Below, piece after piece: positions 1-64,000 of a stretch of DNA of 64,000 nt (its first letter is position 1; each line of letters opens with the position of its first letter). A program made the position numbers and the translations under genes. Location of the stretch: the NCBI RefSeq assembly GCF_001591405.1, contig NZ_BCUV01000003.1:1-64000 (forward strand), written 5' to 3'. The notes under the pieces are model-generated. The model saw nothing but the letters and a program-made list of their open reading frames with translations, was not told the DNA's origin and did no database searches. The stretch is from Janibacter terrae NBRC 107853 (GTDB lineage: Bacteria > Actinomycetota > Actinomycetes > Actinomycetales > Dermatophilaceae).

Positions 1-31
1 CGGCGCGTCCGCGACCCCGCCGCCGCCGTCC

Positions 32-1483
32 GTGACCCCGACGCCCCCGCCGCCGCCCGGACAGCCGCCGGCCCCGCCGTCGTCGAGCCGCCCGGCGGAG
101 GACACCCTCTCCCGACGCGTGCTGCGTCGCTCCGCGCCGGACGAGCCGGAGTGGTTCCGCACCGCCTCGCGCTCGATCGCCCTCGCCGAGCAGGAGGCCA
201 GGACCGACTCGCGCGCGAAGGTCCTCGCCCAGCAGCAGGCCTACGAGGAGCAGCAGCGGGCTGCGCGCCTGGCTGCCCAGCAGCAGGCCGCCGCCGCGCA
301 GTACCAGCAGCACCAGGCGTGGCTGCAGCAGCAGCAGTACACCGCCCACTACGTGACCGCCCAGGCACAGGCCAACCCCACGCCGCGCCCGACGCTGCGG
401 ACCTGGCTGCTCGGCGGCACGGTGCTCATCGGCTCGCTCGTGCTCGTCCTGCTCTTCGCGCTGTACTACGGGTTCGCCTTCGGGGTCATCCTCACGCTCG
501 TGTCGCTGGTCGCCGCGCTCATCCCGCTGTGTCTCGTCCTGCCGATCTTCCTGTGGCTGGACCGCTTCGAGGCGGAGCCGCTGCGCTACCTCGTCACGGC
601 CTTCCTCTACGGCGCGCTCGTCTCGACCTTCCTCGCGATCTTCGCCAACACCCTCGGCGGGGCGGTCATCAGCTCGTTCGCCTCGTCGCCGCAGGACGTC
701 AGCACCCTCACCGCGGTGCTCGTCGCCCCGCCGGTCGAGGAGACGACGAAGGGGGTCTTCATCCTCGTCATGTGGTGGTTCATGCGGCGTGAGTTCAACG
801 GGCTCACCGACGGCGTCGTCTACGCGGGCATCGTCGCGGCCGGCTTCGCCTTCACGGAGAACATCCAGTACTTCGCGGGGGCGGCCACCGAGGCCGGCGC
901 CGCGGGCTTCGGCTGGACCTTCGTCCTGCGCGGTCTCGTCACCCCCTTCCTCCACCCGATGTTCACGTCGATGACGGGCATCGGCATCGGCGTGGCAGCG
1001 GTCTCCCGGTCGATGCCGGTCAAGATCATCGCCCCGGTCCTCGGGTGGTGCGCGGCGGTGCTCCTCCACGGCCTGTGGAACCTCAGCGCCTCCACCGGGC
1101 TGGTCGGCCTGGGCATTGGCCTGGTCGTCGGCTTCGGTGCCTTCGTCAGCTTCGTCTGCTTCGTCGTGTGGACCCGCAAGCGCGAGGGGCGGGTCATCGG
1201 CCAGCACCTCATGGCCTACGTCGACACGGGCTGGATCTCGGGCGACGAGGTCGGGATGCTCGCGGACATGAAGGCCCGCCGCCAGGCGCGCCAGTGGGCC
1301 AAGTACCACCGGGGGCCGGGTGGGTTGAGCTCGATGCGCAGCTTCCAGGACTGCGCCTCGGAGCTGGCGCTGCTGCGCTTCCGGATGCTCAGCCACGAGG
1401 CCGACCCGCGCTCGCTCGAGCGTGAACGGGTCCTGCTGGACTCGATGACCGCCCGACGGCGGGAGTTCGCCGGCGCGGTCTGA
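32..1483 (+). CDS. PrsW-family intramembrane metalloprotease
   Basis: This is a polytopic membrane protein of the PrsW family, whose members cut other membrane proteins such as anti-sigma factors. The first ~120 residues are a proline- and glutamine-rich cytoplasmic tail (runs of Q and A). Hydrophobic segments follow, carrying the family signature: PPVEETTKG (the E-E-x-x-K motif), then FAFTENIQYF and LHPMFTSMTG, which supply the other metal-site residues. The charged C-terminal ~100 residues look cytoplasmic. The GTG at 32 is the first start in the window, but the frame is open back to base 2 with no stop, so the true start may lie upstream of the window. The substrate is unknown. Confidence 0.85.
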   Translation: MTPTPPPPPGQPPAPPSSSRPAEDTLSRRVLRRSAPDEPEWFRTASRSIALAEQEARTDSRAKVLAQQQAYEEQQRAARLAAQQQAAAAQYQQHQAWLQQQQYTAHYVTAQAQANPTPRPTLRTWLLGGTVLIGSLVLVLLFALYYGFAFGVILTLVSLVAALIPLCLVLPIFLWLDRFEAEPLRYLVTAFLYGALVSTFLAIFANTLGGAVISSFASSPQDVSTLTAVLVAPPVEETTKGVFILVMWWFMRREFNGLTDGVVYAGIVAAGFAFTENIQYFAGAATEAGAAGFGWTFVLRGLVTPFLHPMFTSMTGIGIGVAAVSRSMPVKIIAPVLGWCAAVLLHGLWNLSASTGLVGLGIGLVVGFGAFVSFVCFVVWTRKREGRVIGQHLMAYVDTGWISGDEVGMLADMKARRQARQWAKYHRGPGGLSSMRSFQDCASELALLRFRMLSHEADPRSLERERVLLDSMTARRREFAGAV

Positions 1484-1501
1484 CCGCGGTCGACGCGATC
1501 C

Positions 1502-2179
1502 TCAGGTCGTGACGACCTCGAGGGGCTCGTCCGTGAGGGCTGCGACCGCGGCGCGGTGGCTCGCGGCGTCGAGCGTCACGTCGGCGAGCGAGATCCGCGC
1601 CGGTCGCGGCTCGGTGGCCCGCCAGTCGACGAGGAGCGCGGCCTCCAGCGGCCCGGAGACCAGGACCTCGGCGGGGTCGACGACCAGGCCGTGACCGGTC
1701 GCCTTGAGGACCGCCTCCTTGCGGGCCCACACCCGGGCGCGGGCGACGAGCAGCTCGTGGCCCTCGAGGCCGTCGAAGCCGGCGACCTCCTCGCGCGCCA
1801 GCGTGGCCCGGGCGAAGCTGTCGAAGTCGGCATCCGTCAGGTCCTCGGTGTCGACCCCGACCTCGACCCCCTTCGCCACCGCCACGACGGCGACCTCGGG
1901 GGTGTACGAGAGGGAGAAGTGCCAGCCGTCGCCCTCGACGAGGACCGGTTTGCCGTGGAGGTCGCTGCGGCAGGTCGTGCACCGGCGCTCGAGGACGAGC
2001 CCGGCGGGGTCGCGCTCGACCAGCTCGCCGAGGACCCGTCGCACGAGCGCGTGGCCCGTGACGAAGGGGGCCGGCTGTCGCTTGCGGTGCGCCCGGGACA
2101 TCTCGCCGGGGTCGAGGAGCGCCAGATCGGCGGGGGAGTGGCCCACCCCCGCCTCACGGACCAGGACGCGGACGGACAT
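1502..2179 (-). CDS. 4'-phosphopantetheinyl transferase (Sfp/AcpT type)
   Basis: The predicted enzyme moves the phosphopantetheine arm of CoA to a carrier-protein serine, activating acyl- or peptidyl-carrier proteins. The 225-residue length fits the Sfp class. The diagnostic motifs are GVDTED (family GVDIE, Mg2+ binding) near residue 108 and WARKEAVLKATGHGL (family WxxKEAxxK) near residue 150. The ATG at 2179 gives MSVRVLV. It converges on the PrsW-like gene with an 18-nt gap and has no carrier-protein or NRPS/PKS neighbour, so its target cannot be inferred from context. Confidence 0.85.
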   Translation of the reverse strand: MSVRVLVREAGVGHSPADLALLDPGEMSRAHRKRQPAPFVTGHALVRRVLGELVERDPAGLVLERRCTTCRSDLHGKPVLVEGDGWHFSLSYTPEVAVVAVAKGVEVGVDTEDLTDADFDSFARATLAREEVAGFDGLEGHELLVARARVWARKEAVLKATGHGLVVDPAEVLVSGPLEAALLVDWRATEPRPARISLADVTLDAASHRAAVAALTDEPLEVVTT

Positions 2180-2209
2180 GTCCCGATCATGTCAGGTCGC
2201 GACGCTCAC

Positions 2210-2215
2210 TACACT
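2210..2215 (+). promoter_or_regulatory. Probable -10 element for tRNA-Arg
   Basis: TACACT fits the actinobacterial TANNNT -10 pattern and lies 38 nt before the mature 5' end of tRNA-Arg. The -35 region is not clearly recognisable. Confidence 0.35.
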
Positions 2216-2253
2216 GGGCTCCGCCCGTGCGTGGACACCGCCACGCCGGGCGT

Positions 2254-2330
2254 GCCTCCGTAGCTCAGCTGGACAGAGCAAGGGCCTTCTAATCCCTAGG
2301 TCGCAGGTTCGAGTCCTGCCGGGGGCGCCA
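2254..2330 (+). tRNA. tRNA-Arg (anticodon TCT)
   Basis: A full cloverleaf can be drawn. The acceptor GCCTCCG pairs with CGGGGGC (one T-G wobble), the D arm is GCTC/GAGC, the anticodon loop CTTCTAA carries TCT, and the T arm GCAGG-TTCGAGT-CCTGC is perfect. Discriminator G is followed by an encoded CCA. The base pair closing the anticodon stem is a C-T mismatch. It reads AGA, a rare codon in such a GC-rich genome. Confidence 0.95.
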
Positions 2331-2378
2331 CGCGCCGTCACGCCGAGCGTTCGGGCAGGACAGCCGGGCGCACGTATA

Positions 2379-2384
2379 TAGGGT
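2379..2384 (+). promoter_or_regulatory. -10 element, leaderless start of the first GTPase gene
   Basis: TAGGGT ends 6 nt before the ATG at 2391, which would place the transcription start at or next to the A of the start codon. No Shine-Dalgarno sequence precedes this ATG. The same arrangement recurs at other genes in the window. Confidence 0.5.
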
Positions 2385-2390
2385 GGGCGC

Positions 2391-4115
2391 ATGGCTGAGA
2401 TCTCGAGCGCGAACGGGGCGGACGCCGGCCTGCTGCAGCGGGTGACGAGCCTGCGCGACGAGGTGGCTCGCAGCCGGCTCACGCTGGACCTGCCGAGCAC
2501 CCGCGCGGCGCGGACGGAGCGGCAGGCGCTCCTCGACCAGCTCGACGACTACGTGATCCCGCGCCTGTCCTCGATGGACGCGCCGCTGCTCGCCGTCGTC
2601 GGTGGCTCGACCGGCTCCGGCAAGTCGACGCTGGTCAACTCGATCCTGCGCCGGGAGGTGAGCCGGTCCGGGGTGCTGCGCCCGACGACGACCAGCCCCG
2701 TGCTCATCCACCACCCCGACGACGAGCGGTGGTTCCGCGACGCGCGGGTCCTCCCTTCCCTCGCCCGCGTCACCGGTGGCGCCGGCGCCGACCCGCAGCC
2801 CGGGACCGTCCGCCTGACGCCGTCGCCGACACTGCCCCCGGGCATGGCGATCCTCGACGCACCCGACATCGACTCGGTCGTCTCGGCCAACCGCGAGCTC
2901 GCCGCCCAGCTGCTCGCGGCCGCCGACCTCTGGCTCTTCGTGACGACGGCCGCCCGCTACGCCGACGCCATCCCGTGGCGTCTGCTGCAGCAGGCCTCCG
3001 AGCGGGGGACCGCGGTCGCGATCGTGCTCGACCGGGTCGACCGGCCCGCGATGGCCGACGTGCGCACGCACCTCGTCGACATGCTGCGCGACCACGGCCT
3101 CGAGACCGCGCCGGTCTTCACCGTCCCCGAGACCGACCTCGACGACGACGGCCTGATCCCGGAGCAGGACATCGAGCGGGTGCGCGCCTGGCTCACGGCG
3201 CTCGCCGGCGACCAGCGGGCCCGCTCGATCATCATCCGGCAGACCCTCCGGGGCGCGCTGCGCTCGCTCGACGGCCGCACCCGCGCGCTCGTCGACGCCG
3301 CCCAGAGCCACCGCGACCAGACGGACACCCTCGCCCAGGCCGCCTACGACGCCTACGACAAAGCGGAGGAGGGCGTCACCGAGGGCATGAAGGACGGGCA
3401 GCTCCTGCGCGGAGAGGTCCTCGCCCGGTGGCAGGAGTTCGTCGGGACCGGTGAGTTCTTCCGCAAGGTGGAGAAGGGGGTCTCGCGCCTCCGCGACCGC
3501 GTCACGGCCGCAGTGGGCGGAGGCCCCCCGCCGTCCGCGGAGCTCGACCAGGCCCTGCACACTGGCGTCAGCGCGCTGCTCATCGCCGAGGCCGACGCCG
3601 CCGCGAGCACCGTCGCCCGGACGTGGCGCTCGACCGAGGCCGGCCCGGTCGTCCTCGACCAGCACCCCGAGCTGGCGCACTCCTCGCGAGGGCTCGAGGG
3701 CGAGGTCGAGCGGCTCGTGCGCGACTGGCAGGGCGATGTCCTCGACATCGTCCGGGCCGAGGGCGGCAACCGGCGCACCAACGCCCGGATCGCCGCCTAC
3801 GGCGTCAACGGCATCGGCCTCTTCCTCATGCTCGTGTCCTTCGCGCACACCGGGGGCGTGCTCGTCGCGCCCGAGGTCGCCATCGCGGGTGGGACCACCG
3901 CGCTGGCGCAGAAGGTGCTCGAGGCGATCTTCGGCGACCAGGCGGTGCGCGACATGGCCAAGAAGGCCCGCCAGCTGCTCCTCGAGCGGGTCGAGGACCT
4001 CTACACCGCGGAGCGGTCGCGCTACACCGACGTCACCGGTGACCTCGCCGTGAGCGAGGCGCAGCTGCGCCGGCTGCAGCAGGCCGCTGCCGCGGTCGGT
4101 GAGGGCACCCGATGA
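2391..4115 (+). CDS. Dynamin-like GTPase, first of a pair
   Basis: This large GTPase is probably membrane-associated and of the bacterial dynamin-like type. The P-loop GGSTGSGKST is at residues 71-80, the G3-like motif is DAPDID near 163, and the G4-like motif is LDRVD near 211. A long helical, charged middle follows, and near residue 475 there is a hydrophobic hairpin (IGLFLMLVSF ... VAPEVAIAGG) suited to membrane insertion. The stop overlaps the start of the second GTPase by 4 bp (ATGA), so the two are co-translated. From memory, Streptomyces DynA/DynB form an adjacent pair that stabilises FtsZ rings; equivalence here is inferred from the pairing and the linked ssb gene. Confidence 0.75.
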   Translation: MAEISSANGADAGLLQRVTSLRDEVARSRLTLDLPSTRAARTERQALLDQLDDYVIPRLSSMDAPLLAVVGGSTGSGKSTLVNSILRREVSRSGVLRPTTTSPVLIHHPDDERWFRDARVLPSLARVTGGAGADPQPGTVRLTPSPTLPPGMAILDAPDIDSVVSANRELAAQLLAAADLWLFVTTAARYADAIPWRLLQQASERGTAVAIVLDRVDRPAMADVRTHLVDMLRDHGLETAPVFTVPETDLDDDGLIPEQDIERVRAWLTALAGDQRARSIIIRQTLRGALRSLDGRTRALVDAAQSHRDQTDTLAQAAYDAYDKAEEGVTEGMKDGQLLRGEVLARWQEFVGTGEFFRKVEKGVSRLRDRVTAAVGGGPPPSAELDQALHTGVSALLIAEADAAASTVARTWRSTEAGPVVLDQHPELAHSSRGLEGEVERLVRDWQGDVLDIVRAEGGNRRTNARIAAYGVNGIGLFLMLVSFAHTGGVLVAPEVAIAGGTTALAQKVLEAIFGDQAVRDMAKKARQLLLERVEDLYTAERSRYTDVTGDLAVSEAQLRRLQQAAAAVGEGTR

Positions 4116-5770
4116 GCCCGCGCAACCCCCTTCGTCGTGGCGGTGGGGACGCCTCCGCGCTGTCCGTCGAGGAGCTGACCGCCCGGGCCGACGCACTCTC
4201 CGAGGCCCTCGAGGCCGGGGGCAGCCGACTCGAGCCGCAGCCGGCCGGCCGGGCCCGCGAGGTCGTCGCCAAGGTCTCCGAGCGGACCGCGCTCGTCGGC
4301 GGGCACACGGTCGTCGCGCTCGCCGGGGCGACCGGCTCCGGCAAGTCCTCGCTCTTCAACGCCCTCGTCGGCGCCGACGTGGCCCGGGTGGGCCAGCGGC
4401 GCCCGACGACGTCCACGCCGACCGCCGCCGTCTGGGGCGGTGAGCCCGCCGGCGAGCTGCTCGACTGGCTCTCCGTGGGCACCCGGCACCAGGTGCAGGA
4501 GGGTGCCTCCGACCTCGACGGGCTCGTCCTGGTCGACCTGCCCGACTTCGACTCGCGCGAGGCCGCCCACCGCGAGGAGGCCCGGCGGGTCCTCGAGCTC
4601 GTCGACGTCTTCGTCTGGGTCACCGACCCCCAGAAGTACGCCGACGCCGTGCTCCACGACGACTACGTCGCGGTGCTGCGCGAGTACGGCGCCGTGACGA
4701 TCGTCGTGCTCAACCAGGTCGACCGGCTGCGTGGGGAGGGCCAGGCCCAGGTGGCCGCCGACCTTTCCCGGCTGCTCGAGCGCGATGGCCTGCAGACCCA
4801 CGAGGTCATCGGGACCTCCACGCGGACGGGGGAGGGGCTCGAGACCCTGCGCGCCCGCCTCGCCGATGCCGTCCAGCACTCCGATGCCGCCCGCCACCGG
4901 CTCGGCGCGGACCTGCGCACGGCCGCAGAGGGCCTGCGTGCGTCCGTGGCCGATCGGGAGGCAGCGATCCCCGACCGCGCCCGCGGGGAGCTCGTCGACG
5001 CCCTGGCCCGCAGTGCGGGCGTCCCGACCGTCGTCGAGGCCGTGGCCCGGGACTTCCGCATGGAGGCCTGGGCGCGCACCGGCTGGCCCTTCACCCGCTG
5101 GGTGCGGGCCTTCCGGCCGGCGCCGCTCAAGCGGCTACGGCTCGACCGCACGAGCGACGGGACCCCGGACATCACCGAGCAGGACGTGCGCGCGGTGCTC
5201 GGCCGCTCCTCCATCCCGCCACCGGCGCCCGCGGCCCGCGCGAGCGTCGACCTCGCGGCCCGTCGCATCGGCACCGCCGCCGGCGAGGGTCTGCCGACCC
5301 GCTGGGCCGACGCGGTCGCCGATGCCGCGAGACCTGCCGACCACGACCTCGCCGACGAGCTCGACCAGGCCGTCATGCGCACCCCCCTGCGCAGCCGCAA
5401 GCCGATGTGGTGGACGGTCTTCGGGCTGCTGCAGGTCCTCCTGGCGATCACCGCCGTCGTCGGCCTCGTGTGGCTCGTCGTCATCGCGCTCGCCGGCTGG
5501 CTGCAGCTGCCGGAGATCCCGACCTTCGACGTCGGGCCCTTCGCGACCCCCTTCCTGCTGCTCGTCGGCGGGCTGCTGGGTGGGCTGCTGCTCGCCGCGA
5601 TCGCCCGCTGGCTGGCGAGGATCGGTGGTCGCAAGCGAGCCGGGGTCGTCGACAAGCGGCTGCGCCGCTCCATCGGCGAGGTCGCGGACGCCCGGGTCAT
5701 CGAGCCCGTCGAGACCGTGCTCGGCGAGCACGCCCGAGCTCGCGCGGGCATCGAGCGCGCCCACGGTTGA
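4112..5770 (+). CDS. Dynamin-like/YfjP-type GTPase, second of a pair
   Basis: This partner of the preceding GTPase is 552 residues long. The P-loop GATGSGKSS is at residues 72-80, with G3 DLPDFDS near 140 and G4 LNQVDRL near 198. The C-terminal third has two clear transmembrane helices (one starting WWTVFGLLQVLL, one around PFLLLVGGLLGGLLLAAI) separated by a short loop, then a basic tail, so it should be anchored in the membrane. A heterotypic dynamin-like complex acting at the cell membrane, perhaps in division, is the family-based expectation. The substrate membrane and the division link are not visible in the sequence. Confidence 0.75.
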   Translation: MSPRNPLRRGGGDASALSVEELTARADALSEALEAGGSRLEPQPAGRAREVVAKVSERTALVGGHTVVALAGATGSGKSSLFNALVGADVARVGQRRPTTSTPTAAVWGGEPAGELLDWLSVGTRHQVQEGASDLDGLVLVDLPDFDSREAAHREEARRVLELVDVFVWVTDPQKYADAVLHDDYVAVLREYGAVTIVVLNQVDRLRGEGQAQVAADLSRLLERDGLQTHEVIGTSTRTGEGLETLRARLADAVQHSDAARHRLGADLRTAAEGLRASVADREAAIPDRARGELVDALARSAGVPTVVEAVARDFRMEAWARTGWPFTRWVRAFRPAPLKRLRLDRTSDGTPDITEQDVRAVLGRSSIPPPAPAARASVDLAARRIGTAAGEGLPTRWADAVADAARPADHDLADELDQAVMRTPLRSRKPMWWTVFGLLQVLLAITAVVGLVWLVVIALAGWLQLPEIPTFDVGPFATPFLLLVGGLLGGLLLAAIARWLARIGGRKRAGVVDKRLRRSIGEVADARVIEPVETVLGEHARARAGIERAHG

Positions 5771-5787
5771 CCACGGCTCCGCCGTCG

Positions 5788-5835
5788 TCGTGCACAGGGG
5801 GAGGGTGACCCGCCCGGTCGTCCACAGGGGGTGAC
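5788..5835 (+). repeat. Pair of direct repeats with DnaA-box-like cores upstream of ssb
   Basis: TCGTGCACAGGGGG (from 5788) and TCGTCCACAGGGGG (from 5818) are each followed by GTGAC. The cores TCGTCCACA and TCGTGCACA match the actinobacterial DnaA box TTGTCCACA at 8 and 7 of 9 positions. They sit in the 140-nt gap between the second GTPase gene and ssb. A DnaA or other regulatory site is possible but unproven. Confidence 0.35.
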
Positions 5836-5922
5836 TCGGCCCGTCGCGCCCGTTGGTCCGGCGCGACGCTGGTCCCACGGACCCACCCGATCGCAGGTGG
5901 GCGCACAGGGATGGGACACGAG

Positions 5923-6507
5923 ATGAACGAGACCGAGATCACCGTGGGCGGCCGGGTCGTCGCCGACCCCGAGCACCGCACCACGCGCAACGGCATCCAG
6001 TTCACGATCTTCCGGATCGCGAGCACGGTACGGCGGCGCAGCCGCGAGGGCGTCTGGGTCGACGGGCCGACGAGCTTCTACAACGTCGCGACCTACCGCG
6101 CGCTGGGGGTGAACGCCCACCAGTCCCTCGGCAAGGGTGACCCCGTCGTCGTCCACGGGAGACTGACGATCAACGACTGGCAGCGCACCGACGGCTCGTG
6201 GGGCTCCTCTGCCGACATCGAGGCGATGAGCGTCGGGCACGACCTGACCTTCGGCACGACCGAGTACTCCAAGGCGCAGCGAGGCGCCGGCGACGCCGAG
6301 GCCCTGGCCGCCAGCGAGGCGGGCTTCGACCGGATGCGCACCCGCATGGAGGAGTCCGACGGACCCGGGTGGGGCACGGTGCACCCGGCGCCGGCTCAGG
6401 GCCCGGCGGGCGAGGTCGTGGACGAGAGCACCGGCGAGGTGCTCGACCCGACGGAGCCGGATGGGCAGGGCGCCGACGAGGCGGAGGAGGTCGCCGTGCC
6501 GGCCTGA
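5923..6507 (+). CDS. ssb: Single-stranded DNA-binding protein (second, non-housekeeping type)
   Basis: The OB-fold region spans about residues 1-115 (MNETEITVGGRVVADPE, then FTIFRIAS and DGPTSFYNVATYRALG), and an acidic Asp/Glu/Gly-rich tail follows. The tail does not end in the DDDIPF-type tip of housekeeping SSB, so this is probably the accessory actinobacterial paralogue. I chose the ATG at 5923 because GGGA lies 7 nt upstream and homologues usually begin MNE; an in-frame ATG at 5911 would add four residues. It follows the dynamin-like pair and precedes ettA, as the SSB-like Rv2478c precedes Rv2477c in M. tuberculosis (from memory). Confidence 0.85.
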   Translation: MNETEITVGGRVVADPEHRTTRNGIQFTIFRIASTVRRRSREGVWVDGPTSFYNVATYRALGVNAHQSLGKGDPVVVHGRLTINDWQRTDGSWGSSADIEAMSVGHDLTFGTTEYSKAQRGAGDAEALAASEAGFDRMRTRMEESDGPGWGTVHPAPAQGPAGEVVDESTGEVLDPTEPDGQGADEAEEVAVPA

Positions 6508-6541
6508 CGACGGTGGATTCGGGCGTGGGGGCGGGAGTGGA

Positions 6542-6547
6542 TAGCCT
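6542..6547 (+). promoter_or_regulatory. -10 element, leaderless start of ettA
   Basis: TAGCCT is followed by 6 nt (GCCCCC) and then the ATG of ettA at 6554. No ribosome binding site precedes the ATG, consistent with a leaderless transcript. Confidence 0.5.
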
Positions 6548-6553
6548 GCCCCC

Positions 6554-8236
6554 ATGGCCGACTACATCTACACCATGGTCCGCGCGCGCAAGGCGCACAA
6601 CGAGAAGGTCATCCTCGACGACGTCTCGATGTCCTTCTTCCCCGGTGCCAAGATCGGGATGGTCGGCCCCAACGGGGCCGGCAAGTCGACCATCCTGAAG
6701 ATCATGGCCGGGCTCGACCAGCCGAGCAACGGCGAGGCGAGCCTCAAGCCGGGCGCGACCGTGGGCATCCTCCTCCAGGAGCCGCCGCTCAACGAGGACA
6801 AGACCGTCCTCGGCAACGTCGAGGAGGGCGCCGGCGAGATCAAGGCCAAGCTCGACCGGTTCAACGCCATCTCCGAGGAGATGGGTGAGCCCGACGCGGA
6901 CTTCGACGCGCTCATGGAGGAGATGGGCAAGCTCCAGGAGGAGATCGACCACGCCGACGCGTGGGACCTCGACTCCCAGCTCGAGCAGGCGATGGACGCC
7001 CTGCGCTGCCCGCCGCCGGACAGCCCGGTCACCAACCTCTCCGGTGGTGAGCGTCGCCGCGTCGCGTTGTGCAAGCTGCTCCTGCAGAAGCCGGACCTGC
7101 TGCTCCTCGACGAGCCGACCAACCACCTCGACGCCGAGTCCGTCCTCTGGCTGGAGCAGCACCTCGCGGCCTACGCGGGTGCCGTCGTCGCCGTGACGCA
7201 CGACCGGTACTTCATGGACAACGTCGCGCAGTGGATCGCCGAGGTCGACCGCGGCCGTCTCTACCCGTACGAGGGCAACTACTCGACCTACCTGGAGAAG
7301 AAGCAGGAGCGGCTGCAGATCCAGGGCAAGAAGGACCAGAAGCTCGCCAAGCGGCTGAAGAACGAGCTCGAGTGGGTGCGCTCGAACCCCAAGGCCCGCC
7401 AGACCAAGAACAAGGCCCGTCTGGAGCGCTACGAGGAGATGGCGGCGGAGGCCGACCGGACCCGCAAGCTCGACTTCGAGGAGATCGCGATCCCGCCGGG
7501 CCCGCGCCTCGGCAGCAAGGTCATCGAGGTCCGGGACCTGACGAAGGGCTTCGGCGACCGGGTGCTCATCGAGGACCTGTCCTTCTCCCTGCCGCGCAAC
7601 GGCATCGTCGGCATCATCGGCCCGAACGGCGTCGGCAAGACGACCCTCTTCAAGACGATCGTCGGCTTCGAGCAGCCGGACGCCGGCGTGGTCGACATCG
7701 GTGACACGGTCAAGCTGTCCTACGTCGACCAGAACCGTGGCGGCATCGACCCGGAGAAGAACGTCTGGGAGGTCGTCTCCGACGGGCTCGACCACATCCA
7801 GGTCGGCCAGGTCGAGATCCCCTCGCGCGCCTACGTCAGCCAGTTCGGGTTCAAGGGCCCGGACCAGCAGAAGAAGGCCGGTGTCCTCTCCGGCGGTGAG
7901 CGCAACCGCCTCAACCTCGCGCTCACCCTCAAGCAGGGCGGCAACGTGCTGCTCCTCGACGAGCCGACCAACGACCTGGATGTCGAAACCCTGGGCTCCT
8001 TGGAGAACGCGCTCCTGGAGTTCCCCGGCTGCGCCGTGGTCATCTCCCACGACCGGTGGTTCCTCGACCGCGTCGCGACGCACATCCTCGCCTACGAGGG
8101 GACCGACGAGAACCCGGCCTCCTGGTACTGGTTCGAGGGCAACTTCGAGGGCTACGAGGCCAACAAGGTCGAGCGCCTCGGGGCGGACGCCGCGCGTCCG
8201 CACCGCGTGACGCACCGCCGCCTGACCCGCGACTGA
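6554..8236 (+). CDS. ettA: Energy-dependent translational throttle protein EttA (ABC-F)
   Basis: This soluble twin-ATPase of the ABC-F family binds the ribosomal E site and gates entry into elongation according to energy state. It starts with the highly conserved MADYIYTMVRARKAH. The first ATPase has GPNGAGKST, LSGGERRR and LLLDEPTNHLD. The second has GPNGVGKTT, LSGGERNR and LLLDEPTNDLD. Between them lies a long charged linker typical of the P-site tRNA-interaction motif, and the EttA 'arm' is in the first domain. The length of 560 residues is normal. The last ~15 residues (arginine-rich) run past the usual end of the family. Confidence 0.95.
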   Translation: MADYIYTMVRARKAHNEKVILDDVSMSFFPGAKIGMVGPNGAGKSTILKIMAGLDQPSNGEASLKPGATVGILLQEPPLNEDKTVLGNVEEGAGEIKAKLDRFNAISEEMGEPDADFDALMEEMGKLQEEIDHADAWDLDSQLEQAMDALRCPPPDSPVTNLSGGERRRVALCKLLLQKPDLLLLDEPTNHLDAESVLWLEQHLAAYAGAVVAVTHDRYFMDNVAQWIAEVDRGRLYPYEGNYSTYLEKKQERLQIQGKKDQKLAKRLKNELEWVRSNPKARQTKNKARLERYEEMAAEADRTRKLDFEEIAIPPGPRLGSKVIEVRDLTKGFGDRVLIEDLSFSLPRNGIVGIIGPNGVGKTTLFKTIVGFEQPDAGVVDIGDTVKLSYVDQNRGGIDPEKNVWEVVSDGLDHIQVGQVEIPSRAYVSQFGFKGPDQQKKAGVLSGGERNRLNLALTLKQGGNVLLLDEPTNDLDVETLGSLENALLEFPGCAVVISHDRWFLDRVATHILAYEGTDENPASWYWFEGNFEGYEANKVERLGADAARPHRVTHRRLTRD

Positions 8237-8298
8237 GGGCGCCGCGAGGCAGGGGCAGCGCAGCTCGTCCGACCCTGCCGTCGTCGCCGCCCCCTGGG

Positions 8299-8304
8299 TA
8301 GGGT
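8299..8304 (+). promoter_or_regulatory. -10 element before a micro-ORF and the pyruvyl transferase gene
   Basis: TAGGGT lies 6 nt before an ATG at 8311. It is probably the promoter of the pyruvyl transferase gene, with the transcript beginning at the micro-ORF. Confidence 0.45.
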
Positions 8305-8310
8305 GTGGCC

Positions 8311-8337
8311 ATGGTCATACCGCCGGCTCGGGACTGA
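8311..8337 (+). CDS. Possible leaderless micro-ORF (8 residues) upstream of the pyruvyl transferase gene
   Basis: The ATG at 8311 opens a nine-codon frame encoding MVIPPARD and ending in TGA at 8335-8337. It sits exactly at the predicted transcription start behind TAGGGT and stops 12 nt before the ATG of the next gene. It could couple translation to the downstream gene, which lacks an obvious ribosome binding site. It is too short to judge from sequence alone. Confidence 0.25.
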   Translation: MVIPPARD

Positions 8338-8349
8338 GCACACACGGCC

Positions 8350-9651
8350 ATGACGCACGTGCGGCAGGTCGGGCTCGTCGGCGGGGTCGGTGGCGGAAAC
8401 ACCGGCAACGAGGTCAGTCTCGCCGTGGTCCACGACCAGCTGGCTGCCGCACGGCCCGACCTGCGGTTCGCGGTCGTCACGCCGATGCCCGACGGTGCCC
8501 GGGCCCGCGGGGTGGTCCACGGCGACGAGCCCGTGCTGTCCTTCCGAGCCGACCGCACGCGCGGCGGTGCACGGGCCGTTCGGCTCGGGCGAAGGGTCGT
8601 CGCCGAGCTGCGTCACGTGGGTTCGGTCCTGGGGTGGATGGGCTCGCTGGAGGCCGTCGTCGTCTGCGGCACCGGGGTCCTCGACGACCTCGAGGAGCCG
8701 CCGTGGGGGATGCCGTGGTCGCTCTTCCTCTGGGCGGCCGCCGCGCGGGCGCGGCGACGCCCCTTCGTGCTGCTGGCCGTCGGGGCCGGGCCCATAGGGA
8801 GCCGGGCCAGTGCGCTGCTATTCCGAGCGACCGTGAGGCTGGCGTCCGAGGTCACCTACCGCGACGCGGACTCGATGCGCACCATGGCCGACCTGGGCGC
8901 GGCCCGTCCCGACGCGCGGGTGACCTGCGACCTCGCCTTCGGCCGCGCGGTCGGCTCGACGGCGCCCGCGCAGCCCGGACCGGGGATGCGGGTCGCCGTC
9001 GGCATCATGGACTGGAGGGGCTGGTCTGGTTCAGGTCGGGGCACGGAGCAGTACCTGGACATCCTCGCGGAGGTCGTCGTCGGGCTCCTCGACCGTGGCT
9101 GCCGGGTGGTGCTGACGGTCGGACAGCCGGTCGACGTCGAACCCGCGCGAGAGGTGCGCCGGCAGGTCCTGCGGCAACGTCCGCAGGGCCGGCTGCCCCT
9201 CGCCGACGTCGGCAACTTCGACGAGCTGGTCGAGGTGGTGCAGGGCGTCGATCTCGTCGTCGCGACCCGGTTCCACACCGTCGTCGCCGCCCTCGCGGCC
9301 GACCGCGCGATCGTGTCGGCGGGCTACGCACCCAAGAACCGCGCCGTCCTCGAGCGGGTGGGCCTGGACCACGCCGACCGGCCCGTGGACGAGATCGACG
9401 CGGCCTGGATCCTCGGCGAGGTGGACGCCGTCGCGGAGGGCAGGGCTCCGTGGCGTGCCGACCGGCAGATCATCGCGGGCTGGGCACGCCTCGTGCGTGA
9501 CGAGATCGACGGGCTCGCCATCCGGATCGACCGAGCCACCAGTCGGCAGCGGCGTGTGGTGGGTCGGGTGACACCGACCAGCCGGTGGCGATCACGGCTC
9601 CGGCGACCCAGAGCGTGGTGGTCTCGTCGAGGAGGTTCTCGGTCAGCGTGA
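8350..9651 (+). CDS. Polysaccharide pyruvyl transferase family protein
   Basis: The predicted enzyme adds ketal-linked pyruvate from phosphoenolpyruvate to sugars of a surface polysaccharide. The N-terminus GLVGGVGGGNTGNE is the Rossmann-like GGxxxGNxGD-type motif of the family. VVATRFHTVVAAL near residue 295 is the conserved R-x-H motif, followed by VSAGYAPKN. The body up to about residue 395 matches the family. The last ~35 residues are Arg/Trp/Ser-rich and are encoded in the 182-bp stretch that overlaps the 3' end of the convergent wzy-like gene. It faces the five-gene polysaccharide operon and presumably modifies its product. Confidence 0.8.
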   Translation: MTHVRQVGLVGGVGGGNTGNEVSLAVVHDQLAAARPDLRFAVVTPMPDGARARGVVHGDEPVLSFRADRTRGGARAVRLGRRVVAELRHVGSVLGWMGSLEAVVVCGTGVLDDLEEPPWGMPWSLFLWAAAARARRRPFVLLAVGAGPIGSRASALLFRATVRLASEVTYRDADSMRTMADLGAARPDARVTCDLAFGRAVGSTAPAQPGPGMRVAVGIMDWRGWSGSGRGTEQYLDILAEVVVGLLDRGCRVVLTVGQPVDVEPAREVRRQVLRQRPQGRLPLADVGNFDELVEVVQGVDLVVATRFHTVVAALAADRAIVSAGYAPKNRAVLERVGLDHADRPVDEIDAAWILGEVDAVAEGRAPWRADRQIIAGWARLVRDEIDGLAIRIDRATSRQRRVVGRVTPTSRWRSRLRRPRAWWSRRGGSRSA

Positions 9652-10870
9652 CCGTGACGAGTCCGAGCGCGACGGCCGCCGCCGCCTCGAAGGAGGCGCG
9701 TGCCTCGCCCTCGCGCTGCCGGAGTGCCCGGCCGGCCTCGCGGAGCGTGACGGTGACCCCGATGGTGACGGTCACGAGCGCCACCATCCCGACCGCGCCG
9801 AGCTCGACCCAGGTCTGGACCCACACGTTGTGCGGGAGCAGGCCCTCGCTGCGCATCGTCGGTACCACGCCGAACCCGATCCCCGTCAGGGGGTTGAGCC
9901 AGCCCAGGGGGGCGAGCGCCTGCCAGTAGCCCCATCGCCAGGCGAGGGAGCTCTCAGGCGCCCCGGGGGGCGGGGGCGGCGGATCCCAGATGTCGACCAC
10001 TCGCTGGTTGAGACTGGGTGTCAGGGCCACGACGACGACACACACGGCGATGACGACGGGCAGCCAGCGCCGGTCCCTGCGATAGGCGATGACGAAGGCA
10101 CCGAGGGCCACGGCGATCCATGCGGCCCGTGTGTAGGTGAGCAGGACGACGACGCCCGTCGCCAGCGTGCCGCACCCCCAGAGGAGCCGCTGGCCGGACC
10201 GGGACCACACGAGACGTGCCAGCATGAGGACGCAGAGCACCGCCGCGTACTTGCCCAGCACGCTGGGGTGCACGAAGGGCCCGGTGACCCGGGAGAGGCC
10301 GGTGTCGCTGTCGACGGGAGAGGTCCCCGTGATGACCTGGACGATGACGTGGCCGCACACGATGACGGCCGAGGCGGCAAGCGCTGCGTGGACCGTGGAC
10401 GAGGTCAGCTGCCGGCTGCGCACGAGCTGCTCGATGACGACGAACATCAGCACGCCTGCGGTCAGCCGTGCCGCGCTGGCCGCGGACAGGGCCGGCACGT
10501 GCGAGCTGAGCGTGCTCAGGGCTGCGGCCCCGACGAAGCCGAGGAGCGCCCACACGGCGACGGAGGGACGCCGCAGCTGGTCCGTGCGCCACTGCGACCA
10601 CAGCCACCACACGGAGGCAGCGATGAAGATCAGCCCGATGGCAATCGCCGTCCCGTGGCCCACCGCGTCGAGCTCGGGTCGCACGACGAGCAGGAGCAGC
10701 GCCAGGGCAGCGAACTGACGCACCGCGAGCACCCCCGCAATGACGACGACGAGCGCCGCGACGACGAGGACCACGACGGAGAAGAGGTCGACACCGACCC
10801 ATACGGAGGCGATGCCGGCGATGCCCGCACCCAGGCCGATGACGGCGGCGTACCCGGTCCGTCGGGTCAC
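9470..10870 (-). CDS. O-antigen ligase/polymerase (Wzy-like) membrane protein
   Basis: This is a multi-span membrane protein of about 466 residues with roughly 11 hydrophobic segments and one large extracytoplasmic loop. The loop carries LTYTRAAW and GIGFGVVPTMRSEGLLPHNVW, the pattern of the O-antigen ligase/Wzy superfamily (R-A-x-W and H-N-x-x motifs). Polymerisation or ligation of repeat units outside the membrane is the expected role. I chose the GTG at 10870 because it overlaps the stop of the upstream GT4 gene by 4 bp (GTGA); the open frame extends further but without membrane-protein character. It is the last gene of the polysaccharide operon. Confidence 0.8.
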   Translation of the reverse strand: MTRRTGYAAVIGLGAGIAGIASVWVGVDLFSVVVLVVAALVVVIAGVLAVRQFAALALLLLVVRPELDAVGHGTAIAIGLIFIAASVWWLWSQWRTDQLRRPSVAVWALLGFVGAAALSTLSSHVPALSAASAARLTAGVLMFVVIEQLVRSRQLTSSTVHAALAASAVIVCGHVIVQVITGTSPVDSDTGLSRVTGPFVHPSVLGKYAAVLCVLMLARLVWSRSGQRLLWGCGTLATGVVVLLTYTRAAWIAVALGAFVIAYRRDRRWLPVVIAVCVVVVALTPSLNQRVVDIWDPPPPPPGAPESSLAWRWGYWQALAPLGWLNPLTGIGFGVVPTMRSEGLLPHNVWVQTWVELGAVGMVALVTVTIGVTVTLREAGRALRQREGEARASFEAAAAVALGLVTVTLTENLLDETTTLWVAGAVIATGWSVSPDPPHAAADWWLGRSGWRARRSRHARGVPSPR

Positions 10871-12126
10871 GACCGCACCCCGTGGGTCGCCTCGCCGTAC
10901 ACCGTCGTGAGGCGGGCGAGGTGCTCCTGCGTCGTCGTGCTGCGTCGACGCACCTCGTCGACGAGCGCGGCGCTCCCGGCCAGCCGGGAGCGAAGTGCGG
11001 TGTCGAGGGTGGCAGCCCACCCGTGGACGTCGTCGTGCCGCACCGTCCAGCCGCTCGCCGGACCGACCATCTCCGGCATGCCGCCGACCCGCGACACGAC
11101 GGCCGGCACGCCGGCCATGAGGCTCTCGCGGAGGGCGAAGGGGGAGTTCTCGTGGCACTGCGACGGGTGTGCGGTGACGATCGCGCGGTCGAGTGCCCGG
11201 CGCACGCCCGCGGCGTCGGTCACCCCGGGCAGGTCGACCCGGGGGATGCCGTCCGCCGCGATCATCGATCTCAGCTCGCCGGCCTGGCTCCCTTCGCCGA
11301 TGAGCTCGACCCGCACCTCCGGGTGGAGGTGTGCGATCCGCCGCCACGCCTGCAGCAGCACGTGTGGCCCCTTGAGCGGGACGAGCCGGCTGGCGAAGAC
11401 GATCGCGTCCCGCGGACCGTCCGAAGGGAGCACGTCCTCGCCCTGCGAGCGCCACGGCAGGTCGAGGTACTCGACCGCTGCGGCCGGCCACCCCTCGTCG
11501 GCGATGACGCCCCTCATGAAGTCCGACGGCGCGAGGATGTGCGGGCCGGACCGTCGCCACTGCGGGGCGGAGACGAGCTGTTCGGCGGCACCGAGGGCGC
11601 TGACCGCGAGGCTGCCCTTCATGCACCGGCGCCGCACGGGGGCGAGGGCGCGGTGCAGCGATGAGCGGCCGACGCAGTCGGTGCAGATGGTGCCGTCCGG
11701 ATCGCTGAAGAGGGTCTGGTTGGCGCACACCAGCTTGTACTCGTGGGCGGTGAGGACGGCGGGGAGACCCGCCTCGCGGACGGCTCGTACGACCGATGAC
11801 GTCAGCTGGTAGCAGGTCCCGTGGAAGTGCACGATGTCGGGACGGTGCTCGCGGATCGCTCGTCGCATCGTGACCCCGGCCTCCGGCGACCACACCGACA
11901 CGGCCGCGCTGCGCCAGCGGTCGGGGGAGCCGGGCTCGAAGGACCGACGTCGGGTGAACCACGTGGGCGCCCCCGACAGGTCCATCGGGGACCGCCCCGG
12001 TGGCGGCGTCATCGCCACCACCCCGACGTCGTGGCCGTCGGCGACGAGGGAGCGCACGAGCCAGCCCACGTAGGTCTCCACGCCGCCGACGTGGTGCGCG
12101 AACTTGCTGACCTGGAGGATGCGCAC
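10867..12126 (-). CDS. Glycosyltransferase family 4
   Basis: This is a retaining GT-B sugar transferase, cytoplasmic or membrane-associated. The N-terminal domain begins VRILQVSKFAHHVGGVETY, the acceptor-side glycine loop. The C-terminal donor domain has FASRLVPLKGPHVLL and the E-x7-E motif in HENSPFALRESLMAG, followed by PAVVSRVGGMPE. Near residue 130-165 a cluster of four cysteines (one in LVCAN, two in ICTDC, one in RRCMKG) suggests a structural metal site, seen in one GT4 subgroup. The GTG start at 12126 lies one base after the flippase stop. The sugar donor cannot be told from sequence. Confidence 0.85.
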   Translation of the reverse strand: MRILQVSKFAHHVGGVETYVGWLVRSLVADGHDVGVVAMTPPPGRSPMDLSGAPTWFTRRRSFEPGSPDRWRSAAVSVWSPEAGVTMRRAIREHRPDIVHFHGTCYQLTSSVVRAVREAGLPAVLTAHEYKLVCANQTLFSDPDGTICTDCVGRSSLHRALAPVRRRCMKGSLAVSALGAAEQLVSAPQWRRSGPHILAPSDFMRGVIADEGWPAAAVEYLDLPWRSQGEDVLPSDGPRDAIVFASRLVPLKGPHVLLQAWRRIAHLHPEVRVELIGEGSQAGELRSMIAADGIPRVDLPGVTDAAGVRRALDRAIVTAHPSQCHENSPFALRESLMAGVPAVVSRVGGMPEMVGPASGWTVRHDDVHGWAATLDTALRSRLAGSAALVDEVRRRSTTTQEHLARLTTVYGEATHGVRS

Positions 12127-12127
12127 G

Positions 12128-13435
12128 TCAGGCCCCGCTCCGGGCCCGCAGGAGTCGGCTGCGCAACCAGTCCATGTCCCGGCGCAGCTCGCCCGGCGAC
12201 AGGACGGCCCGGACGGACAGGCCGATGTGGCGCGCCACGAGCCGCTCGCCGAGGACGAAGACGGTGGTGTAGCCGACCGTGCTCATGATCGCCGCGCCCA
12301 GTATCCCGTGCCGGGGCACGAGGAGGACCAGCCCGACGAGCAGCACGATCGTGCCGCCCACGTGGGCCACGCTGGCCCACCCGGGTGCCCCGAGGCCCTG
12401 AAGCGTCGCCATGAGGGCCATGCTCGCGGAGAAGAGCACGATACCCGGCAGCATGAGCCACAGAGCGGGGACAGCGGCGGAGAACTCGTCGCCGTAGACG
12501 AAGGGGATGACCCACGGTGCCGTGGCAGCGATGGCGAGGATGGCGAGGCCACCGCCGACGAGGTTGATCCTCAGCCCGCGCTCGAGCGCGCCCCGGGCCG
12601 CGGGCCCATGACCGGCAGCCGTCAGCGGGAAGATCACCATGGCCACGCTCCCGAAGAGGGAGACGACCATGGAGGAGACGTTGACCGCGATGGAGTAGTA
12701 GCCGATCTGGGAGGCGCTGACGAAGGCCGGCAGGACGAGTGAGTCCAGTCGGAGCGCACTCAGGCTGATCCCCTGCATGCGGAACCCGTAGCCGAGGGAC
12801 GCGCGCGCCAGCCGACGATCGCCACGGGTGATGCCCTCCGCCACGAGGCCGACGACCGCCACGGTGAGTGCCACCCCGTAGCTGGCCACCTGGGCCGACA
12901 GGACGGTCACCGGGGTGAATCGGTCGAGACCGAGCAGGGTGAGGAGCGTGAGCACGTAGGTCGCGGGCTGGGTGATGCGCACGACTCCGAGGAAGCGGAA
13001 GCGGTGGCGGGCCATGAGCATGGCCCACATCGCCTCGGTGGTGAGGACGACGGGGATCGCGCAGAGAAAGATCCGCGCGATCAGCTGCGTCTCGTCGTCC
13101 TGCGCGGCGAAGCCCACGGGGACCAGGAACTGTGCGATGCCGACACCGAGCACCCCGAGGACGGGCGCCATGGTGAGGGTCGTGCCGAGCACCCGGCGCT
13201 GGTCGGCGCCCCGGCCCTGCAGGAAGATCATGCCGTCGGCGAATTTGAGGTTGGACGCCCAGGTGAGCGTCAGCGTCCACGTGCTCACCGCGGCGACGAC
13301 CCCGCGTCCGTCGGCGCCGAGGAAACGGGCGGTGAGCACACCCGAGACGAGCCCCAGGAGGATCGTCGTGCCACTGGTGGCCAGTGTCGTGGCGAAGGCC
13401 CGTCCGGTGGACGGGCGGCTCTGGTCGGTGGTCAC
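12128..13435 (-). CDS. Wzx-like polysaccharide flippase
   Basis: This is a 435-residue membrane protein with about 12-14 hydrophobic helices, resembling MATE/Wzx exporters that flip lipid-linked oligosaccharides. It contains the typical first-helix region (TTILLGLVSGVLTARFLGADGRG, given here in parts: a glycine-rich helix then A-R-F-L-G). It has internal charged positions (R, D, K) compatible with sugar handling. I chose the GTG at 13435 because it overlaps the stop of the upstream gene by 4 bp. The open frame continues far upstream in another gene's shadow, which I discard. Confidence 0.8.
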   Translation of the reverse strand: MTTDQSRPSTGRAFATTLATSGTTILLGLVSGVLTARFLGADGRGVVAAVSTWTLTLTWASNLKFADGMIFLQGRGADQRRVLGTTLTMAPVLGVLGVGIAQFLVPVGFAAQDDETQLIARIFLCAIPVVLTTEAMWAMLMARHRFRFLGVVRITQPATYVLTLLTLLGLDRFTPVTVLSAQVASYGVALTVAVVGLVAEGITRGDRRLARASLGYGFRMQGISLSALRLDSLVLPAFVSASQIGYYSIAVNVSSMVVSLFGSVAMVIFPLTAAGHGPAARGALERGLRINLVGGGLAILAIAATAPWVIPFVYGDEFSAAVPALWLMLPGIVLFSASMALMATLQGLGAPGWASVAHVGGTIVLLVGLVLLVPRHGILGAAIMSTVGYTTVFVLGERLVARHIGLSVRAVLSPGELRRDMDWLRSRLLRARSGA

Positions 13436-14196
13436 GCCGACGACCGGGTGTCGCCACGCTCTTCGTGACGCCGGCGCCTGCGGACGGTGAGCAGCGCGAG
13501 GGCACCCCCAGTGAGGACCAGGGCCGCGAGCCCGCCGGCGACGCTGGCGCGGGCCCGGGTCGAGGTCGTGCTCATCGGGCTGGTGTCCACCTGGAGCGAC
13601 GAGGCCCGGTCCGCGTTGCGTCGTTGGGCCACCTGGATGCTCTTGAGCGATGAGGTGGCGTCGGCGACGATCTCCCCGACGCGGTTGAGGGCGGCCGTGT
13701 CCGCCGGGAACGCAGGGCCCCTGCCCCCCTCCGACTCGAGCGACTTCCGGGCGAGCTCGGCACCGGCGACATCGGCATCGAGCTGCTGCTCGATGCCGTC
13801 GGAGACCTCGTCGAGGGCATGGCGCACCTGTCGGCGCAGACCGCTCTCGGCCGCGTCCGCCGTGCTGGCCACGTACGTGACCCGGATGATCGTGCCGTTG
13901 CCGACACGAGAGGAGTCGACGAAGGCCCCCGGTGCGTCGGGATCGCCGGCCACGTCGCCCGTACCCACGTCGTCGCCGTAGGCCGAGGTGAAGTCGGCCG
14001 CGTGCGTCGCCACCTCGTAGTTGGAGAAGGTGCCGATGATCGGGGCGATGTTGACGTCCGCCGTCGCACGGACGGTGGCCGGTGACCACCCCGCGGTCCC
14101 GGACCACGTGACAGCTGCCGCCACGCCGGCGGTGACGACGAGGATGGCGGCGGAGCTGACGGAAGGACGTCTGACACCGCGGGACGGTCCGGTCAT
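13432..14196 (-). CDS. Wzz-like chain-length/co-polymerase membrane protein
   Basis: This 254-residue protein has one transmembrane helix near each end (SSAAILVVTAGVAAAV and ASVAGGLAALVLTGGALALL), with an extracytoplasmic domain of about 160 residues between them. That is the topology of polysaccharide co-polymerases that set chain length with Wzy. The middle is partly coiled (ALDEVSDGIEQQLDADVAGAE in part). There is no cytoplasmic tyrosine-kinase domain. No Wzz sequence motif is convincing, so the call rests on topology and on its place between the flippase and glycosyltransferase genes (4-bp overlaps on both sides). Confidence 0.6.
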   Translation of the reverse strand: MTGPSRGVRRPSVSSAAILVVTAGVAAAVTWSGTAGWSPATVRATADVNIAPIIGTFSNYEVATHAADFTSAYGDDVGTGDVAGDPDAPGAFVDSSRVGNGTIIRVTYVASTADAAESGLRRQVRHALDEVSDGIEQQLDADVAGAELARKSLESEGGRGPAFPADTAALNRVGEIVADATSSLKSIQVAQRRNADRASSLQVDTSPMSTTSTRARASVAGGLAALVLTGGALALLTVRRRRRHEERGDTRSSA

Positions 14197-16367
14197 GCCG
14201 ACCCGCTGGCCGGGCGGAAGCGTCGACGGGCGGGACGGGCGAGCACCCGCTCGAGGTAGTGGGCGGTGAAGCGTGCGCTCCCCCGCAGGCCCCGGGGACT
14301 GCGCAGGACGTCGCAGGCGGTGCCGGCGGCCTCGCGGCGTCGCCCGTCGGCGAAGAGGCTGCGGATCCGCAGGATCCTCGTGCGGACGAGCTCGTCGCGC
14401 ACGGCCCGCAGGTGCCGTGGATCGTCGCTCGACTGCAGTTCCCTCTCGAGGACCGCCACGGCCCCGTCGAGCTGCCGGGTGAAGTCGCCGACGCTGTCGG
14501 CGGCGTCGTGGATGCGGTAGGCGATGACGGGGCGCTCGACGTGCAGCGCGGCCCCTCCCGACCGGGAGAGCGCGAGAGCCAGGTAGCGGTCGTAGGCCGT
14601 CGCGGCCCAGTCGGGGCGTTCGCTCCAGTCGACGGCGCGACGACGCAGGACCGCGGCCACCATGAGGATGTCTCCGCGCGCCGCCACGTCGTCGAAGGCG
14701 GGCAGCCTCCCTTCCGGCACCCGGCGCCGGTCGACCATCGCGTGCATCGGGTGCGTGCGAGGCAGCGGCAGACCGTCTGCGTCGACGAGGTCGACGTCAG
14801 CGAAGCAGACGGCGAGGGACGGGTCCTCCAGCATGGGTCGCACGAGCTGCTCGAGCGCGTCCGGGCGGAGGACGTCGTCGTCGTCGACCTCCATGACGAG
14901 GTCCGTCGTCGAGTCGGTGAAACCCTGCCAGACGTTGCCGAGGATCCCGAGGTTGGACTCCCGCGGCACCCAGCGGAAGCGCGCATCGGCGAGCTCGTCG
15001 ACGACCCTGCCCACCTCCGGCTGGGCGGCGTTGTCGCAGACCACGACGGTGAAGTCGGCGAAGGACTGGGTGCGCAACGCCTCGAGACAGGAGCGCAGCA
15101 TCTCGGGCCGACGGTAGGTCGGCACGACGATCGTCACCGCGGGTCCCGCCGCTCGCACGTCAGCGGCCGCCCACGGTCGGGTCCCGGGCAGCACGGAGGC
15201 GCGGCGCCACGGCGACGAGGGGTCGCGTCGGCCGGAGTGCCTGCCTCGCTGGGAGACGCCCTGGGCCAGGTCGGCGCACAGGTCGGCGTAGCCCGCCGCC
15301 ACCTTGTCCCAGTCGTAGCGCCGGGTGCAACGCTCGACGAGACGTCGTCGCCGCTCCGTGTCGGCGTCCGGTGCGGCGTCGATCCGGGCGATCGCCGACG
15401 CCAGCGTCTCGACGGTGTCGCCGAAGAACCCGTCGTCGCCGAGGACCTCACGGTTGAAGGGGTTGTCGTGGGCGATCGTCGTGGCACCGGCGCCCATCGC
15501 GCGGAGCAGCGACGGGTTGGTCCCGCCGACGGAGTGCCCGTGCAGGTAGCTCGCCGAGCCCGCGTACAGCTCGTCGAGCAGCTCAGGGTCCCAGACGCCC
15601 CCGAGCATCCGCACGCCCGGCGTCTGCTCGGCGGCGGACCTGACGGCAGCCTCGTACTCGGAGGCGTAGGGGATGCTGCCGACGACGGCGAGGGGCAGGT
15701 GGGCGCCGCTCGCCCCGTAGGCCCGGATCATCTCCAGCACGTGGTTCTCGGGCTCGATCCGCGCGACGACGAGGTGGTAGCGACGACGCTCGAGGCCCAC
15801 CTCCGCCAGCCGGGCGGTGGGAGCATCCGCGATGACCGCGGTGCCGTACTCGAGCAGCGCGGTACCGGCGTCGAACTCGTCGCGGTAGTACTGCTGGATG
15901 CCGGGGGAGTCGGCGATGAGCGCGTCGGCCCACCGCACGGCGGCAGCCTCGGACAGGCGGTAGAAGGTCTGCCCGGCGGGCCCCCACTTCGCCCGCCGCC
16001 ACTCGAGGCCGTCGACGTGGACGGCCACGGGCAGACCCCGTAGGTGCAGCAGGGGCAGGGCGAAGGTGTTGGCGGCGTTGAAGACGAGGGCGACGTCGTG
16101 GCGGGTGCCCGACGCCGCGACGTGCAACGCGGACAAGGCGGTGTGCGAGAGCGTCTCGAGGGTCTTGCGGCGGATGCACGGCAGGTGCACGAGCTGCATC
16201 CCGGCATGGATCGTCCGCGGTGCAGCCGAGTCGTCCGCCGGGCGGCGGCAGTAGACCGTGACCTCGTGCCCCGCGTCGGCGAGGCGACTGCCGATCTCCT
16301 CGACCGCGGTCTCGAAGCCCCCGTAGTGCGCCGGTACACCTCGTGTCCCCAGCATCACGATGCGCAT
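14193..16367 (-). CDS. Bifunctional glycosyltransferase: GT4 (DUF1972-type) fused to GT2
   Basis: This single 724-residue protein contains two complete transferase domains. Residues 1-~380 are a GT4 domain of the DUF1972/rhamnosyltransferase kind (MRIVMLGTRGVPAHYGGFE at the start, then DGLEWRRAKWG, VVARIEPENHV and SVGGTNPSLLRAMG). After an Arg/Ser-rich linker, residues ~408-724 form an inverting GT2 domain (VTIVVPTYRRPEMLRSCL, VVVCDNA, MEVDDDDVL as the DxD site). It would add two consecutive sugars of the repeat unit. The ATG at 16367 is preceded by GGGGAGCGGGT, a good ribosome binding site. It is the first gene of the polysaccharide operon and overlaps the next by 4 bp. Confidence 0.8.
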   Translation of the reverse strand: MRIVMLGTRGVPAHYGGFETAVEEIGSRLADAGHEVTVYCRRPADDSAAPRTIHAGMQLVHLPCIRRKTLETLSHTALSALHVAASGTRHDVALVFNAANTFALPLLHLRGLPVAVHVDGLEWRRAKWGPAGQTFYRLSEAAAVRWADALIADSPGIQQYYRDEFDAGTALLEYGTAVIADAPTARLAEVGLERRRYHLVVARIEPENHVLEMIRAYGASGAHLPLAVVGSIPYASEYEAAVRSAAEQTPGVRMLGGVWDPELLDELYAGSASYLHGHSVGGTNPSLLRAMGAGATTIAHDNPFNREVLGDDGFFGDTVETLASAIARIDAAPDADTERRRRLVERCTRRYDWDKVAAGYADLCADLAQGVSQRGRHSGRRDPSSPWRRASVLPGTRPWAAADVRAAGPAVTIVVPTYRRPEMLRSCLEALRTQSFADFTVVVCDNAAQPEVGRVVDELADARFRWVPRESNLGILGNVWQGFTDSTTDLVMEVDDDDVLRPDALEQLVRPMLEDPSLAVCFADVDLVDADGLPLPRTHPMHAMVDRRRVPEGRLPAFDDVAARGDILMVAAVLRRRAVDWSERPDWAATAYDRYLALALSRSGGAALHVERPVIAYRIHDAADSVGDFTRQLDGAVAVLERELQSSDDPRHLRAVRDELVRTRILRIRSLFADGRRREAAGTACDVLRSPRGLRGSARFTAHYLERVLARPARRRFRPASGSA

Positions 16368-16420
16368 ACCCGCTCCCCGTTCAGCTCTGTGTGGGCCTCC
16401 CCATTCAGCACGATGTCGCC

Positions 16421-16426
16421 ACGATA
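16421..16426 (-). promoter_or_regulatory. Probable -10 element of the polysaccharide operon
   Basis: Read on the minus strand this is TATCGT, about 54 nt upstream of the GT4-GT2 ATG. It lies in the 140-nt divergent gap with the pentapeptide-repeat gene. The -35 is weak. Confidence 0.35.
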
Positions 16427-16495
16427 GCGCCAGCACGGGAGCAGGGACATAGCGAAAGCAGCCCTCGCGTCCCAGGTCCCGCTGGTGCCCACACC

Positions 16496-16501
16496 TAGGG
16501 T
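16496..16501 (+). promoter_or_regulatory. -10 element, leaderless start of the pentapeptide-repeat gene
   Basis: TAGGGT is followed by GCCGTC (6 nt) and the ATG at 16508. There is no ribosome binding site between them. Confidence 0.5.
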
Positions 16502-16507
16502 GCCGTC

Positions 16508-17113
16508 ATGCCCTCACTCCTGGAGCAGGTCGCCGGTCGCACGAGCATCGTCGACGAGGTGCTCACCGGCTCCCTGGGCGAAGGGGAGGTCCTCTCCGGC
16601 GTGGAGATGGTCGGGTGCACGCTGCGCGACGCGTCCGTCGCGGGAGCGACGCTGTCGGGGGTGCGGCTCGAGGGCTGTGCCGTGGAGCGGGTCGACCTCT
16701 CGCGTGCCCGCCTGCCCGACTCGGTCGTCGATGGCTGCAGGTTCGTCGGGTGCAAGGCACTCGCGACGTCGTGGGCGATGCTGCGCGCCCCGGTGCTCGT
16801 GCCCGACCCGAGCGTCTGGGTGGACTGTCAGCTGTCGATGGGCAGCTTCGCCGGGCTCGACCTCACGGGCACCCGCTTCGAGCGGTGCGTGCTGACGGAC
16901 GCCGACTTCGACGGGGCCACCCTGGTCGAGGTCGTCTTCGACGAGTGCTCCCTGGGTGGGGCCCGCTTCGTCCGGGCGGACCTGCGGCGCGCCGACCTGC
17001 GCACTGCGCGCGACTTCGTCGTCGACGTGCGCGATGCCAGGGTCGAGGGGCTCCGGGCGGACCTGACCGGTGCGCTCGGGCTCCTCACCCCCTTCGGCAT
17101 CGTCGTGGGGTAG
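16508..17113 (+). CDS. Pentapeptide-repeat protein
   Basis: This is a 201-residue soluble protein built from A(D/N)Lxx-like five-residue repeats that should fold as a right-handed quadrilateral beta-helix. Examples are GCTLRDASVAGATLSGV early and FVRADLRRADLRTARD near the C-terminus, interrupted around residues 85-115. Such proteins can mimic DNA (gyrase protection, MfpA/Qnr type), but most have no known role. The repeats here are less regular than in MfpA, and no fluoroquinolone-resistance context is present. It stands alone, divergent from the polysaccharide operon and convergent with the TetR gene. Confidence 0.8.
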   Translation: MPSLLEQVAGRTSIVDEVLTGSLGEGEVLSGVEMVGCTLRDASVAGATLSGVRLEGCAVERVDLSRARLPDSVVDGCRFVGCKALATSWAMLRAPVLVPDPSVWVDCQLSMGSFAGLDLTGTRFERCVLTDADFDGATLVEVVFDECSLGGARFVRADLRRADLRTARDFVVDVRDARVEGLRADLTGALGLLTPFGIVVG

Positions 17114-17142
17114 GGCGGCGCCGGCCGGGGACCGATGTCACG

Positions 17143-17754
17143 TCAGGGAGTGCGCGCCCCGACCAGCCGCAGGGCGAGCGCCCCGTAGGTCTCGCCGATG
17201 GCGGCCGGGGTGGTGCGCTTGATGCCCGGGTGGTACCAGCGAGCGACGTCGACGACGAGCGAGAGCGCGGCGAGCGCGGTGGCGCGCACGTCGTCGACGA
17301 CGAACTCGCCGGACTCGACACCGGCGGTGATGATCCCCTCGACGACCGCGTCGATCTCACGACGCAGGGTGAGGACCTCGCGCTGGTGCTCGGGAGCGAG
17401 GTGGCGGAACTCGTACTGGACGATGCGGGCGACCTGGTGCTGCTCGGCGTGCCACCGGGCGAAGGTGGAGATGACCTCCTGGAGGGCGTCCGTGGGCGAG
17501 CCCGCCTGGGCCGCGGCCGAGGCCAGCGCGTCGCGGGCGCCCTCGTGCCCGACGCGGCTGAGCTGGAAGAGCAGGTCCTCCTTGCTCGCGAAGTGGACGT
17601 AGACGCCAGCCGGCGAGAGGCCGGCACGGGAGGCGATGTCACGCGTCGTCGTGGCATGGAACCCCTTGTCCGCGAAGGCGTCCGCGGCCGCCACGAAGAG
17701 CCTCACGACGGTCGGGTTGTCGTGCTCGGGGAGAGAGGGCGTCGGCGTCGTCAC
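17143..17754 (-). CDS. TetR/AcrR-family transcriptional regulator
   Basis: This 203-residue repressor has an N-terminal helix-turn-helix at about residues 12-60 (FADKGFHATTTRDIASRAG, then GVYVHFASKEDLL), the hallmark of TetR proteins. The C-terminal ligand domain is helical and resembles the KstR2/FadR-like group linked to acyl-CoA genes. I chose the GTG at 17754; the frame is open upstream but runs through the operator. It is divergent from the acyl-CoA dehydrogenase gene, and a palindrome lies between them, so it likely represses both and is released by an acyl-CoA. The ligand identity is inference. Confidence 0.88.
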   Translation of the reverse strand: MTTPTPSLPEHDNPTVVRLFVAAADAFADKGFHATTTRDIASRAGLSPAGVYVHFASKEDLLFQLSRVGHEGARDALASAAAQAGSPTDALQEVISTFARWHAEQHQVARIVQYEFRHLAPEHQREVLTLRREIDAVVEGIITAGVESGEFVVDDVRATALAALSLVVDVARWYHPGIKRTTPAAIGETYGALALRLVGARTP

Positions 17755-17781
17755 GTTGACAGCATGCCCGCCGGGGGCGAG

Positions 17782-17799
17782 ACTAAGCAAGCGCTTAGT
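17782..17799. promoter_or_regulatory. Palindromic operator between tetR and acyl-CoA dehydrogenase genes
   Basis: ACTAAGCAAGCGCTTAGT has 7-bp inverted arms (ACTAAGC/GCTTAGT), with AAGCGCTT nested at one side. On the minus strand it overlaps TAGTCT (17780-17785), a plausible -10 of the regulator gene. Its position in the 79-nt divergent gap makes it the expected TetR binding site. Confidence 0.7.
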
Positions 17800-17833
17800 G
17801 CGATGACGCACACCACGTTCCAGAGAGGTGACC

Positions 17834-18988
17834 ATGCCCCGCAACATCTACGACGAGGACCACGAGTCCTTCCGCTCCTCCGTCAAGGAGTTCGTCGAGC
17901 GCACGCTCGTGCCCCGGGCGGACTCGATGATCGTCGAGCACACCATCCCCCGCGAGGTCTGGCTCGAGGCCGGCAAGCAGGGATTCTTCGGCCTGACGAT
18001 CCCCGAGGAGTTCGGCGGCGCGGGCATCGAGGACTACCGCTTCAACGCCGTCCTCGCCGAGGAGCTGTCGAAGTTCAACGTGGCGGTCTCCTCCTGCTTC
18101 GGCATCCACGCCGACATCACCGCGCCCTACCTCGTGGCCATGGGGACGCAGGAGCAGAAGCAGCGCTGGCTGCCGAAGGTCGTCACCGGCGAGGCGATCA
18201 TGTCGATCGGCATGACCGAGCCCTCCGGCGGCTCCGACCTGGCCGCGCTGAAGTCGACCGCCGTCAAGGCCGACGACGGCAGCGGCGACTGGGTGCTCAA
18301 CGGCTCCAAGACCTTCATCACCAACGGCCACCAGTGCGACCTCGCGGTGGTCGCGGCCCGGACCGACCCGGCCAAGGGCGCCAAGGGCATCTCGCTCTTC
18401 GTCCTCGAGGCGAGCGACGAGGGCTTCACCAAGGGCCAGCCGCTGGACAAGGTCGGTCAGCCCGAGTCCGACACCTCCGAGCTCTTCTTCGAGAACGTCC
18501 GCCTCCCCGCGGACCGGCTCCTCGGTCCCGAAGGCATGGGCTTCATCACGATGATGCAGAAGCTCCCGCAGGAGCGCCTCGGCAACGCGATCGGCTGCGT
18601 CGCCCACGCCGGTCAGATCCTCCAGGAGACGATCGAGTACACCAAGGAGCGCAAGGCCTTCGGTCAGCCGATCGGCTCCTTCCAGCACAACAAGTTCAAG
18701 ATCGCCGAGCTCGTCACGAGCATCGAGGTCGCCCGGGCCTACGTCGACGAGTGCGTCGTCGCGCACGCCGAGGGCAAGCTCAGCGCCGTCGACGCCGCCA
18801 AGGCGAAGTGGTGGGCCGCCGAGACCCAGAGCAAGGTCCTCGACGAGTGCGTCCAGCTGCACGGCGGCTACGGCTACATGAACGAGTACCGCGTGGCCCG
18901 CGCCTGGCGTGACGCCCGGATCAACAAGATCTGGGCCGGCACCAACGAGATCATGAAGGAGCTCATCGGGCGCGACCTCGGGCTCTGA
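17834..18988 (+). CDS. Acyl-CoA dehydrogenase (long-chain/isovaleryl-type active site)
   Basis: This FAD enzyme oxidises acyl-CoA to 2-enoyl-CoA in beta-oxidation or branched amino-acid breakdown. At 384 residues it is of normal length. Family signatures are MTEPSGGSDL (residues 128-137) and the C-terminal block QLHGGYGYMNE...AGTNEI. The position that carries the catalytic glutamate in short/medium-chain enzymes reads IWAGT (Ala), while LPQERL supplies Glu247, matching long-chain and isovaleryl-type enzymes. The ATG at 17834 follows AGAGAGG by 5 nt; an in-frame GTG at 17828 is less likely. It is probably controlled by the divergent TetR. Confidence 0.92.
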   Translation: MPRNIYDEDHESFRSSVKEFVERTLVPRADSMIVEHTIPREVWLEAGKQGFFGLTIPEEFGGAGIEDYRFNAVLAEELSKFNVAVSSCFGIHADITAPYLVAMGTQEQKQRWLPKVVTGEAIMSIGMTEPSGGSDLAALKSTAVKADDGSGDWVLNGSKTFITNGHQCDLAVVAARTDPAKGAKGISLFVLEASDEGFTKGQPLDKVGQPESDTSELFFENVRLPADRLLGPEGMGFITMMQKLPQERLGNAIGCVAHAGQILQETIEYTKERKAFGQPIGSFQHNKFKIAELVTSIEVARAYVDECVVAHAEGKLSAVDAAKAKWWAAETQSKVLDECVQLHGGYGYMNEYRVARAWRDARINKIWAGTNEIMKELIGRDLGL

Positions 18989-19019
18989 CCCGGGTCCGCA
19001 CCCCCGACGCTGCACCGGC

Positions 19020-19054
19020 GGCCGGCCGCTCCGTGAGACACGGAGCCGCCGGCC
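19020..19054 (+). terminator. Hairpin downstream of the acyl-CoA dehydrogenase gene
   Basis: An inner stem GCTCCGTG/CACGGAGC with loop AGA is enclosed, across a 2x2 internal loop, by GGCCGG/CCGGCC. It lies 31 nt after the stop codon. There is no T run, as usual in GC-rich actinobacteria. Confidence 0.6.
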
Positions 19055-19111
19055 CCCGTGCGCGCACCCGAGTTTGAGAGACTGGGGGAGACCACGAGCG
19101 AAGGGGGTCCG

Positions 19112-19603
19112 GTGAGCGACACCGTCCACGTCATCACGGTCTCCGACCGGGTGAGCTCCGGCGCGCGCGAGGACGTCTCCGGCGACGCCGCAGTCGAGCT
19201 CCTGCAGGCGGAGGGCCACACGGTCACCACGAGCCTCGTGCCCGACGGCGCGGACGCCGTCGAGGCAGCGCTGCGTGCCGCGCTCGCCGACGGCGCCCGA
19301 CTCGTCGTCACCACGGGGGGCACCGGTCTCTCCCCGCGCGATCGCACCCCCGAGGGGACCGCGCCCGTGCTCGACCGCGAGGTGCCCGGGCTGGCGGAGC
19401 TGCTCCGTGCCGAGGGCGCGCGGCAGACCCCCTTCGCCGCCATCTCGCGCGGTCTCGTCGGCATCGTCGACGCGAGCGACGAGCGTCCCGGCGCGCTCGT
19501 CGTCAACCTCCCCGGCAGCACGAAGGGGGTGACGCAGGGCCTGCAGGTCCTGCTGCCCCTCGTCGGCCACGTCCTCGACCAGATCTCCGGAGGCGACCAC
19601 TGA
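19112..19603 (+). CDS. mog: MogA/MoaB-type molybdopterin adenylyltransferase
   Basis: The enzyme adenylates molybdopterin before metal insertion by MoeA. The conserved VITVSDRVSSG, VVTTGGTGLSPRD and NLPGSTKG motifs of the MoaB/Mog fold are all present. I chose the GTG at 19112 because GAAGGGGG precedes it at suitable distance; the frame is open to 19058, where the extra residues do not match the family. It is the first gene of a plus-strand trio with moaE and moaA (overlapping stops and starts), facing the large minus-strand nitrate/Moco unit. Confidence 0.88.
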   Translation: MSDTVHVITVSDRVSSGAREDVSGDAAVELLQAEGHTVTTSLVPDGADAVEAALRAALADGARLVVTTGGTGLSPRDRTPEGTAPVLDREVPGLAELLRAEGARQTPFAAISRGLVGIVDASDERPGALVVNLPGSTKGVTQGLQVLLPLVGHVLDQISGGDH

Positions 19604-20046
19604 TGGCCGACCTGACCCGCATCGCCCGCATCGCGACCGACGAGGTCGACCTGGCTGGGGTGCTCGCGAGCGTCGACGACCCCGGCCACGGGGCGGTGGC
19701 GAGCTTCGTCGGGCAGGTGCGCGACCACGACCCCGAGGCCGGCGGCCGGGTCGTCGCGCTGCGCTACACCTGTCATCCCGACGCGCCGCGCCTGGTCGTC
19801 GAGATCGTCGAGCGCGTCCTGCGCGACCTCGACCCGCAGGGCGAGGCGAGCGTCCACGCCGTGCACCGCGTCGGGGACCTCGAGGTCGGCGACCTCGCGC
19901 TCGTCGTGGCCGTGGGGACCGCGCACCGGGACCTCGCCTTCACGATCTGCCGGGCGCTCGTCGAGGCGGTCAAGCACGAGCTGCCGGTGTGGAAGCAGCA
20001 GTTCGAGGCGGACGGCACGCACGCGTGGTCGGGGTTGAGCTGCTGA
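19603..20046 (+). CDS. moaE: Molybdopterin synthase catalytic subunit MoaE
   Basis: MoaE with thiocarboxylated MoaD converts cyclic pyranopterin monophosphate to molybdopterin. Family features are GAVASFVGQVRDHD near residue 30, the AVHRVGDLEVGD block, and KHELPVWKQQ near the C-terminus (catalytic lysines). The length of 147 residues is typical. The ATG at 19603 overlaps the mog stop by one base. Its partner MoaD is encoded separately, on the opposite strand at 21048-21287. Confidence 0.95.
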   Translation: MADLTRIARIATDEVDLAGVLASVDDPGHGAVASFVGQVRDHDPEAGGRVVALRYTCHPDAPRLVVEIVERVLRDLDPQGEASVHAVHRVGDLEVGDLALVVAVGTAHRDLAFTICRALVEAVKHELPVWKQQFEADGTHAWSGLSC

Positions 20047-21044
20047 TGACCCGCCCGCTGGTCGACCCCCACGGCCGCCTCCACCGCGACCTGCGCGTCT
20101 CGCTCACCGACAAGTGCAACCTGCGGTGCACGTACTGCATGCCCGCCGAGGGCCTGCCGTGGCTGCCCAAGGACGAGCTGCTCACGACACCGGAGCTGCT
20201 GACCCTCGTCGAGGCGGCCGTGACGGCCGGCATCAGCGAGGTGCGGCTCACCGGCGGCGAGCCGCTCGTGCGCCCCGACGTCGTCGAGATCGTCGCGGCG
20301 ATCGCGGCGATGGAGGGCCCCGAGGGCGCGCCCGAGGTGTCGATGACGACCAACGGCCTGGGGCTGACCAAGGTGGCCGCAGCCCTCGCCGAGGCCGGGC
20401 TCGCCCGGGTCAACGTCAGCCTCGACACCCTGCGGCCCGAGCGTTTCCACGAGATCACCCGCCGCGACCGCTTCGACGAGGTCGTCGCCGGCATGGCGGC
20501 GGCCCACGACGCCGGCCTGCGGCCGGTCAAGGTCAACTCCGTGCTGCAACGGGGGATCAACGACGACGAGGCCGTCGACCTCACGCGCTGGGCGGTCGAG
20601 CGCGGGTACGAGCTGCGGTTCATCGAGCAGATGCCGCTGGACGCGCAGCACACGTGGCAGCGCACCGAGATGGTCACGGGCGCGGAGATCCTCGAGCAGC
20701 TGCGCACGGCCTTCGAGCTCACAGAGGTGCCCGGTCGAGGAGCCGCCCCGGCCGAGCGCTTCCACGTCGACGGTGGGCCGGCGACCGTGGGCGTCATCGC
20801 CTCGGTGACGATGCCCTTCTGCGGCTCGTGCGACCGGTTGCGCCTCACCGCGGACGGCCAGCTGCGCAACTGCCTCTTCGCGCGCGGGGAGACCGATCTG
20901 CGTGGACCGCTGCGCTCCGGGGCGAGCGAGGCCGAGGTCCACGAGCTCGTCCACGCCTGCCTGGCCACCAAGCGTCCCGGGCACGGGATCAACGAGCCCG
21001 GGTTCCTCCAGCCGCCGCGGCCGATGAGCGCGATCGGCGGCTGA
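20046..21044 (+). CDS. moaA: GTP 3',8-cyclase MoaA
   Basis: This radical-SAM enzyme carries out the first step of molybdenum cofactor synthesis from GTP. The N-terminal [4Fe-4S] motif is CNLRCTYC (C-x3-C-x2-C), and LTGGEPLVRPD is the SAM-binding GGEP region. The C-terminal second cluster ligands lie in FCGSCDRLRLTADGQLRNC. The protein ends in SAIGG, the double-glycine tail needed for MoaA/MoaC chemistry. The ATG at 20046 overlaps the moaE stop by one base. An in-frame GTG at 20025 and the open frame back to 19989 would lie inside moaE. Confidence 0.95.
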   Translation: MTRPLVDPHGRLHRDLRVSLTDKCNLRCTYCMPAEGLPWLPKDELLTTPELLTLVEAAVTAGISEVRLTGGEPLVRPDVVEIVAAIAAMEGPEGAPEVSMTTNGLGLTKVAAALAEAGLARVNVSLDTLRPERFHEITRRDRFDEVVAGMAAAHDAGLRPVKVNSVLQRGINDDEAVDLTRWAVERGYELRFIEQMPLDAQHTWQRTEMVTGAEILEQLRTAFELTEVPGRGAAPAERFHVDGGPATVGVIASVTMPFCGSCDRLRLTADGQLRNCLFARGETDLRGPLRSGASEAEVHELVHACLATKRPGHGINEPGFLQPPRPMSAIGG

Positions 21045-21047
21045 GCA

Positions 21048-21287
21048 TCAGCCCCCGGCGAAGGGGGGCAGCACGTCGATCGTCGCGCCGGCGGTGACCG
21101 GGGTGTCGCCGTCGTCGACGTAGCGCCCGGCGTGCAGCACCGAGCACCGCTGCAGGACCTCCGTCAGCCGTGCACCGTGGGCCGCCTCGGCCTGCGCGAG
21201 GACCTCGCCCACGGTCCTCCCGTCCAGGCGTTCCTCGTCGGTGCCGGCGGCCTCGGCCGCTGCCGCGAAGTACCTGATCGTCGTCAT
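21048..21287 (-). CDS. moaD: Molybdopterin synthase sulfur carrier MoaD
   Basis: This 79-residue ubiquitin-like protein ends in PPFAGG; the terminal GG is adenylated by MoeB/MoeZ and thiocarboxylated to donate sulfur to MoaE. It starts MTTIRYFAAAAEAAG, typical of the family. It is the last gene of the minus-strand nar/Moco run, overlaps the upstream DUF6457 gene by 4 bp, and converges on moaA with only 3 nt between stops. Confidence 0.92.
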   Translation of the reverse strand: MTTIRYFAAAAEAAGTDEERLDGRTVGEVLAQAEAAHGARLTEVLQRCSVLHAGRYVDDGDTPVTAGATIDVLPPFAGG

Positions 21288-21565
21288 GCCTGCTCCTCCT
21301 GCTCACGGTCGGTGATCGTCGCCTCGAGCGCCTGGCTCAGGGAGTCCACGTCGACCGGCCGGCCCTGCTCCTGCAGGTGCCCGACGGCGACCCCGAGGAT
21401 GTAGGCGCCGACCGGCGCCATCGGGCGCTCGAAGCCGTGGGCGATCGTCTTGGTCATCGCGTGGATGGTCACCACGTCAACGCACTCGGGGTCGATGCCG
21501 ACCGCGGCGCAGGCGTCCTCGATCCAGTCCGCCCACAGCGCGCGGGTCGTCTCGAGATCGGTCAC
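21284..21565 (-). CDS. DUF6457 domain protein (small helical protein in Moco operon)
   Basis: This 93-residue acidic protein starts [17 protein letters not shown] and contains AHGFERPMAPVGAYILG. I recognise the pattern as DUF6457, a family of unknown function found with mobA and nitrate reductase genes in actinobacteria. It has no membrane segment or signal peptide. The GTG at 21565 overlaps the mobA stop by 4 bp, and its own stop overlaps moaD by 4 bp, so it is translated with the cofactor genes. A role in guanylation or chaperoning of the cofactor is possible but is only inferred from context. Confidence 0.7.
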   Translation of the reverse strand: MTDLETTRALWADWIEDACAAVGIDPECVDVVTIHAMTKTIAHGFERPMAPVGAYILGVAVGHLQEQGRPVDVDSLSQALEATITDREQEEQA

Positions 21566-22188
21566 GGTGCCTCCTCGTCGCGCAGTCGCTCCACCCAGCG
21601 GGCGTGGTCGGTCCAGGTGTCGATGTCGGCCACGTCGTCGTCGCTCGCCGGCACGGTGACGAGCACCGACTGCCCGAGCAGGCTCTTCATCGACCGGTCC
21701 CTGGGCGGGCCCAGCCGTTCCAGCGCTCGCCGCAGGGACGCCGTGCGGTGGATCCCGAGCAGCCACTGGGGATGCCCCGTGGAGTCCTCCAGGCACCAGC
21801 CGTCGTGCTCTGCCGTGTCCACGTCCGCGCTGCGCTGTGCGTACGACCAGGCGGCGAGCAGCCGGCCGAGGGCGGGGAGGGGGTCGGCGAGGTCGCAGGC
21901 GAGCAGCACGGTCCAGTCGGCGGCACCGTCGGCAGCCAGCGCGTCGAGGCCGGCGGCCACCCCCGCGACGGGGCCGCCCAGCGGCGGGTCCTCGAGGGTG
22001 CGGTGCACCCCGGGGGGGACGTCGACGTCGCCGACGACGACGATCTCGCGGGCATCGGAGACGGCGACGAGCACGCGGTCGACGAGGCGTGCGCCGCCGA
22101 GCTCGACATCGGGCTTGCTCGCCCCGCCGAGCCGCTCGGCGGCACCCCCGGCGAGGACGACGGCGTCGAAGGGGATGGGCTCGCTCAT
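21562..22188 (-). CDS. mobA: Molybdenum cofactor guanylyltransferase MobA-like
   Basis: The enzyme attaches GMP to Mo-molybdopterin, making the MGD cofactor that NarG requires. The nucleotide-binding start is [17 protein letters not shown] (family LAGGxSxRMGxDK, with the glycine loop kept and the last part degenerate). [11 protein letters not shown] corresponds to the metal-binding D of the NTP-transferase fold. The length of 208 residues is normal. It overlaps moaC and DUF6457 by 4 bp each. Confidence 0.85.
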
Positions 22189-22664
22189 GCGTCCTCCCGG
22201 GTCCAGGTGCCACTGCGACCGCCGGTCTTCTCCAGCAGCCGCACGTCGGTGATGTGGGCGCCGCGGTCACGTCCCTTGACCATGTCGATGACGGCGAGCG
22301 CCGCGACGGTGACGCTCGTGAGCGCCTCCATCTCGACGCCGGTGCGGTCGGCCGTGCGCACGGTCGCGGTGATCTCCACGCCCGCGTCGGTGATCTCCAG
22401 GTCGACGACCGCCCCGTGGACCCCGATGACGTGGGCGAGCGGTAGCAGCTCGGGGGTCTTCTTGGCCGCCTGGATCCCGGCGATGCGCGCGACGGCGAGC
22501 ACGTCCCCCTTCGGCACGGTGCCGTCCCGCAGGAGCGCGACCGTCTCGGGGGAGGTGGCCACCCGTCCGGCCGCGGTCGCGGATCGCACGGTCGGGGTCT
22601 TGTCGGTGACGTCGACCATGCGGGCGTGCCCGCGGTGGTCGAGGTGGGTGAGGGGGTGATTCAT
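22185..22664 (-). CDS. moaC: Cyclic pyranopterin monophosphate synthase MoaC
   Basis: MoaC converts the MoaA product to cyclic pyranopterin monophosphate. It has [17 protein letters not shown] at the start, the active-site block [15 protein letters not shown] (residues ~67-81) and [17 protein letters not shown] with KGRDRGA. The length of 159 residues is typical. The ATG is immediately next to the moeA stop, and its stop overlaps mobA by 4 bp. Confidence 0.95.
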
Positions 22665-23891
22665 CTACAGGCTCCTGATCTGCACGAGGTCGCCGGGCTC
22701 GACGGCATCGGTCTCCTCGGCGACGACCGCCAGCGCCTGCGCGCCGGCGAGCGAGGTGACCATGTGCGAGGCCGAGCCGCGCGCGTGGCTGGGGGTCGCG
22801 ACGAGCCGTCCGACGTCGTCGCTGGACAGGACGACCGGGACGTACTGGCGGCGTCCCGCGGGGGAGCGCCACGCCGACCCGGCCACGGCCCGGGTCGGCC
22901 CGGGCAGGGGCGCGCGGCCGAGGAGCCGGTCGAGCAGCGGACGGCCGAAGACCTCGAAGGAGATCGCCGTCGAGACCGGGTTGCCCGGCAGGGCGAGCAC
23001 CGGCACCTCGCGCCAGCGGGCCCATCCCTGCGGCTTGCCCGGCTGCATGCGCACGTGGCGGAAGGTCGCGCCCGAGCGCTCCAGCACGATCCGCGAGACG
23101 TCGAAGTCGCCGACGCTCACCCCGCCGGTGAGCAGGACGAGGTCCGCGCCGGAGGTCAGCTCGTCGAGTCCCGCGGCGAAGGCCTCGGTGTCGTCCGTGA
23201 GCACGACCGTGGCCCGGACCTCGGCGCCCAGCTCGCGCAGGGTGGCGGCGAGGTGGGTGCCGTTGGACTCGAAGATCTGCCCCCGCGCGAGCGGGGTGCC
23301 GGGGGCGACGAGCTCGTCGCCGGTCGCGGCGATCGCGACGACGGGGCGGCGGCGGACCGTGACGGTCGCGGTCCCGGCCGCGGCGAGCGACCCGAGCACC
23401 CGCGCGGTGACGGTGGTCCCGGCGGCCGCGACGACGTCGCCCCCGCGCACGTCCTCGCCCGCGCCGCGGACGTGCTGCCCGCGCTCGCCGACCCGGGCGA
23501 TCGTCACCTCCGCAGTCCCGCCGTCGGTGGCCTCGACGGGGACGATCGTGTCGGCGCCGGTCGGGACGGGCGCGCCGGTCATGATGCGCACGCACTGCCC
23601 CGGTGCGAGTGCCGGGTCCTCGCCCGAGCCGGCGGGCACGGCGCCGACGACGTGGAGGATGGTGGGCAGCGTGCCCAGGTCCTCCCGCCGCACCGCGTAG
23701 CCGTCCATGGCCGAGTTGGCGAAGGCCGGGACGTCGCCGACCGCCGTCACCGGCTGCGCGAGCACGCGCCCGAGCGCGTCGGGGAGCGGGACCTCCTCGG
23801 TCTCGTCGAGGGGCCCGGACCCGTCGAGCAGGTGGGTCAGCAGCTCGTCGAGGTACTCCTCGACCGTGAGCAGCACGCGGTCGGTGGTCAT
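22665..23891 (-). CDS. moeA: Molybdopterin molybdenumtransferase MoeA
   Basis: MoeA inserts molybdate into adenylated molybdopterin. It has ANSAMDGYAVR, MTGAPVPTGADTIVPVE, VAIAATGDELVAPG, LLTGGVSVGDFD and the PGKPQGWA...LPGNPVS block, in the normal order over 408 residues. The ATG at 23891 overlaps the moeZ stop by 4 bp. The long open frame upstream is a shadow of moeZ. Together with mog this completes metal insertion within the island. Confidence 0.95.
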   Translation of the reverse strand: MTTDRVLLTVEEYLDELLTHLLDGSGPLDETEEVPLPDALGRVLAQPVTAVGDVPAFANSAMDGYAVRREDLGTLPTILHVVGAVPAGSGEDPALAPGQCVRIMTGAPVPTGADTIVPVEATDGGTAEVTIARVGERGQHVRGAGEDVRGGDVVAAAGTTVTARVLGSLAAAGTATVTVRRRPVVAIAATGDELVAPGTPLARGQIFESNGTHLAATLRELGAEVRATVVLTDDTEAFAAGLDELTSGADLVLLTGGVSVGDFDVSRIVLERSGATFRHVRMQPGKPQGWARWREVPVLALPGNPVSTAISFEVFGRPLLDRLLGRAPLPGPTRAVAGSAWRSPAGRRQYVPVVLSSDDVGRLVATPSHARGSASHMVTSLAGAQALAVVAEETDAVEPGDLVQIRSL

Positions 23892-25048
23892 GGGGTCTCC
23901 GGGGTGTGCGGGACGGGGTCGGGCCAGGCGAGCATCCCACCGTCGAGGACGAGCAGCCGGTCGTGCCCGCGCGCCAGCAGGGCGCTCGCGGCGAGCCGGG
24001 CCCGTGGCCCAGCGCGGCAGACGAGGACGACGTCCCGGTCGGTCGGGACCTCCGCCGCCGCGGTGGGGTCGGAGGTCAGCCGAGCGACGGGGATGTGCAC
24101 GGCGCCGGGGACGACCCCCGCGGCCAGCTCGTGATCCTCGCGCACGTCCAGGACGAAGGGGGCGTCCGCCCCAGCCAGACGAGCGGCCAGCTCCGCGGCG
24201 GAGAGCGTCGGGACGCCCGGCTCCTCCGGGGGTGCTGGTACCGTGCGGGCCGGGCGGGGCGTCCCCGCCGCCCGCGGGTGCCGCGCGACGAGGGGGATCT
24301 CGCGCTGGGTCGCGGCGAGCACGTCGATGAAGAGCAGCCGCCCGAGCAGGGGCGCTCCGACACCGGTGATGAGCTTGATGGCCTCGGTCGCCATCATCGA
24401 GCCGACCTGCCCGACGAGCGGCCCGACGACCCCGGCGTCGCCGCAGGCCGGCACGCTGCCGGGGGCCGGCGGCTCGGGGAAGAGGTCCCGCAGACCGGGC
24501 GCCGGCAGTCCCTCGGGTGCCCCCGGCCAGAAGACGGTCAGGTGGGCCTCGGTGCGGTACACCGCCGCCCACACGAGCGGGATCCCGAGCTCGTCGCAGG
24601 CGTCGGCGACGGCGTAGCGCGTCTCGAAGTTGTCGCTGCCGTCGAGCACGAGGTCGTGGTCGGCGAGCAGCTGACGGGCGTTGTCCGCGTCGAGGTGCTC
24701 GCGCACGCCGACGACCTCGATGTCGGGGTTGAGCGCCCGCACCCGCTCCAGAGCGCTGTCGACCTTGGGGCGGCCGACGTCGCCCGTCGCGTGGATGACC
24801 TGTCGCTGCAGGTTGGTCTCGTCGACGCGGTCGTCGTCGACCACCGTGAGGCGCCCGACGCCCGCGCCCGCGAGGTACAGCAGCGAGGGGGAGCCGAGCC
24901 CTCCCGCACCGATGACGGCGACCCGGGCGGCGAGGAGGCGACGTTGTCCCCTTTCGCCGATCGTGGGCATGAGGAGGTGGCGCGAGTACCGGCTCACCTG
25001 GTCCCCGGTGAGCGCCGGACCGGGAGCCACGAGCGGGGAGAGGGTCAT
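23888..25048 (-). CDS. moeZ: MoeB/ThiF-type adenylyltransferase with C-terminal rhodanese domain (MoeZ-like)
   Basis: It activates the MoaD C-terminus as an acyl-adenylate and supplies sulfur. The E1-like domain (residues ~15-250) has RYSRHLLMPTIG, VIGAGGLGSPSLLYLAGAG and DGSDNFETRY. The catalytic-cysteine region reads VPACGDAGVVGP. The rhodanese domain (~285-380) has the active loop CRAGPR, with Cys344. The zinc-binding CxxC pairs of E. coli MoeB are not obvious. The ATG at 25048 lies 7 nt after TACCGT, a leaderless-type promoter in the 19-nt gap behind narI. Confidence 0.9.
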   Translation of the reverse strand: MTLSPLVAPGPALTGDQVSRYSRHLLMPTIGERGQRRLLAARVAVIGAGGLGSPSLLYLAGAGVGRLTVVDDDRVDETNLQRQVIHATGDVGRPKVDSALERVRALNPDIEVVGVREHLDADNARQLLADHDLVLDGSDNFETRYAVADACDELGIPLVWAAVYRTEAHLTVFWPGAPEGLPAPGLRDLFPEPPAPGSVPACGDAGVVGPLVGQVGSMMATEAIKLITGVGAPLLGRLLFIDVLAATQREIPLVARHPRAAGTPRPARTVPAPPEEPGVPTLSAAELAARLAGADAPFVLDVREDHELAAGVVPGAVHIPVARLTSDPTAAAEVPTDRDVVLVCRAGPRARLAASALLARGHDRLLVLDGGMLAWPDPVPHTPETP

Positions 25049-25055
25049 GGTGCCG

Positions 25056-25061
25056 ACGGTA
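25056..25061 (-). promoter_or_regulatory. -10 element, leaderless start of moeZ
   Basis: Read on the minus strand this is TACCGT, ending 7 nt before the moeZ ATG. It sits between the narI stop and moeZ, so the cofactor genes may be expressed both with and independently of narGHJI. Confidence 0.45.
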
Positions 25062-25067
25062 GCCCGG

Positions 25068-25820
25068 TCACCTCCGGCTGGGCAGGTCGGGCTTGTCCCA
25101 GCCGCGGCGCGGCGCCGAGGTGCCCGTGCCGTACCCGCTGCGGGCGTCCCGGGAGCGGTAGACCAGGTAGGGCCGGGTGAGGTACCCGACGGGTGCGCTG
25201 AAGACGTGGACGAGCCGGGTGAACGGCCACATCGCGAAGAGCCCCATGGCGACGAGGGCGTGCAGCTTGAAGCCGATCGGCGCGTCCTGCATCAGCTGGG
25301 CGTCCGGACGGAAGGTGAAGACCCCGCGCCACCACGGCGAGACCCCGTCACGGTAGTTGTACTCGCCGCCGAACTGCAGGAGCGAGCCGGCGACGGTGTT
25401 CCACATGCCCAGGACGATGACGGCGGCGAGGAAGACGTACATCACCTTGTCGTTCGTCGTGGTGGCGGAGAAGACGGGGCCGGTCGTGCGCCGGCGGTAG
25501 ACGAGGATGGCCAGGCCCACGAGGGTCGCGATGCCGGCCGGGATGCCGCCGGCCAGCGCGATGACGTGGTAGGCGTGCCGGCTCAGGCCGAGCGCGTCGG
25601 TCCACACCTGCGGGATGACCAGGCCGATGACGTGACCGGCGATGACGCCGAGCATGCCGAAGTGGAAGAGCGGGCTGCCGATGCGCAGCAGCCGGTCCTC
25701 GTAGAGCTGGGAGGAGCGCGTCGTCCAGCCGAACTTGTCGTACCGGTAGCGCCAGACGTGCCCGACGACGAAGGTCGCCAGGGTGAGGTAGGGGACGATG
25801 ACCCAGAGGAAGGTGCTCAT
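25068..25820 (-). CDS. narI: Respiratory nitrate reductase gamma subunit NarI
   Basis: This 250-residue membrane cytochrome b has five hydrophobic helices (the first being MSTFLWVIVPYLTLATFVVGHVW in part). It oxidises menaquinol and passes electrons to NarH. Histidines expected to bind two hemes are in FVVGHVWR, FHFGMLGVIAGHVIG, HAYHV and FKLHALVAM. The RYRYDKFGW and VGYLTRPYLVYR blocks are typical of the family. The ATG at 25820 overlaps narJ by 4 bp and has AGGAG upstream. Confidence 0.95.
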   Translation of the reverse strand: MSTFLWVIVPYLTLATFVVGHVWRYRYDKFGWTTRSSQLYEDRLLRIGSPLFHFGMLGVIAGHVIGLVIPQVWTDALGLSRHAYHVIALAGGIPAGIATLVGLAILVYRRRTTGPVFSATTTNDKVMYVFLAAVIVLGMWNTVAGSLLQFGGEYNYRDGVSPWWRGVFTFRPDAQLMQDAPIGFKLHALVAMGLFAMWPFTRLVHVFSAPVGYLTRPYLVYRSRDARSGYGTGTSAPRRGWDKPDLPSRR

Positions 25821-26563
25821 CGGGGGGCTCCTACGGGGATGGTCGCGCCGAGGTGGGACGCGGCGGGAGGCGAGGGACGAAGGGGGCCGGCCAGGTGCTC
25901 GTCGAGCGCCGGGTCCTGCGCGTAGGGGGCGGTGTCGATGCCGACGTCCTCCTGCGGCGGGCCCTCGGCGATGAGGCGGCCGAGCGCCTCCTCGTCGTCG
26001 CCCCGCAGCCGGGGGAGGGTGGCGCGCAGCGCCCGGACGGCGGGCAGCCACGGGGACTGCTTGCCGGTGAGGGCGGTGTGCAGCAGCTCGATCCCGACGC
26101 GGTGGTCGTTGAGCAGCCGCCACGCCGTGTCCGGGTCGCAGGTGGCACCGAACTCGAGCAGGACGCACAGGTGGTCGGGCAGCTCGGCGTCCTCGTCGTC
26201 CAGCTGCACCCCGGCGGCCCGGTAGGCCTGCTTGAACTGCACGAGCGCGACCCCCCGCTTCCGGGTGTCACCGTGCAGGAAGTAGGTCAGGTGCAGCGCG
26301 CACCGACGGGTCACGTCGAAGGTGTCGACGTACTGCGCCTGCAGGTCGGTCAGGTCGGTGCGCTCGATGTGGTCGAGGAGGTCGACGAGGGGCTCGCCGA
26401 CCGTGGCCGGCAGCCCCTGCGCGCTCTGGCGCAGGACGGGGACGAGCGCGACGAGACGCTCGTCGGGGTAGTCGAGGAGCAGCGAGATCACCTGCCAGGC
26501 GTCGGCGAGGGCCCGTCCCTGCACGGCGGGCTCGCTCCTGCGGTGGCGTCGCCAGGGCATCAT
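25817..26563 (-). CDS. narJ: Nitrate reductase molybdenum cofactor assembly chaperone NarJ
   Basis: NarJ is a cytoplasmic TorD/NarJ-type chaperone that holds NarG until its cofactor is loaded. It has LLDYPDERL near the start and YVDTFDVTRRCALHLTYF near residue 80, the conserved NarJ signature, then GDTRKRG. At 248 residues it is slightly long because of a Pro/Ala/Gly-rich C-terminal tail. It overlaps narH and narI by 4 bp each. Confidence 0.93.
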   Translation of the reverse strand: MMPWRRHRRSEPAVQGRALADAWQVISLLLDYPDERLVALVPVLRQSAQGLPATVGEPLVDLLDHIERTDLTDLQAQYVDTFDVTRRCALHLTYFLHGDTRKRGVALVQFKQAYRAAGVQLDDEDAELPDHLCVLLEFGATCDPDTAWRLLNDHRVGIELLHTALTGKQSPWLPAVRALRATLPRLRGDDEEALGRLIAEGPPQEDVGIDTAPYAQDPALDEHLAGPLRPSPPAASHLGATIPVGAPR

Positions 26564-28227
26564 GGCCGGTCACCGCGCGACTGGTCCGGGAAGAGCCCCT
26601 CTGGGGTGCCCTTGCCGTCCCAGTTGAGCAGGTTGACCCGGCCGGTCTTCGTGCCACCCGCGACGAGCTGGTCGGAGGTCTGCCGCTCCTGCAGCATCTG
26701 GAAGTTCTCCACCGCCACCGGGGTGAGGGCACCACGGCCGGACCCCTCGCCGAAGGGGCCGGACAGGTCGATCTCCTCGTCGTAGCCGGAGACGGCGCAG
26801 TCCGTGGCGAGCTCCTCGAGCCCGTGGGCCTGCTCGCCGTGGGCGGTGGGGATCACGTAGCGCTCGTCGTACTTGGCCAGGGCGAGCAGGCGGTACATGT
26901 CGTACATCGCCTCCTCCTCCATGCCGACGGCCTCCGGGATCTCCGCCCGGGGGTCGCGGCCGAGGTTGATGTCGCGCATGTAGCTGCGCATGGCGGCGAG
27001 CTTCTTGAGCACCTCGTCGACCGGCCGGACGTCGCCGGCGGTGAAGAGGTTGGCGAGGTACTCGACCGGGATGCGCAGGGTGTCGATGGCCGCGAAGAGG
27101 TTGTCCTTGTCCTCGCCGTCGTACCCGGTGTCCTTGATGACGTCGACGACCGGCGACAGCGGCGGGATGTACCAGACCATCGGCATGGTGCGGTACTCCG
27201 GGTGCAGGGGGAGCGCCACCTTGTAGTCCATGATCAACCGGCGCACCGGCGAGGCCTTGGCGGCCTCGACCCAGTCACCGGGGATGCCGGCCTGCTCTGC
27301 GGCCCGCTGCACCTGCGGGTCGAAGGGGTCGAGGAAGACCGAGCGCTGGGCCTCGTAGAGGTCGTGGTCGTCCTCCACCGAGGCCGCGTCGAGGACCCGG
27401 TCGGCGTCGTAGAGCATGATCCCGATGTAGCGCAGGCGTCCCACGCAGGTCTCGGCGCAGACCGTCGGGATGCCCACCTCGACCCGCGGGTAGCAGAAGG
27501 TGCACTTCTCCGCCTTGCCGGTCTTGTGGTTGAAGTAGACCTTCTTGTAGGGGCACCCGGTGACGCACATGCGCCAGCCGCGGCACTGGTCCTGGTCGAC
27601 GAGGACGATGCCGTCCTCCTCGCGCTTGTAGATCGCGCCGGAGGGGCAGGAGGCCGCGCAGCTGGGGTTGAGGCAGTGCTCGCAGATGCGCGGCAGGTAG
27701 AACATGAAGGTCTGGTCGAACTCGAACTTCACCTTGTCCTCGATGCCCTTGAGCATCGGGTCCTTGACGGCGTGCTCGAGGCTCCCGCCCAGGTCGTCGT
27801 CCCAGTTGGCCGACCACGACACGTTCATCTTCTTGCCGGAGATCAGCGAGTAGGGGCGCGCGACGGGGAAGTGCTTCTGGGCCGGGGCGTTGAGCAGGGT
27901 CTCGTAGTCGTAGGTCCACGGCTCGTAGTAGTCGTGGATGCTCGGCATCTTGGGGTTGGAGAAGATGTTGAGCAGCTTGTTGATCCGTCCCCCCGCCCGC
28001 AGCTTGAGGCGACCGTTGGCGGCGCGCTCCCAGCCCCCCTTCCACTCCTCCTGGTCCTCGTAGCCGCGCGGGTAGCCCAGACCCGGGCGGGTCTCGACGT
28101 TGTTGAACCACACGTACTCGGTGCCCGAGCGGTTGGTCCACGCCTGCTTGCAGGTGACCGAGCAGGTGTGGCACCCGATGCACTTGTCGAGGTTCATGAC
28201 CATCGCCATCTGTGCCATGACGCGCAT
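26560..28227 (-). CDS. narH: Respiratory nitrate reductase beta subunit NarH
   Basis: This iron-sulfur electron-transfer subunit lies between NarI and NarG. Four Cys clusters are visible: CIGCHTCSVTC at residues 16-26, CEHCLNPSCAASCPSG, CRGWRMCVTGCPYKK (the Trp in place of a Cys marks the [3Fe-4S] centre) and CTFCYPRV...CAETC. At 555 residues it is longer than E. coli NarH, with the extra length at the C-terminus. The ATG at 28227 overlaps the narG stop by one base (TGATG); the large upstream frame extension is narG antisense-free shadow and is discarded. Confidence 0.96.
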   Translation of the reverse strand: MRVMAQMAMVMNLDKCIGCHTCSVTCKQAWTNRSGTEYVWFNNVETRPGLGYPRGYEDQEEWKGGWERAANGRLKLRAGGRINKLLNIFSNPKMPSIHDYYEPWTYDYETLLNAPAQKHFPVARPYSLISGKKMNVSWSANWDDDLGGSLEHAVKDPMLKGIEDKVKFEFDQTFMFYLPRICEHCLNPSCAASCPSGAIYKREEDGIVLVDQDQCRGWRMCVTGCPYKKVYFNHKTGKAEKCTFCYPRVEVGIPTVCAETCVGRLRYIGIMLYDADRVLDAASVEDDHDLYEAQRSVFLDPFDPQVQRAAEQAGIPGDWVEAAKASPVRRLIMDYKVALPLHPEYRTMPMVWYIPPLSPVVDVIKDTGYDGEDKDNLFAAIDTLRIPVEYLANLFTAGDVRPVDEVLKKLAAMRSYMRDINLGRDPRAEIPEAVGMEEEAMYDMYRLLALAKYDERYVIPTAHGEQAHGLEELATDCAVSGYDEEIDLSGPFGEGSGRGALTPVAVENFQMLQERQTSDQLVAGGTKTGRVNLLNWDGKGTPEGLFPDQSRGDRP

Positions 28228-31200
28228 CAGTACTGGACCTCCTGGTTGGTGCGACGACGGATCATCGTGACCTCGTCGCGGTTGTTGCCCGTGGGCCCGA
28301 TGTAGTTGAAGAAGTAGGACAGCTGGGCGTAGCCGCCGATGATGTGGCTCGGCTTGAGCAGGATCCGGGTCAGGCTGTTGTGGATGCCGCCCCGTCGCTG
28401 GTCGGTCTCGGTGAGCGGCACGTCGATCAGCCGGTCCTGCGCGTGGTGCATGAAGACGGTGCCCTCGGGCATGCGGTGGCTGACCACCGCGCGTGCCGCG
28501 ACGACGCCGTTGCGGTTGACCGCCTCGATCCAGTCGTTGTCCTTGACGCCGATCTTGGCGGCGTCGACGTCGGACATCCACACGGTCTGCCCGCCGCGGC
28601 TGAGGCTGAGCATGAAGAGGTTGTCCTGGTACTCCGAGTGGATGGACCACTTGTTGTGCGGGGTCAGGTACCGCACGCTCACCCCGAGCTCGGTCTGCTC
28701 GCCGATCGGTGTCTCCCCGAACAGGCGGGTCATGTTGAGCGGTGGTCGGTACGTGGGCAGCCCCTCGCCCATGCCGAGCATCCAGTCGTGGTCGACGAAG
28801 AACTGCTGGCGTCCGGTGAGGGTGTGGAAGGGCTTGTGCCGCTCGATGTTGATGGTGAAGGGGGCATAGCGCCGGCCCCCGGACTCGCTGCCGGACCACT
28901 CGGGGGAGGTGATGACCGGCACGGGCGCCGCCTGGGTGTCGGCGAAGGTGATCAGCTTGCCCTCGTGCTCGGCGGCCAGGTCGTGCAGCCGGGTGCCGGT
29001 GCGCTTCTCGAGCGCCTTGAAACCCTGGGTCGACAGGTGGCCGTTGGTCGTGCCCGACAGGTGCATGATCGCCTCGGCGACGTGGATGTCGGTCTCGAGC
29101 CGGGGGCGGCCGTCGCCGGCGCCGCCGTGGACCGTGCCGTTGCGCTGGCGCAGCAGGTCGATCTCGCGCGAGGGGTCGTAGGGCACCCCCTTCGTGACCA
29201 TGCCGACCGTGTCGAGGAGCGGACCGATCGAGGTCATCTTGTCGTACACCGCGGTGTAGTCGCGGGTCACCTCGGCCAGGACCGGCAGGGTCTTGCCGGG
29301 GACCGCCTCGCACTCTCCCTTCGCCCAGTCCAGGACGCGCCCGTGGACGGTCGCCATGGCCTCGGGGGTGTCGTGCCACAGGGGCTTGGCGACGACGTCG
29401 GTGCGGGTGCCGAGGTGGTCGGCCGCGAGCTCGGAGAAGCGCTTGGCGATGACCTTCCACGTGTCCCAGTCGTTCTTGGACTGCCACGGCGGCGCGATCG
29501 CCGGGTTGAAGGAGTGGATGAAGGGGTGCATGTCGGTGGTGTTGATGTCGTGCTTCTCGTACCAGGTGGCCGCCGGCAGGACGACGTCCGACAGCAGCGT
29601 CGAGCTCGTCATGCGGAAGTCGAGGGTGACGAGCAGGTCGAGCTTGCCCTCCGGTGCCTCGTCGGCCCAGACGACGTCCTGCGGCCGGTGCGCCTCGTCG
29701 GCCTCACGCGCCTTGACGGCGTTGTCCGTGCCGAGCAGGTGCCGCAGGAAGTACTCGTTGCCCTTGGCCGAGCTGCCGAAGAGGTTGGCCCGCCACAGCG
29801 ACAGGATCCGCGGGTGGTTGTCCTCCGCCTCGGGGTCCTCGATCGCGAAGCGCAGGCTGCCCTCGGTGAGGGAGCGCGCCACGTACTCGCCGACGGGGAC
29901 ACCGGCCTCCTTGGCCTCGTCGGCGACGACGAGCGAGCTGCGGTCGAACTGCGGGTAGCTCGGGGTCCACCCCAGCCGCACCGACTGGGCGAGCAGGTCC
30001 ATCGTCGTGCGTCCGGCGAAGGTGCCCGTGCTGCCGTTGACCTCGTCGGCGTCGAAGGTGTCGTAGCGGTACTGGCTCGTGTTGACGTACCAGTACGCCG
30101 TCTGGTTCATGTGCCGTGGCGGGCGGACCCAGTCCAGCGCGAAGGCCATGTGCTGGAAGCCCATGAGCGGGCGCACCTTCTCCTGGCCGACGTAGTGGGC
30201 CCAGCCGCCGCCGTTGCGTCCCTGGCAGCCGGTGATCGTCGTCAGGACGAGCATCGCCCGGTAGATCTGGTCGGAGTGGTACCAGTGGTTGGTGCCGGCG
30301 CCCATGAGGATCATCCCGCGGCCGGTCGTGTCGATGGCGTTGTCCGCCCACTCGCGCGACAGGCGCACGATCTGCTCGACGGGCACACCGGTGATCTCGG
30401 CGCCCCACGCCGGGGTGGCGGGGACGCTCGGGTCCTCGTAGCCCGTGGGCCAGGCGCCGGGCAGACCCTCGCGGGCGACGCCGTAGTGGGCCAGCATCAG
30501 GTCGAGGACGGTCGTCACGAGGTGGTCGCCGACGCGGCGCACCGGGACGCCGCGTCGCTCGGTGCCCATCTCGCCGTCGAGGTTGTCGAAGCGCGGCAGC
30601 TCGACCTCCACCGACTGCGCCTCGCCGTAGAGGCTCAGGCGCGGGCGCACGTCGCCGAGCTCGAGGTTCCAGCGGCCCAGGCCCTCGTCACCGAAGCGGT
30701 GGCCGATGGAGCCGTTGGGGATCACGACCTCGTCGCTCACCTCGTCGATGACCGCGGTCTTCCACATCGCGTTCTGCGAGGTCTGCTCCGGGTTGTCGAA
30801 GTCGCCGGCGACGAGGAACTTCGAGGGGGCGTACCCCCCTTCGCTCGTGGGCTCGAGGGTGACGAGGTAGGGCAGGTCGGTGTACTGCCGGTTGTAGTCG
30901 GTGAAGAAGTCGACCTGCCGGTCGACGAAGTACTCCTTGAGCAGCACGTGGCCCATCGCCATGGCCAGCGCCCCGTCCGTGCCGGGCGCCGCGGCGACCC
31001 ACTCGTCGGCGAACTTCACGTTCTCCGCGTAGTCGGGGGCGACGGCGATGACCTTCTGCCCCCGGTAGCGGGCCTCGGTCATCCAGTGGGCGTCGGGGGT
31101 GCGGGTGAGCGGGACGTTGGAGCCCCACATGATGAGGTAGGCCGCGTCCCACCAGTCGCCCGACTCGGGGACATCGGTCTGGTCTCCGAACATCTGCGGC

Positions 31201-31949
31201 GAGGCATTGGGCAGGTCGGCGTACCAGTCGTAGAAGGAGAGCATCGGTGCGCCGATGAGCTCGTTGAAGCGGGCGCCGGAGACGTAGCTGACCTGCGACA
31301 TCGCGGGGATCGGGGAGAAGCCGGCGATGCGGTCCGGGCCCCACCGCTTGATCGTGTAGACATAGGCGGCCGAGACCATGTCGACCACCTCCTCCCACGT
31401 GGCGCGGACGAGCCCGCCCTTGCCACGGCCGCTCTTGTAGGTGCGGGTCAGCTCGGGGTCCTGCACGATCGAGCCCCAGGCGACGACGGGGTCGCCGTAG
31501 CGCTCCTTGGCCTCGCGGAACATCTGGAGCAGGGTGCCGCGGACGTAGGGGTAGCGCACGCGGGTGGGTGAGTAGGTGTACCAGGAGAAGGCGGCACCTC
31601 GGGGGCAGCCTCGCGGCTCGTACTCGGGACGGTCGCCGCCGGTGCTCGGGTAGTCGGTCTGCTGCGCCTCCCACGTGATGATCCCGTCCTTGACGTAGAT
31701 CTTCCACGAGCACGACCCGGTGCAGTTGACGCCGTGCGTCGAGCGCACGACCTTGTCGTGGCTCCAGCGGTCGCGGTAGAAGGCGTCGCCGCTGCGTCCG
31801 CCCTCGACGAACATCGCCCGGTGGTCCTGCGAGATCCCCGCCCGGGTGAAGAAGCGCCGGGTGCCGACGAGCGCCTCGGACAGCGGCCCGTCGAGCCCGG
31901 CGGAGCGGGGGAGGTCGGTGGTGGGTCCACCGGTGGGCGAAGGGGTCAT
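28227..31949 (-). CDS. narG: Respiratory nitrate reductase alpha subunit NarG
   Basis: This is the molybdenum bis-MGD catalytic subunit that reduces nitrate on the cytoplasmic side. At 1240 residues it is full length. The FS0 [4Fe-4S] ligands are His72, Cys76, Cys80 and Cys115 (THGVNCTGSC, EPRGC). The Mo-ligand aspartate is Asp245 in DWYADLPNASPQ (Asp222 of E. coli, from memory). There is no twin-arginine signal, so it is the cytoplasm-facing type. The ATG at 31949 follows GAGGAGG and overlaps the regulator stop by 4 bp. It appears intact. Confidence 0.97.
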   Translation of the reverse strand: MTPSPTGGPTTDLPRSAGLDGPLSEALVGTRRFFTRAGISQDHRAMFVEGGRSGDAFYRDRWSHDKVVRSTHGVNCTGSCSWKIYVKDGIITWEAQQTDYPSTGGDRPEYEPRGCPRGAAFSWYTYSPTRVRYPYVRGTLLQMFREAKERYGDPVVAWGSIVQDPELTRTYKSGRGKGGLVRATWEEVVDMVSAAYVYTIKRWGPDRIAGFSPIPAMSQVSYVSGARFNELIGAPMLSFYDWYADLPNASPQMFGDQTDVPESGDWWDAAYLIMWGSNVPLTRTPDAHWMTEARYRGQKVIAVAPDYAENVKFADEWVAAAPGTDGALAMAMGHVLLKEYFVDRQVDFFTDYNRQYTDLPYLVTLEPTSEGGYAPSKFLVAGDFDNPEQTSQNAMWKTAVIDEVSDEVVIPNGSIGHRFGDEGLGRWNLELGDVRPRLSLYGEAQSVEVELPRFDNLDGEMGTERRGVPVRRVGDHLVTTVLDLMLAHYGVAREGLPGAWPTGYEDPSVPATPAWGAEITGVPVEQIVRLSREWADNAIDTTGRGMILMGAGTNHWYHSDQIYRAMLVLTTITGCQGRNGGGWAHYVGQEKVRPLMGFQHMAFALDWVRPPRHMNQTAYWYVNTSQYRYDTFDADEVNGSTGTFAGRTTMDLLAQSVRLGWTPSYPQFDRSSLVVADEAKEAGVPVGEYVARSLTEGSLRFAIEDPEAEDNHPRILSLWRANLFGSSAKGNEYFLRHLLGTDNAVKAREADEAHRPQDVVWADEAPEGKLDLLVTLDFRMTSSTLLSDVVLPAATWYEKHDINTTDMHPFIHSFNPAIAPPWQSKNDWDTWKVIAKRFSELAADHLGTRTDVVAKPLWHDTPEAMATVHGRVLDWAKGECEAVPGKTLPVLAEVTRDYTAVYDKMTSIGPLLDTVGMVTKGVPYDPSREIDLLRQRNGTVHGGAGDGRPRLETDIHVAEAIMHLSGTTNGHLSTQGFKALEKRTGTRLHDLAAEHEGKLITFADTQAAPVPVITSPEWSGSESGGRRYAPFTINIERHKPFHTLTGRQQFFVDHDWMLGMGEGLPTYRPPLNMTRLFGETPIGEQTELGVSVRYLTPHNKWSIHSEYQDNLFMLSLSRGGQTVWMSDVDAAKIGVKDNDWIEAVNRNGVVAARAVVSHRMPEGTVFMHHAQDRLIDVPLTETDQRRGGIHNSLTRILLKPSHIIGGYAQLSYFFNYIGPTGNNRDEVTMIRRRTNQEVQY

Positions 31950-32743
31950 GCGGTGCCTCCTCGAGGGGCGAACGGGGTCCGGGTGGTCACGTGGGCGGTG
32001 CAGCGGGTGGGGGTGGCGAAGGGGGTGAGCTCGAGCTCGGCACCGGGCTCACCGAGGACCTCGAGCGTGCCGCGCATGAGCCCGCGGTGGACCGCGCACA
32101 CGACCTCGGGCCGGCTGCGGGCGAGCTCGATGAAGGGGCAGCCGATGATGTCGATGTCGGCGGTGCGGCCCTCGGCGCTCGTGCGCAGGTCCGGGGTGTA
32201 GCCCCAGTCGCGCAGGACGTCGATCATCCGGCCGACCGTGGCCAGCCAGGCGCCGGGGGAGGTGGCCGGCCCGGTGGGCGGACGGTCGCCGAGCAGCCGG
32301 GCGGCGTGCTCGTGGGCCCAGGCCGCGCCGGCCTGCTCCGGGGTGAGCGGGCTGCCGTCCACGGTCCGCGCCGTGAAGGTCTCCGCGAGGAGCTCCGCGA
32401 GCCGGACGAAGGCCTCGTCGCGCTGCGGCGCCGGCAGGCCCTCGCGGGCGATGGCGTACTTCTTGCGCGGGCGTCCGACGCCGCGGGTGCGCACGGAGTG
32501 GGTGGTCAGCAGTCCGCCCGCCACGAGCCGCTCCAGGTGGAAGCGGACGGTGGTCACGTGGAGCCCGGCGAGCTCGCCCAGCTCCTGTGCGGTCAGGCCC
32601 TCTTCCCGCCGCCCCGCTGGCAGGGCGGCCAGGGTCTCGACGAGGTCGCGACGCACGGTCGAGTCCAGCAGGTCGCTCCTGCCGTCGGCCTCCTGCGGGG
32701 CCACGGTGCTACGGCGTCCGGGCTGCGCCGGTGTGCTCGTCAC
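31946..32743 (-). CDS. HTH regulator with three C-terminal cysteines (SufR-like), first gene of the nar unit
   Basis: This 265-residue protein has a winged helix-turn-helix at residues ~50-95 (LTAQELGELAGLHVTTVRFHL, in part; then GVGRPRKKYAIA). The C-terminal part holds exactly three cysteines, Cys202 (IIGCPF), Cys216 and Cys248 (TRCTAHV), plus His219 in VVCAVHRGL. This layout resembles SufR-type regulators that bind an Fe-S cluster. Its gene overlaps narG by 4 bp, so it is co-transcribed and probably autoregulates the operon in response to oxygen, NO or Fe-S status. The sensing role is inference; the HTH is clear. The GTG at 32743 is the start. Confidence 0.75.
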   Translation of the reverse strand: MTSTPAQPGRRSTVAPQEADGRSDLLDSTVRRDLVETLAALPAGRREEGLTAQELGELAGLHVTTVRFHLERLVAGGLLTTHSVRTRGVGRPRKKYAIAREGLPAPQRDEAFVRLAELLAETFTARTVDGSPLTPEQAGAAWAHEHAARLLGDRPPTGPATSPGAWLATVGRMIDVLRDWGYTPDLRTSAEGRTADIDIIGCPFIELARSRPEVVCAVHRGLMRGTLEVLGEPGAELELTPFATPTRCTAHVTTRTPFAPRGGTA

Positions 32744-32873
32744 AGTCCGGAGTCTGCCAGATAAAAATGATTGGCACGAGGTGGACGCGGGCGCGGCATC
32801 GGCTGTGAATTGGGCAACAGGACGATGTCGTAGAACATTGGATCATCCGGGGACGCGAATTTAGAGGAAGGGC
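32744..32873 (-). promoter_or_regulatory. AT-richer upstream region of the regulator-narGHJI unit
   Basis: This 130-nt gap is noticeably AT-richer than its surroundings (minus-strand AATCATTTTTATCT about 20-33 nt before the GTG). It contains an inverted repeat ATGT-N6-ACAT at 32826-32839 and TTGGGCAA at 32811-32818. It should hold the promoter and any operator of the nitrate reductase unit. No exact FNR/NarL consensus is present. Confidence 0.4.
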
Positions 32874-33836
32874 TCAGGCAGTGCCGTCGGCCCGGGGCGG
32901 CTTGATCCGCACCATCGCCTCCTGGGCGATGGTCGCGACGAGCGCCCCGTCCTCGTTGAAGACCTTGCCGACCATGAGACCGCGGCCGGAGCGGGTCGAC
33001 GGGGACTCCTGGTCGTACAGCAACCAGGCACCCGGGTCGACCGGTCGGTGAAACCAGATGGTGTGGTCGATCGTCGCGGCGGTCAGCCCGGGCTCCGCCC
33101 AGGTCAGCCCGTGGGCACGCAGCATGGTGTCGATGGGGGTGTAGTCGGAGGCGAAGGCGAGCACGGCGCAGCGGGTCAGCTGGTCGTGGGGCAGCTGGGC
33201 GACGGTGCGGAACCACACCCGCTGACGGCCCTCGTGGTCGGGTGCGGGGACGACCGTCACGTCGCCGTCGACGTAGCGGTGGTCGACGGGCCGGCTGGCG
33301 ATGTACTCCGCACGGGGGTGGTCGACCTGCGCGAACGCGTCCGCGACCGACTCGAGGTCCTCGGGGTAGGGCACCTCGGGCATCGGCAGGTGGTGGTCCA
33401 ACCCGTCGGAGGGGTCCTGGAAGGAGGCGGTCATCGACAGGATGGGTCGTCCGTGCTGCAGGGCGTGGACCCGCCGGGTGGAGAAGGACCGGCCGTCCCG
33501 CATGCGCTCGACGGCGAAGCGGATCGGCAGGCTGGAGTCGCCCGGCCGCATGAAGTACGCGTGGAGGGAGTGCGGCATGCGGTGCGGCATCTCGGGCAGG
33601 ACCGTGCGTCCGGCCGCGACGAGCGCCTGCGCGAGGACCTGGCCGCCGAAGACCCGGCCGTGGGGCATCGCGATGCTCTCGCCCTCGAAGACGTCGGCGG
33701 CGCTCGCGCCGAGCTCGCCCACCCCTTCGGGACCCTCGACCCGGATCGTCGCGTGCCCGACCTCCTCGAGGTCCAGGGCCGCCAGGGCCGTGCTCAGCGC
33801 GATGCGCTGTGCCTGCTCGATCGACTCTGCGGTCAT
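32874..33836 (-). CDS. tesB: Acyl-CoA thioesterase II (TesB-like)
   Basis: This double hot-dog thioesterase of 320 residues hydrolyses medium- and long-chain acyl-CoA. The family pattern is clear: GRVFGGQVLAQAL, HSLHAYFMRPGD, and in the second half FASDYTPIDTML (catalytic Asp), DHTIWFHRP and QEAMVRI (catalytic Gln). The ATG at 33836 has GAGGAG upstream, and TAGAGT about 37 nt further up is a possible -10. It lies 60 nt downstream of recQ on the same strand. Confidence 0.93.
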   Translation of the reverse strand: MTAESIEQAQRIALSTALAALDLEEVGHATIRVEGPEGVGELGASAADVFEGESIAMPHGRVFGGQVLAQALVAAGRTVLPEMPHRMPHSLHAYFMRPGDSSLPIRFAVERMRDGRSFSTRRVHALQHGRPILSMTASFQDPSDGLDHHLPMPEVPYPEDLESVADAFAQVDHPRAEYIASRPVDHRYVDGDVTVVPAPDHEGRQRVWFRTVAQLPHDQLTRCAVLAFASDYTPIDTMLRAHGLTWAEPGLTAATIDHTIWFHRPVDPGAWLLYDQESPSTRSGRGLMVGKVFNEDGALVATIAQEAMVRIKPPRADGTA

Positions 33837-33896
33837 GGGGCTCCTCGACTGGTGGTCAACGACGTGACTCTAGGCGACGACGCGGGGAACGTGTCG

Positions 33897-36014
33897 TCAG
33901 CCGTCCAGGCCGAGGACGAAGGGGAGGACCTCCTGCGCCCCGGCACGCCGCAGGGCGCGCGCGGCGACGGTGAGGGTCCACCGCGAGTGGGCGATGTCGT
34001 CGACGAGCAGCACCGGCCCGCTGAGGCCGGGCAGGGCGGCGGCGAGCTCCGGGCCGACCGCGAGCCGCTCCCACACGCCCGAGAGCCGGTAGGCGGAGTT
34101 GCCGCCGGGGTCGCCGACCGGTCCGCCGTCGACGAGGTCGAGCGTCCCGAGGACAGGCAGACGGCCGATCTGGCCGAGCTGCTCGGCGAGGGAGGTGACG
34201 AGGGTGGGCCGGCTGCGGGACGGGACCACGACGATGCCGGCGGGCCGGGTCTGCCAGCCCCACTCGGCGAGGACGCGGACGACGGCGCGGACCACCTGGT
34301 CGGGCACCGGCTGGTCCTGCGCCAGGAGCTCGCGCACCCGCGGTCCCCAGCCGAGGTCGGTGACGCGGGCCAGGGCGCGGCCGGGTGACATCCCCTCGGT
34401 CGGCGGGATCTTGCCCCTGACCGGCACGCCGAGCCGGTCCATGCCGGTGGGCCACTGCGCGCGCGGGTCGAGGTCGACACCGGCGCGGTCCAGGGTCGAG
34501 CGGGCGGACCCGAGGGCCTCGGCCGCGACGTCCGCGTCGATCCACGCTCCCGCGCAGCGGTCGCAGCGGCCGCAGTCCTGCGCGCTCGGGTCGTCCAGGG
34601 TGCGCTGGAGGAAGGCCATGCGGCACCCGTCCGTCGCGATGTAGTCGAGCATGTGCTGCTGCTCCGCCTGGCGGGCAGCGGCGACGCGCTCGTAGCGCTC
34701 GGCGTCGTAGACCCACGGCTGGCCGGTGCCGATCCAGCCGCCGCTCACGCGCTGGACGGCGCCGTCGACGTCGAGCACCTTGAGCAGCAGCTCCAGCCGG
34801 GTGCGCCGGATGTCGACGATGGTCTCCAGGGCCGCGGTCGACAGCGCGCGCCCTGCCTCGGCCAGGGCCGTGAGCACCGCCGCGGCCTGGTCCTCGCGCG
34901 GCATGGACGCCGAGGCGAAGTGCTTCCAGATCGACACGTCGTCGTGCCCGGGCAGGAGGACGACGTCCGCCCGCTCGGTGGCGCGACCGGCGCGACCGAC
35001 CTGCTGGTAGTACGCCACCGGCGAGGACGGGGCCCCGAGGTGGACGACGAAGCCCAGGTCCGGCTTGTCGAAGCCCATGCCGAGCGCGCTCGTCGCCACC
35101 AGCGCCTTGACCTCGTTGCGCCGCAGGGCCTCCTCCATCGACGCGCGCTCCTCGGCGTCGGAGCGCCCGGTGTACGCGGCCACCGTGTGCCCGGCCGCCT
35201 GCAGGGCGGCGGCCACGTCCTCGGCGGCGCTCACGGTCAGCGTGTAGACGATGCCGCTGCCCTCGAGCTGCCCGAGGTGGGTGGCGAGCCACGCGAGGTG
35301 CTGGTCCATCCCGGCGCGGGGCAGCACCGCCAGCCGCAGGCTGTCGCGCGCGAGCTGTCCGCGCACGGTGAGCACCTCGTCCTGCGTCCCCGCCGCGAGC
35401 TGCTCCTCGACGTCGTGCACGACCCGCTCGTTGGCCGTCGCCGTCGTCGCGAGCACCGGCGTGCCCTGCGGGAGCTCCCCGAGCAGGTCCTTGATCCGGC
35501 GGTAGTCGGGCCGGAAGTCGTGCCCCCAGTCGCTCACGCAGTGCGCCTCGTCGACGACGAGCAGACCGCACCGTCGGGTGAGGTCGGGCAGCTGCTCCGC
35601 GCGGAAGCGCGGGTTGTTGAGCCGCTCCGGGCTCACGAGGAGCACGTCGACCTCGTCGCGCGCGAGGCGGTCTCGCACCTCGTCCCACTCCTGGGCGTTG
35701 GCGGAGTTCATCGACACGGCACGCACCCCGGCGCGCTCGGCCGCCGCGATCTGGTCACGCATGAGAGCGAGGAGGGGGGAGACGATGAGGGCGGGTCCGG
35801 CTCCCTTCGCCCGCTGCAGCCGCGAGGCGACGAAGTACACGGCCGACTTGCCCCAGCCGGTGCGCTGCACGACGAGGACGCGACGACCGCCGCCGACCAG
35901 CGCCTCGATCGCCTCGAGCTGGCCGTCGCGGAAGGTGACGTCGTCGCGTCCGACGAGCCGGCGCAGGACCGTGGTCGCGTCGTCGGCCAGGGTCGTGGTG
36001 GGGGAGGTGCTCAT
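33897..36014 (-). CDS. RecQ-family DNA helicase with C-terminal phosphoribosyltransferase-like domain
   Basis: This 705-residue ATP-dependent 3'-5' helicase has a variant Walker A, VVQRTGWGKSAVYF (family TGGGKS), with VVDEAHCVSDWGHDFRPDY as the DEAH and aromatic loop. Domain 2 has VATSALGMGFDKPDL and QQVGRAGR. A zinc site follows (one Cys in DGCRMAF, then CGRCDRC). The last ~160 residues are not HRDC; they contain IVVVPSRSRPTL and GPVLLVDDIAHSRWTLTVA, the PRPP-binding signature of type I phosphoribosyltransferases. The ATG at 36014 lies 7 nt after TACGGT, a leaderless-type promoter. Confidence 0.88.
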   Translation of the reverse strand: MSTSPTTTLADDATTVLRRLVGRDDVTFRDGQLEAIEALVGGGRRVLVVQRTGWGKSAVYFVASRLQRAKGAGPALIVSPLLALMRDQIAAAERAGVRAVSMNSANAQEWDEVRDRLARDEVDVLLVSPERLNNPRFRAEQLPDLTRRCGLLVVDEAHCVSDWGHDFRPDYRRIKDLLGELPQGTPVLATTATANERVVHDVEEQLAAGTQDEVLTVRGQLARDSLRLAVLPRAGMDQHLAWLATHLGQLEGSGIVYTLTVSAAEDVAAALQAAGHTVAAYTGRSDAEERASMEEALRRNEVKALVATSALGMGFDKPDLGFVVHLGAPSSPVAYYQQVGRAGRATERADVVLLPGHDDVSIWKHFASASMPREDQAAAVLTALAEAGRALSTAALETIVDIRRTRLELLLKVLDVDGAVQRVSGGWIGTGQPWVYDAERYERVAAARQAEQQHMLDYIATDGCRMAFLQRTLDDPSAQDCGRCDRCAGAWIDADVAAEALGSARSTLDRAGVDLDPRAQWPTGMDRLGVPVRGKIPPTEGMSPGRALARVTDLGWGPRVRELLAQDQPVPDQVVRAVVRVLAEWGWQTRPAGIVVVPSRSRPTLVTSLAEQLGQIGRLPVLGTLDLVDGGPVGDPGGNSAYRLSGVWERLAVGPELAAALPGLSGPVLLVDDIAHSRWTLTVAARALRRAGAQEVLPFVLGLDG

Positions 36015-36021
36015 GACGTCC

Positions 36022-36027
36022 ACCGTA
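36022..36027 (-). promoter_or_regulatory. -10 element, leaderless start of the recQ-like gene
   Basis: Read on the minus strand this is TACGGT, followed by 7 nt and the ATG at 36014. It is in the 88-nt divergent gap with the hot-dog thioesterase gene. Confidence 0.45.
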
Positions 36028-36102
36028 GGCGAGCCCACCGACGTCGCCGTGGGCTGCGGACACCCTGGGGACGGGCGACCGAGCCGGTGGGAGACTGTGG
36101 AC

Positions 36103-36558
36103 ATGACCAGCCAGAGCCCTGCCCACCCCAGGTTCACGGCGGAGGTGGTCCTGCGCTGGGGCGACATGGACGCCTTCGGCCACGTCAACAACGTGCAGTA
36201 CCACCGGCTCCTCGAGGAGGCACGCATCAGGGCCTTCGGCGAGTGGTTCCACTCCAGCGGCGGCGACACGATGCTGCGCTCCGGCGTGCTCCTCGCGCGG
36301 CAGGAGATCGAGTACCTCGAGCAGATGGTCTACCGGACCGAGCCGATCGCCATCGAGATGTGGGTGACCCAGGTCGGCGGCGCCACCTGGGACATGGGCT
36401 ACGAGATCCGCGACCGCGACATGCTGTACGCCCGGGCAGAGTCCACGCTCGTCGCCTTCGACCTCGCCGCGCAGGGCCCTCGACGGCTGACCGCGGACGA
36501 GCGGGCCGCTCTCGGCTCGCTGCTCGGCGAGCCCGTCGCGATGCGCCGCCGGCGATGA
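36103..36558 (+). CDS. Acyl-CoA thioesterase, 4-hydroxybenzoyl-CoA thioesterase (hot-dog) family
   Basis: This 151-residue single hot-dog protein has the YbgC/FadM-like active-site stretch RWGDMDAFGHVNNVQYHRLLEE (shown in part: Asp in GDMDAFGHVNN is the catalytic residue). It should hydrolyse acyl-CoA; the chain specificity is unknown. The ATG at 36103 gives MTSQSPAHP; the longer upstream frame is recQ antisense. It overlaps the next gene by 4 bp. From memory Rv2475c-Rv2474c form a similar pair in M. tuberculosis. Confidence 0.88.
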   Translation: MTSQSPAHPRFTAEVVLRWGDMDAFGHVNNVQYHRLLEEARIRAFGEWFHSSGGDTMLRSGVLLARQEIEYLEQMVYRTEPIAIEMWVTQVGGATWDMGYEIRDRDMLYARAESTLVAFDLAAQGPRRLTADERAALGSLLGEPVAMRRRR

Positions 36559-37184
36559 CCCCCCTTCGCCTCGCCGACGAGGAGTCCGCGGCCGACCTCA
36601 CGACCTACCTCAACCGGGCCAAGCGGGTCGACGAAGGGGGCGACGTGCGCCTCCAGGCGGTCGGTCCGGTCCTCGCGGCCTGGACCTGCGTGCTGCCCGG
36701 CCGCGGCCTGGGCAACGGTGGGCTCGTGCTGGGCCTGCGGACCTTCGCCCTGGCCGAGCCGGTCGAGCGCGACCTCACCGTGCCGATCGCGGCCGTGACC
36801 GACCGGCTCGCGCGCGGCGGCACCGAGGTGCCCGACCCGCCGATGACCTCCGCGCCCACGTGGGCCGCGATCAGCCCGCCGCGCTCCGGCTGGGAGCCCG
36901 TCGGGCGCGTGCCGGACGAGCTGCTGCTCGCCCATGCCCGCGAGGGGGTCGCCGAGGTCGCCGAGGGGGCTCCCGACGGCTCGGGCGCCGCGGCCGTTGC
37001 CGACCTGCGCGCCCGGGTGTGGGGACGGCCCACCCGGACGACGCCGCCGGTGCCGGCGGGGACGGCCTTCGGGCTGCACGCGCTCGGCTTCCTGCGGCCC
37101 ACCGCCGGTGCCGTCGCGCAGGTGCACGCGGCCGGGCCGTGGACCCGGGTGGCGACCGACCGGGGCTTCGTCATCGCCCGCTGA
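36555..37184 (+). CDS. Conserved protein of unknown function, paired with the hot-dog thioesterase
   Basis: This is a 209-residue soluble protein with no signal peptide or membrane helix and a high content of Ala, Pro and Gly. It starts MTPLRLADEESAADLTTYL and has segments such as PGRGLGNGGLVLGLRTFAL. I recognise no catalytic motif. The ATGA overlap with the thioesterase gene means the two are translated together, and a similar-sized partner is adjacent in M. tuberculosis (Rv2474c, from memory), so a linked function is likely but unknown. Confidence 0.75.
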   Translation: MTPLRLADEESAADLTTYLNRAKRVDEGGDVRLQAVGPVLAAWTCVLPGRGLGNGGLVLGLRTFALAEPVERDLTVPIAAVTDRLARGGTEVPDPPMTSAPTWAAISPPRSGWEPVGRVPDELLLAHAREGVAEVAEGAPDGSGAAAVADLRARVWGRPTRTTPPVPAGTAFGLHALGFLRPTAGAVAQVHAAGPWTRVATDRGFVIAR

Positions 37185-37193
37185 GGACGGCCA

Positions 37194-37199
37194 TAGTGT
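37194..37199 (+). promoter_or_regulatory. -10 element, leaderless start of the inositol-monophosphatase-type gene
   Basis: TAGTGT is followed by 7 nt and GTG at 37207. No ribosome binding site is present. Confidence 0.4.
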
Positions 37200-37206
37200 G
37201 GGGCGC

Positions 37207-38001
37207 GTGGACGACCACCTCGCCGACCTGCCCGCCGACATCGAGGACGCGGCCCTCGCCGCCGCGCTGACCCGACGGGCCGCGGAGCTGGCCGCCCGCA
37301 TGCGCGCCGACGGGCTCGTGGGGCAGGCCAAGACCTCGATCTCCGACGTGGTGACGGCCGCCGACCACGCGGCCGAGGAGCTCGTGGAGGGCGCCCTGCG
37401 TCGCCTGCGGCCCGACGACGGCATCCTCGGCGAGGAGGGCGCCGAGGCCGAGTCGCGGTCCGGCCGCACCTGGGTCGTCGACCCGGTCGACGGGACGTAC
37501 AACTTCCTCGCCGGGCTCGGGACGTGGTGCAGCGCGCTGGCCCTGCGCGACACCGACGGGCTGGTCCTGGGCGCCGTGCACCAGCCCGCGGTCGACGAGG
37601 CCTGGCTCGGCGGGCGCGACCTGCCGACCTCGCTCAACGGCACGGCCGTGGGGGCGCTCGCGGACCTGCCGCTCGCCGAGGTGGCCATGGCGACATACCT
37701 GCACCCTGCCGTCCTGCACGTCGACGACCTGCGCGAGCCGTGGCTGGCGGCCATCGCTGGCGCGGCGACGGTGCGGATGTTCGGCTCCGGCTCGTGCGAC
37801 CTCGCCGCCGTCGCCGCGGGCCGCATCGGCGTGTGGGCCCAGCAGTCGGTGCCGGAGTGGGACTGGCTGCCCGGTGCCGCCCTCGTCACCGCGGCGGGCG
37901 GCCGCGCGGAGCAGGTCGAGGTGCGCGGCCACGTGTGGAGCGTCGCCGGGCGCCCCACGGCCGTCGAGCAGGTCCTCGCGGCGCTGCGCAGCCGGGTCTG
38001 A
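37207..38001 (+). CDS. Inositol monophosphatase family protein
   Basis: This Mg2+-dependent sugar/polyol phosphatase is 264 residues long. The metal-binding motifs are GEEGAE (residues ~77-82), DPVDGTYNF (family DPIDGTxNF) and the C-terminal EWDWLPGAALVTAAGG (family WDxAAGxxLVxEAGG). Candidate substrates are inositol-1-phosphate, histidinol phosphate or another sugar phosphate; sequence alone does not decide. The GTG at 37207 fits the leaderless promoter; an in-frame GTG at 37198 is possible. Confidence 0.88.
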   Translation: MDDHLADLPADIEDAALAAALTRRAAELAARMRADGLVGQAKTSISDVVTAADHAAEELVEGALRRLRPDDGILGEEGAEAESRSGRTWVVDPVDGTYNFLAGLGTWCSALALRDTDGLVLGAVHQPAVDEAWLGGRDLPTSLNGTAVGALADLPLAEVAMATYLHPAVLHVDDLREPWLAAIAGAATVRMFGSGSCDLAAVAAGRIGVWAQQSVPEWDWLPGAALVTAAGGRAEQVEVRGHVWSVAGRPTAVEQVLAALRSRV

Positions 38002-38039
38002 TCAGGGTCGAGCCGCACGACCGGCCTCGACACGCGCAG

Positions 38040-38089
38040 CAGGTCACGTCGTGCAGCAAGATCGCGATCTTGCTGCACGACGTGACCTG
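38040..38089. repeat. 50-bp perfect palindrome between convergent genes
   Basis: Two 25-bp arms (left begins CAGGTCACGTCGTGCAGC, right ends with its exact complement) meet with no loop at GATCGCGATC. It lies between the stop of the inositol-monophosphatase-type gene and the stop of the convergent secreted-protein gene. As RNA it could form a 25-bp hairpin from either strand and end both transcripts. It could also be a copy of a dispersed palindromic element. No second copy was seen in the window. Confidence 0.9.
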
Positions 38090-38121
38090 TCACGCGCCCT
38101 CGGGCGGCCTGGTCCTGGTCG

Positions 38122-38739
38122 TCAGAGGCGGGGGAGGATGCAGGCCGGTTCGAAGACCTGGCACGCGAGGTCGCGGATGGTGTTGTACCGCGCCTTGTAG
38201 TCCGTGCCGGTGACCCGGTTGTGGATCACCTCGGCCGACGCGACCCTGCTGGTGATCGTGCTGCTGATGGGCTGCCCGTGGTACTCGTAGCGCTCGTTGC
38301 CGTTCCAGAACCACGTCTTGGCGTCGACCCCCCAGCGCGCGGGCGGGGTGACCCCGATGACCTCGCCGCAGGAGTTGCGGAGCACGACCATCGTCGAGCC
38401 GGTGTACCCCATGCCCCAGTAGCTGTTGTAGAGGTGGGTCGTGCCCGACACCAGGCCCTGGCTGCGGCTCACCGTGCCGTTGTAGGTGTCCATGTGCAGC
38501 CCTCCGGTGAGCGGCCAGCTGCGCTTGCTGAAGGACACGCTGCCGGCCCCGAGGTCGCGGTTGCACCAGTCGCTCGTCGTGGACGCGGACGAGCCGGCGG
38601 AGCTGGTCCCGGCCGGTCGGGCCGAGACCGGGGCGGCGGTGGCGGCGCCGAGCGCGACGACGCTGGCGGCGGTGCCGAGAGCGGCGACCATGCGCGTGCC
38701 GAGGCGGGGGGTGGTCGAGGTGCGGGTCGTGGTGGTCAT
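38122..38739 (-). CDS. Secreted protein of unknown function
   Basis: This 205-residue precursor has a Thr-rich n-region, hydrophobic core MVAALGTAASVVALGAATAA and probable cleavage near PVSA-RPAG. The mature part has four Cys, Trp/Tyr/Gly-rich stretches (HLYNSYWGMGYTGS, WFWNGNERYEY) and no motif I recognise. It probably folds extracellularly with disulfides. The ATG at 38739 is preceded by GAAGGAG, a strong ribosome binding site. It lies 130 nt downstream of the histidine kinase on the same strand and could be part of its output, which is only inference. Confidence 0.75.
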   Translation of the reverse strand: MTTTTRTSTTPRLGTRMVAALGTAASVVALGAATAAPVSARPAGTSSAGSSASTTSDWCNRDLGAGSVSFSKRSWPLTGGLHMDTYNGTVSRSQGLVSGTTHLYNSYWGMGYTGSTMVVLRNSCGEVIGVTPPARWGVDAKTWFWNGNERYEYHGQPISSTITSRVASAEVIHNRVTGTDYKARYNTIRDLACQVFEPACILPRL

Positions 38740-38869
38740 CGTGATCTCCTTCGTCGTGGCCCTCTGGGTGGCGGGGCCTGCATGACGAGAGTGGGTCCGC
38801 GGGCGTCCCGCCGGTAAGGGACAGGCGCCTGCCGCCGACGGGACGATGTCCCGGGACGCGCGAAGGGGG

Positions 38870-40852
38870 TCAGCTCGGTGCGAGTGGGATCCGCACCTCG
38901 ACCCGCGTCCCCGGGTCCGCGTCGAGCACTCGGCAGGTACCTCCGAGCTCCTCGGCCCGGTTGGCCATCGACTGGAGCCCGACCCCACCGTCCCTGGGAC
39001 GCACGCCGCCGACCCCGTCGTCGGTCACGGTGACGTGCAACCAGTCGTCCTGCGCGCACACGTCCACGCGGCAGCTGCGGGCGTGGGCGTGCCGGACGAC
39101 GTTGGTCATCGCCTCGGTGGCGATCCGGTACGCGGCCACCTCGACGGCCGGTGGCAGGTCCGGCAGGTCCGTGGGGACCTGCACCGTCGTGCGGTGATCC
39201 GGGAGCAGGACGTCGACGCGTTGCGCGAGGGCCGTCCCCAGGCCCCGGTCGAGCGCGGGCGGTCGCAGGCCGTCGACGACGCGACGCACCTCTGCCGTGC
39301 AGTCGGCGAGGACCTCGAGGGCGTTCGCGAGCAGCAGGCCGACGGCAGGGTCCTCCGGTGCGGCGCTGCCCGCGAGTCGTCCCCGGGCGGCCGTCAGCTG
39401 CATGCGGGTCCCCGCGAGCGCGGGCCCGAGACCGTCGTGCAGGTCGTGACGCAGCCGCAGCCGCTCCTCTTCCCTGGCGCGCACGAGGACGGTCCGGGCC
39501 CGCTGGAGCTGCAGCGTCAGACGGTGCGCCTCGGCAGCGATGGCGGCCTGGGTGGCGACCTGCGTCAGCAGGGCCTCCTCGGCCGGGGTGAAGGCCCCGC
39601 CCGCGCGGCGGGGCGCGACCTCGAGCGTGCCGACGTGGTCACCGTGGGCGACCAGCGGGAAGGCCTGCGTCCCGGGCTGCGGACGGCCGGACTCCGCCAC
39701 GACGAGCGGCTCGGCACCGCGGGTCGTGACGAGGATGCGCGCGTACGGGACGCGCAGCGCGTCGGTCAGGGTCTCGACGAACTCCGTGAGCATGCCTCCC
39801 GGGTCGCTGGCCTGGTGCATCCGCCGGCCCAGGTTGCCCACGACCTGGTGCGGTCGGTCGCGGTCGCCGAAGAGCAAGCGGTCCAGAGCCCGCTGCACCA
39901 CGCGTCGCAACGGGTCGAACCCGGCGGCGATGATGCCGGTGCCGATCGCGGAGGCGAGGAAGGGCCGCTCACCCAGGACGGTGCTGCTCGTCACCGCGAT
40001 CGTGAGCGCGAAGGCCACGAGGACCGCACCGCTCATGACCAGCCAGACGAGGGTGCGGTTGACCACGAGGTCGAGGTCGTCGACCCCGTACCGCAGGATC
40101 GCCAGACCCATGCCGAGGGGCAGTGCCAGGGCAGCCGGCACGAGCGAGTAGCTCATGCCGCCGGCGTCGAGGGCGGTGCCAGCGACGAGCAGCAGCCCGG
40201 CAGGTAGCAGGCACAGGATCTGGCTGCGCACGGACCCTTCGGCGTCGTCGGCCCGGGCGCGAGCGACCATGTCGATGACGACGAGCACCGTCAGCAGGAT
40301 GACGACCACGGCGCCGGCGACGGTGGCGACCACCCAGGGGCGGGCCGCCACGGGGGCGGCCTGGGCCGAGGTGAGGAGCGTGCGAGGGGCGCCGAGGGCG
40401 GCCGTCGCGAGCGTCGTCGTGCTCACGGCCGTGGTGAGCACCAGCAGCCACGCCACCCACCGTCGCGACCCGGTGGGGAGGTGTCCTCCGGGGAAGGCCA
40501 GGAGGGCGAGCGGGATGAGCGCCAGAGGTGGCCACCACAGCCACTGGGTGGCCCAGGCCGCGACCACGTGGTGGGCCCACCCCGCAGCCGCGACGGCGGC
40601 GAGTGCGACGAGGCCGATGGCCAGGACGACCCGGCCGACGAGGTGGCCGGGCCGGGCACCGAGGACGAAGATGCCGAGGGGGAGGAAGCCGGCCGCCAGG
40701 GTGAGCGTGGCCACCGACGACGGTGTGTCGGCCCCGTCCGAGGTGAGCAGCCCCGCGAGAGCGAGCAGGACGAGGACGGCCGCCACGGTCCCGCCGAGCG
40801 CAGCCTCACCGGCGCGCCGGCGGACGGTCACCGTGCCGGCCCCGGGCGTCAT
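38870..40852 (-). CDS. NarL-type sensor histidine kinase
   Basis: This 660-residue membrane kinase has an N-terminal half with about eight hydrophobic helices. A GAF-like region follows at ~340-450 (RVPYARILVTTRG). The HisKA_3 dimerisation motif EEERLRLRHDLHDGLGPALAG places the phospho-acceptor at His472. The HATPase_c domain comes next (EAMTNVVRHAHA as the N box, DDGVGG as the G1 box). The ATG at 40852 overlaps the stop of the preceding small gene by 4 bp. Its partner is the divergent response regulator at 41448. The stimulus is unknown. Confidence 0.9.
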   Translation of the reverse strand: MTPGAGTVTVRRRAGEAALGGTVAAVLVLLALAGLLTSDGADTPSSVATLTLAAGFLPLGIFVLGARPGHLVGRVVLAIGLVALAAVAAAGWAHHVVAAWATQWLWWPPLALIPLALLAFPGGHLPTGSRRWVAWLLVLTTAVSTTTLATAALGAPRTLLTSAQAAPVAARPWVVATVAGAVVVILLTVLVVIDMVARARADDAEGSVRSQILCLLPAGLLLVAGTALDAGGMSYSLVPAALALPLGMGLAILRYGVDDLDLVVNRTLVWLVMSGAVLVAFALTIAVTSSTVLGERPFLASAIGTGIIAAGFDPLRRVVQRALDRLLFGDRDRPHQVVGNLGRRMHQASDPGGMLTEFVETLTDALRVPYARILVTTRGAEPLVVAESGRPQPGTQAFPLVAHGDHVGTLEVAPRRAGGAFTPAEEALLTQVATQAAIAAEAHRLTLQLQRARTVLVRAREEERLRLRHDLHDGLGPALAGTRMQLTAARGRLAGSAAPEDPAVGLLLANALEVLADCTAEVRRVVDGLRPPALDRGLGTALAQRVDVLLPDHRTTVQVPTDLPDLPPAVEVAAYRIATEAMTNVVRHAHARSCRVDVCAQDDWLHVTVTDDGVGGVRPRDGGVGLQSMANRAEELGGTCRVLDADPGTRVEVRIPLAPS

Positions 40853-41331
40853 CCCATCGCGTGCAGGAGGTTGTGGAACCACCCCCGGCTGTGAGCGTTG
40901 GCGGGCGGGTGCTCCAGCCGGTGCAGCTGGGCCAGGACCTCTGGCAGCTCGCCGCCGACCTCGGGGACGACGGTGCCGACCGGGTAGTGGGTGCTGCTGC
41001 TCGGGGGGTGCGCGGCCAGGTGGGCGCTGGCCGACGCGAGGACCCGGTCGATGCGGTGCCGCACCTCCACGGGCGAGGCCTGTCCGTCGGCGGTGGCGAA
41101 CCCGTGGACCTCGAGCGTCTCGTCGAGGAGCGGCTGGAGCTGGTGGCCGGCTGCGTCGTAGAAGTCGAGGGCCCGAGGGTCGTCGCGGGGCGCGTCGCCG
41201 AGCGCGTGACCGGTCGTGCGGTGCCTCCCCCCGTGGTCGATGACCTCGGTCACCGTGCCGACGTACAGCCAGCTGTCGTCGGTGGAGATCGCGAGGACCA
41301 GCGAATCCGGGGCAAGCGCGTGAACGGCCAT
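40849..41331 (-). CDS. Protein of unknown function co-encoded with the histidine kinase
   Basis: This 160-residue soluble protein starts MAVHALAPDSLVLAISTDDSW and has acidic and His-rich patches (GGRHRTTGHALGD, HAHSRGWFHNLLHAMG-like end). No domain is recognised. The ATG at 41331 has GGAGACG upstream. It overlaps the kinase start by 4 bp, so it is part of the signalling operon and may be an accessory factor, but nothing in the sequence shows how. Confidence 0.65.
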   Translation of the reverse strand: MAVHALAPDSLVLAISTDDSWLYVGTVTEVIDHGGRHRTTGHALGDAPRDDPRALDFYDAAGHQLQPLLDETLEVHGFATADGQASPVEVRHRIDRVLASASAHLAAHPPSSSTHYPVGTVVPEVGGELPEVLAQLHRLEHPPANAHSRGWFHNLLHAMG

Positions 41332-41435
41332 CGTGATCGTCTCCGGCTGGGAAGCGATGGGGTGGACGAAGAATGGTCCCCCCGGTCTGGTCAGTATGGC
41401 CCCGAATCCCGCTGCTGGGTAGAGCTCCCGGGTCC

Positions 41436-41441
41436 TAGGCT
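41436..41441 (+). promoter_or_regulatory. -10 element, leaderless start of the response regulator gene
   Basis: TAGGCT is followed by GCCTCC (6 nt) and the ATG at 41448. It lies in the 116-nt divergent gap with the kinase operon. Confidence 0.5.
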
Positions 41442-41447
41442 GCCTCC

Positions 41448-42113
41448 ATGACCAGTCCGGGCGAGGGGACGACGGCGGGGCACGTCGTGCTCGTCGTCGA
41501 CGACCACCCGGTCGTCCGCAACGGCTTGACCGCGCTCCTCGCCGGGCTGCCCTGGGTGGCGCGCACGGTCGAGGCCGAGAGCGTCGTCTCGGCGCTCGAC
41601 GTCGCCGGCCAGCACGCTCCCAGCCTCGCCGTCGTCGACCTCGGCCTCCCCGACGGCGACGGCATCGACCTGACGCGACGCCTGCGTGCGCTCCTGCCCG
41701 ACGTGCGGGTCCTCGTCCTGACGATGACCTCCTCGGGGGACAGCGCCCGCGCCGCACTGGGTGCCGGTGCGTCCGGCTACGTGCTCAAGGAGACCGCGCC
41801 CGACGTCCTCCTCGGCGCCCTGCGGACCGTGGCCGACGGCGGACTCGTCCTGGGGCCGGACGTCGGGAGCGGCGAGCTGCTCGGCGAGGGGACGAAGGGG
41901 GGAGTGCCCGCCCCCTTCGCCCGGTTGTCCCCGCGGGAGCTGCAGCTCGTCCGGCTCGTCGCCGCCGGCCGCTCCAACGCCGAGATCGCGCGGCGGATGT
42001 CGTTGGCGGACAAGACGGTGCGCAACCAGGTCTCGTCCGTCCTGTCCAGGACCGGGGCCGCCGACCGGCTGCAGCTCGCCCTGCTGGCCCGCGAGACGGG
42101 GCTCGTCGACTGA
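41448..42113 (+). CDS. LuxR/NarL-family response regulator
   Basis: This 221-residue two-domain regulator has a receiver domain at ~12-130 with VVDDHPVVRNGL (acidic pocket), the phosphorylated Asp64 in AVVDLGLPDGDG, a T at LVLTMTS and the Lys in YVLKE. The LuxR-type HTH is at ~160-215 (LSPRELQLVRLVAAGRSNAE, IARRMSLADKTVRN). The linker at residues 149-158 (TKGGVPAPFA) is encoded by a 27-bp inverted repeat also found in efeB. It is divergent from its presumed partner kinase. Confidence 0.93.
   Translation: MTSPGEGTTAGHVVLVVDDHPVVRNGLTALLAGLPWVARTVEAESVVSALDVAGQHAPSLAVVDLGLPDGDGIDLTRRLRALLPDVRVLVLTMTSSGDSARAALGAGASGYVLKETAPDVLLGALRTVADGGLVLGPDVGSGELLGEGTKGGVPAPFARLSPRELQLVRLVAAGRSNAEIARRMSLADKTVRNQVSSVLSRTGAADRLQLALLARETGLVD
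41893..41919. repeat. 27-bp in-frame inverted repeat of the CGAAGGGGG motif (copy 1)
   Basis: CGAAGGGGG, a 9-nt spacer GAGTGCCCG and CCCCCTTCG form a 9+9+9 structure inside the response regulator gene. It encodes residues 149-158 between the receiver and HTH domains. The same architecture occurs at 54090-54116. Confidence 0.8.
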
Positions 42114-42120
42114 CGGGACC

Positions 42121-42915
42121 TCACAGCAGGGGGTGGCCCCGCTCCGCGAGCACGTCCCGCAGGGTGTCGATCCGGTCGGTGACGATGCCGTCGACGCCGA
42201 GGTCGAGCAGGCGGTGCATCTCGTCGGCGTCGTCGATGGTCCACACGTGCACGTGCTTGCCGAGGGAGTGGGCAGCGGCGACGAGCCGTCGGGTGGCCAG
42301 GGCGACGGGCACCGGCCCGACCCGCTGGCTGAGCGGGATCTGCAGGGCCTGGGAGGGCGAGCGCAGCAGGCGCCGCAGCACGCGGGGGAGGAGCCGGGTG
42401 GCGGCCACGTCACGGGGCCCGGCCGACGTCGCGAGGTCCGGGCCGAGCGCCCGGCGCACCGCCCGCAGCCGCTCGTCGCTGAAGGAGCCGATGCACACCC
42501 GCTCGATCGCGTCGTGCCGGCGGATCACCTCGACGAGGGGCTCGATCGCCTCGCGCGACTTGATGTCGATGTTGAACCGGGTGCCCGGGAAGGTCTCGAA
42601 GAGCTCGTCCATCGTCGGGACGGCGTCGTTGCCGTGGATGCGCGCCGTCGAGACCTCCGACCACGGCAGCTGCGCGATGGCGCCCTGCGCATCGGTCACC
42701 CGGTCGAGCACGTCGTCGTGGAAGGCCACGAGCTGGCCGTCGGACGTCGCGTGCACGTCGGTCTCGAGGTAGCGGTACCCGATGTCGACGGCGTGACGGA
42801 AGGCGGCGACCGTGTTCTCCCGACCGACGTTGGGGCCGTAGGTCGACCCGCCGCGGTGGGCGAGGGCGATGGGTGGCGCATCGCCGAAGTAGGCGAAGTC
42901 CGAGGCGGGTCTCAC
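42121..42915 (-). CDS. Glycerophosphodiester phosphodiesterase
   Basis: The enzyme hydrolyses glycerophosphodiesters to glycerol-3-phosphate and an alcohol. The GDPD catalytic layout is complete: ALAHRGG, ENTVAAF, ETDVHATSDGQLVAFHD (Glu, Asp, His) and later NIDIKS and VHVWTIDD. There is no signal peptide, so it is probably cytoplasmic. I chose the GTG at 42915 because TAGCGT (42923-42928) lies exactly 7 nt upstream; the first GTG of the frame, at 42924, would overlap this -10. It converges on the response regulator gene with a 7-nt gap. Confidence 0.9.
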   Translation of the reverse strand: MRPASDFAYFGDAPPIALAHRGGSTYGPNVGRENTVAAFRHAVDIGYRYLETDVHATSDGQLVAFHDDVLDRVTDAQGAIAQLPWSEVSTARIHGNDAVPTMDELFETFPGTRFNIDIKSREAIEPLVEVIRRHDAIERVCIGSFSDERLRAVRRALGPDLATSAGPRDVAATRLLPRVLRRLLRSPSQALQIPLSQRVGPVPVALATRRLVAAAHSLGKHVHVWTIDDADEMHRLLDLGVDGIVTDRIDTLRDVLAERGHPLL

Positions 42916-42922
42916 GCCGACC

Positions 42923-42928
42923 ACGCTA
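42923..42928 (-). promoter_or_regulatory. -10 element, leaderless start of the GDPD gene
   Basis: Read on the minus strand this is TAGCGT, followed by GGTCGGC and GTG at 42915, which supports the shorter start. Confidence 0.4.
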
Positions 42929-42945
42929 GCGCCGTCACCCGGCGT

Positions 42946-43497
42946 TCAGCGGATGAAGCCGTGGATCCTCTCGACCGTCGCCGCGGTGAGCGCCGCGTCG
43001 TACCCCGGCAGGTCCGGGTCGGTGTAGAGGTGGCCGCGGCCGGGCGCCACGTGGTCCTCGAAGGGGGCCCCACTCACCTCGACCGCCGCGCCGAGGGCGG
43101 TCACGTCGGTCGGCGCGATCCACGGGTCGTCGGCGTACCGGTGCACCTGGACGGGCACGCCCGACCACGCGTGCCGCGGGGCGGCGACGGAGTGGAGCAG
43201 CACCGCCGCGCGGGCCAGCGGTCGTCGCGCGGCCAGCCGCTGCGCGTACCACGCACCGAGCGAGAACCCGGCGAGCACCGTCTCGGGCGGCAGGGACGCG
43301 ACGAGCTCGCGCACCGTCTCGAAGTACTCGGGGTGGGCGTCGCGGTGCGCGATGCCCTCGCGCTCGCCGTCGAAGACATGACCCTCGTAGTAGTCCGGCA
43401 CCTCGACCTCGTGACCCCGCTCGCGCAGCAGGTCGGCGAAGGCGTGGACCCCCGGGCGCAGCCCGAGCGCCGAGTGCATCAGCAGGATCGTGGCCAT
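42946..43497 (-). CDS. Dienelactone-hydrolase-like alpha/beta hydrolase
   Basis: This 183-residue single-domain hydrolase starts MATILLMHSALGLRPGV. The nucleophile elbow is AGFSLGAWYAQ (G-x-S-x-G), the acid is probably in YADDPW, and the histidine in GRGHLYTDPD. The Cys of classical dienelactone hydrolases is replaced by Ser, as in many family members of unknown substrate. The ATG at 43497 follows the alpha-glucosidase stop by two bases, so it is the last gene of that unit. Confidence 0.85.
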   Translation of the reverse strand: MATILLMHSALGLRPGVHAFADLLRERGHEVEVPDYYEGHVFDGEREGIAHRDAHPEYFETVRELVASLPPETVLAGFSLGAWYAQRLAARRPLARAAVLLHSVAAPRHAWSGVPVQVHRYADDPWIAPTDVTALGAAVEVSGAPFEDHVAPGRGHLYTDPDLPGYDAALTAATVERIHGFIR

Positions 43498-43498
43498 C

Positions 43499-45214
43499 TC
43501 AGCGAAGGGAGGCCCACACCGTGACGTCACCCGGCACCCGGGTGTCGCCCAGGTCGGCGGAGGAGACCAGCACCTCCGCGCCGTCGGGCAGGTCCACGGG
43601 CGCACCCGAGAGGTTCACGAGCACGAGCGTACGGGTCCCGTCGGGCGCGGTCGAGACGTAACCGAGGACGTCCTCGGGCAGGCCCTCGACCTCGGCCAGC
43701 CCGCCGAGCCCGAGGCGGCGGTCGCGGCGCAGCGCCAGCAGGGTGCGGTAGAGCTCGAGGGTGGACCCGGCGACCCCGGTCTGGGCGTCCACGGCGAGCT
43801 CGGAGTACGAGGCGGGCTGGGGCAGCCACGACGCGCCGGTGTCGTTGAACCCGAGGGCCGGGGCCCCCCTCGTCCACGGCATCGGGACGCGGCAGCCGTC
43901 CCGTCCGAGCTCGACGCCGCCCGTGCGGGCGAAGGCCGGGTCCTGGCGGACCTCGTCGGGCAGGCTCGTGTGCTCCGGCAGGCCGAGCTCCTCGCCCTGG
44001 TAGACGTAGGCGCCCCCGGGCAGCGCGAGCATGAGGGCCGTCGCGGCCCGGGCGCGGCGCACGCCCAGCTCGGCGTCGGGTTGCGGGTCGGCCGCGCCGA
44101 TGCCGTTGGGTCGCGGCTGCCCGACCGCCAGGCCGAACCGGCTCGCGTGCCGCAGCACGTCGTGGTTGCTGAGGACCCACGTCGACGGCGCGCCGACCGA
44201 GTCGTTGGCCGCGAGCGAGCGCCGCACCGCGTCACGCAGCGCCCCCGCATGCCACTGCGTCTCGAGGAAGTCGAAGTTGAAGGCCTGGTGCATCTCGTCG
44301 GGGCGCACGTACCGCGCCAGCCTGTCGGCGGGCGCGACCCACGCCTCGGCGCACAGGATCCGCTCGGGTGCGCCGTAGGAGTCGAGGAGCGCGCGCCAGG
44401 AGCGGTAGATCTCGTGGACGCCGTCCTGGTCCCAGTACGGCGCCTCGTGGGTGACCTCCATGAGCCCGCCCGGGTGCTTGCCGAAGGGCGGGAAGGTCGG
44501 GTCCTTGACGAGCCCGTGGGCGACGTCGACGCGGAACCCGTCGACGCCGCGGTCGAGCCAGAAGCGCAGCGTCGTCTCGAAGTCGGCGCGCACCTGCGGG
44601 TTGGTCCAGTCCAGGTCCGGTTGGCTCGGGTCGAAGAGGTGCAGGTACCACTGGCCGGGCGTGCCGTCGGCCTCGAGCACCCGCGTCCAGGCCCCACCGC
44701 CGAAGTTGGCCAGCCAGTTCGTCGGCGGGAGCGACCCGTCCTCGCCGAGCCCGTCACGGAAGACGTAGCGTGCGCGCTCGGGGCTGCCCGGGCCGGCGGC
44801 CAGCGCCTCCCGGAACCACGCGTGGTCGCTGGAGGTGTGGTTGGGCACGAGGTCGACGACGACGCGCAGCCCGAGCTCGTGGGCGCGCGCGATCATGGCG
44901 TCCGCGTCGTCGAGGGTGCCGAAGAGCGGGTCGACGTCCCGGTGGTCGGCGACGTCGTAGCCGGCGTCGCGCTGCGGGGAGCGGTAGAAGGGGGAGAGCC
45001 ACACCGCGTCGACGCCGAGGTCGCGCAGGTGCTCCAGGCGCGAGGCGATGCCGGGCAGGTCGCCGACGCCGTCCCCGTCGCCGTCGGCCCAGGACCGCGG
45101 GTAGATCTGGTAGATCACGGCGTCGCGCCACCACGGGGAGCCCGCGGGGTCGGCGGCGTGGATCTCGTGCAGGGCGAAGGGGGTGCCCCCGGCCTTCGTG
45201 GAGGGGTCGTTCAC
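43499..45214 (-). CDS. aglA: Alpha-glucosidase (GH13)
   Basis: This retaining glycosidase acts on alpha-1,4/1,6-glucosides such as maltose, isomaltose or sucrose. The (beta/alpha)8 regions are DLVPNHTSSDH (region I), GFRVDVAHG (nucleophile Asp), CAEAWV (acid/base Glu) and LSNHDVLRH (transition-state Asp), over 571 residues. There is no signal peptide. It overlaps the haemoglobin gene by 4 bp. The alpha-glucosidase/trHbO neighbourhood also exists in M. tuberculosis (Rv2471 aglA, Rv2470 glbO, from memory). Confidence 0.93.
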   Translation of the reverse strand: MNDPSTKAGGTPFALHEIHAADPAGSPWWRDAVIYQIYPRSWADGDGDGVGDLPGIASRLEHLRDLGVDAVWLSPFYRSPQRDAGYDVADHRDVDPLFGTLDDADAMIARAHELGLRVVVDLVPNHTSSDHAWFREALAAGPGSPERARYVFRDGLGEDGSLPPTNWLANFGGGAWTRVLEADGTPGQWYLHLFDPSQPDLDWTNPQVRADFETTLRFWLDRGVDGFRVDVAHGLVKDPTFPPFGKHPGGLMEVTHEAPYWDQDGVHEIYRSWRALLDSYGAPERILCAEAWVAPADRLARYVRPDEMHQAFNFDFLETQWHAGALRDAVRRSLAANDSVGAPSTWVLSNHDVLRHASRFGLAVGQPRPNGIGAADPQPDAELGVRRARAATALMLALPGGAYVYQGEELGLPEHTSLPDEVRQDPAFARTGGVELGRDGCRVPMPWTRGAPALGFNDTGASWLPQPASYSELAVDAQTGVAGSTLELYRTLLALRRDRRLGLGGLAEVEGLPEDVLGYVSTAPDGTRTLVLVNLSGAPVDLPDGAEVLVSSADLGDTRVPGDVTVWASLR

Positions 45215-45615
45215 AGGCGGTTCCCGTCGTCGTCGGCGTTGACGAGCATGTCCGCCGCACGCACGAAGTAGTCACGCATCGCGGCGTCGTGGGCCTCGGG
45301 CAGGTCGAGAGTGTCCATGGCCGCCATCATGTGGCGCATCCACCGCTCGCGCTGGTCCGGCGTCACCGCGTAGCCGACGTGACGCATCCGCAGGCGCGGG
45401 TGGCCGCGCTCCTGGCTGTAGGTGCCCGGGCCGCCGAAGTACTGCTCGAGGAACATCCGCAGCCGCACCTCCGCCGGACCGAGGTCCTCCTCGGGGTAGA
45501 GGGCGCGGAGCGTCTCGTCCCCGGCCACCCCCTGGTAGAAGGCGTGCACGAGGCGCACGAAGGTCTCGTGCCCCCCGACCTGCTCGTAGAAGCTGTCTCC
45601 GGGCTGGGCGAACAT
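45211..45615 (-). CDS. glbO: Truncated haemoglobin, group II (trHbO)
   Basis: This 134-residue 2-on-2 globin is involved in O2, NO or peroxide chemistry. FYEQVGGHETF is the typical start, Tyr27 (HAFYQGV) is the B10 position, Tyr40 (ALYPEED) is CD1, and His79 in LRMRHVGYAV is the heme-binding proximal histidine. RERWMRHM supplies the G8 Trp that marks group II. I chose the ATG at 45615; the frame extends 11 codons further without homology. It lies 13 nt downstream of the mscS-like gene. Confidence 0.93.
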   Translation of the reverse strand: MFAQPGDSFYEQVGGHETFVRLVHAFYQGVAGDETLRALYPEEDLGPAEVRLRMFLEQYFGGPGTYSQERGHPRLRMRHVGYAVTPDQRERWMRHMMAAMDTLDLPEAHDAAMRDYFVRAADMLVNADDDGNRL

Positions 45616-45628
45616 GGGGTCCAGCCTC

Positions 45629-46546
45629 TCAGATCTGGTGCTGCCCACCCACGGTGGGGATCGGCGGCCCGGCGATGCCCTCGCGGTCGAAGGCCTCCTT
45701 GACCCTGCGGCGGATCTCGCGCTGGATGCCCCAGTTCTCGTCGGGCGCGCAGCGGGCGAGGATGCGGACGGTCACGGTGCCGCCGGTGATCGACTCGACC
45801 CCGAGCACCTGCAGCTCCTCGCGCAGCACCTCGCGCCAGTGCGGCTCGTCGTCGATGCGGCCGACCTCGTCGCGGATGATCCCGATGACGCGCTCGACGT
45901 CCTCCCGGTAGCTGAAGGGGATGTCGACGAGCACCGTCGACCAGCCCTGGCTGCGGTTGCCGATCCGGATGATCTCGCCGTTGCGCACGTACCAGACGAC
46001 CCCGTCGTGGTCGCGCAGCCGGGTGACCCGCAGCGTGACTTCCTCGACGGTGCCGACGGCCTCACCGGTGTCGATGAGGTCGCCGACGCCGTACTGGTCC
46101 TCGAGGATCATGAAGATGCCGGAGAGGAAGTCCTTGACGAGGGCCTGCGCGCCGAACCCGAGCGCGACCCCGCCGACGCCGGCGGAGGCGAGCAGCGGGG
46201 CGAGCGGGATCCCGCACAGCGACAGGACCGTGAGCACCGTGATGACGCCGATGGCGAAGGTCGCGATGGACCTCAGCAGCGAGCCCATCGTCAGCGTCCG
46301 CTGGCGGTAGCGCTCGCGGGCGGTCGTCGCCTCGCGGCCGGTGCCGCGCCGCTCGCGCCTGGCGCGGGTCGCCTCGCTGCGCGCGATCGAGGCGGCGACG
46401 GCCCGGGTGATGGCCCGGTGGGCGAGCCAGCGCGCGAGGACGGCCACCACGAGGGTGACGACGATCTTCAGCGGGGCGCCGAGGAGCCAGTCCAGCGTGG
46501 ACTCCCACGTCAGGTCGAGCGCGAGGATCTGGGTGAGGTCGATCAT
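45629..46546 (-). CDS. Mechanosensitive ion channel, MscS family
   Basis: This 305-residue channel opens on membrane tension during osmotic downshock. An N-terminal helix (APLKIVVTLVVAVLARWLA) and a charged Arg-rich loop come first. Then a second helix and the pore helix LASAGVGGVALGFGAQALVKDFLSG (shown in part) carry the glycine/alanine pattern of TM3. The cytoplasmic vestibule follows, with VEEVTLRVTRLRDHDGVVWYVRNGEI-like beta domain. It overlaps pepN by 4 bp. Confidence 0.93.
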   Translation of the reverse strand: MIDLTQILALDLTWESTLDWLLGAPLKIVVTLVVAVLARWLAHRAITRAVAASIARSEATRARRERRGTGREATTARERYRQRTLTMGSLLRSIATFAIGVITVLTVLSLCGIPLAPLLASAGVGGVALGFGAQALVKDFLSGIFMILEDQYGVGDLIDTGEAVGTVEEVTLRVTRLRDHDGVVWYVRNGEIIRIGNRSQGWSTVLVDIPFSYREDVERVIGIIRDEVGRIDDEPHWREVLREELQVLGVESITGGTVTVRILARCAPDENWGIQREIRRRVKEAFDREGIAGPPIPTVGGQHQI

Positions 46547-49095
46547 CGGGCCGAGTCTGCGTCACGCTCCTGGGCAGCGACTGCACGCGCCACGGCGTCG
46601 CGGCTCTCGGCGACGGTGCGCCGCAGGCCCGCCGGTGCCGACGCGTGCTCGTCGAGCCAGGCCTGGGTCGTCGCGAGCAGCTCCGGCCCGGCCAGCGCCA
46701 TCGGGTAGAAGCCGATGACGATGCCCTCGGCGATGGCGTGCGTGCGCGTGGACCACACGTCCTCGAGGACGTCGTGGTAGCGCTGGACGAAGGGGGTGAG
46801 CAGCGCCGGGTCGGTGGTCCGGCCGAACCCGAGCGCGTGCGCGTCGACGACCGAGTTGGGGGTGTCGGTCGCGACGACGCCCGCCTGCCACGCGGCCTCC
46901 TTGGCCTGCGCCGTGGGGATGCTCGCGGCGGCGCGGGCGGCGCGCTCACGACCGGTGGCCGTGTTGTCCCCCTTCGCCTCCGTGGCGATCGCGTCGGCGT
47001 CGGCGGCACCGGCCGCGGCGAGGCCGGTGAGCAGGGTCCACCGCATGTCCGTGTCGACGGCCAGGCCCTCGAGGGTCGTGCTGCCGTCGAGCAGCCCTGC
47101 GACGAAGGCGGTGTCGTCACCGGGTGCGAGCAGGCCGCAGTGCCCCGTGACGAGCTGCAGCTGGGCGTCGCTGCCGGGCGCGGCCCGGCGCGCCAGCTCG
47201 GCGAGGTGGCCGACGACCTGCGCGCGCACCTGCTCGCGGTGCTCCGGTGCGCTGTACGTGAGGACCGCCGTCGTGACCTGGCCGATGAGCGCACGCAGCA
47301 GGACCGAGTCGGTGAGCCCGTCGAGGACCGGCAGGACGAGCTCGACGTAGGAGCGCGCCGCCATCTCGCCGTCGCGGGTCATGTCCCATGCCGAGGCCAG
47401 GGCCAGCGACGCCGGGAGCGACTCGGTGAAGGCCGTCGGGTGCGCGAGCAGCGTGGCGAGGGAACGCTCGTCGAGGCGCAGCTTGGCGTAGGCCAGGTCG
47501 TCGTCGTTGACGAGCAGCAGGTCGGGCTGGCGCTGCCCGACGAGCTGGGGCAGCGGGGTGCGCTCGCCCTCGACGTCGACCTCGATGCGCTCGCGGCGCT
47601 GCAGCGTGCCGTCGACGAGGTCGTAGACACCCACGGCGAGACGGTGCGGGCGCAGGGTCTCGAAGCCCTGGGCGAAGGTCTGCTCGATGACGGCGTCGAC
47701 GTAGTGCCCGCGGTCGTCGACCTCGACGAGGGGCCGCAGGGTGTTGACCCCGGCGGTCTCCAGCCACAGCCTCGACCAGGCACGCAGGTCACGGCCGGAC
47801 GTCGCCTCGAGCTCGTCGAGCAGGTCGTCGAGCGTCGTGTTGCCCCACGCGTGCTTGGCGAAGTACGCGCGCAGGCCGTCGCGGAAGGGCTCGCGGCCGA
47901 CGTAGGCGACGAGCTGCTTGAGGACGGAGGCCCCCTTCGCGTACGTGATGCCGTCGAAGTTGACCTCGACGTCGGCGAGGTCGCGGATCGGCGCGACGAT
48001 CGGGTGGGTCGAGCTCAGCTGGTCCTGGCGGTAGGCCCAGGCCTTCTCGTGGGTGCAGAAGGTCGTCCACGCGTCGGTCCACCCGGTGGCCTCGGCCTGG
48101 CAGGTCGTCGAGGCCCACTCGGCGAAGGACTCGTTGAGCCACAGGTCGTTCCACCACTTCATCGTCACGAGGTTGCCGAACCACATGTGGGCCAGCTCGT
48201 GGAGGACGGTGAGGGCGCGGCGCTCGACGAGCGCGTCGGGCACCTTGGAGCGGAAGACGTACATCTCGTGGAAGGTCACGCAGCCCGCGTTCTCCATCGC
48301 GCCCATGTTGTACTCCGGCGTGAAGACCTGGTCGTACTTGATGAAGGGGTACGCGCGGTCGAACTCCTCCTCGAAGAAGGCGAAGCCCGCCTTGGTCAGC
48401 GCGAAGAGGTTGTCGGCGTCGAGGTACTGCGTGAGGGACTTGCGGCAGAAGATGCCCAGCGGCACCTCCTTGTCCCGCGACGTCAGGGAGTCCCGCACGA
48501 CGTCGTAGGGGCCGGCGACGAGGGCGGTGATGTAGCTGCTCATCCGCTCGGTCGGGGCGAAGGCCCACGTCGCGACGCCGTCACGGACCGGCGTCGGCTC
48601 GGGGGTGGGGGAGTTGCCGATGACCTGCCAGTGCGCGGGGGCGGTGACGGTCAGGGTGAAGCTCGCCTTGAGGTCGGGCTGCTCGAAGACGGGGTACATC
48701 CGGCGGCTGTCCGGGACCTCGAACTGCGTGTACAGGTAGACCTCGCCGTCGACCGGGTCGACGAAGCGGTGCAGGCCCTCGCCGGTGTGCATGTACCGAC
48801 CCGTCGCACGGATCGTCACGACGTTGTCCTCGGCGAGGTCGTCGAGGCGGATGCGGTGGTCCGCGAAGAGGTCGGTGGCGTCCAGCTGCACGCCGTTGAG
48901 CTCCACGGACTCCACCGACTCACCGATGAAGTCGACGAAGGTGGAGGCGCCCCCCTTCGCGCTGAAGCGGATGGTGCTCGTCGTGGCGAAGGTCGTCTCC
49001 GACGTCGTCAGGTCCAGCGTGATCTCGTGGCTGTCGACGGTGACGACGGCCGCCCTCTCGGCGGCCTCCTCACGGGTGAGGTTCTTGCCGGGCAC
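46543..49095 (-). CDS. pepN: Aminopeptidase N (M1 family)
   Basis: This 850-residue zinc metallopeptidase removes N-terminal residues from peptides, probably in the cytoplasm downstream of Clp. The exopeptidase motif is GAMEN near residue 263, the zinc site is HELAHMWFGN with the third ligand in NESFAEW, and the ERAP1-like C-terminal domain is present. I chose the GTG at 49095 (VPGKNLTREEA, the usual actinobacterial start), with GAAGGAG 7 nt upstream. The frame runs further but without homology. It overlaps mscS by 4 bp and is divergent from the DsbA-like gene. Confidence 0.95.
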   Translation of the reverse strand: MPGKNLTREEAAERAAVVTVDSHEITLDLTTSETTFATTSTIRFSAKGGASTFVDFIGESVESVELNGVQLDATDLFADHRIRLDDLAEDNVVTIRATGRYMHTGEGLHRFVDPVDGEVYLYTQFEVPDSRRMYPVFEQPDLKASFTLTVTAPAHWQVIGNSPTPEPTPVRDGVATWAFAPTERMSSYITALVAGPYDVVRDSLTSRDKEVPLGIFCRKSLTQYLDADNLFALTKAGFAFFEEEFDRAYPFIKYDQVFTPEYNMGAMENAGCVTFHEMYVFRSKVPDALVERRALTVLHELAHMWFGNLVTMKWWNDLWLNESFAEWASTTCQAEATGWTDAWTTFCTHEKAWAYRQDQLSSTHPIVAPIRDLADVEVNFDGITYAKGASVLKQLVAYVGREPFRDGLRAYFAKHAWGNTTLDDLLDELEATSGRDLRAWSRLWLETAGVNTLRPLVEVDDRGHYVDAVIEQTFAQGFETLRPHRLAVGVYDLVDGTLQRRERIEVDVEGERTPLPQLVGQRQPDLLLVNDDDLAYAKLRLDERSLATLLAHPTAFTESLPASLALASAWDMTRDGEMAARSYVELVLPVLDGLTDSVLLRALIGQVTTAVLTYSAPEHREQVRAQVVGHLAELARRAAPGSDAQLQLVTGHCGLLAPGDDTAFVAGLLDGSTTLEGLAVDTDMRWTLLTGLAAAGAADADAIATEAKGDNTATGRERAARAAASIPTAQAKEAAWQAGVVATDTPNSVVDAHALGFGRTTDPALLTPFVQRYHDVLEDVWSTRTHAIAEGIVIGFYPMALAGPELLATTQAWLDEHASAPAGLRRTVAESRDAVARAVAAQERDADSAR

Positions 49096-49167
49096 GTGTG
49101 GCTCCTTCGCATCGGACGTTTTCCTCATGCTGTCACAGCACCCGGACGGGTCTGAGACGATGGGCGC

Positions 49168-49773
49168 ATGACGACGACGCCCGTTGAGATGTGGTTCGAC
49201 CCGCTGTGCCCCTGGGCCTGGATGACGAGCCGGTGGCTCATGGAGGTCGAGCAGGTGCGCGACATCGAGGTCACCTGGTCGCAGATGAGCCTGTCGGTCC
49301 TCAACGAGGGCCGTGACCTGCCCGAGGAGTACCGGGAGATGATGGACCGGGGCTGGGCGCCGGTCCGGGTCATCGCCGCGGCGCGCAAGGCGCACGGTGA
49401 CGAGGTGACCAAGCCGCTCTACGACGCGATCGGCACCGCGATCCACCTCGGTGGTGAGCAGGACTACCGCGTCGCCACCGCCGCCGGTCTCGCCGAGGTC
49501 GGGCTGCCCGCCGAGCTCATCGAAGCCGCCGACACCGACGAGCACGACGCCTTCCTTCGTGAGAGCCACGACCGCGCCATCGACCTCGTCGGCGACGACG
49601 TGGGTACCCCGGTGATCTCGGTCGAGGGCGTCGCCTTCTTCGGCCCCGTCGTCTCCCCGGCCCCGAAGGGCGAGGCCGCCGGCCGCCTCTTCGACGGCTG
49701 CGTGCTCGTCGCCGGCACGGACGGCTTCTTCGAGCTCAAGCGTTCCCGTACCCGCGACCCCATCTTCGACTGA
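49168..49773 (+). CDS. DsbA-family oxidoreductase, Rv2466c (mycothiol-dependent nitroreductase)-like
   Basis: This 201-residue thioredoxin-fold protein closely resembles M. tuberculosis Rv2466c in length and blocks (WFDPLCPWAWMTSRW, DLPEEYREMMDRGWAPVRV, DDVGTPVISVEGVAFFGPV, FFELKRSRTRDPIFD). Rv2466c uses mycothiol to reduce substrates through a CPWC site. Here the motif is CPWA: Cys14 is kept but the second cysteine is Ala17, so a monothiol mechanism is implied. It is followed by rpiB with an 11-nt gap, the same pair as Rv2466c-Rv2465c. Confidence 0.9.
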   Translation: MTTTPVEMWFDPLCPWAWMTSRWLMEVEQVRDIEVTWSQMSLSVLNEGRDLPEEYREMMDRGWAPVRVIAAARKAHGDEVTKPLYDAIGTAIHLGGEQDYRVATAAGLAEVGLPAELIEAADTDEHDAFLRESHDRAIDLVGDDVGTPVISVEGVAFFGPVVSPAPKGEAAGRLFDGCVLVAGTDGFFELKRSRTRDPIFD

Positions 49774-49784
49774 GAGGCACTGAC

Positions 49785-50252
49785 GTGCGCGTCCACATCG
49801 GCGGTGACCATGCCGCCTTCGAGCTCCACCAGGAGCTGCTGACCTTCCTCGCGGACGAGGGCCACGAGGTCACCGACCACGGGCCCTTCGAGTACGACGC
49901 CGTCGACGACTACCCGGTCTTCGTCATCCGCACCGCGCAGGCCGTGGCGGCCGACCCGGGCAGCCGCGGGATCGTCCTCGGCGGCTCCGGCAACGGGGAG
50001 CAGATGGCGGCCAACAAGGTCGCCGGCATCCGGGCGGCCCTGTGCTACGACGCGGAGCTGGCCCGGCTCGCCCGCGAGCACAACGACGCCCAGGTCATCT
50101 CGATGGGCGGGCGCATGCAGTCCGTCGAGGAGTCCAAGGAGATGGTGCGCGTCTTCCTGGCCACCGAGTTCACCGGTGAGGAGCGCCACCAGCGCCGCAT
50201 CGACATGGTGAGCGCCTTCGAGGCCGACGGGACCCTGCCGCCCCTGCCGTGA
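49785..50252 (+). CDS. rpiB: Ribose-5-phosphate isomerase B
   Basis: The enzyme interconverts ribulose-5-phosphate and ribose-5-phosphate in the pentose phosphate pathway. It starts VRVHIGGDHAAFELH and has GIVLGGSGNGEQMAANKV; the Glu of NGEQ acts as the catalytic base in actinobacterial RpiB (instead of the Cys of enteric enzymes). The length of 155 residues is typical. The GTG at 49785 follows GAGAGG. Confidence 0.95.
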   Translation: MRVHIGGDHAAFELHQELLTFLADEGHEVTDHGPFEYDAVDDYPVFVIRTAQAVAADPGSRGIVLGGSGNGEQMAANKVAGIRAALCYDAELARLAREHNDAQVISMGGRMQSVEESKEMVRVFLATEFTGEERHQRRIDMVSAFEADGTLPPLP

Positions 50253-50312
50253 CCGATCACCTAGCACCACAACGCTCCTCGCGGGGCGCGTGGTTGGTAT
50301 CCGATCGGTCAC
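50249..50312. terminator. Long-range inverted repeat after rpiB
   Basis: GTGACCGATC (including the rpiB stop) is matched perfectly by GATCGGTCAC at 50303-50312. Partly complementary CACCACAACGC and GCGCGTGGTTGG stretches lie between. It may form a stem ending the rpiB transcript or act in the promoter of the next gene. The 44-nt interior makes it an atypical terminator. Confidence 0.35.
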
Positions 50313-50329
50313 AACACTTCACACGCGGG

Positions 50330-50335
50330 TAACTT
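50330..50335 (+). promoter_or_regulatory. Probable -10 element of the SpoIIE-type phosphatase gene
   Basis: TAACTT lies about 66 nt before the TTG start. The expected transcription start (~50343) leaves a leader of ~59 nt with GGGGGAG as ribosome binding site. Confidence 0.35.
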
Positions 50336-50401
50336 GGTGCTTATGGTGCGGACACGGCCTCATGAGGTGGCCGTGCAGCCCGACCGGGGGAGAAGCACAG
50401 C

Positions 50402-57529: not shown

Positions 57530-58786
57530 ATGACCTCCGCCTCCGCGACGACGGCGCGCAACGCCGTGCTGGCGACCTTCGCCGTGAGCGGGTTCGCGTT
57601 CGCCTCGTGGGCGGCGCGCATCCCGACGATCCGCGGGCAGCTCGACCTCACGCCGGGCGAGCTCGGTCGCACCCTGCTCGTGGGCGCGCTCGGGTCGGTG
57701 GTCTCGCTGCCCTTCGCCGGGCGGGTCATCACCCGGGTGGGCGCCGCACGCACGGTGATGATCGGCGTGGTCACCGTGGCGGTCGGCCTGCTCGCGCTCG
57801 GTGCCGCGGTCGACGTCCTCGGGCACCTCGCCCTGACCGCTGCGGCGATCTTCGTCGTCGCCGTCGGCATCTCGTTGTGGGACGTCGCGATGAACCACGA
57901 GGGCGCCGCCGTCGAGCAGCGGCTCGGGCGCACGATGATGCCGGTCTTCCACGCCTGCTTCTCCGGTGGCACGGTGCTCGGCGCCCTCGTCGCGGCGGGG
58001 GTGGTCCGCGTCGGGCTGCCCGTCCTGGGTCACCTCGCGGCCGCGGCCGCCGTCGCCCTCGTCGTCGGCCTGTGGGTGCCGCGCGGCTTCCTCGCGCGCG
58101 ACCTCGAGGTCGGGGGAGGCGCGGGCGTCACCGAGCGGCCCGGCAGCGCGTGGCTCGAGCCGCGCACCCTGGTCATCGGTGTCGTCGTCCTCGTCGCGGC
58201 CCTCACCGAGGGCACCGCCAACGACTGGATCGCGCTCGCGGTGACCGAGGGGCACGACCAGCCGGAGGAGGTCGGGGTCCTCGCGTTCGCGACCTTCCTC
58301 GCGGCCATGACGGCCGGCCGGCTCCTCGGCGTCCGGGTGCTCGACCGCTTCGGCCGCGTCCCGGTCCTGCGGGTGCTCTTCGGGCTCGCCGTCGTCGGCT
58401 CGCTGCTCGTCGTGCTCGGCGGCACGGTGGCGGCCTTCGTCGGTGTCGTGCTGTGGGGCGTCGGCGCCAGCCTCGGCTTCCCGACGGGGATGAGCGCGGC
58501 CGCCGACGACCCCGCCCGCGCGGCCGCCCGGCTGTCCGTCGTCTCGACGATCGGCTACCTCGCCTTCATCGTCGGGCCGCCGCTGCTCGGCCTGCTCGGG
58601 GACCACGTCGGCGTGCTGCGCTCGCTGCTGCTCGTCGGCGTCCTCGCCGTGCCCGCGCTGCTCGCCGTCCCGGCCGTGCGCGAGCGGGCCCCCCGGGGCG
58701 CCGGGCACGCCGACCTGAATCCGCATTACCCTAGGGCAATGCGGTTGAACGAGTGTTCAACCCGGCCCCCCGAGGAGGACGCATGA
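57530..58786 (+). CDS. Major facilitator superfamily transporter
   Basis: This 418-residue protein has about 12 transmembrane helices, with charged loop motifs such as GRVITRVGAARTV and GVRVLDRFGRVPVL at the two half-repeats. It resembles the YbjJ-like group of MFS proteins, so export of a small molecule is probable but the substrate is unknown. The last ~25 residues (after GHADLNPHY) are encoded by DNA that contains two palindromes looking like an operator for the next gene, so the true functional C-terminus may be shorter. It overlaps the downstream thioesterase gene by 4 bp. Confidence 0.88.
   Translation: MTSASATTARNAVLATFAVSGFAFASWAARIPTIRGQLDLTPGELGRTLLVGALGSVVSLPFAGRVITRVGAARTVMIGVVTVAVGLLALGAAVDVLGHLALTAAAIFVVAVGISLWDVAMNHEGAAVEQRLGRTMMPVFHACFSGGTVLGALVAAGVVRVGLPVLGHLAAAAAVALVVGLWVPRGFLARDLEVGGGAGVTERPGSAWLEPRTLVIGVVVLVAALTEGTANDWIALAVTEGHDQPEEVGVLAFATFLAAMTAGRLLGVRVLDRFGRVPVLRVLFGLAVVGSLLVVLGGTVAAFVGVVLWGVGASLGFPTGMSAAADDPARAAARLSVVSTIGYLAFIVGPPLLGLLGDHVGVLRSLLLVGVLAVPALLAVPAVRERAPRGAGHADLNPHYPRAMRLNECSTRPPEEDA
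58721..58762. promoter_or_regulatory. Two adjacent palindromes (probable operator) inside the MFS 3' end
   Basis: The first, at 58721-58744, has arms CCGCATT/AATGCGG around CCCTAGGG. The second, at 58743-58762, is GGTTGAACGAGTGTTCAACC, perfect 8-bp arms with a 4-nt centre, typical of TetR-type operators. They end about 20 nt before the thioesterase ATG, whose ribosome binding site GAGGAGG follows. Confidence 0.55.
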
Positions 58787-59499
58787 CCGACGGAGCCTTC
58801 GTCTCCCCCTTCGCCGTCGAGGACCCACAGGCCCTCGCCGCGACCGAGCGCGCCCAAGGTGGTCTCGCCCGCAGCATCGCCCGGCTCGTCGACGCCTGCG
58901 TGCGCACCCGCGTCGACGACGCGACGCTCGGCACGACCGCCGAGGCGGTCGACGCACTGACCGCGCGCCTCCTCGAGGTCGCCCAGGACGGGCCGCTCGG
59001 CATCGAGACCTCGAGCGACGGTCGGCTGCGTGACCATGCCAACCCCATGGTCGGCCTGCGCAACCCGCTCGCCCCGCCGCTGCTCGTGACCGGTGACGAC
59101 GAGGGCACGACGACCTGCACGTTCACCCTCGGTGCGGCCTACGAGGGGCCGCCGGGGTGCGTCCACGGGGGCATCGTCGCCGCCGTCCTCGACCAGGTCG
59201 CCGGCTCGGTGCCCGCCCGGCTGGGCAGGCCGGGTCTCACCGCCTACCTGAGCACGACCTACCGCCGCCCCACCCTCCTCGGTCACGAGCACGTCTGCCG
59301 GGCACGGGTCGATCGCGTCGACGGGTGGAAGACCTTCGTCCGGGGCGAGATCCGCGACGGCCAGGCCCGGGTGACCGCCGAGGTCGAGGCGCTCTTCGTC
59401 GTGCCGCGCTGGGCCCGGGAGCACCTCGCGCCCCCGACCGGCGACGCGATCGACGTCCCCTCCACGGTCGACGCGGCGAAGGGGGACACCACGCCGTAG
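58783..59499 (+). CDS. PaaI-like hot-dog thioesterase
   Basis: In this 238-residue protein the second half is a hot-dog domain with [19 protein letters not shown] (PaaI-type HGG and catalytic Asp region) and [12 protein letters not shown]. The N-terminal ~85 residues are helical and acidic, with no recognised domain. It should hydrolyse an acyl- or aryl-CoA. The ATG at 58783 has GAGGAGG 6 nt upstream; an in-frame ATG at 58753 lies within the operator and has no ribosome binding site. It is possibly under TetR-type control from an unlinked regulator. Confidence 0.82.
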
Positions 59500-59502
59500 C
59501 GT
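59497..59502 (+). promoter_or_regulatory. -10 element, leaderless start of the GH13 gene
   Basis: TAGCGT overlaps the thioesterase stop (TAG) and lies 7 nt before the ATG at 59510, supporting that start over the GTG at 59501. Confidence 0.45.
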
Positions 59503-59509
59503 GGTCGTC

Positions 59510-61777
59510 ATGACTGACTCCGACGACGTCCTGCCCGACCCCGTGCCGGGCGTGGACCAGCCCGAGGCGCTCGAGGTCGAGGTGCCGGGTGCGCCCAACT
59601 TCGCGGACATCTTCTACCCCGCCCGTCCCAGGGCACTGCGGCCCAGGGCCCGGCTCCGACCGCAGGGTGCACCCTCGGCGGCGCAGGTGCGCTCGGGCGA
59701 GCCGGTCGGCTCCAACCCCGTCTACGTGGAGTGGCTGCGGGGCCAGTCGATGCTCCAGGACGCCAAGGAGATCGCCGGTCAGTTCACCGGTATCGGGGCG
59801 ATGTGGCAGAACCCCTTCGCCCACCCCGACCCGCGCGCCGCGGTGCAGACGGCCTCGGTGTGGTTCACCGCCTACCCGATCTCGATGATCACCCGGCCCG
59901 GTCGGTCCTTCCTCGCCTCGCTGGCCGACCCGCGGCTGTGGGAGACCTTCCAGCGCATCGGGATCCAGGCGCTGCACACCGGGCCGGTCAAGCGGGCCGG
60001 CGGCCTGTCGGGGTGGAACCCCACGCCGAGCGTCGACGGGCACTTCGACCGCATCGGCACGCACATCGACGAGCTCTTCGGCAGCGAGGACGACTACCGG
60101 CGCATGTGCGAGGTCGCGGCCCAGCACGAGGGGACCGTCATCGACGACATCGTCCCGGGGCACACCGGGAAGGGAGCCGACTTCCGCCTGGCCGAGCTCG
60201 GCGTCGACGACTACCCCGGGATCTACCACATGGTCGCGATCCCGCAGGAGGAGTGGCACCTGCTGCCGGACGTGCCCGAGGGCCGAGACTCGGTCAACCT
60301 CGACGAGGCGGCCGAGGCGGCACTCGCCGAGGCCGGCCACATCATCGGCGAGCTGCAGCGGGTGATCTTCCACGTGCCCGGTCTGAAGGACACCAACTGG
60401 TCGGCGACCGCCCCGGTGACCGGTCCCGACGGGGTGACGCGGCGCTGGGTCTACCTGCACTACTTCAAGGAGGGGCAGCCGTCGATCAACTGGCTCGACC
60501 CCACCTTCGCCGGGATGCGGCTGGTCATCGGTGACGCCCTGCACAGCCTCGGTGACCTCGGGTCAGGGGGTCTGCGGCTGGACGCCAACGGCTTCCTGGG
60601 GGTCGAGCGCACCCTCGACGTCGGCCCGGCCTGGTCCGAGGGCCACCCGCTCTCGGAGGCCGCCAACCAGCTCATCGGGTCGATGGTGCGCAAGGTCGGC
60701 GGGTTCACCTTCCAGGAGCTCAACCTCTCGATCGAGGACATCCGCGACACCGCGGCCGGGGGTGCCGACCTGTCGTACGACTTCGTCAACCGGCCCGCGT
60801 ACCACCACGCGCTCGCGACCGGGGACACCGAGTTCCTGCGCCTGACGCTGCGCCAGGCGATGGAGCTCGGCGTCGACGCGGCGGGGCTGGTCCACGCCCT
60901 GCAGAACCACGACGAGATGACCTACGAGCTGGTCCACTTCGCCAGCCGCCACCGCGAGGACGAGTTCACCTTCCGCGGGGAGGCGACGACGGGGGAGGAG
61001 CTCGCCGCGACGATCCGGCAGGAGCTCACCGACGCCCTGACCGGCGAGGCCGCGCCGTACAACCTCGTCTTCACGACCAACGGGATCGCCTCCACGACCG
61101 CATCGGTGGCGACCGCGGCCCTCGGGCTGCGCGACCTCGACGCACTCACCGAGGAGGACGTCGAGCGGGTGCGGCGCGCGCACCTGCTCCTCGCGATGTT
61201 CAACGCGCTCCAGCCCGGGGTCTTCGCCCTGTCGGGGTGGGACCTCGTCGGGGCGCTGCCCGTCCCCGCGGACGAGATCGAGCCGCTGCTGCGAAGGGGG
61301 GACACGCGCTGGATCCACCGTCCCGCCTACGACCTGCTCGACGTCGACCCCGGCGCGACCGGCTCGGCCTCCGGGATGCCGCGCGCGCGGACCCTCTACG
61401 GCTCGATCGAGGCCCAGCTGGAGGACCCGACCTCCTTCGTCAGCCGACTCAAGGACATGCTGCACCTGAGGGGCTACTTCGGTCTCGCGACGACGCGCCA
61501 GGTCGACGTCCCCGACGTCGCGCACCCGGCGATGCTGGTGATGGTCCACGACTACGAGCTCGTGCCGGGTCAGGGGCAGGTCACGGTCCTCAACTTCTCC
61601 GCGGAGCCGGTGAGCGGCACCGTCATCAGCGAGCACCTGCCGCCGGGGTCGTGCCTGATGGACATGGGCGACGGCTCGACCTTCGGCGAGGTGGACCAGC
61701 TCCACGGCTTCCACGTCGAGCTCGAGGGCCACGCCGGGCTCTCGCTGCTCGTCACCCCGCCCAAGGAGCAGTCGTGA
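59510..61777 (+). CDS. GH13-family glycoside hydrolase/transglycosylase, trehalose-synthase-like
   Basis: This is a 755-residue member of the alpha-amylase clan. The catalytic regions are [14 protein letters not shown] (nucleophile Asp), [10 protein letters not shown] (acid/base Glu) and [11 protein letters not shown] (stabilising Asp). A C-terminal beta-domain is present ([19 protein letters not shown] in part). The N-terminal ~75 residues are Pro/Arg-rich and not part of the barrel. There is no signal peptide, so it is cytoplasmic; a role in trehalose or maltose interconversion is plausible, but the exact reaction is not proven. It is followed by a tiny membrane protein with a 4-bp overlap. 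Confidence 0.8.
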
Positions 61778-61899
61778 GCGAGCGGCCCCGGGTGCGCGTC
61801 CGACCCCTCGGCGGCGCCGTGGGCTGCCTCGGCATGATCCTCTTCTCGGTGATCGCCTCGGTGGTCCTCACCGTCGTGCTCAACCTGCTCCTGCGGTGA
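61774..61899 (+). CDS. Small single-pass membrane protein (41 residues)
   Basis: The GTG at 61774 overlaps the GH13 stop by 4 bp and opens a 41-residue frame: a basic head [13 protein letters not shown], then one transmembrane helix ([20 protein letters not shown]), ending LLLR. The coupling and the clean basic-head/helix design make it a likely real gene. Its function is unknown; it may anchor or regulate the GH13 enzyme at the membrane. Confidence 0.6.
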
Positions 61900-61908
61900 G
61901 CGGATCGC

Positions 61909-61926
61909 GTTGCGCTCACGGCGAAC
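61909..61926 (+). promoter_or_regulatory. ClgR-type box upstream of clpP1
   Basis: The core CGCTCACGGCGAAC fits exactly CGCYNANRGCGWWS from the actinobacterial ClgR consensus as I remember it; the two upstream A/T positions are G here. It lies ~95 nt before the clpP1 start, as expected for ClgR activation of clpP1P2. Confidence 0.6.
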
Positions 61927-62021
61927 ACGTGCGGGAGCCGGGAAACATGCGCAGGGAGCGGACGTTAGGGTCAGTGAAAGTCGTGAACCACGAGAGCAAC
62001 CGCCGGACGGCGGAGAAGCGA

Positions 62022-62654
62022 GTGAGCGTGAGCAACAGCAGCGAGATCGTCGCGGCCGGCCCGCAGGGCGGGATGGGTCTCGACGACCACATCTACCAGC
62101 GCCTCCTCAAGGAGCGCATCATCTTCCTGGGCTCGGACGTGCGTGACGACAACGCCAACGCCATCTGCGCCCAGATGCTGCTCCTCGCCGCGGAGGACCC
62201 CGGCAAGGACATCTGGCTGTACATCAACAGCCCGGGCGGGTCGATCTCCGCCGGCATGGCGATCTACGACACGATGAAGTGGATCCCCAACGACGTCGCC
62301 ACCGTGGCCATGGGCCTGGCCGCCTCGATGGGCCAGTTCCTGCTCTCCGCGGGCACGCACGGCAAGCGCTACGCCACGCCGCACGCCCGGGTGATGATGC
62401 ACCAGCCCTCCGGCGGCATCGGCGGCACGGCCTCGGACATCAAGATCCAGGCCGAGCAGATGCTCTTCGTCAAGACGCAGATGGCCGAGCTCATCGCCGA
62501 GCACACCGGGCAGTCCGTCGAGCAGATCCACCGGGACTCCGACCGCGACCGCTGGTTCGGTGCGGCGGAGGCCAAGGAGTACGGCTTCGTCGACCACGTC
62601 TTCGAGCGCTCCGACCAGGCCGGCCGCGGGGACGACAACCCCATCAGCGACTGA
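62022..62654 (+). CDS. clpP1: ATP-dependent Clp protease proteolytic subunit ClpP1
   Basis: This 210-residue serine peptidase forms the ClpP1P2 barrel with ClpP2 and works with ClpX/ClpC. The active site is Ser102 in [11 protein letters not shown], His127 in VMMHQPSGG and an Asp in the RDSDRDRWF region. The N-terminal [12 protein letters not shown] is typical. I chose the GTG at 62022 because GGAG lies 6 nt upstream; GTG at 62028 is an alternative, and the frame is open to 61896. It is 30 nt upstream of clpP2. Confidence 0.95.
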
Positions 62655-62684
62655 GCCCCGACCCGAGCCTTCCCAGGAGAACCC

Positions 62685-63359
62685 ATGAACTTCGACGCAC
62701 AGCTGCGCACCCACCAGCCGGGCTCGGCCCCCCTTCGCCCCGGGCCGTCCAGCCGCTACATCCTGCCCAACTTCGAGGAGCGCACCTCGTACGGCATGAA
62801 GCGGATGGACCCGTACACCAAGCTCTTCGAGGACCGCATCATCTTCCTCGGCGTGCAGGTCGACGACGCCTCCGCGGACGACATCATCGCCCAGCTGCTC
62901 GTGCTGGAGTCGCAGGAGCCCGAGCGCGACATCCTGATGTACATCAACAGCCCGGGTGGCAGCTTCACCGCCATGACGGCGATCTACGACACGATGCAGT
63001 ACATCCGCCCGGACATCCAGACCTTCGTCATCGGCCAGGCGGCCTCCGCCGCAGCGGTGCTCCTCGCCGCCGGCGCCCAGGGCAAGCGCTTCGCCCTGCC
63101 CAACAGCCGCATCCTCATCCACCAGCCCGCGCTGGCCGGTGGCGAGTACGGCCAGGCCTCGGACATCGAGATCCAGGCCAACGAGGTGCTGCGGATGCGC
63201 ACCTGGCTCGAGGAGACCTGGGCCAAGCACTCCGGCAAGACGGTCGAGGAGGTCCGCGAGGACATCGAGCGCGACAAGATCCTCTCGGCGCAGGAGGCCA
63301 AGGAGTACGGCCTCATCGACGAGGTGCTCACCCCGCGCAAGGCCTCGCTCGAGGACTGA
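62685..63359 (+). CDS. clpP2: ATP-dependent Clp protease proteolytic subunit ClpP2
   Basis: This 224-residue partner of ClpP1 has Ser121 in IGQAASAAAVLL and His146 in ILIHQPALAGG, with FEDRIIFLGVQVDD near the N-terminus. The N-terminal ~40 residues, with Arg/Pro/Ser, include a propeptide removed on assembly in homologues. The ATG at 62685 is preceded by AGGAGA. A hairpin terminator follows 8 nt after the stop. Confidence 0.96.
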   Translation: MNFDAQLRTHQPGSAPLRPGPSSRYILPNFEERTSYGMKRMDPYTKLFEDRIIFLGVQVDDASADDIIAQLLVLESQEPERDILMYINSPGGSFTAMTAIYDTMQYIRPDIQTFVIGQAASAAAVLLAAGAQGKRFALPNSRILIHQPALAGGEYGQASDIEIQANEVLRMRTWLEETWAKHSGKTVEEVREDIERDKILSAQEAKEYGLIDEVLTPRKASLED

Positions 63360-63367
63360 TCCACAGT

Positions 63368-63401
63368 GACGAAGGGCCCCGGACCTCCGGGGCCCTTCGT
63401 C
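63368..63401 (+). terminator. Hairpin terminator after clpP2
   Basis: GACGAAGGGCCCCGG pairs perfectly with CCGGGGCCCTTCGTC around loop ACCT. The stem base GACGAAGGG resembles that of the tig terminator. Confidence 0.85.
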
Positions 63402-63437
63402 GTGCCCGGGGGCGGATCCCGCGATGAGGTGGAACCG

Positions 63438-64000
63438 ATGGGTGGGCGCCGACGTCGGATGAGCATGAGACGTCTGCTGACCACCCTGCTCACGGTGCTG
63501 CTGACCGTGCCGGTCCTCGTGCTCACCGCACCCGCAGCACAGGCGTGCTCGTGCGCGCAGGGCTCGCTCGAGCAGCACCTCGCCGACTCGGACCTCGTCG
63601 TCGAGGGCACCGTGACCTCGGTGCGGACCACGGGTCGGGAGCGCGCGTACACCTTCGACGTCCAGCGCTCGTGGAAGGGGCCGCGGCGCGATGTCGTGAC
63701 CGTCCGCACGCGCGTGGACGGCGCGGAGTGCGGGCGCACCTACGCCGGGGGGAGGCCGCAGGTGGTCCTGGCCGTGGGCTCCGACGGCACCTGGCGGACC
63801 GACCTGTGCCGCGGCAAGGTCTTCGACGGCGGGACGCAGATCCGGGACGTGACGGCTGCACAGGTGGAGGAGGAGCTCGGTCGGGGGACCCGCTCTGGTG
63901 ATGACGTCACCGAGCCGGCGGGAGACGACGCGGTCAGCGTCGGCGACCCGTCGCCGTGGCCCGGGATCGCCGTGGGTGCAGCCCTCCTCGTGCTGCTCGT
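63438..64000 (+). CDS. Secreted/anchored protein with NTR (TIMP-like) N-terminus, cut by the window end
   Basis: The open frame runs off the window. The basic start (RRRRMSMRRLL) and hydrophobic core lead to a cleavage site LTAPAAQA before CSCAQG, so the mature protein begins with Cys-Ser-Cys. This and the following LADSDLVVEGTVTSVR and YTFDVQRSWKG resemble bacterial TIMP/netrin-like domains. A Gly/Asp/Glu-rich linker then leads to a hydrophobic segment (WPGIAVGAALLVLLV) at the window edge, probably a C-terminal anchor. The ATG at 63438 has GAGG 8 nt upstream; 63459 and 63465 are in-frame alternatives. Confidence 0.7.
   Translation, partial: MGGRRRRMSMRRLLTTLLTVLLTVPVLVLTAPAAQACSCAQGSLEQHLADSDLVVEGTVTSVRTTGRERAYTFDVQRSWKGPRRDVVTVRTRVDGAECGRTYAGGRPQVVLAVGSDGTWRTDLCRGKVFDGGTQIRDVTAAQVEEELGRGTRSGDDVTEPAGDDAVSVGDPSPWPGIAVGAALLVLL

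Follow-up and report, generated by a model that had tools for sequence, protein, structure and literature searches.

CGAAGGGGG, a putative DNA uptake sequence shared by the sister groups Janibacter and Marihabitans

The distribution of the 9-mer CGAAGGGGG was analyzed in a window of 64,000 nucleotides (the whole stretch considered here) of the Janibacter terrae genome. Genes recognized in the window include narG, pepN, tig (56091-57446, TIGR00115 match) and those of a deferrochelatase, a maltose alpha-D-glucosyltransferase and a NarL-type response regulator, the best NCBIfam match of the latter falling below its cut-off. The word is present in 37 copies, 20 on the plus and 17 on the minus strand (Table 1), compared with a mean of 0.92 and a maximum of 4 in 100 dinucleotide shuffles. 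A preliminary description of the window had counted about 37 copies (about 20 plus, 17 minus) and about 48 of the 8-mer CGAAGGGG; the exact counts are 37 (20/17) and 48, and all 16 example coordinates it listed are correct, while the over-representation was understated.

Table 1. Exact matches of CGAAGGGGG in the window; sense and antisense are relative to the gene coordinates given
Feature	Position	Strand	Context
Copy	747..755	+	sense, gene 119-1483
Copy	1867..1875	-	sense, gene 1502-2179
Copy	2062..2070	+	antisense, gene 1502-2179
Copy	4126..4134	-	antisense, gene 4112-5770
Copy	11136..11144	+	antisense, gene 10867-12126
Copy	17088..17096	-	antisense, gene 16508-17113
Copy	19099..19107	+	intergenic
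Copy	19428..19436	-	antisense, gene 19112-19603
Copy	19521..19529	+	sense, gene 19112-19603
Copy	21059..21067	+	antisense, gene 21048-21287
Copy	22505..22513	-	sense, gene 22185-22664
Copy	24154..24162	+	antisense, gene 23888-25048
Copy	25878..25886	+	antisense, gene 25817-26524
Copy	29186..29194	-	sense, narG (28227-31949)
Copy	30835..30843	-	sense, second register, narG (28227-31949)
Copy	32017..32025	+	antisense, gene 31946-32704
Copy	36560..36568	-	inverted pair with 36632, gap 63 bases
Copy	36632..36640	+	inverted pair with 36560
Copy	38861..38869	+	intergenic
Left arm	41893..41901	+	inverted pair, 9-base gap, within NarL-type response regulator gene
Right arm	41911..41919	-	pairs with 41893
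Copy	43059..43067	+	antisense, gene 42946-43497
Copy	45175..45183	+	antisense, gene 43499-45214
Copy	46788..46796	+	antisense, pepN (46543-49095)
Copy	46968..46976	-	sense, pepN (46543-49095)
Copy	47931..47939	-	sense, pepN (46543-49095)
Copy	48951..48959	-	sense, pepN (46543-49095)
Left arm	54090..54098	+	inverted pair, 9-base gap, within deferrochelatase gene
Right arm	54108..54116	-	pairs with 54090
Copy	55310..55318	-	sense, gene 54243-55403
Copy	55418..55426	+	intergenic
Left arm	57463..57471	+	terminator-like hairpin, 16 bases 3' of tig
Right arm	57498..57506	-	tig hairpin
Copy	58805..58813	-	antisense, gene 58783-59499
Copy	59477..59485	+	sense, gene 58783-59499
Copy	61292..61300	+	rarest register CGA-AGG-GGG (R-R-G), maltose alpha-D-glucosyltransferase gene (59501-61777)
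Copy	62729..62737	-	antisense, gene 62685-63359

The genome contains 1,797 copies, against 22 of the reversed word used as control. CGAAGGGGG is non-palindromic, differing from its own reverse complement, and in a 444-kb sample it has the top score among the 9-mers ranked, i.e. those with counts of at least 25 (230 copies vs 10.7 under an order-3 Markov model). Its extended consensus is GRCGAAGGGGG; other than the G and R that precede the word, the flanking DNA of the copies has almost no sequence in common.

In the same sample, 181 of the 230 copies lie within genes, and the density is higher between genes (1.08/kb) than inside them (0.45/kb). Within-gene synonymous shuffling (30 shuffles) leaves 28.0 genic copies (sd 3.4), and each of the six frame/strand classes exceeds this codon-shuffled null. 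The preliminary description had placed most coding copies in one frame; indeed the commonest register, xCG-AAG-GGG / CCC-CTT-CGx, accounts for 109 of the 181 (60%), and the remaining registers are also far above the null, including those with rare codons (13 copies vs about 0.2 expected). Enrichment thus extends beyond the Lys-Gly and Pro-Phe contexts, and in this sample neither result that the preliminary description had named as a refutation was obtained. The dominance of one register would fit an artefact of codon context or mutational bias in a 72% GC genome, but the excess in intergenic DNA and in all frames argues against codon context, an alternative that had been raised earlier. Given in addition the scarcity of the reversed control and the lack of any such excess in the 167 other family genomes described below, we regard an artefact as next to impossible.

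Close copies are systematically inverted: this holds for 18 of 18 neighbours at most 80 bp apart in the 444-kb sample. Twelve close pairs are in plus-minus order, nine of them intergenic; five of these nine were folded and all gave strong structures (z -6.1 to -9.5), so that close pairs often correspond to terminator-like hairpins. The inverted pair previously noticed at the tig terminator is of this type, with a fold of -53.7 kcal/mol (z -7.3) and no T-run 3' of the hairpin. Intergenic hairpins having the word as stem base could suggest a dispersed family of transcription terminators or REP-like elements. This origin is highly improbable: the copies are mainly genic, the majority stand outside close pairs, and their flanks are nearly unshared.

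Strands are evenly occupied, with 905/892 copies genome-wide and 115/115 in the sample, in which both strands are represented in all 20-kb pieces holding two or more copies. The same balance is observed across the 19 word-bearing genomes presented below (chi-square 9.1, 19 df). KOPS, AIMS and Chi are defined by a skew to the leading strand, and no such skew exists here, which argues against polar segregation-type sites; DUS of Neisseriaceae occupy both strands. The comparison with sister species G057, G065 and G063 concerns 29 aligned sites of the window, of which 8, 6 and 14 are kept (28, 21 and 48%). Control 9-mers of like strong/weak pattern are kept at 25, 25 and 29%, and a second control, 9-mers of the form CGAAGNNNN, at 42, 40 and 51%. 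Places of the word therefore change among sisters about as fast as those of 9-mers with a similar pattern; since the retention of CGAAGNNNN-form controls exceeds or roughly equals that of CGAAGGGGG sites, the conservation data make no case for selection on individual sites. A chromosome-organisation site, of the KOPS, Chi, AIMS or nucleoid-protein class, had been among the initial alternatives, and some 1,800 sites would suit a nucleoid protein. With balanced strands both locally and genome-wide, shifting places and hairpin pairing that it leaves unexplained, this alternative is weakened and appears very unlikely. As to foreign DNA, 49.4 kb of prophage contain 8 copies (0.16/kb; 0.75 copies by chance) vs 0.50/kb genome-wide, so that recently acquired prophage DNA is poorer in the word. 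The least-coding 20-kb pieces according to a gene model (L024, L026 and L027) hold 6, 1 and 6 copies.

Within the family, CGAAGGGGG is a genome word in 16/16 Janibacter and 3/3 Marihabitans-group genomes and in 0/167 others: the 19 carry 797-1,939 copies each, the 167 at most 80. Janibacter and Marihabitans form one clade in the ComEC tree (support 100/99). A different word, CGGCATAC, was found in 109 of the 167 remaining genomes, spanning 32 genera; its neighbours within 60 bp are inverted in 13 of 13 cases (three genomes), and control counts are raised in some of its genomes (578 vs 1,660 in G005, for example). A third word, CGGCATCC, comes from G178, the sole genome of its genus examined (39/3.6, then 44/5.1 in DNA outside the discovery set). 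GGCGYCGTAC is a tentative fourth word of one species (G083); in fresh DNA it is outranked among both 8-mers and 9-mers. CGGCAT is common to CGGCATAC and CGGCATCC and absent from CGAAGGGGG. Neither CGAAGGGGG nor CGGCATAC is enriched in the sampled genomes of the order outside the family. The words are thus clade-specific and congruent with phylogeny, and by analogy they resemble the uptake sequence dialects of Neisseriaceae. These results also bear on a word comparable to HIP1, the extremely over-represented palindromic octamer of cyanobacteria, which would be massively repeated and kept by an intracellular process linked to methylation, repair or replication, with no role in uptake. Extreme genome-wide excess and clade-specific presence would fit; but CGAAGGGGG lacks palindromic symmetry, reaches over twice its genic density in intergenic DNA, is always inverted and often in hairpins when closely paired, is thinner in prophage DNA, and has neighbouring genera with a different word of the same anatomy. 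We consider this explanation unlikely.

The distribution of competence genes was then compared with that of the words. The Janibacter terrae genome contains ComEA and ComEC, with comEC interrupted by a prophage, together with both Tad/Flp loci known from the Micrococcus luteus type of competence. Gene order is tadA-B-C-flp-TadE-TadF-TadG for the tad-1 type and tadZ-A-B-C-flp-TadE-TadG for tad-2. A ComEC match and a tad-2 Flp pilin are present in 19/19 CGAAGGGGG genomes, and in 180/186 and 172/186 of all family genomes, respectively; ComEA was also read in G064 and G092. Eight of the 14 genomes with no pilin match carry CGGCATAC, seven of them rated at most 84% complete and one (G006) 100%. The tad-1 locus is cut or degenerate in G064, G007, G083, G178 and G092, despite which G064, G092 and G007 retain 1,251-1,939 words. 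Word-bearing genomes have competence machinery, but ComEC and the tad-2 pilin are also found in genera in which no word was found (e.g. g46): presence of the machinery does not predict presence of a word. Dialect groups differ in the tail of TadF, but this difference is confounded with phylogeny, and no receptor was found.

The first reading of the word, as similar to a DNA uptake sequence, remains the best explanation, its strongest support being the other word with the same anatomy in related genera. We consider it likely, from sequence data, that CGAAGGGGG is a DNA uptake sequence of Janibacter and Marihabitans. Directly observed are the statistics of the word, its hairpins, its restriction to one clade, the dialects, the changes of place, and the presence of ComEA, ComEC and two Tad loci; to these the explanation adds an uptake preference, a receptor and a drive, which we infer. 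The proposed receptor would bind DNA at the cell surface, would probably be either ComEA or one of the minor pilins of the Tad/Flp competence pilus, and would prefer double-stranded DNA containing CGAAGGGGG; pilus retraction and ComEA/ComEC would import this DNA, and recombination would swap local alleles for imported ones. Because word-bearing alleles would enter more often than word-less ones, the word would build up on both strands, its places shifting while its density is maintained, and paired copies may have been co-opted as stem-loops 3' of genes. A shift in receptor preference would let a new word take over, giving rise to the dialects: most of the family carries CGGCATAC, G178 has CGGCATCC, one species perhaps has GGCGYCGTAC, and Janibacter and Marihabitans have CGAAGGGGG. 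With somewhat less assurance, it also seems likely that a whole family of Actinomycetota has dialect-diversified uptake sequences working through Tad/Flp pili, which evolved independently of those of Neisseriaceae and Pasteurellaceae, and that from the common word CGGCATAC Janibacter and Marihabitans switched wholesale to the unrelated CGAAGGGGG, a change at some 800-1,900 sites in each genome.

CGAAGGGGG looks like a "self" tag for acquiring the DNA of relatives, such tags being previously known from two Gram-negative families. In the parts of a 2025 paper used here, the proteobacterial Neisseriaceae and Pasteurellaceae are the only families with uptake words (PMC12616744). If the present reading is true, this would be a third family, Gram-positive and with a different pilus, and would show that sequence-marked sex evolves repeatedly. 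Two well-supported words in 34 genera, together with lineages with another word or none found, would provide a natural experiment, useful for hunting the receptor and for understanding how a dialect can switch given that many hundreds of sites have to be altered. As a practical rule, DNA for transforming these genera should contain the matching word.

The sequence of the Pasteurellaceae USS differs from CGAAGGGGG. Like CGAAGGGGG, USS are short words in many copies; USS let the cell distinguish its own from foreign DNA, according to the extracts considered (PMC12616744; PMC7811141); host and pilus type are different, and more than one word exists here inside one family. For Micrococcus luteus, whose two tad loci and ComEA/ComEC have counterparts here known from genes, both tad loci are required for transformation in the sections drawn upon (PMC4322843); a word search of its main text returned no "uptake sequence", "DUS" or "receptor". 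The dialects of Neisseriaceae (AT-DUS, eikDUS, kingDUS and others) are the closest parallel: in the portions of PMC3630211 cited here they are over-represented 10-mers, of which the genomes mentioned there carry 2,245-5,918 copies, found in genes and as terminator-linked inverted pairs, tracking phylogeny, with five family genomes having no obvious word and one core common to all dialects. CGAAGGGGG is likewise short, abundant, genic, paired in inverted orientation and part of a set of clade dialects. Unlike DUS, the receptor of which is ComP, it has a Gram-positive host, an unrelated sequence and a candidate Tad/Flp pilus, for which no counterpart of ComP was found. It also has no obvious core in common with the other words of its family, unlike the dialects as described in those portions; we take a shared core to characterize the dialects of Neisseriaceae rather than to define uptake sequences in general.

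The preliminary description had counted about 37 copies of the 9-mer CGAAGGGGG in the window; exactly 37 (20 plus, 17 minus) were recovered, those that it listed at the positions given, against 0.92 in shuffled sequences. Across all 3.58 Mb of the genome (11 contigs) there are 905 forward and 892 reverse copies, compared to 14 forward and 8 reverse copies of the composition-matched control, i.e. the same word read backwards. Detailed statistics were computed on 444.6 kb of the genome (the window and 20 stretches), where the strands are again balanced (115 copies on each). In this sample CGAAGGGGG ranks first among the 9-mers counted at least 25 times, with 230 copies observed and 10.7 expected from an order-3 Markov model. 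One-letter variants show a milder excess: CGAAGGGAG (52 observed, 8.4 expected), CGAAGGGGA (36, 6.2) and CGAAGGGGT (23, 9.0). The word is preceded by G (73%), then A or G (84%), which gives the consensus GRCGAAGGGGG; beyond these two bases the flanks carry almost no information. The palindrome CCCTAGGG is also over-represented in the 444-kb sample (26 over both strands, i.e. 13 sites, versus 1.1).

Codon usage is not the source of the CGAAGGGGG excess. Using gene calls from a simple in-house scorer, 181 of the 230 copies are genic, 48 are intergenic and 1 lies on a gene edge, corresponding to 0.45 per kb within genes versus 1.08 per kb between genes. The codon-shuffled null proposed at the outset (30 within-gene synonymous shuffles of 437 genes) yields 28.0 genic copies (sd 3.4). 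All six frame/strand classes exceed this null: 4, 51 and 33 copies versus 0.10, 7.83 and 0.77 in the sense frames, and 9, 58 and 26 versus 0.10, 17.20 and 0.40 in the antisense frames. The dominance of one register, reported from the window, holds for 109 of the 181 genic copies, but the word is also found in rare-codon registers.

Neighbouring copies within 80 bases form 18 pairs in the 444.6-kb sample, and all 18 are inverted: 12 in plus-minus order, 9 of them intergenic, and 6 in minus-plus order, of which 1 is intergenic. Folding of five of the nine intergenic plus-minus pairs, including the hairpin that follows tig, gave z-scores of -6.1 to -9.5 for all five. As the tig hairpin, initially called a terminator, has no T-run, we term it terminator-like.

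The family was surveyed with 186 genomes from 53 genera, the full set within reach of the search. Sixteen genomes of Janibacter and three of the Marihabitans group contain 797-1,939 copies of CGAAGGGGG, 42 to 133 times the control, and the other 167 contain at most 80. In a sample of 396 genomes of the order, enrichment is restricted to five from the same two groups; no other genome exceeds 101 copies, a count reached in one of 8.3 Mb. Among named genomes, the loci closest to the TadA of tad-1 (one of the two Tad/Flp loci, tad-1 and tad-2, of Micrococcus luteus competence type) belong mostly to Janibacter species. A tree of 25 ComEC DNA-uptake proteins groups Janibacter and the Marihabitans group together (support 100/99). 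Since ComEC identity between them is only 56-57%, CGAAGGGGG has probably been retained for long in both. The Janibacter genome with the lowest count (G053, 797) also has a frequent repeat with TGCCCGGGCA / AACTGCCCGG (L128-L130).

Most other genera of the family carry a different word, CGGCATAC. In 100 kb each, GCGGCATAC occurs 66 times in the outgroup G049 (1.5 expected), and CGGCATAC 47 times in G140 (2.9 expected) and 68 times in G078 (2.7 expected); no uptake-type word was found in 100 kb of G160, and CGAAGGGGG has only 1 to 3 copies in each of these four. With our own threshold of at least 200 copies and at least 4 times the control, CGGCATAC is carried by 109 of the 167 genomes outside Janibacter and the Marihabitans group, in 32 of 51 genera; 10 of the remainder are weakly raised, 1 is in between and 47 are at background. 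Each of the 19 CGAAGGGGG genomes has only a background number of CGGCATAC copies (7 to 41). Outside the family, no genome among 362 of the order sample exceeds 180 copies, and the top one has a control count of 195. Strands are balanced (chi-square 65.7 over the 109 genomes), and all 13 close pairs (at most 60 bases apart; 9 in G049, 2 in G140, 2 in G078) are inverted, those of G049 being mostly hairpins of the form GGTATGCCGC-loop-GCGGCATACC.

Further dialects were searched in 40-kb samples from 10 genomes. G178, which is without CGGCATAC, has a third word, CGGCATCC (39 versus 3.6), and the excess was repeated on 58 kb outside the discovery set (44 versus 5.1). In G083, GGCGYCGTAC was found 19 times versus 1.6. 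A further 60 kb, kept apart from discovery, gave 16 copies versus 1.8 and ranked it first among 10-mers; we regard it as a tentative dialect word, because codon-type words such as CTCGCGCAG (18 versus 2.7) score higher there among 8- and 9-mers. G084 and G085, of the same genus as G083, carry CGGCATAC. Few copies of CGGCATAC are present in G008 (37), G113 (50) and G083 (19), versus hundreds to thousands in their congeners; such natural losers or switchers would be useful for finding a receptor. No clear further word was found in the 40-kb samples of G008, G095, G038, G001, G081, G020 and G022, and the sample of G184 gave only a local repeat (TAGGTGCGGA, 15 times, L167-L168). G178 also has a local repeat family (CTTCTGGAAC, 15 times, L183-L185); both families are unrelated to uptake-type words.

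The two main words also sort by genus in 72 of 80 named loci, eight short ones being left out. The five Janibacter loci above 17 kb contain 10-19 copies of CGAAGGGGG each and three shorter loci of the group 2-5; Marihabitans has 15, and loci outside the Janibacter/Marihabitans group have 0-1. CGGCATAC has 5-17 copies per locus in Knoellia, Pedococcus, Humibacillus xanthopallidus, Terrabacter, Terracoccus, Serinicoccus and three Ornithinimicrobium, and 2 in O. laminariae. Single loci give hints of CGGCATCC in Humibacillus DSM 29435 (14) and Nostocoides Soil756 (10), and of GAATGCCGC in one Phycicoccus MAG (9). The locus of 'Janibacter sp. HTCC2649' (L205), unlike other Janibacter loci, has 13 CGGCATAC and no CGAAGGGGG, and the TadA of 'Streptomyces sp. 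UBA8490' (L193) is identical to that of the genome of the window; both records are likely mislabelled.

Conservation in sister genomes was examined for the window sites. Among aligned sister species, 8/29 sites are kept in G057, 6/29 in G065, 14/29 in G063, 5/25 in G053 and 0/5 in the poorly aligned G064; the sister genus keeps 7/24 (G091) and 4/18 (G092), and the outgroup G049 0/11. In the order G057, G065, G063, G053, G064, G091, G092, G049, retention of control 9-mers that match the word's strong/weak pattern is 25, 25, 29, 18, 12, 17, 17 and 10%, and that of 9-mers of the form CGAAGNNNN is 42, 40, 51, 28, 21, 29, 28 and 22%. Density is thus kept, but the comparison does not show single sites to be conserved above background; conservation is at most a weak sign of a fixed local function, and the second control is retained more often than CGAAGGGGG itself. 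A constant density with most places changing is as expected if biased uptake, rather than local function, maintains the word. The narG of the sister G061 is only 74% identical to the narG of the window (83-87% in the other 11 genomes searched), a possible replacement. The 87% DNA identity of narG with two Marihabitans-group genomes was dropped as a case of inter-genus exchange, the outgroup already reaching 83%.

Coordinates of Tad loci, prophage and narG
Feature	Genome	Locus	Coordinates
Tad locus, tad-1 type	G000 (window)	L068	
Tad locus, tad-2 type, with DUF4244 Flp pilin	G000	L010	
Two further Flp/Tad loci, complete-looking, side by side	G000	L066, L067	C7:1294-1313 kb
Prophage region (approximate)	G000	L072, L073, L074, L273	C6:462490-551465
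Part of prophage region left out of the reading	G000		C6:512001-535000
narG	G000		window 28227-31949
Interrupted tad-1 locus		L093	
Interrupted tad-1 locus		L173	
Interrupted tad-1 locus	G178	L183	
Interrupted tad-1 locus	G007		C1:2397843/2412001
Interrupted tad-1 locus	G092		C3:538795

Competence genes are hit by mobile elements in other bacteria too. Here, ComEA (SLBB and helix-hairpin-helix) adjoins a full ComEC in G064 and G092, and in the genome of the window a serine-integrase prophage interrupts comEC at about residue 270, with comEA open beyond it. The prophage is apparently present in two tandem copies, whose integrase regions are identical at 4,884 of 4,900 positions; its DNA contains 8 CGAAGGGGG copies in 49.4 kb (0.75 by chance), versus 0.5 per kb genome-wide. 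In G062 comEC is perhaps split as well: it gives two weaker ComEC matches (best E 4.2e-31) instead of the single one, at about 1e-42, seen in most genomes of the genus. The tad-1 loci are cut or degenerate in five genomes: tadA is interrupted in G064, by an apparent restriction-modification island, and in G007, and is degenerate in G092; tadC is cut by inserted DNA in G083 and G178. Transformation of M. luteus needs Tad loci of both kinds, according to PMC4322843.

As to co-occurrence with competence genes, the machinery is present in word genomes, and also in word-less genera. Gene presence does not yet explain which genomes have a word, since the tad-2 Flp pilin, rejected as a tracker, is present in 172 of 186 genomes, word-less genera included, and 8 of the 14 genomes lacking a pilin match carry CGGCATAC, among them G006, which is rated complete. 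The L066/L067 loci were likewise rejected as a general pilus of the clade: among eight CGAAGGGGG genomes (that of the window and seven others), close TadA matches to L067 (62-100%) occur only in G000 and G057. No clear receptor outlier, by stem-branch share or disjoint columns, was found among seven tad-1 proteins compared over 41-47 of 47 chosen loci (14 word-bearing, 33 others). Disjoint columns number 7 in tadC and 6 in TadF, four of these in its C-terminal tail; as the word-bearing group is one clade, they are a lead only. No pilin genes were found in the tad-1 stretches examined for comparing G083 with its sister species.

The likeness to the DNA uptake sequences of Neisseria and Pasteurellaceae was suggested from the window alone. 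Among the matches listed in the literature searches, none reports such a sequence from Actinomycetota, subscription papers and preprints being outside their scope. A core common to all dialects, a feature of the Neisseriaceae described in PMC3630211, is absent here; the other sequence-level properties given there for the Neisseriaceae dialects are found, and on this analogy we take it, with good confidence, that CGAAGGGGG serves Janibacter and Marihabitans as their uptake sequence.
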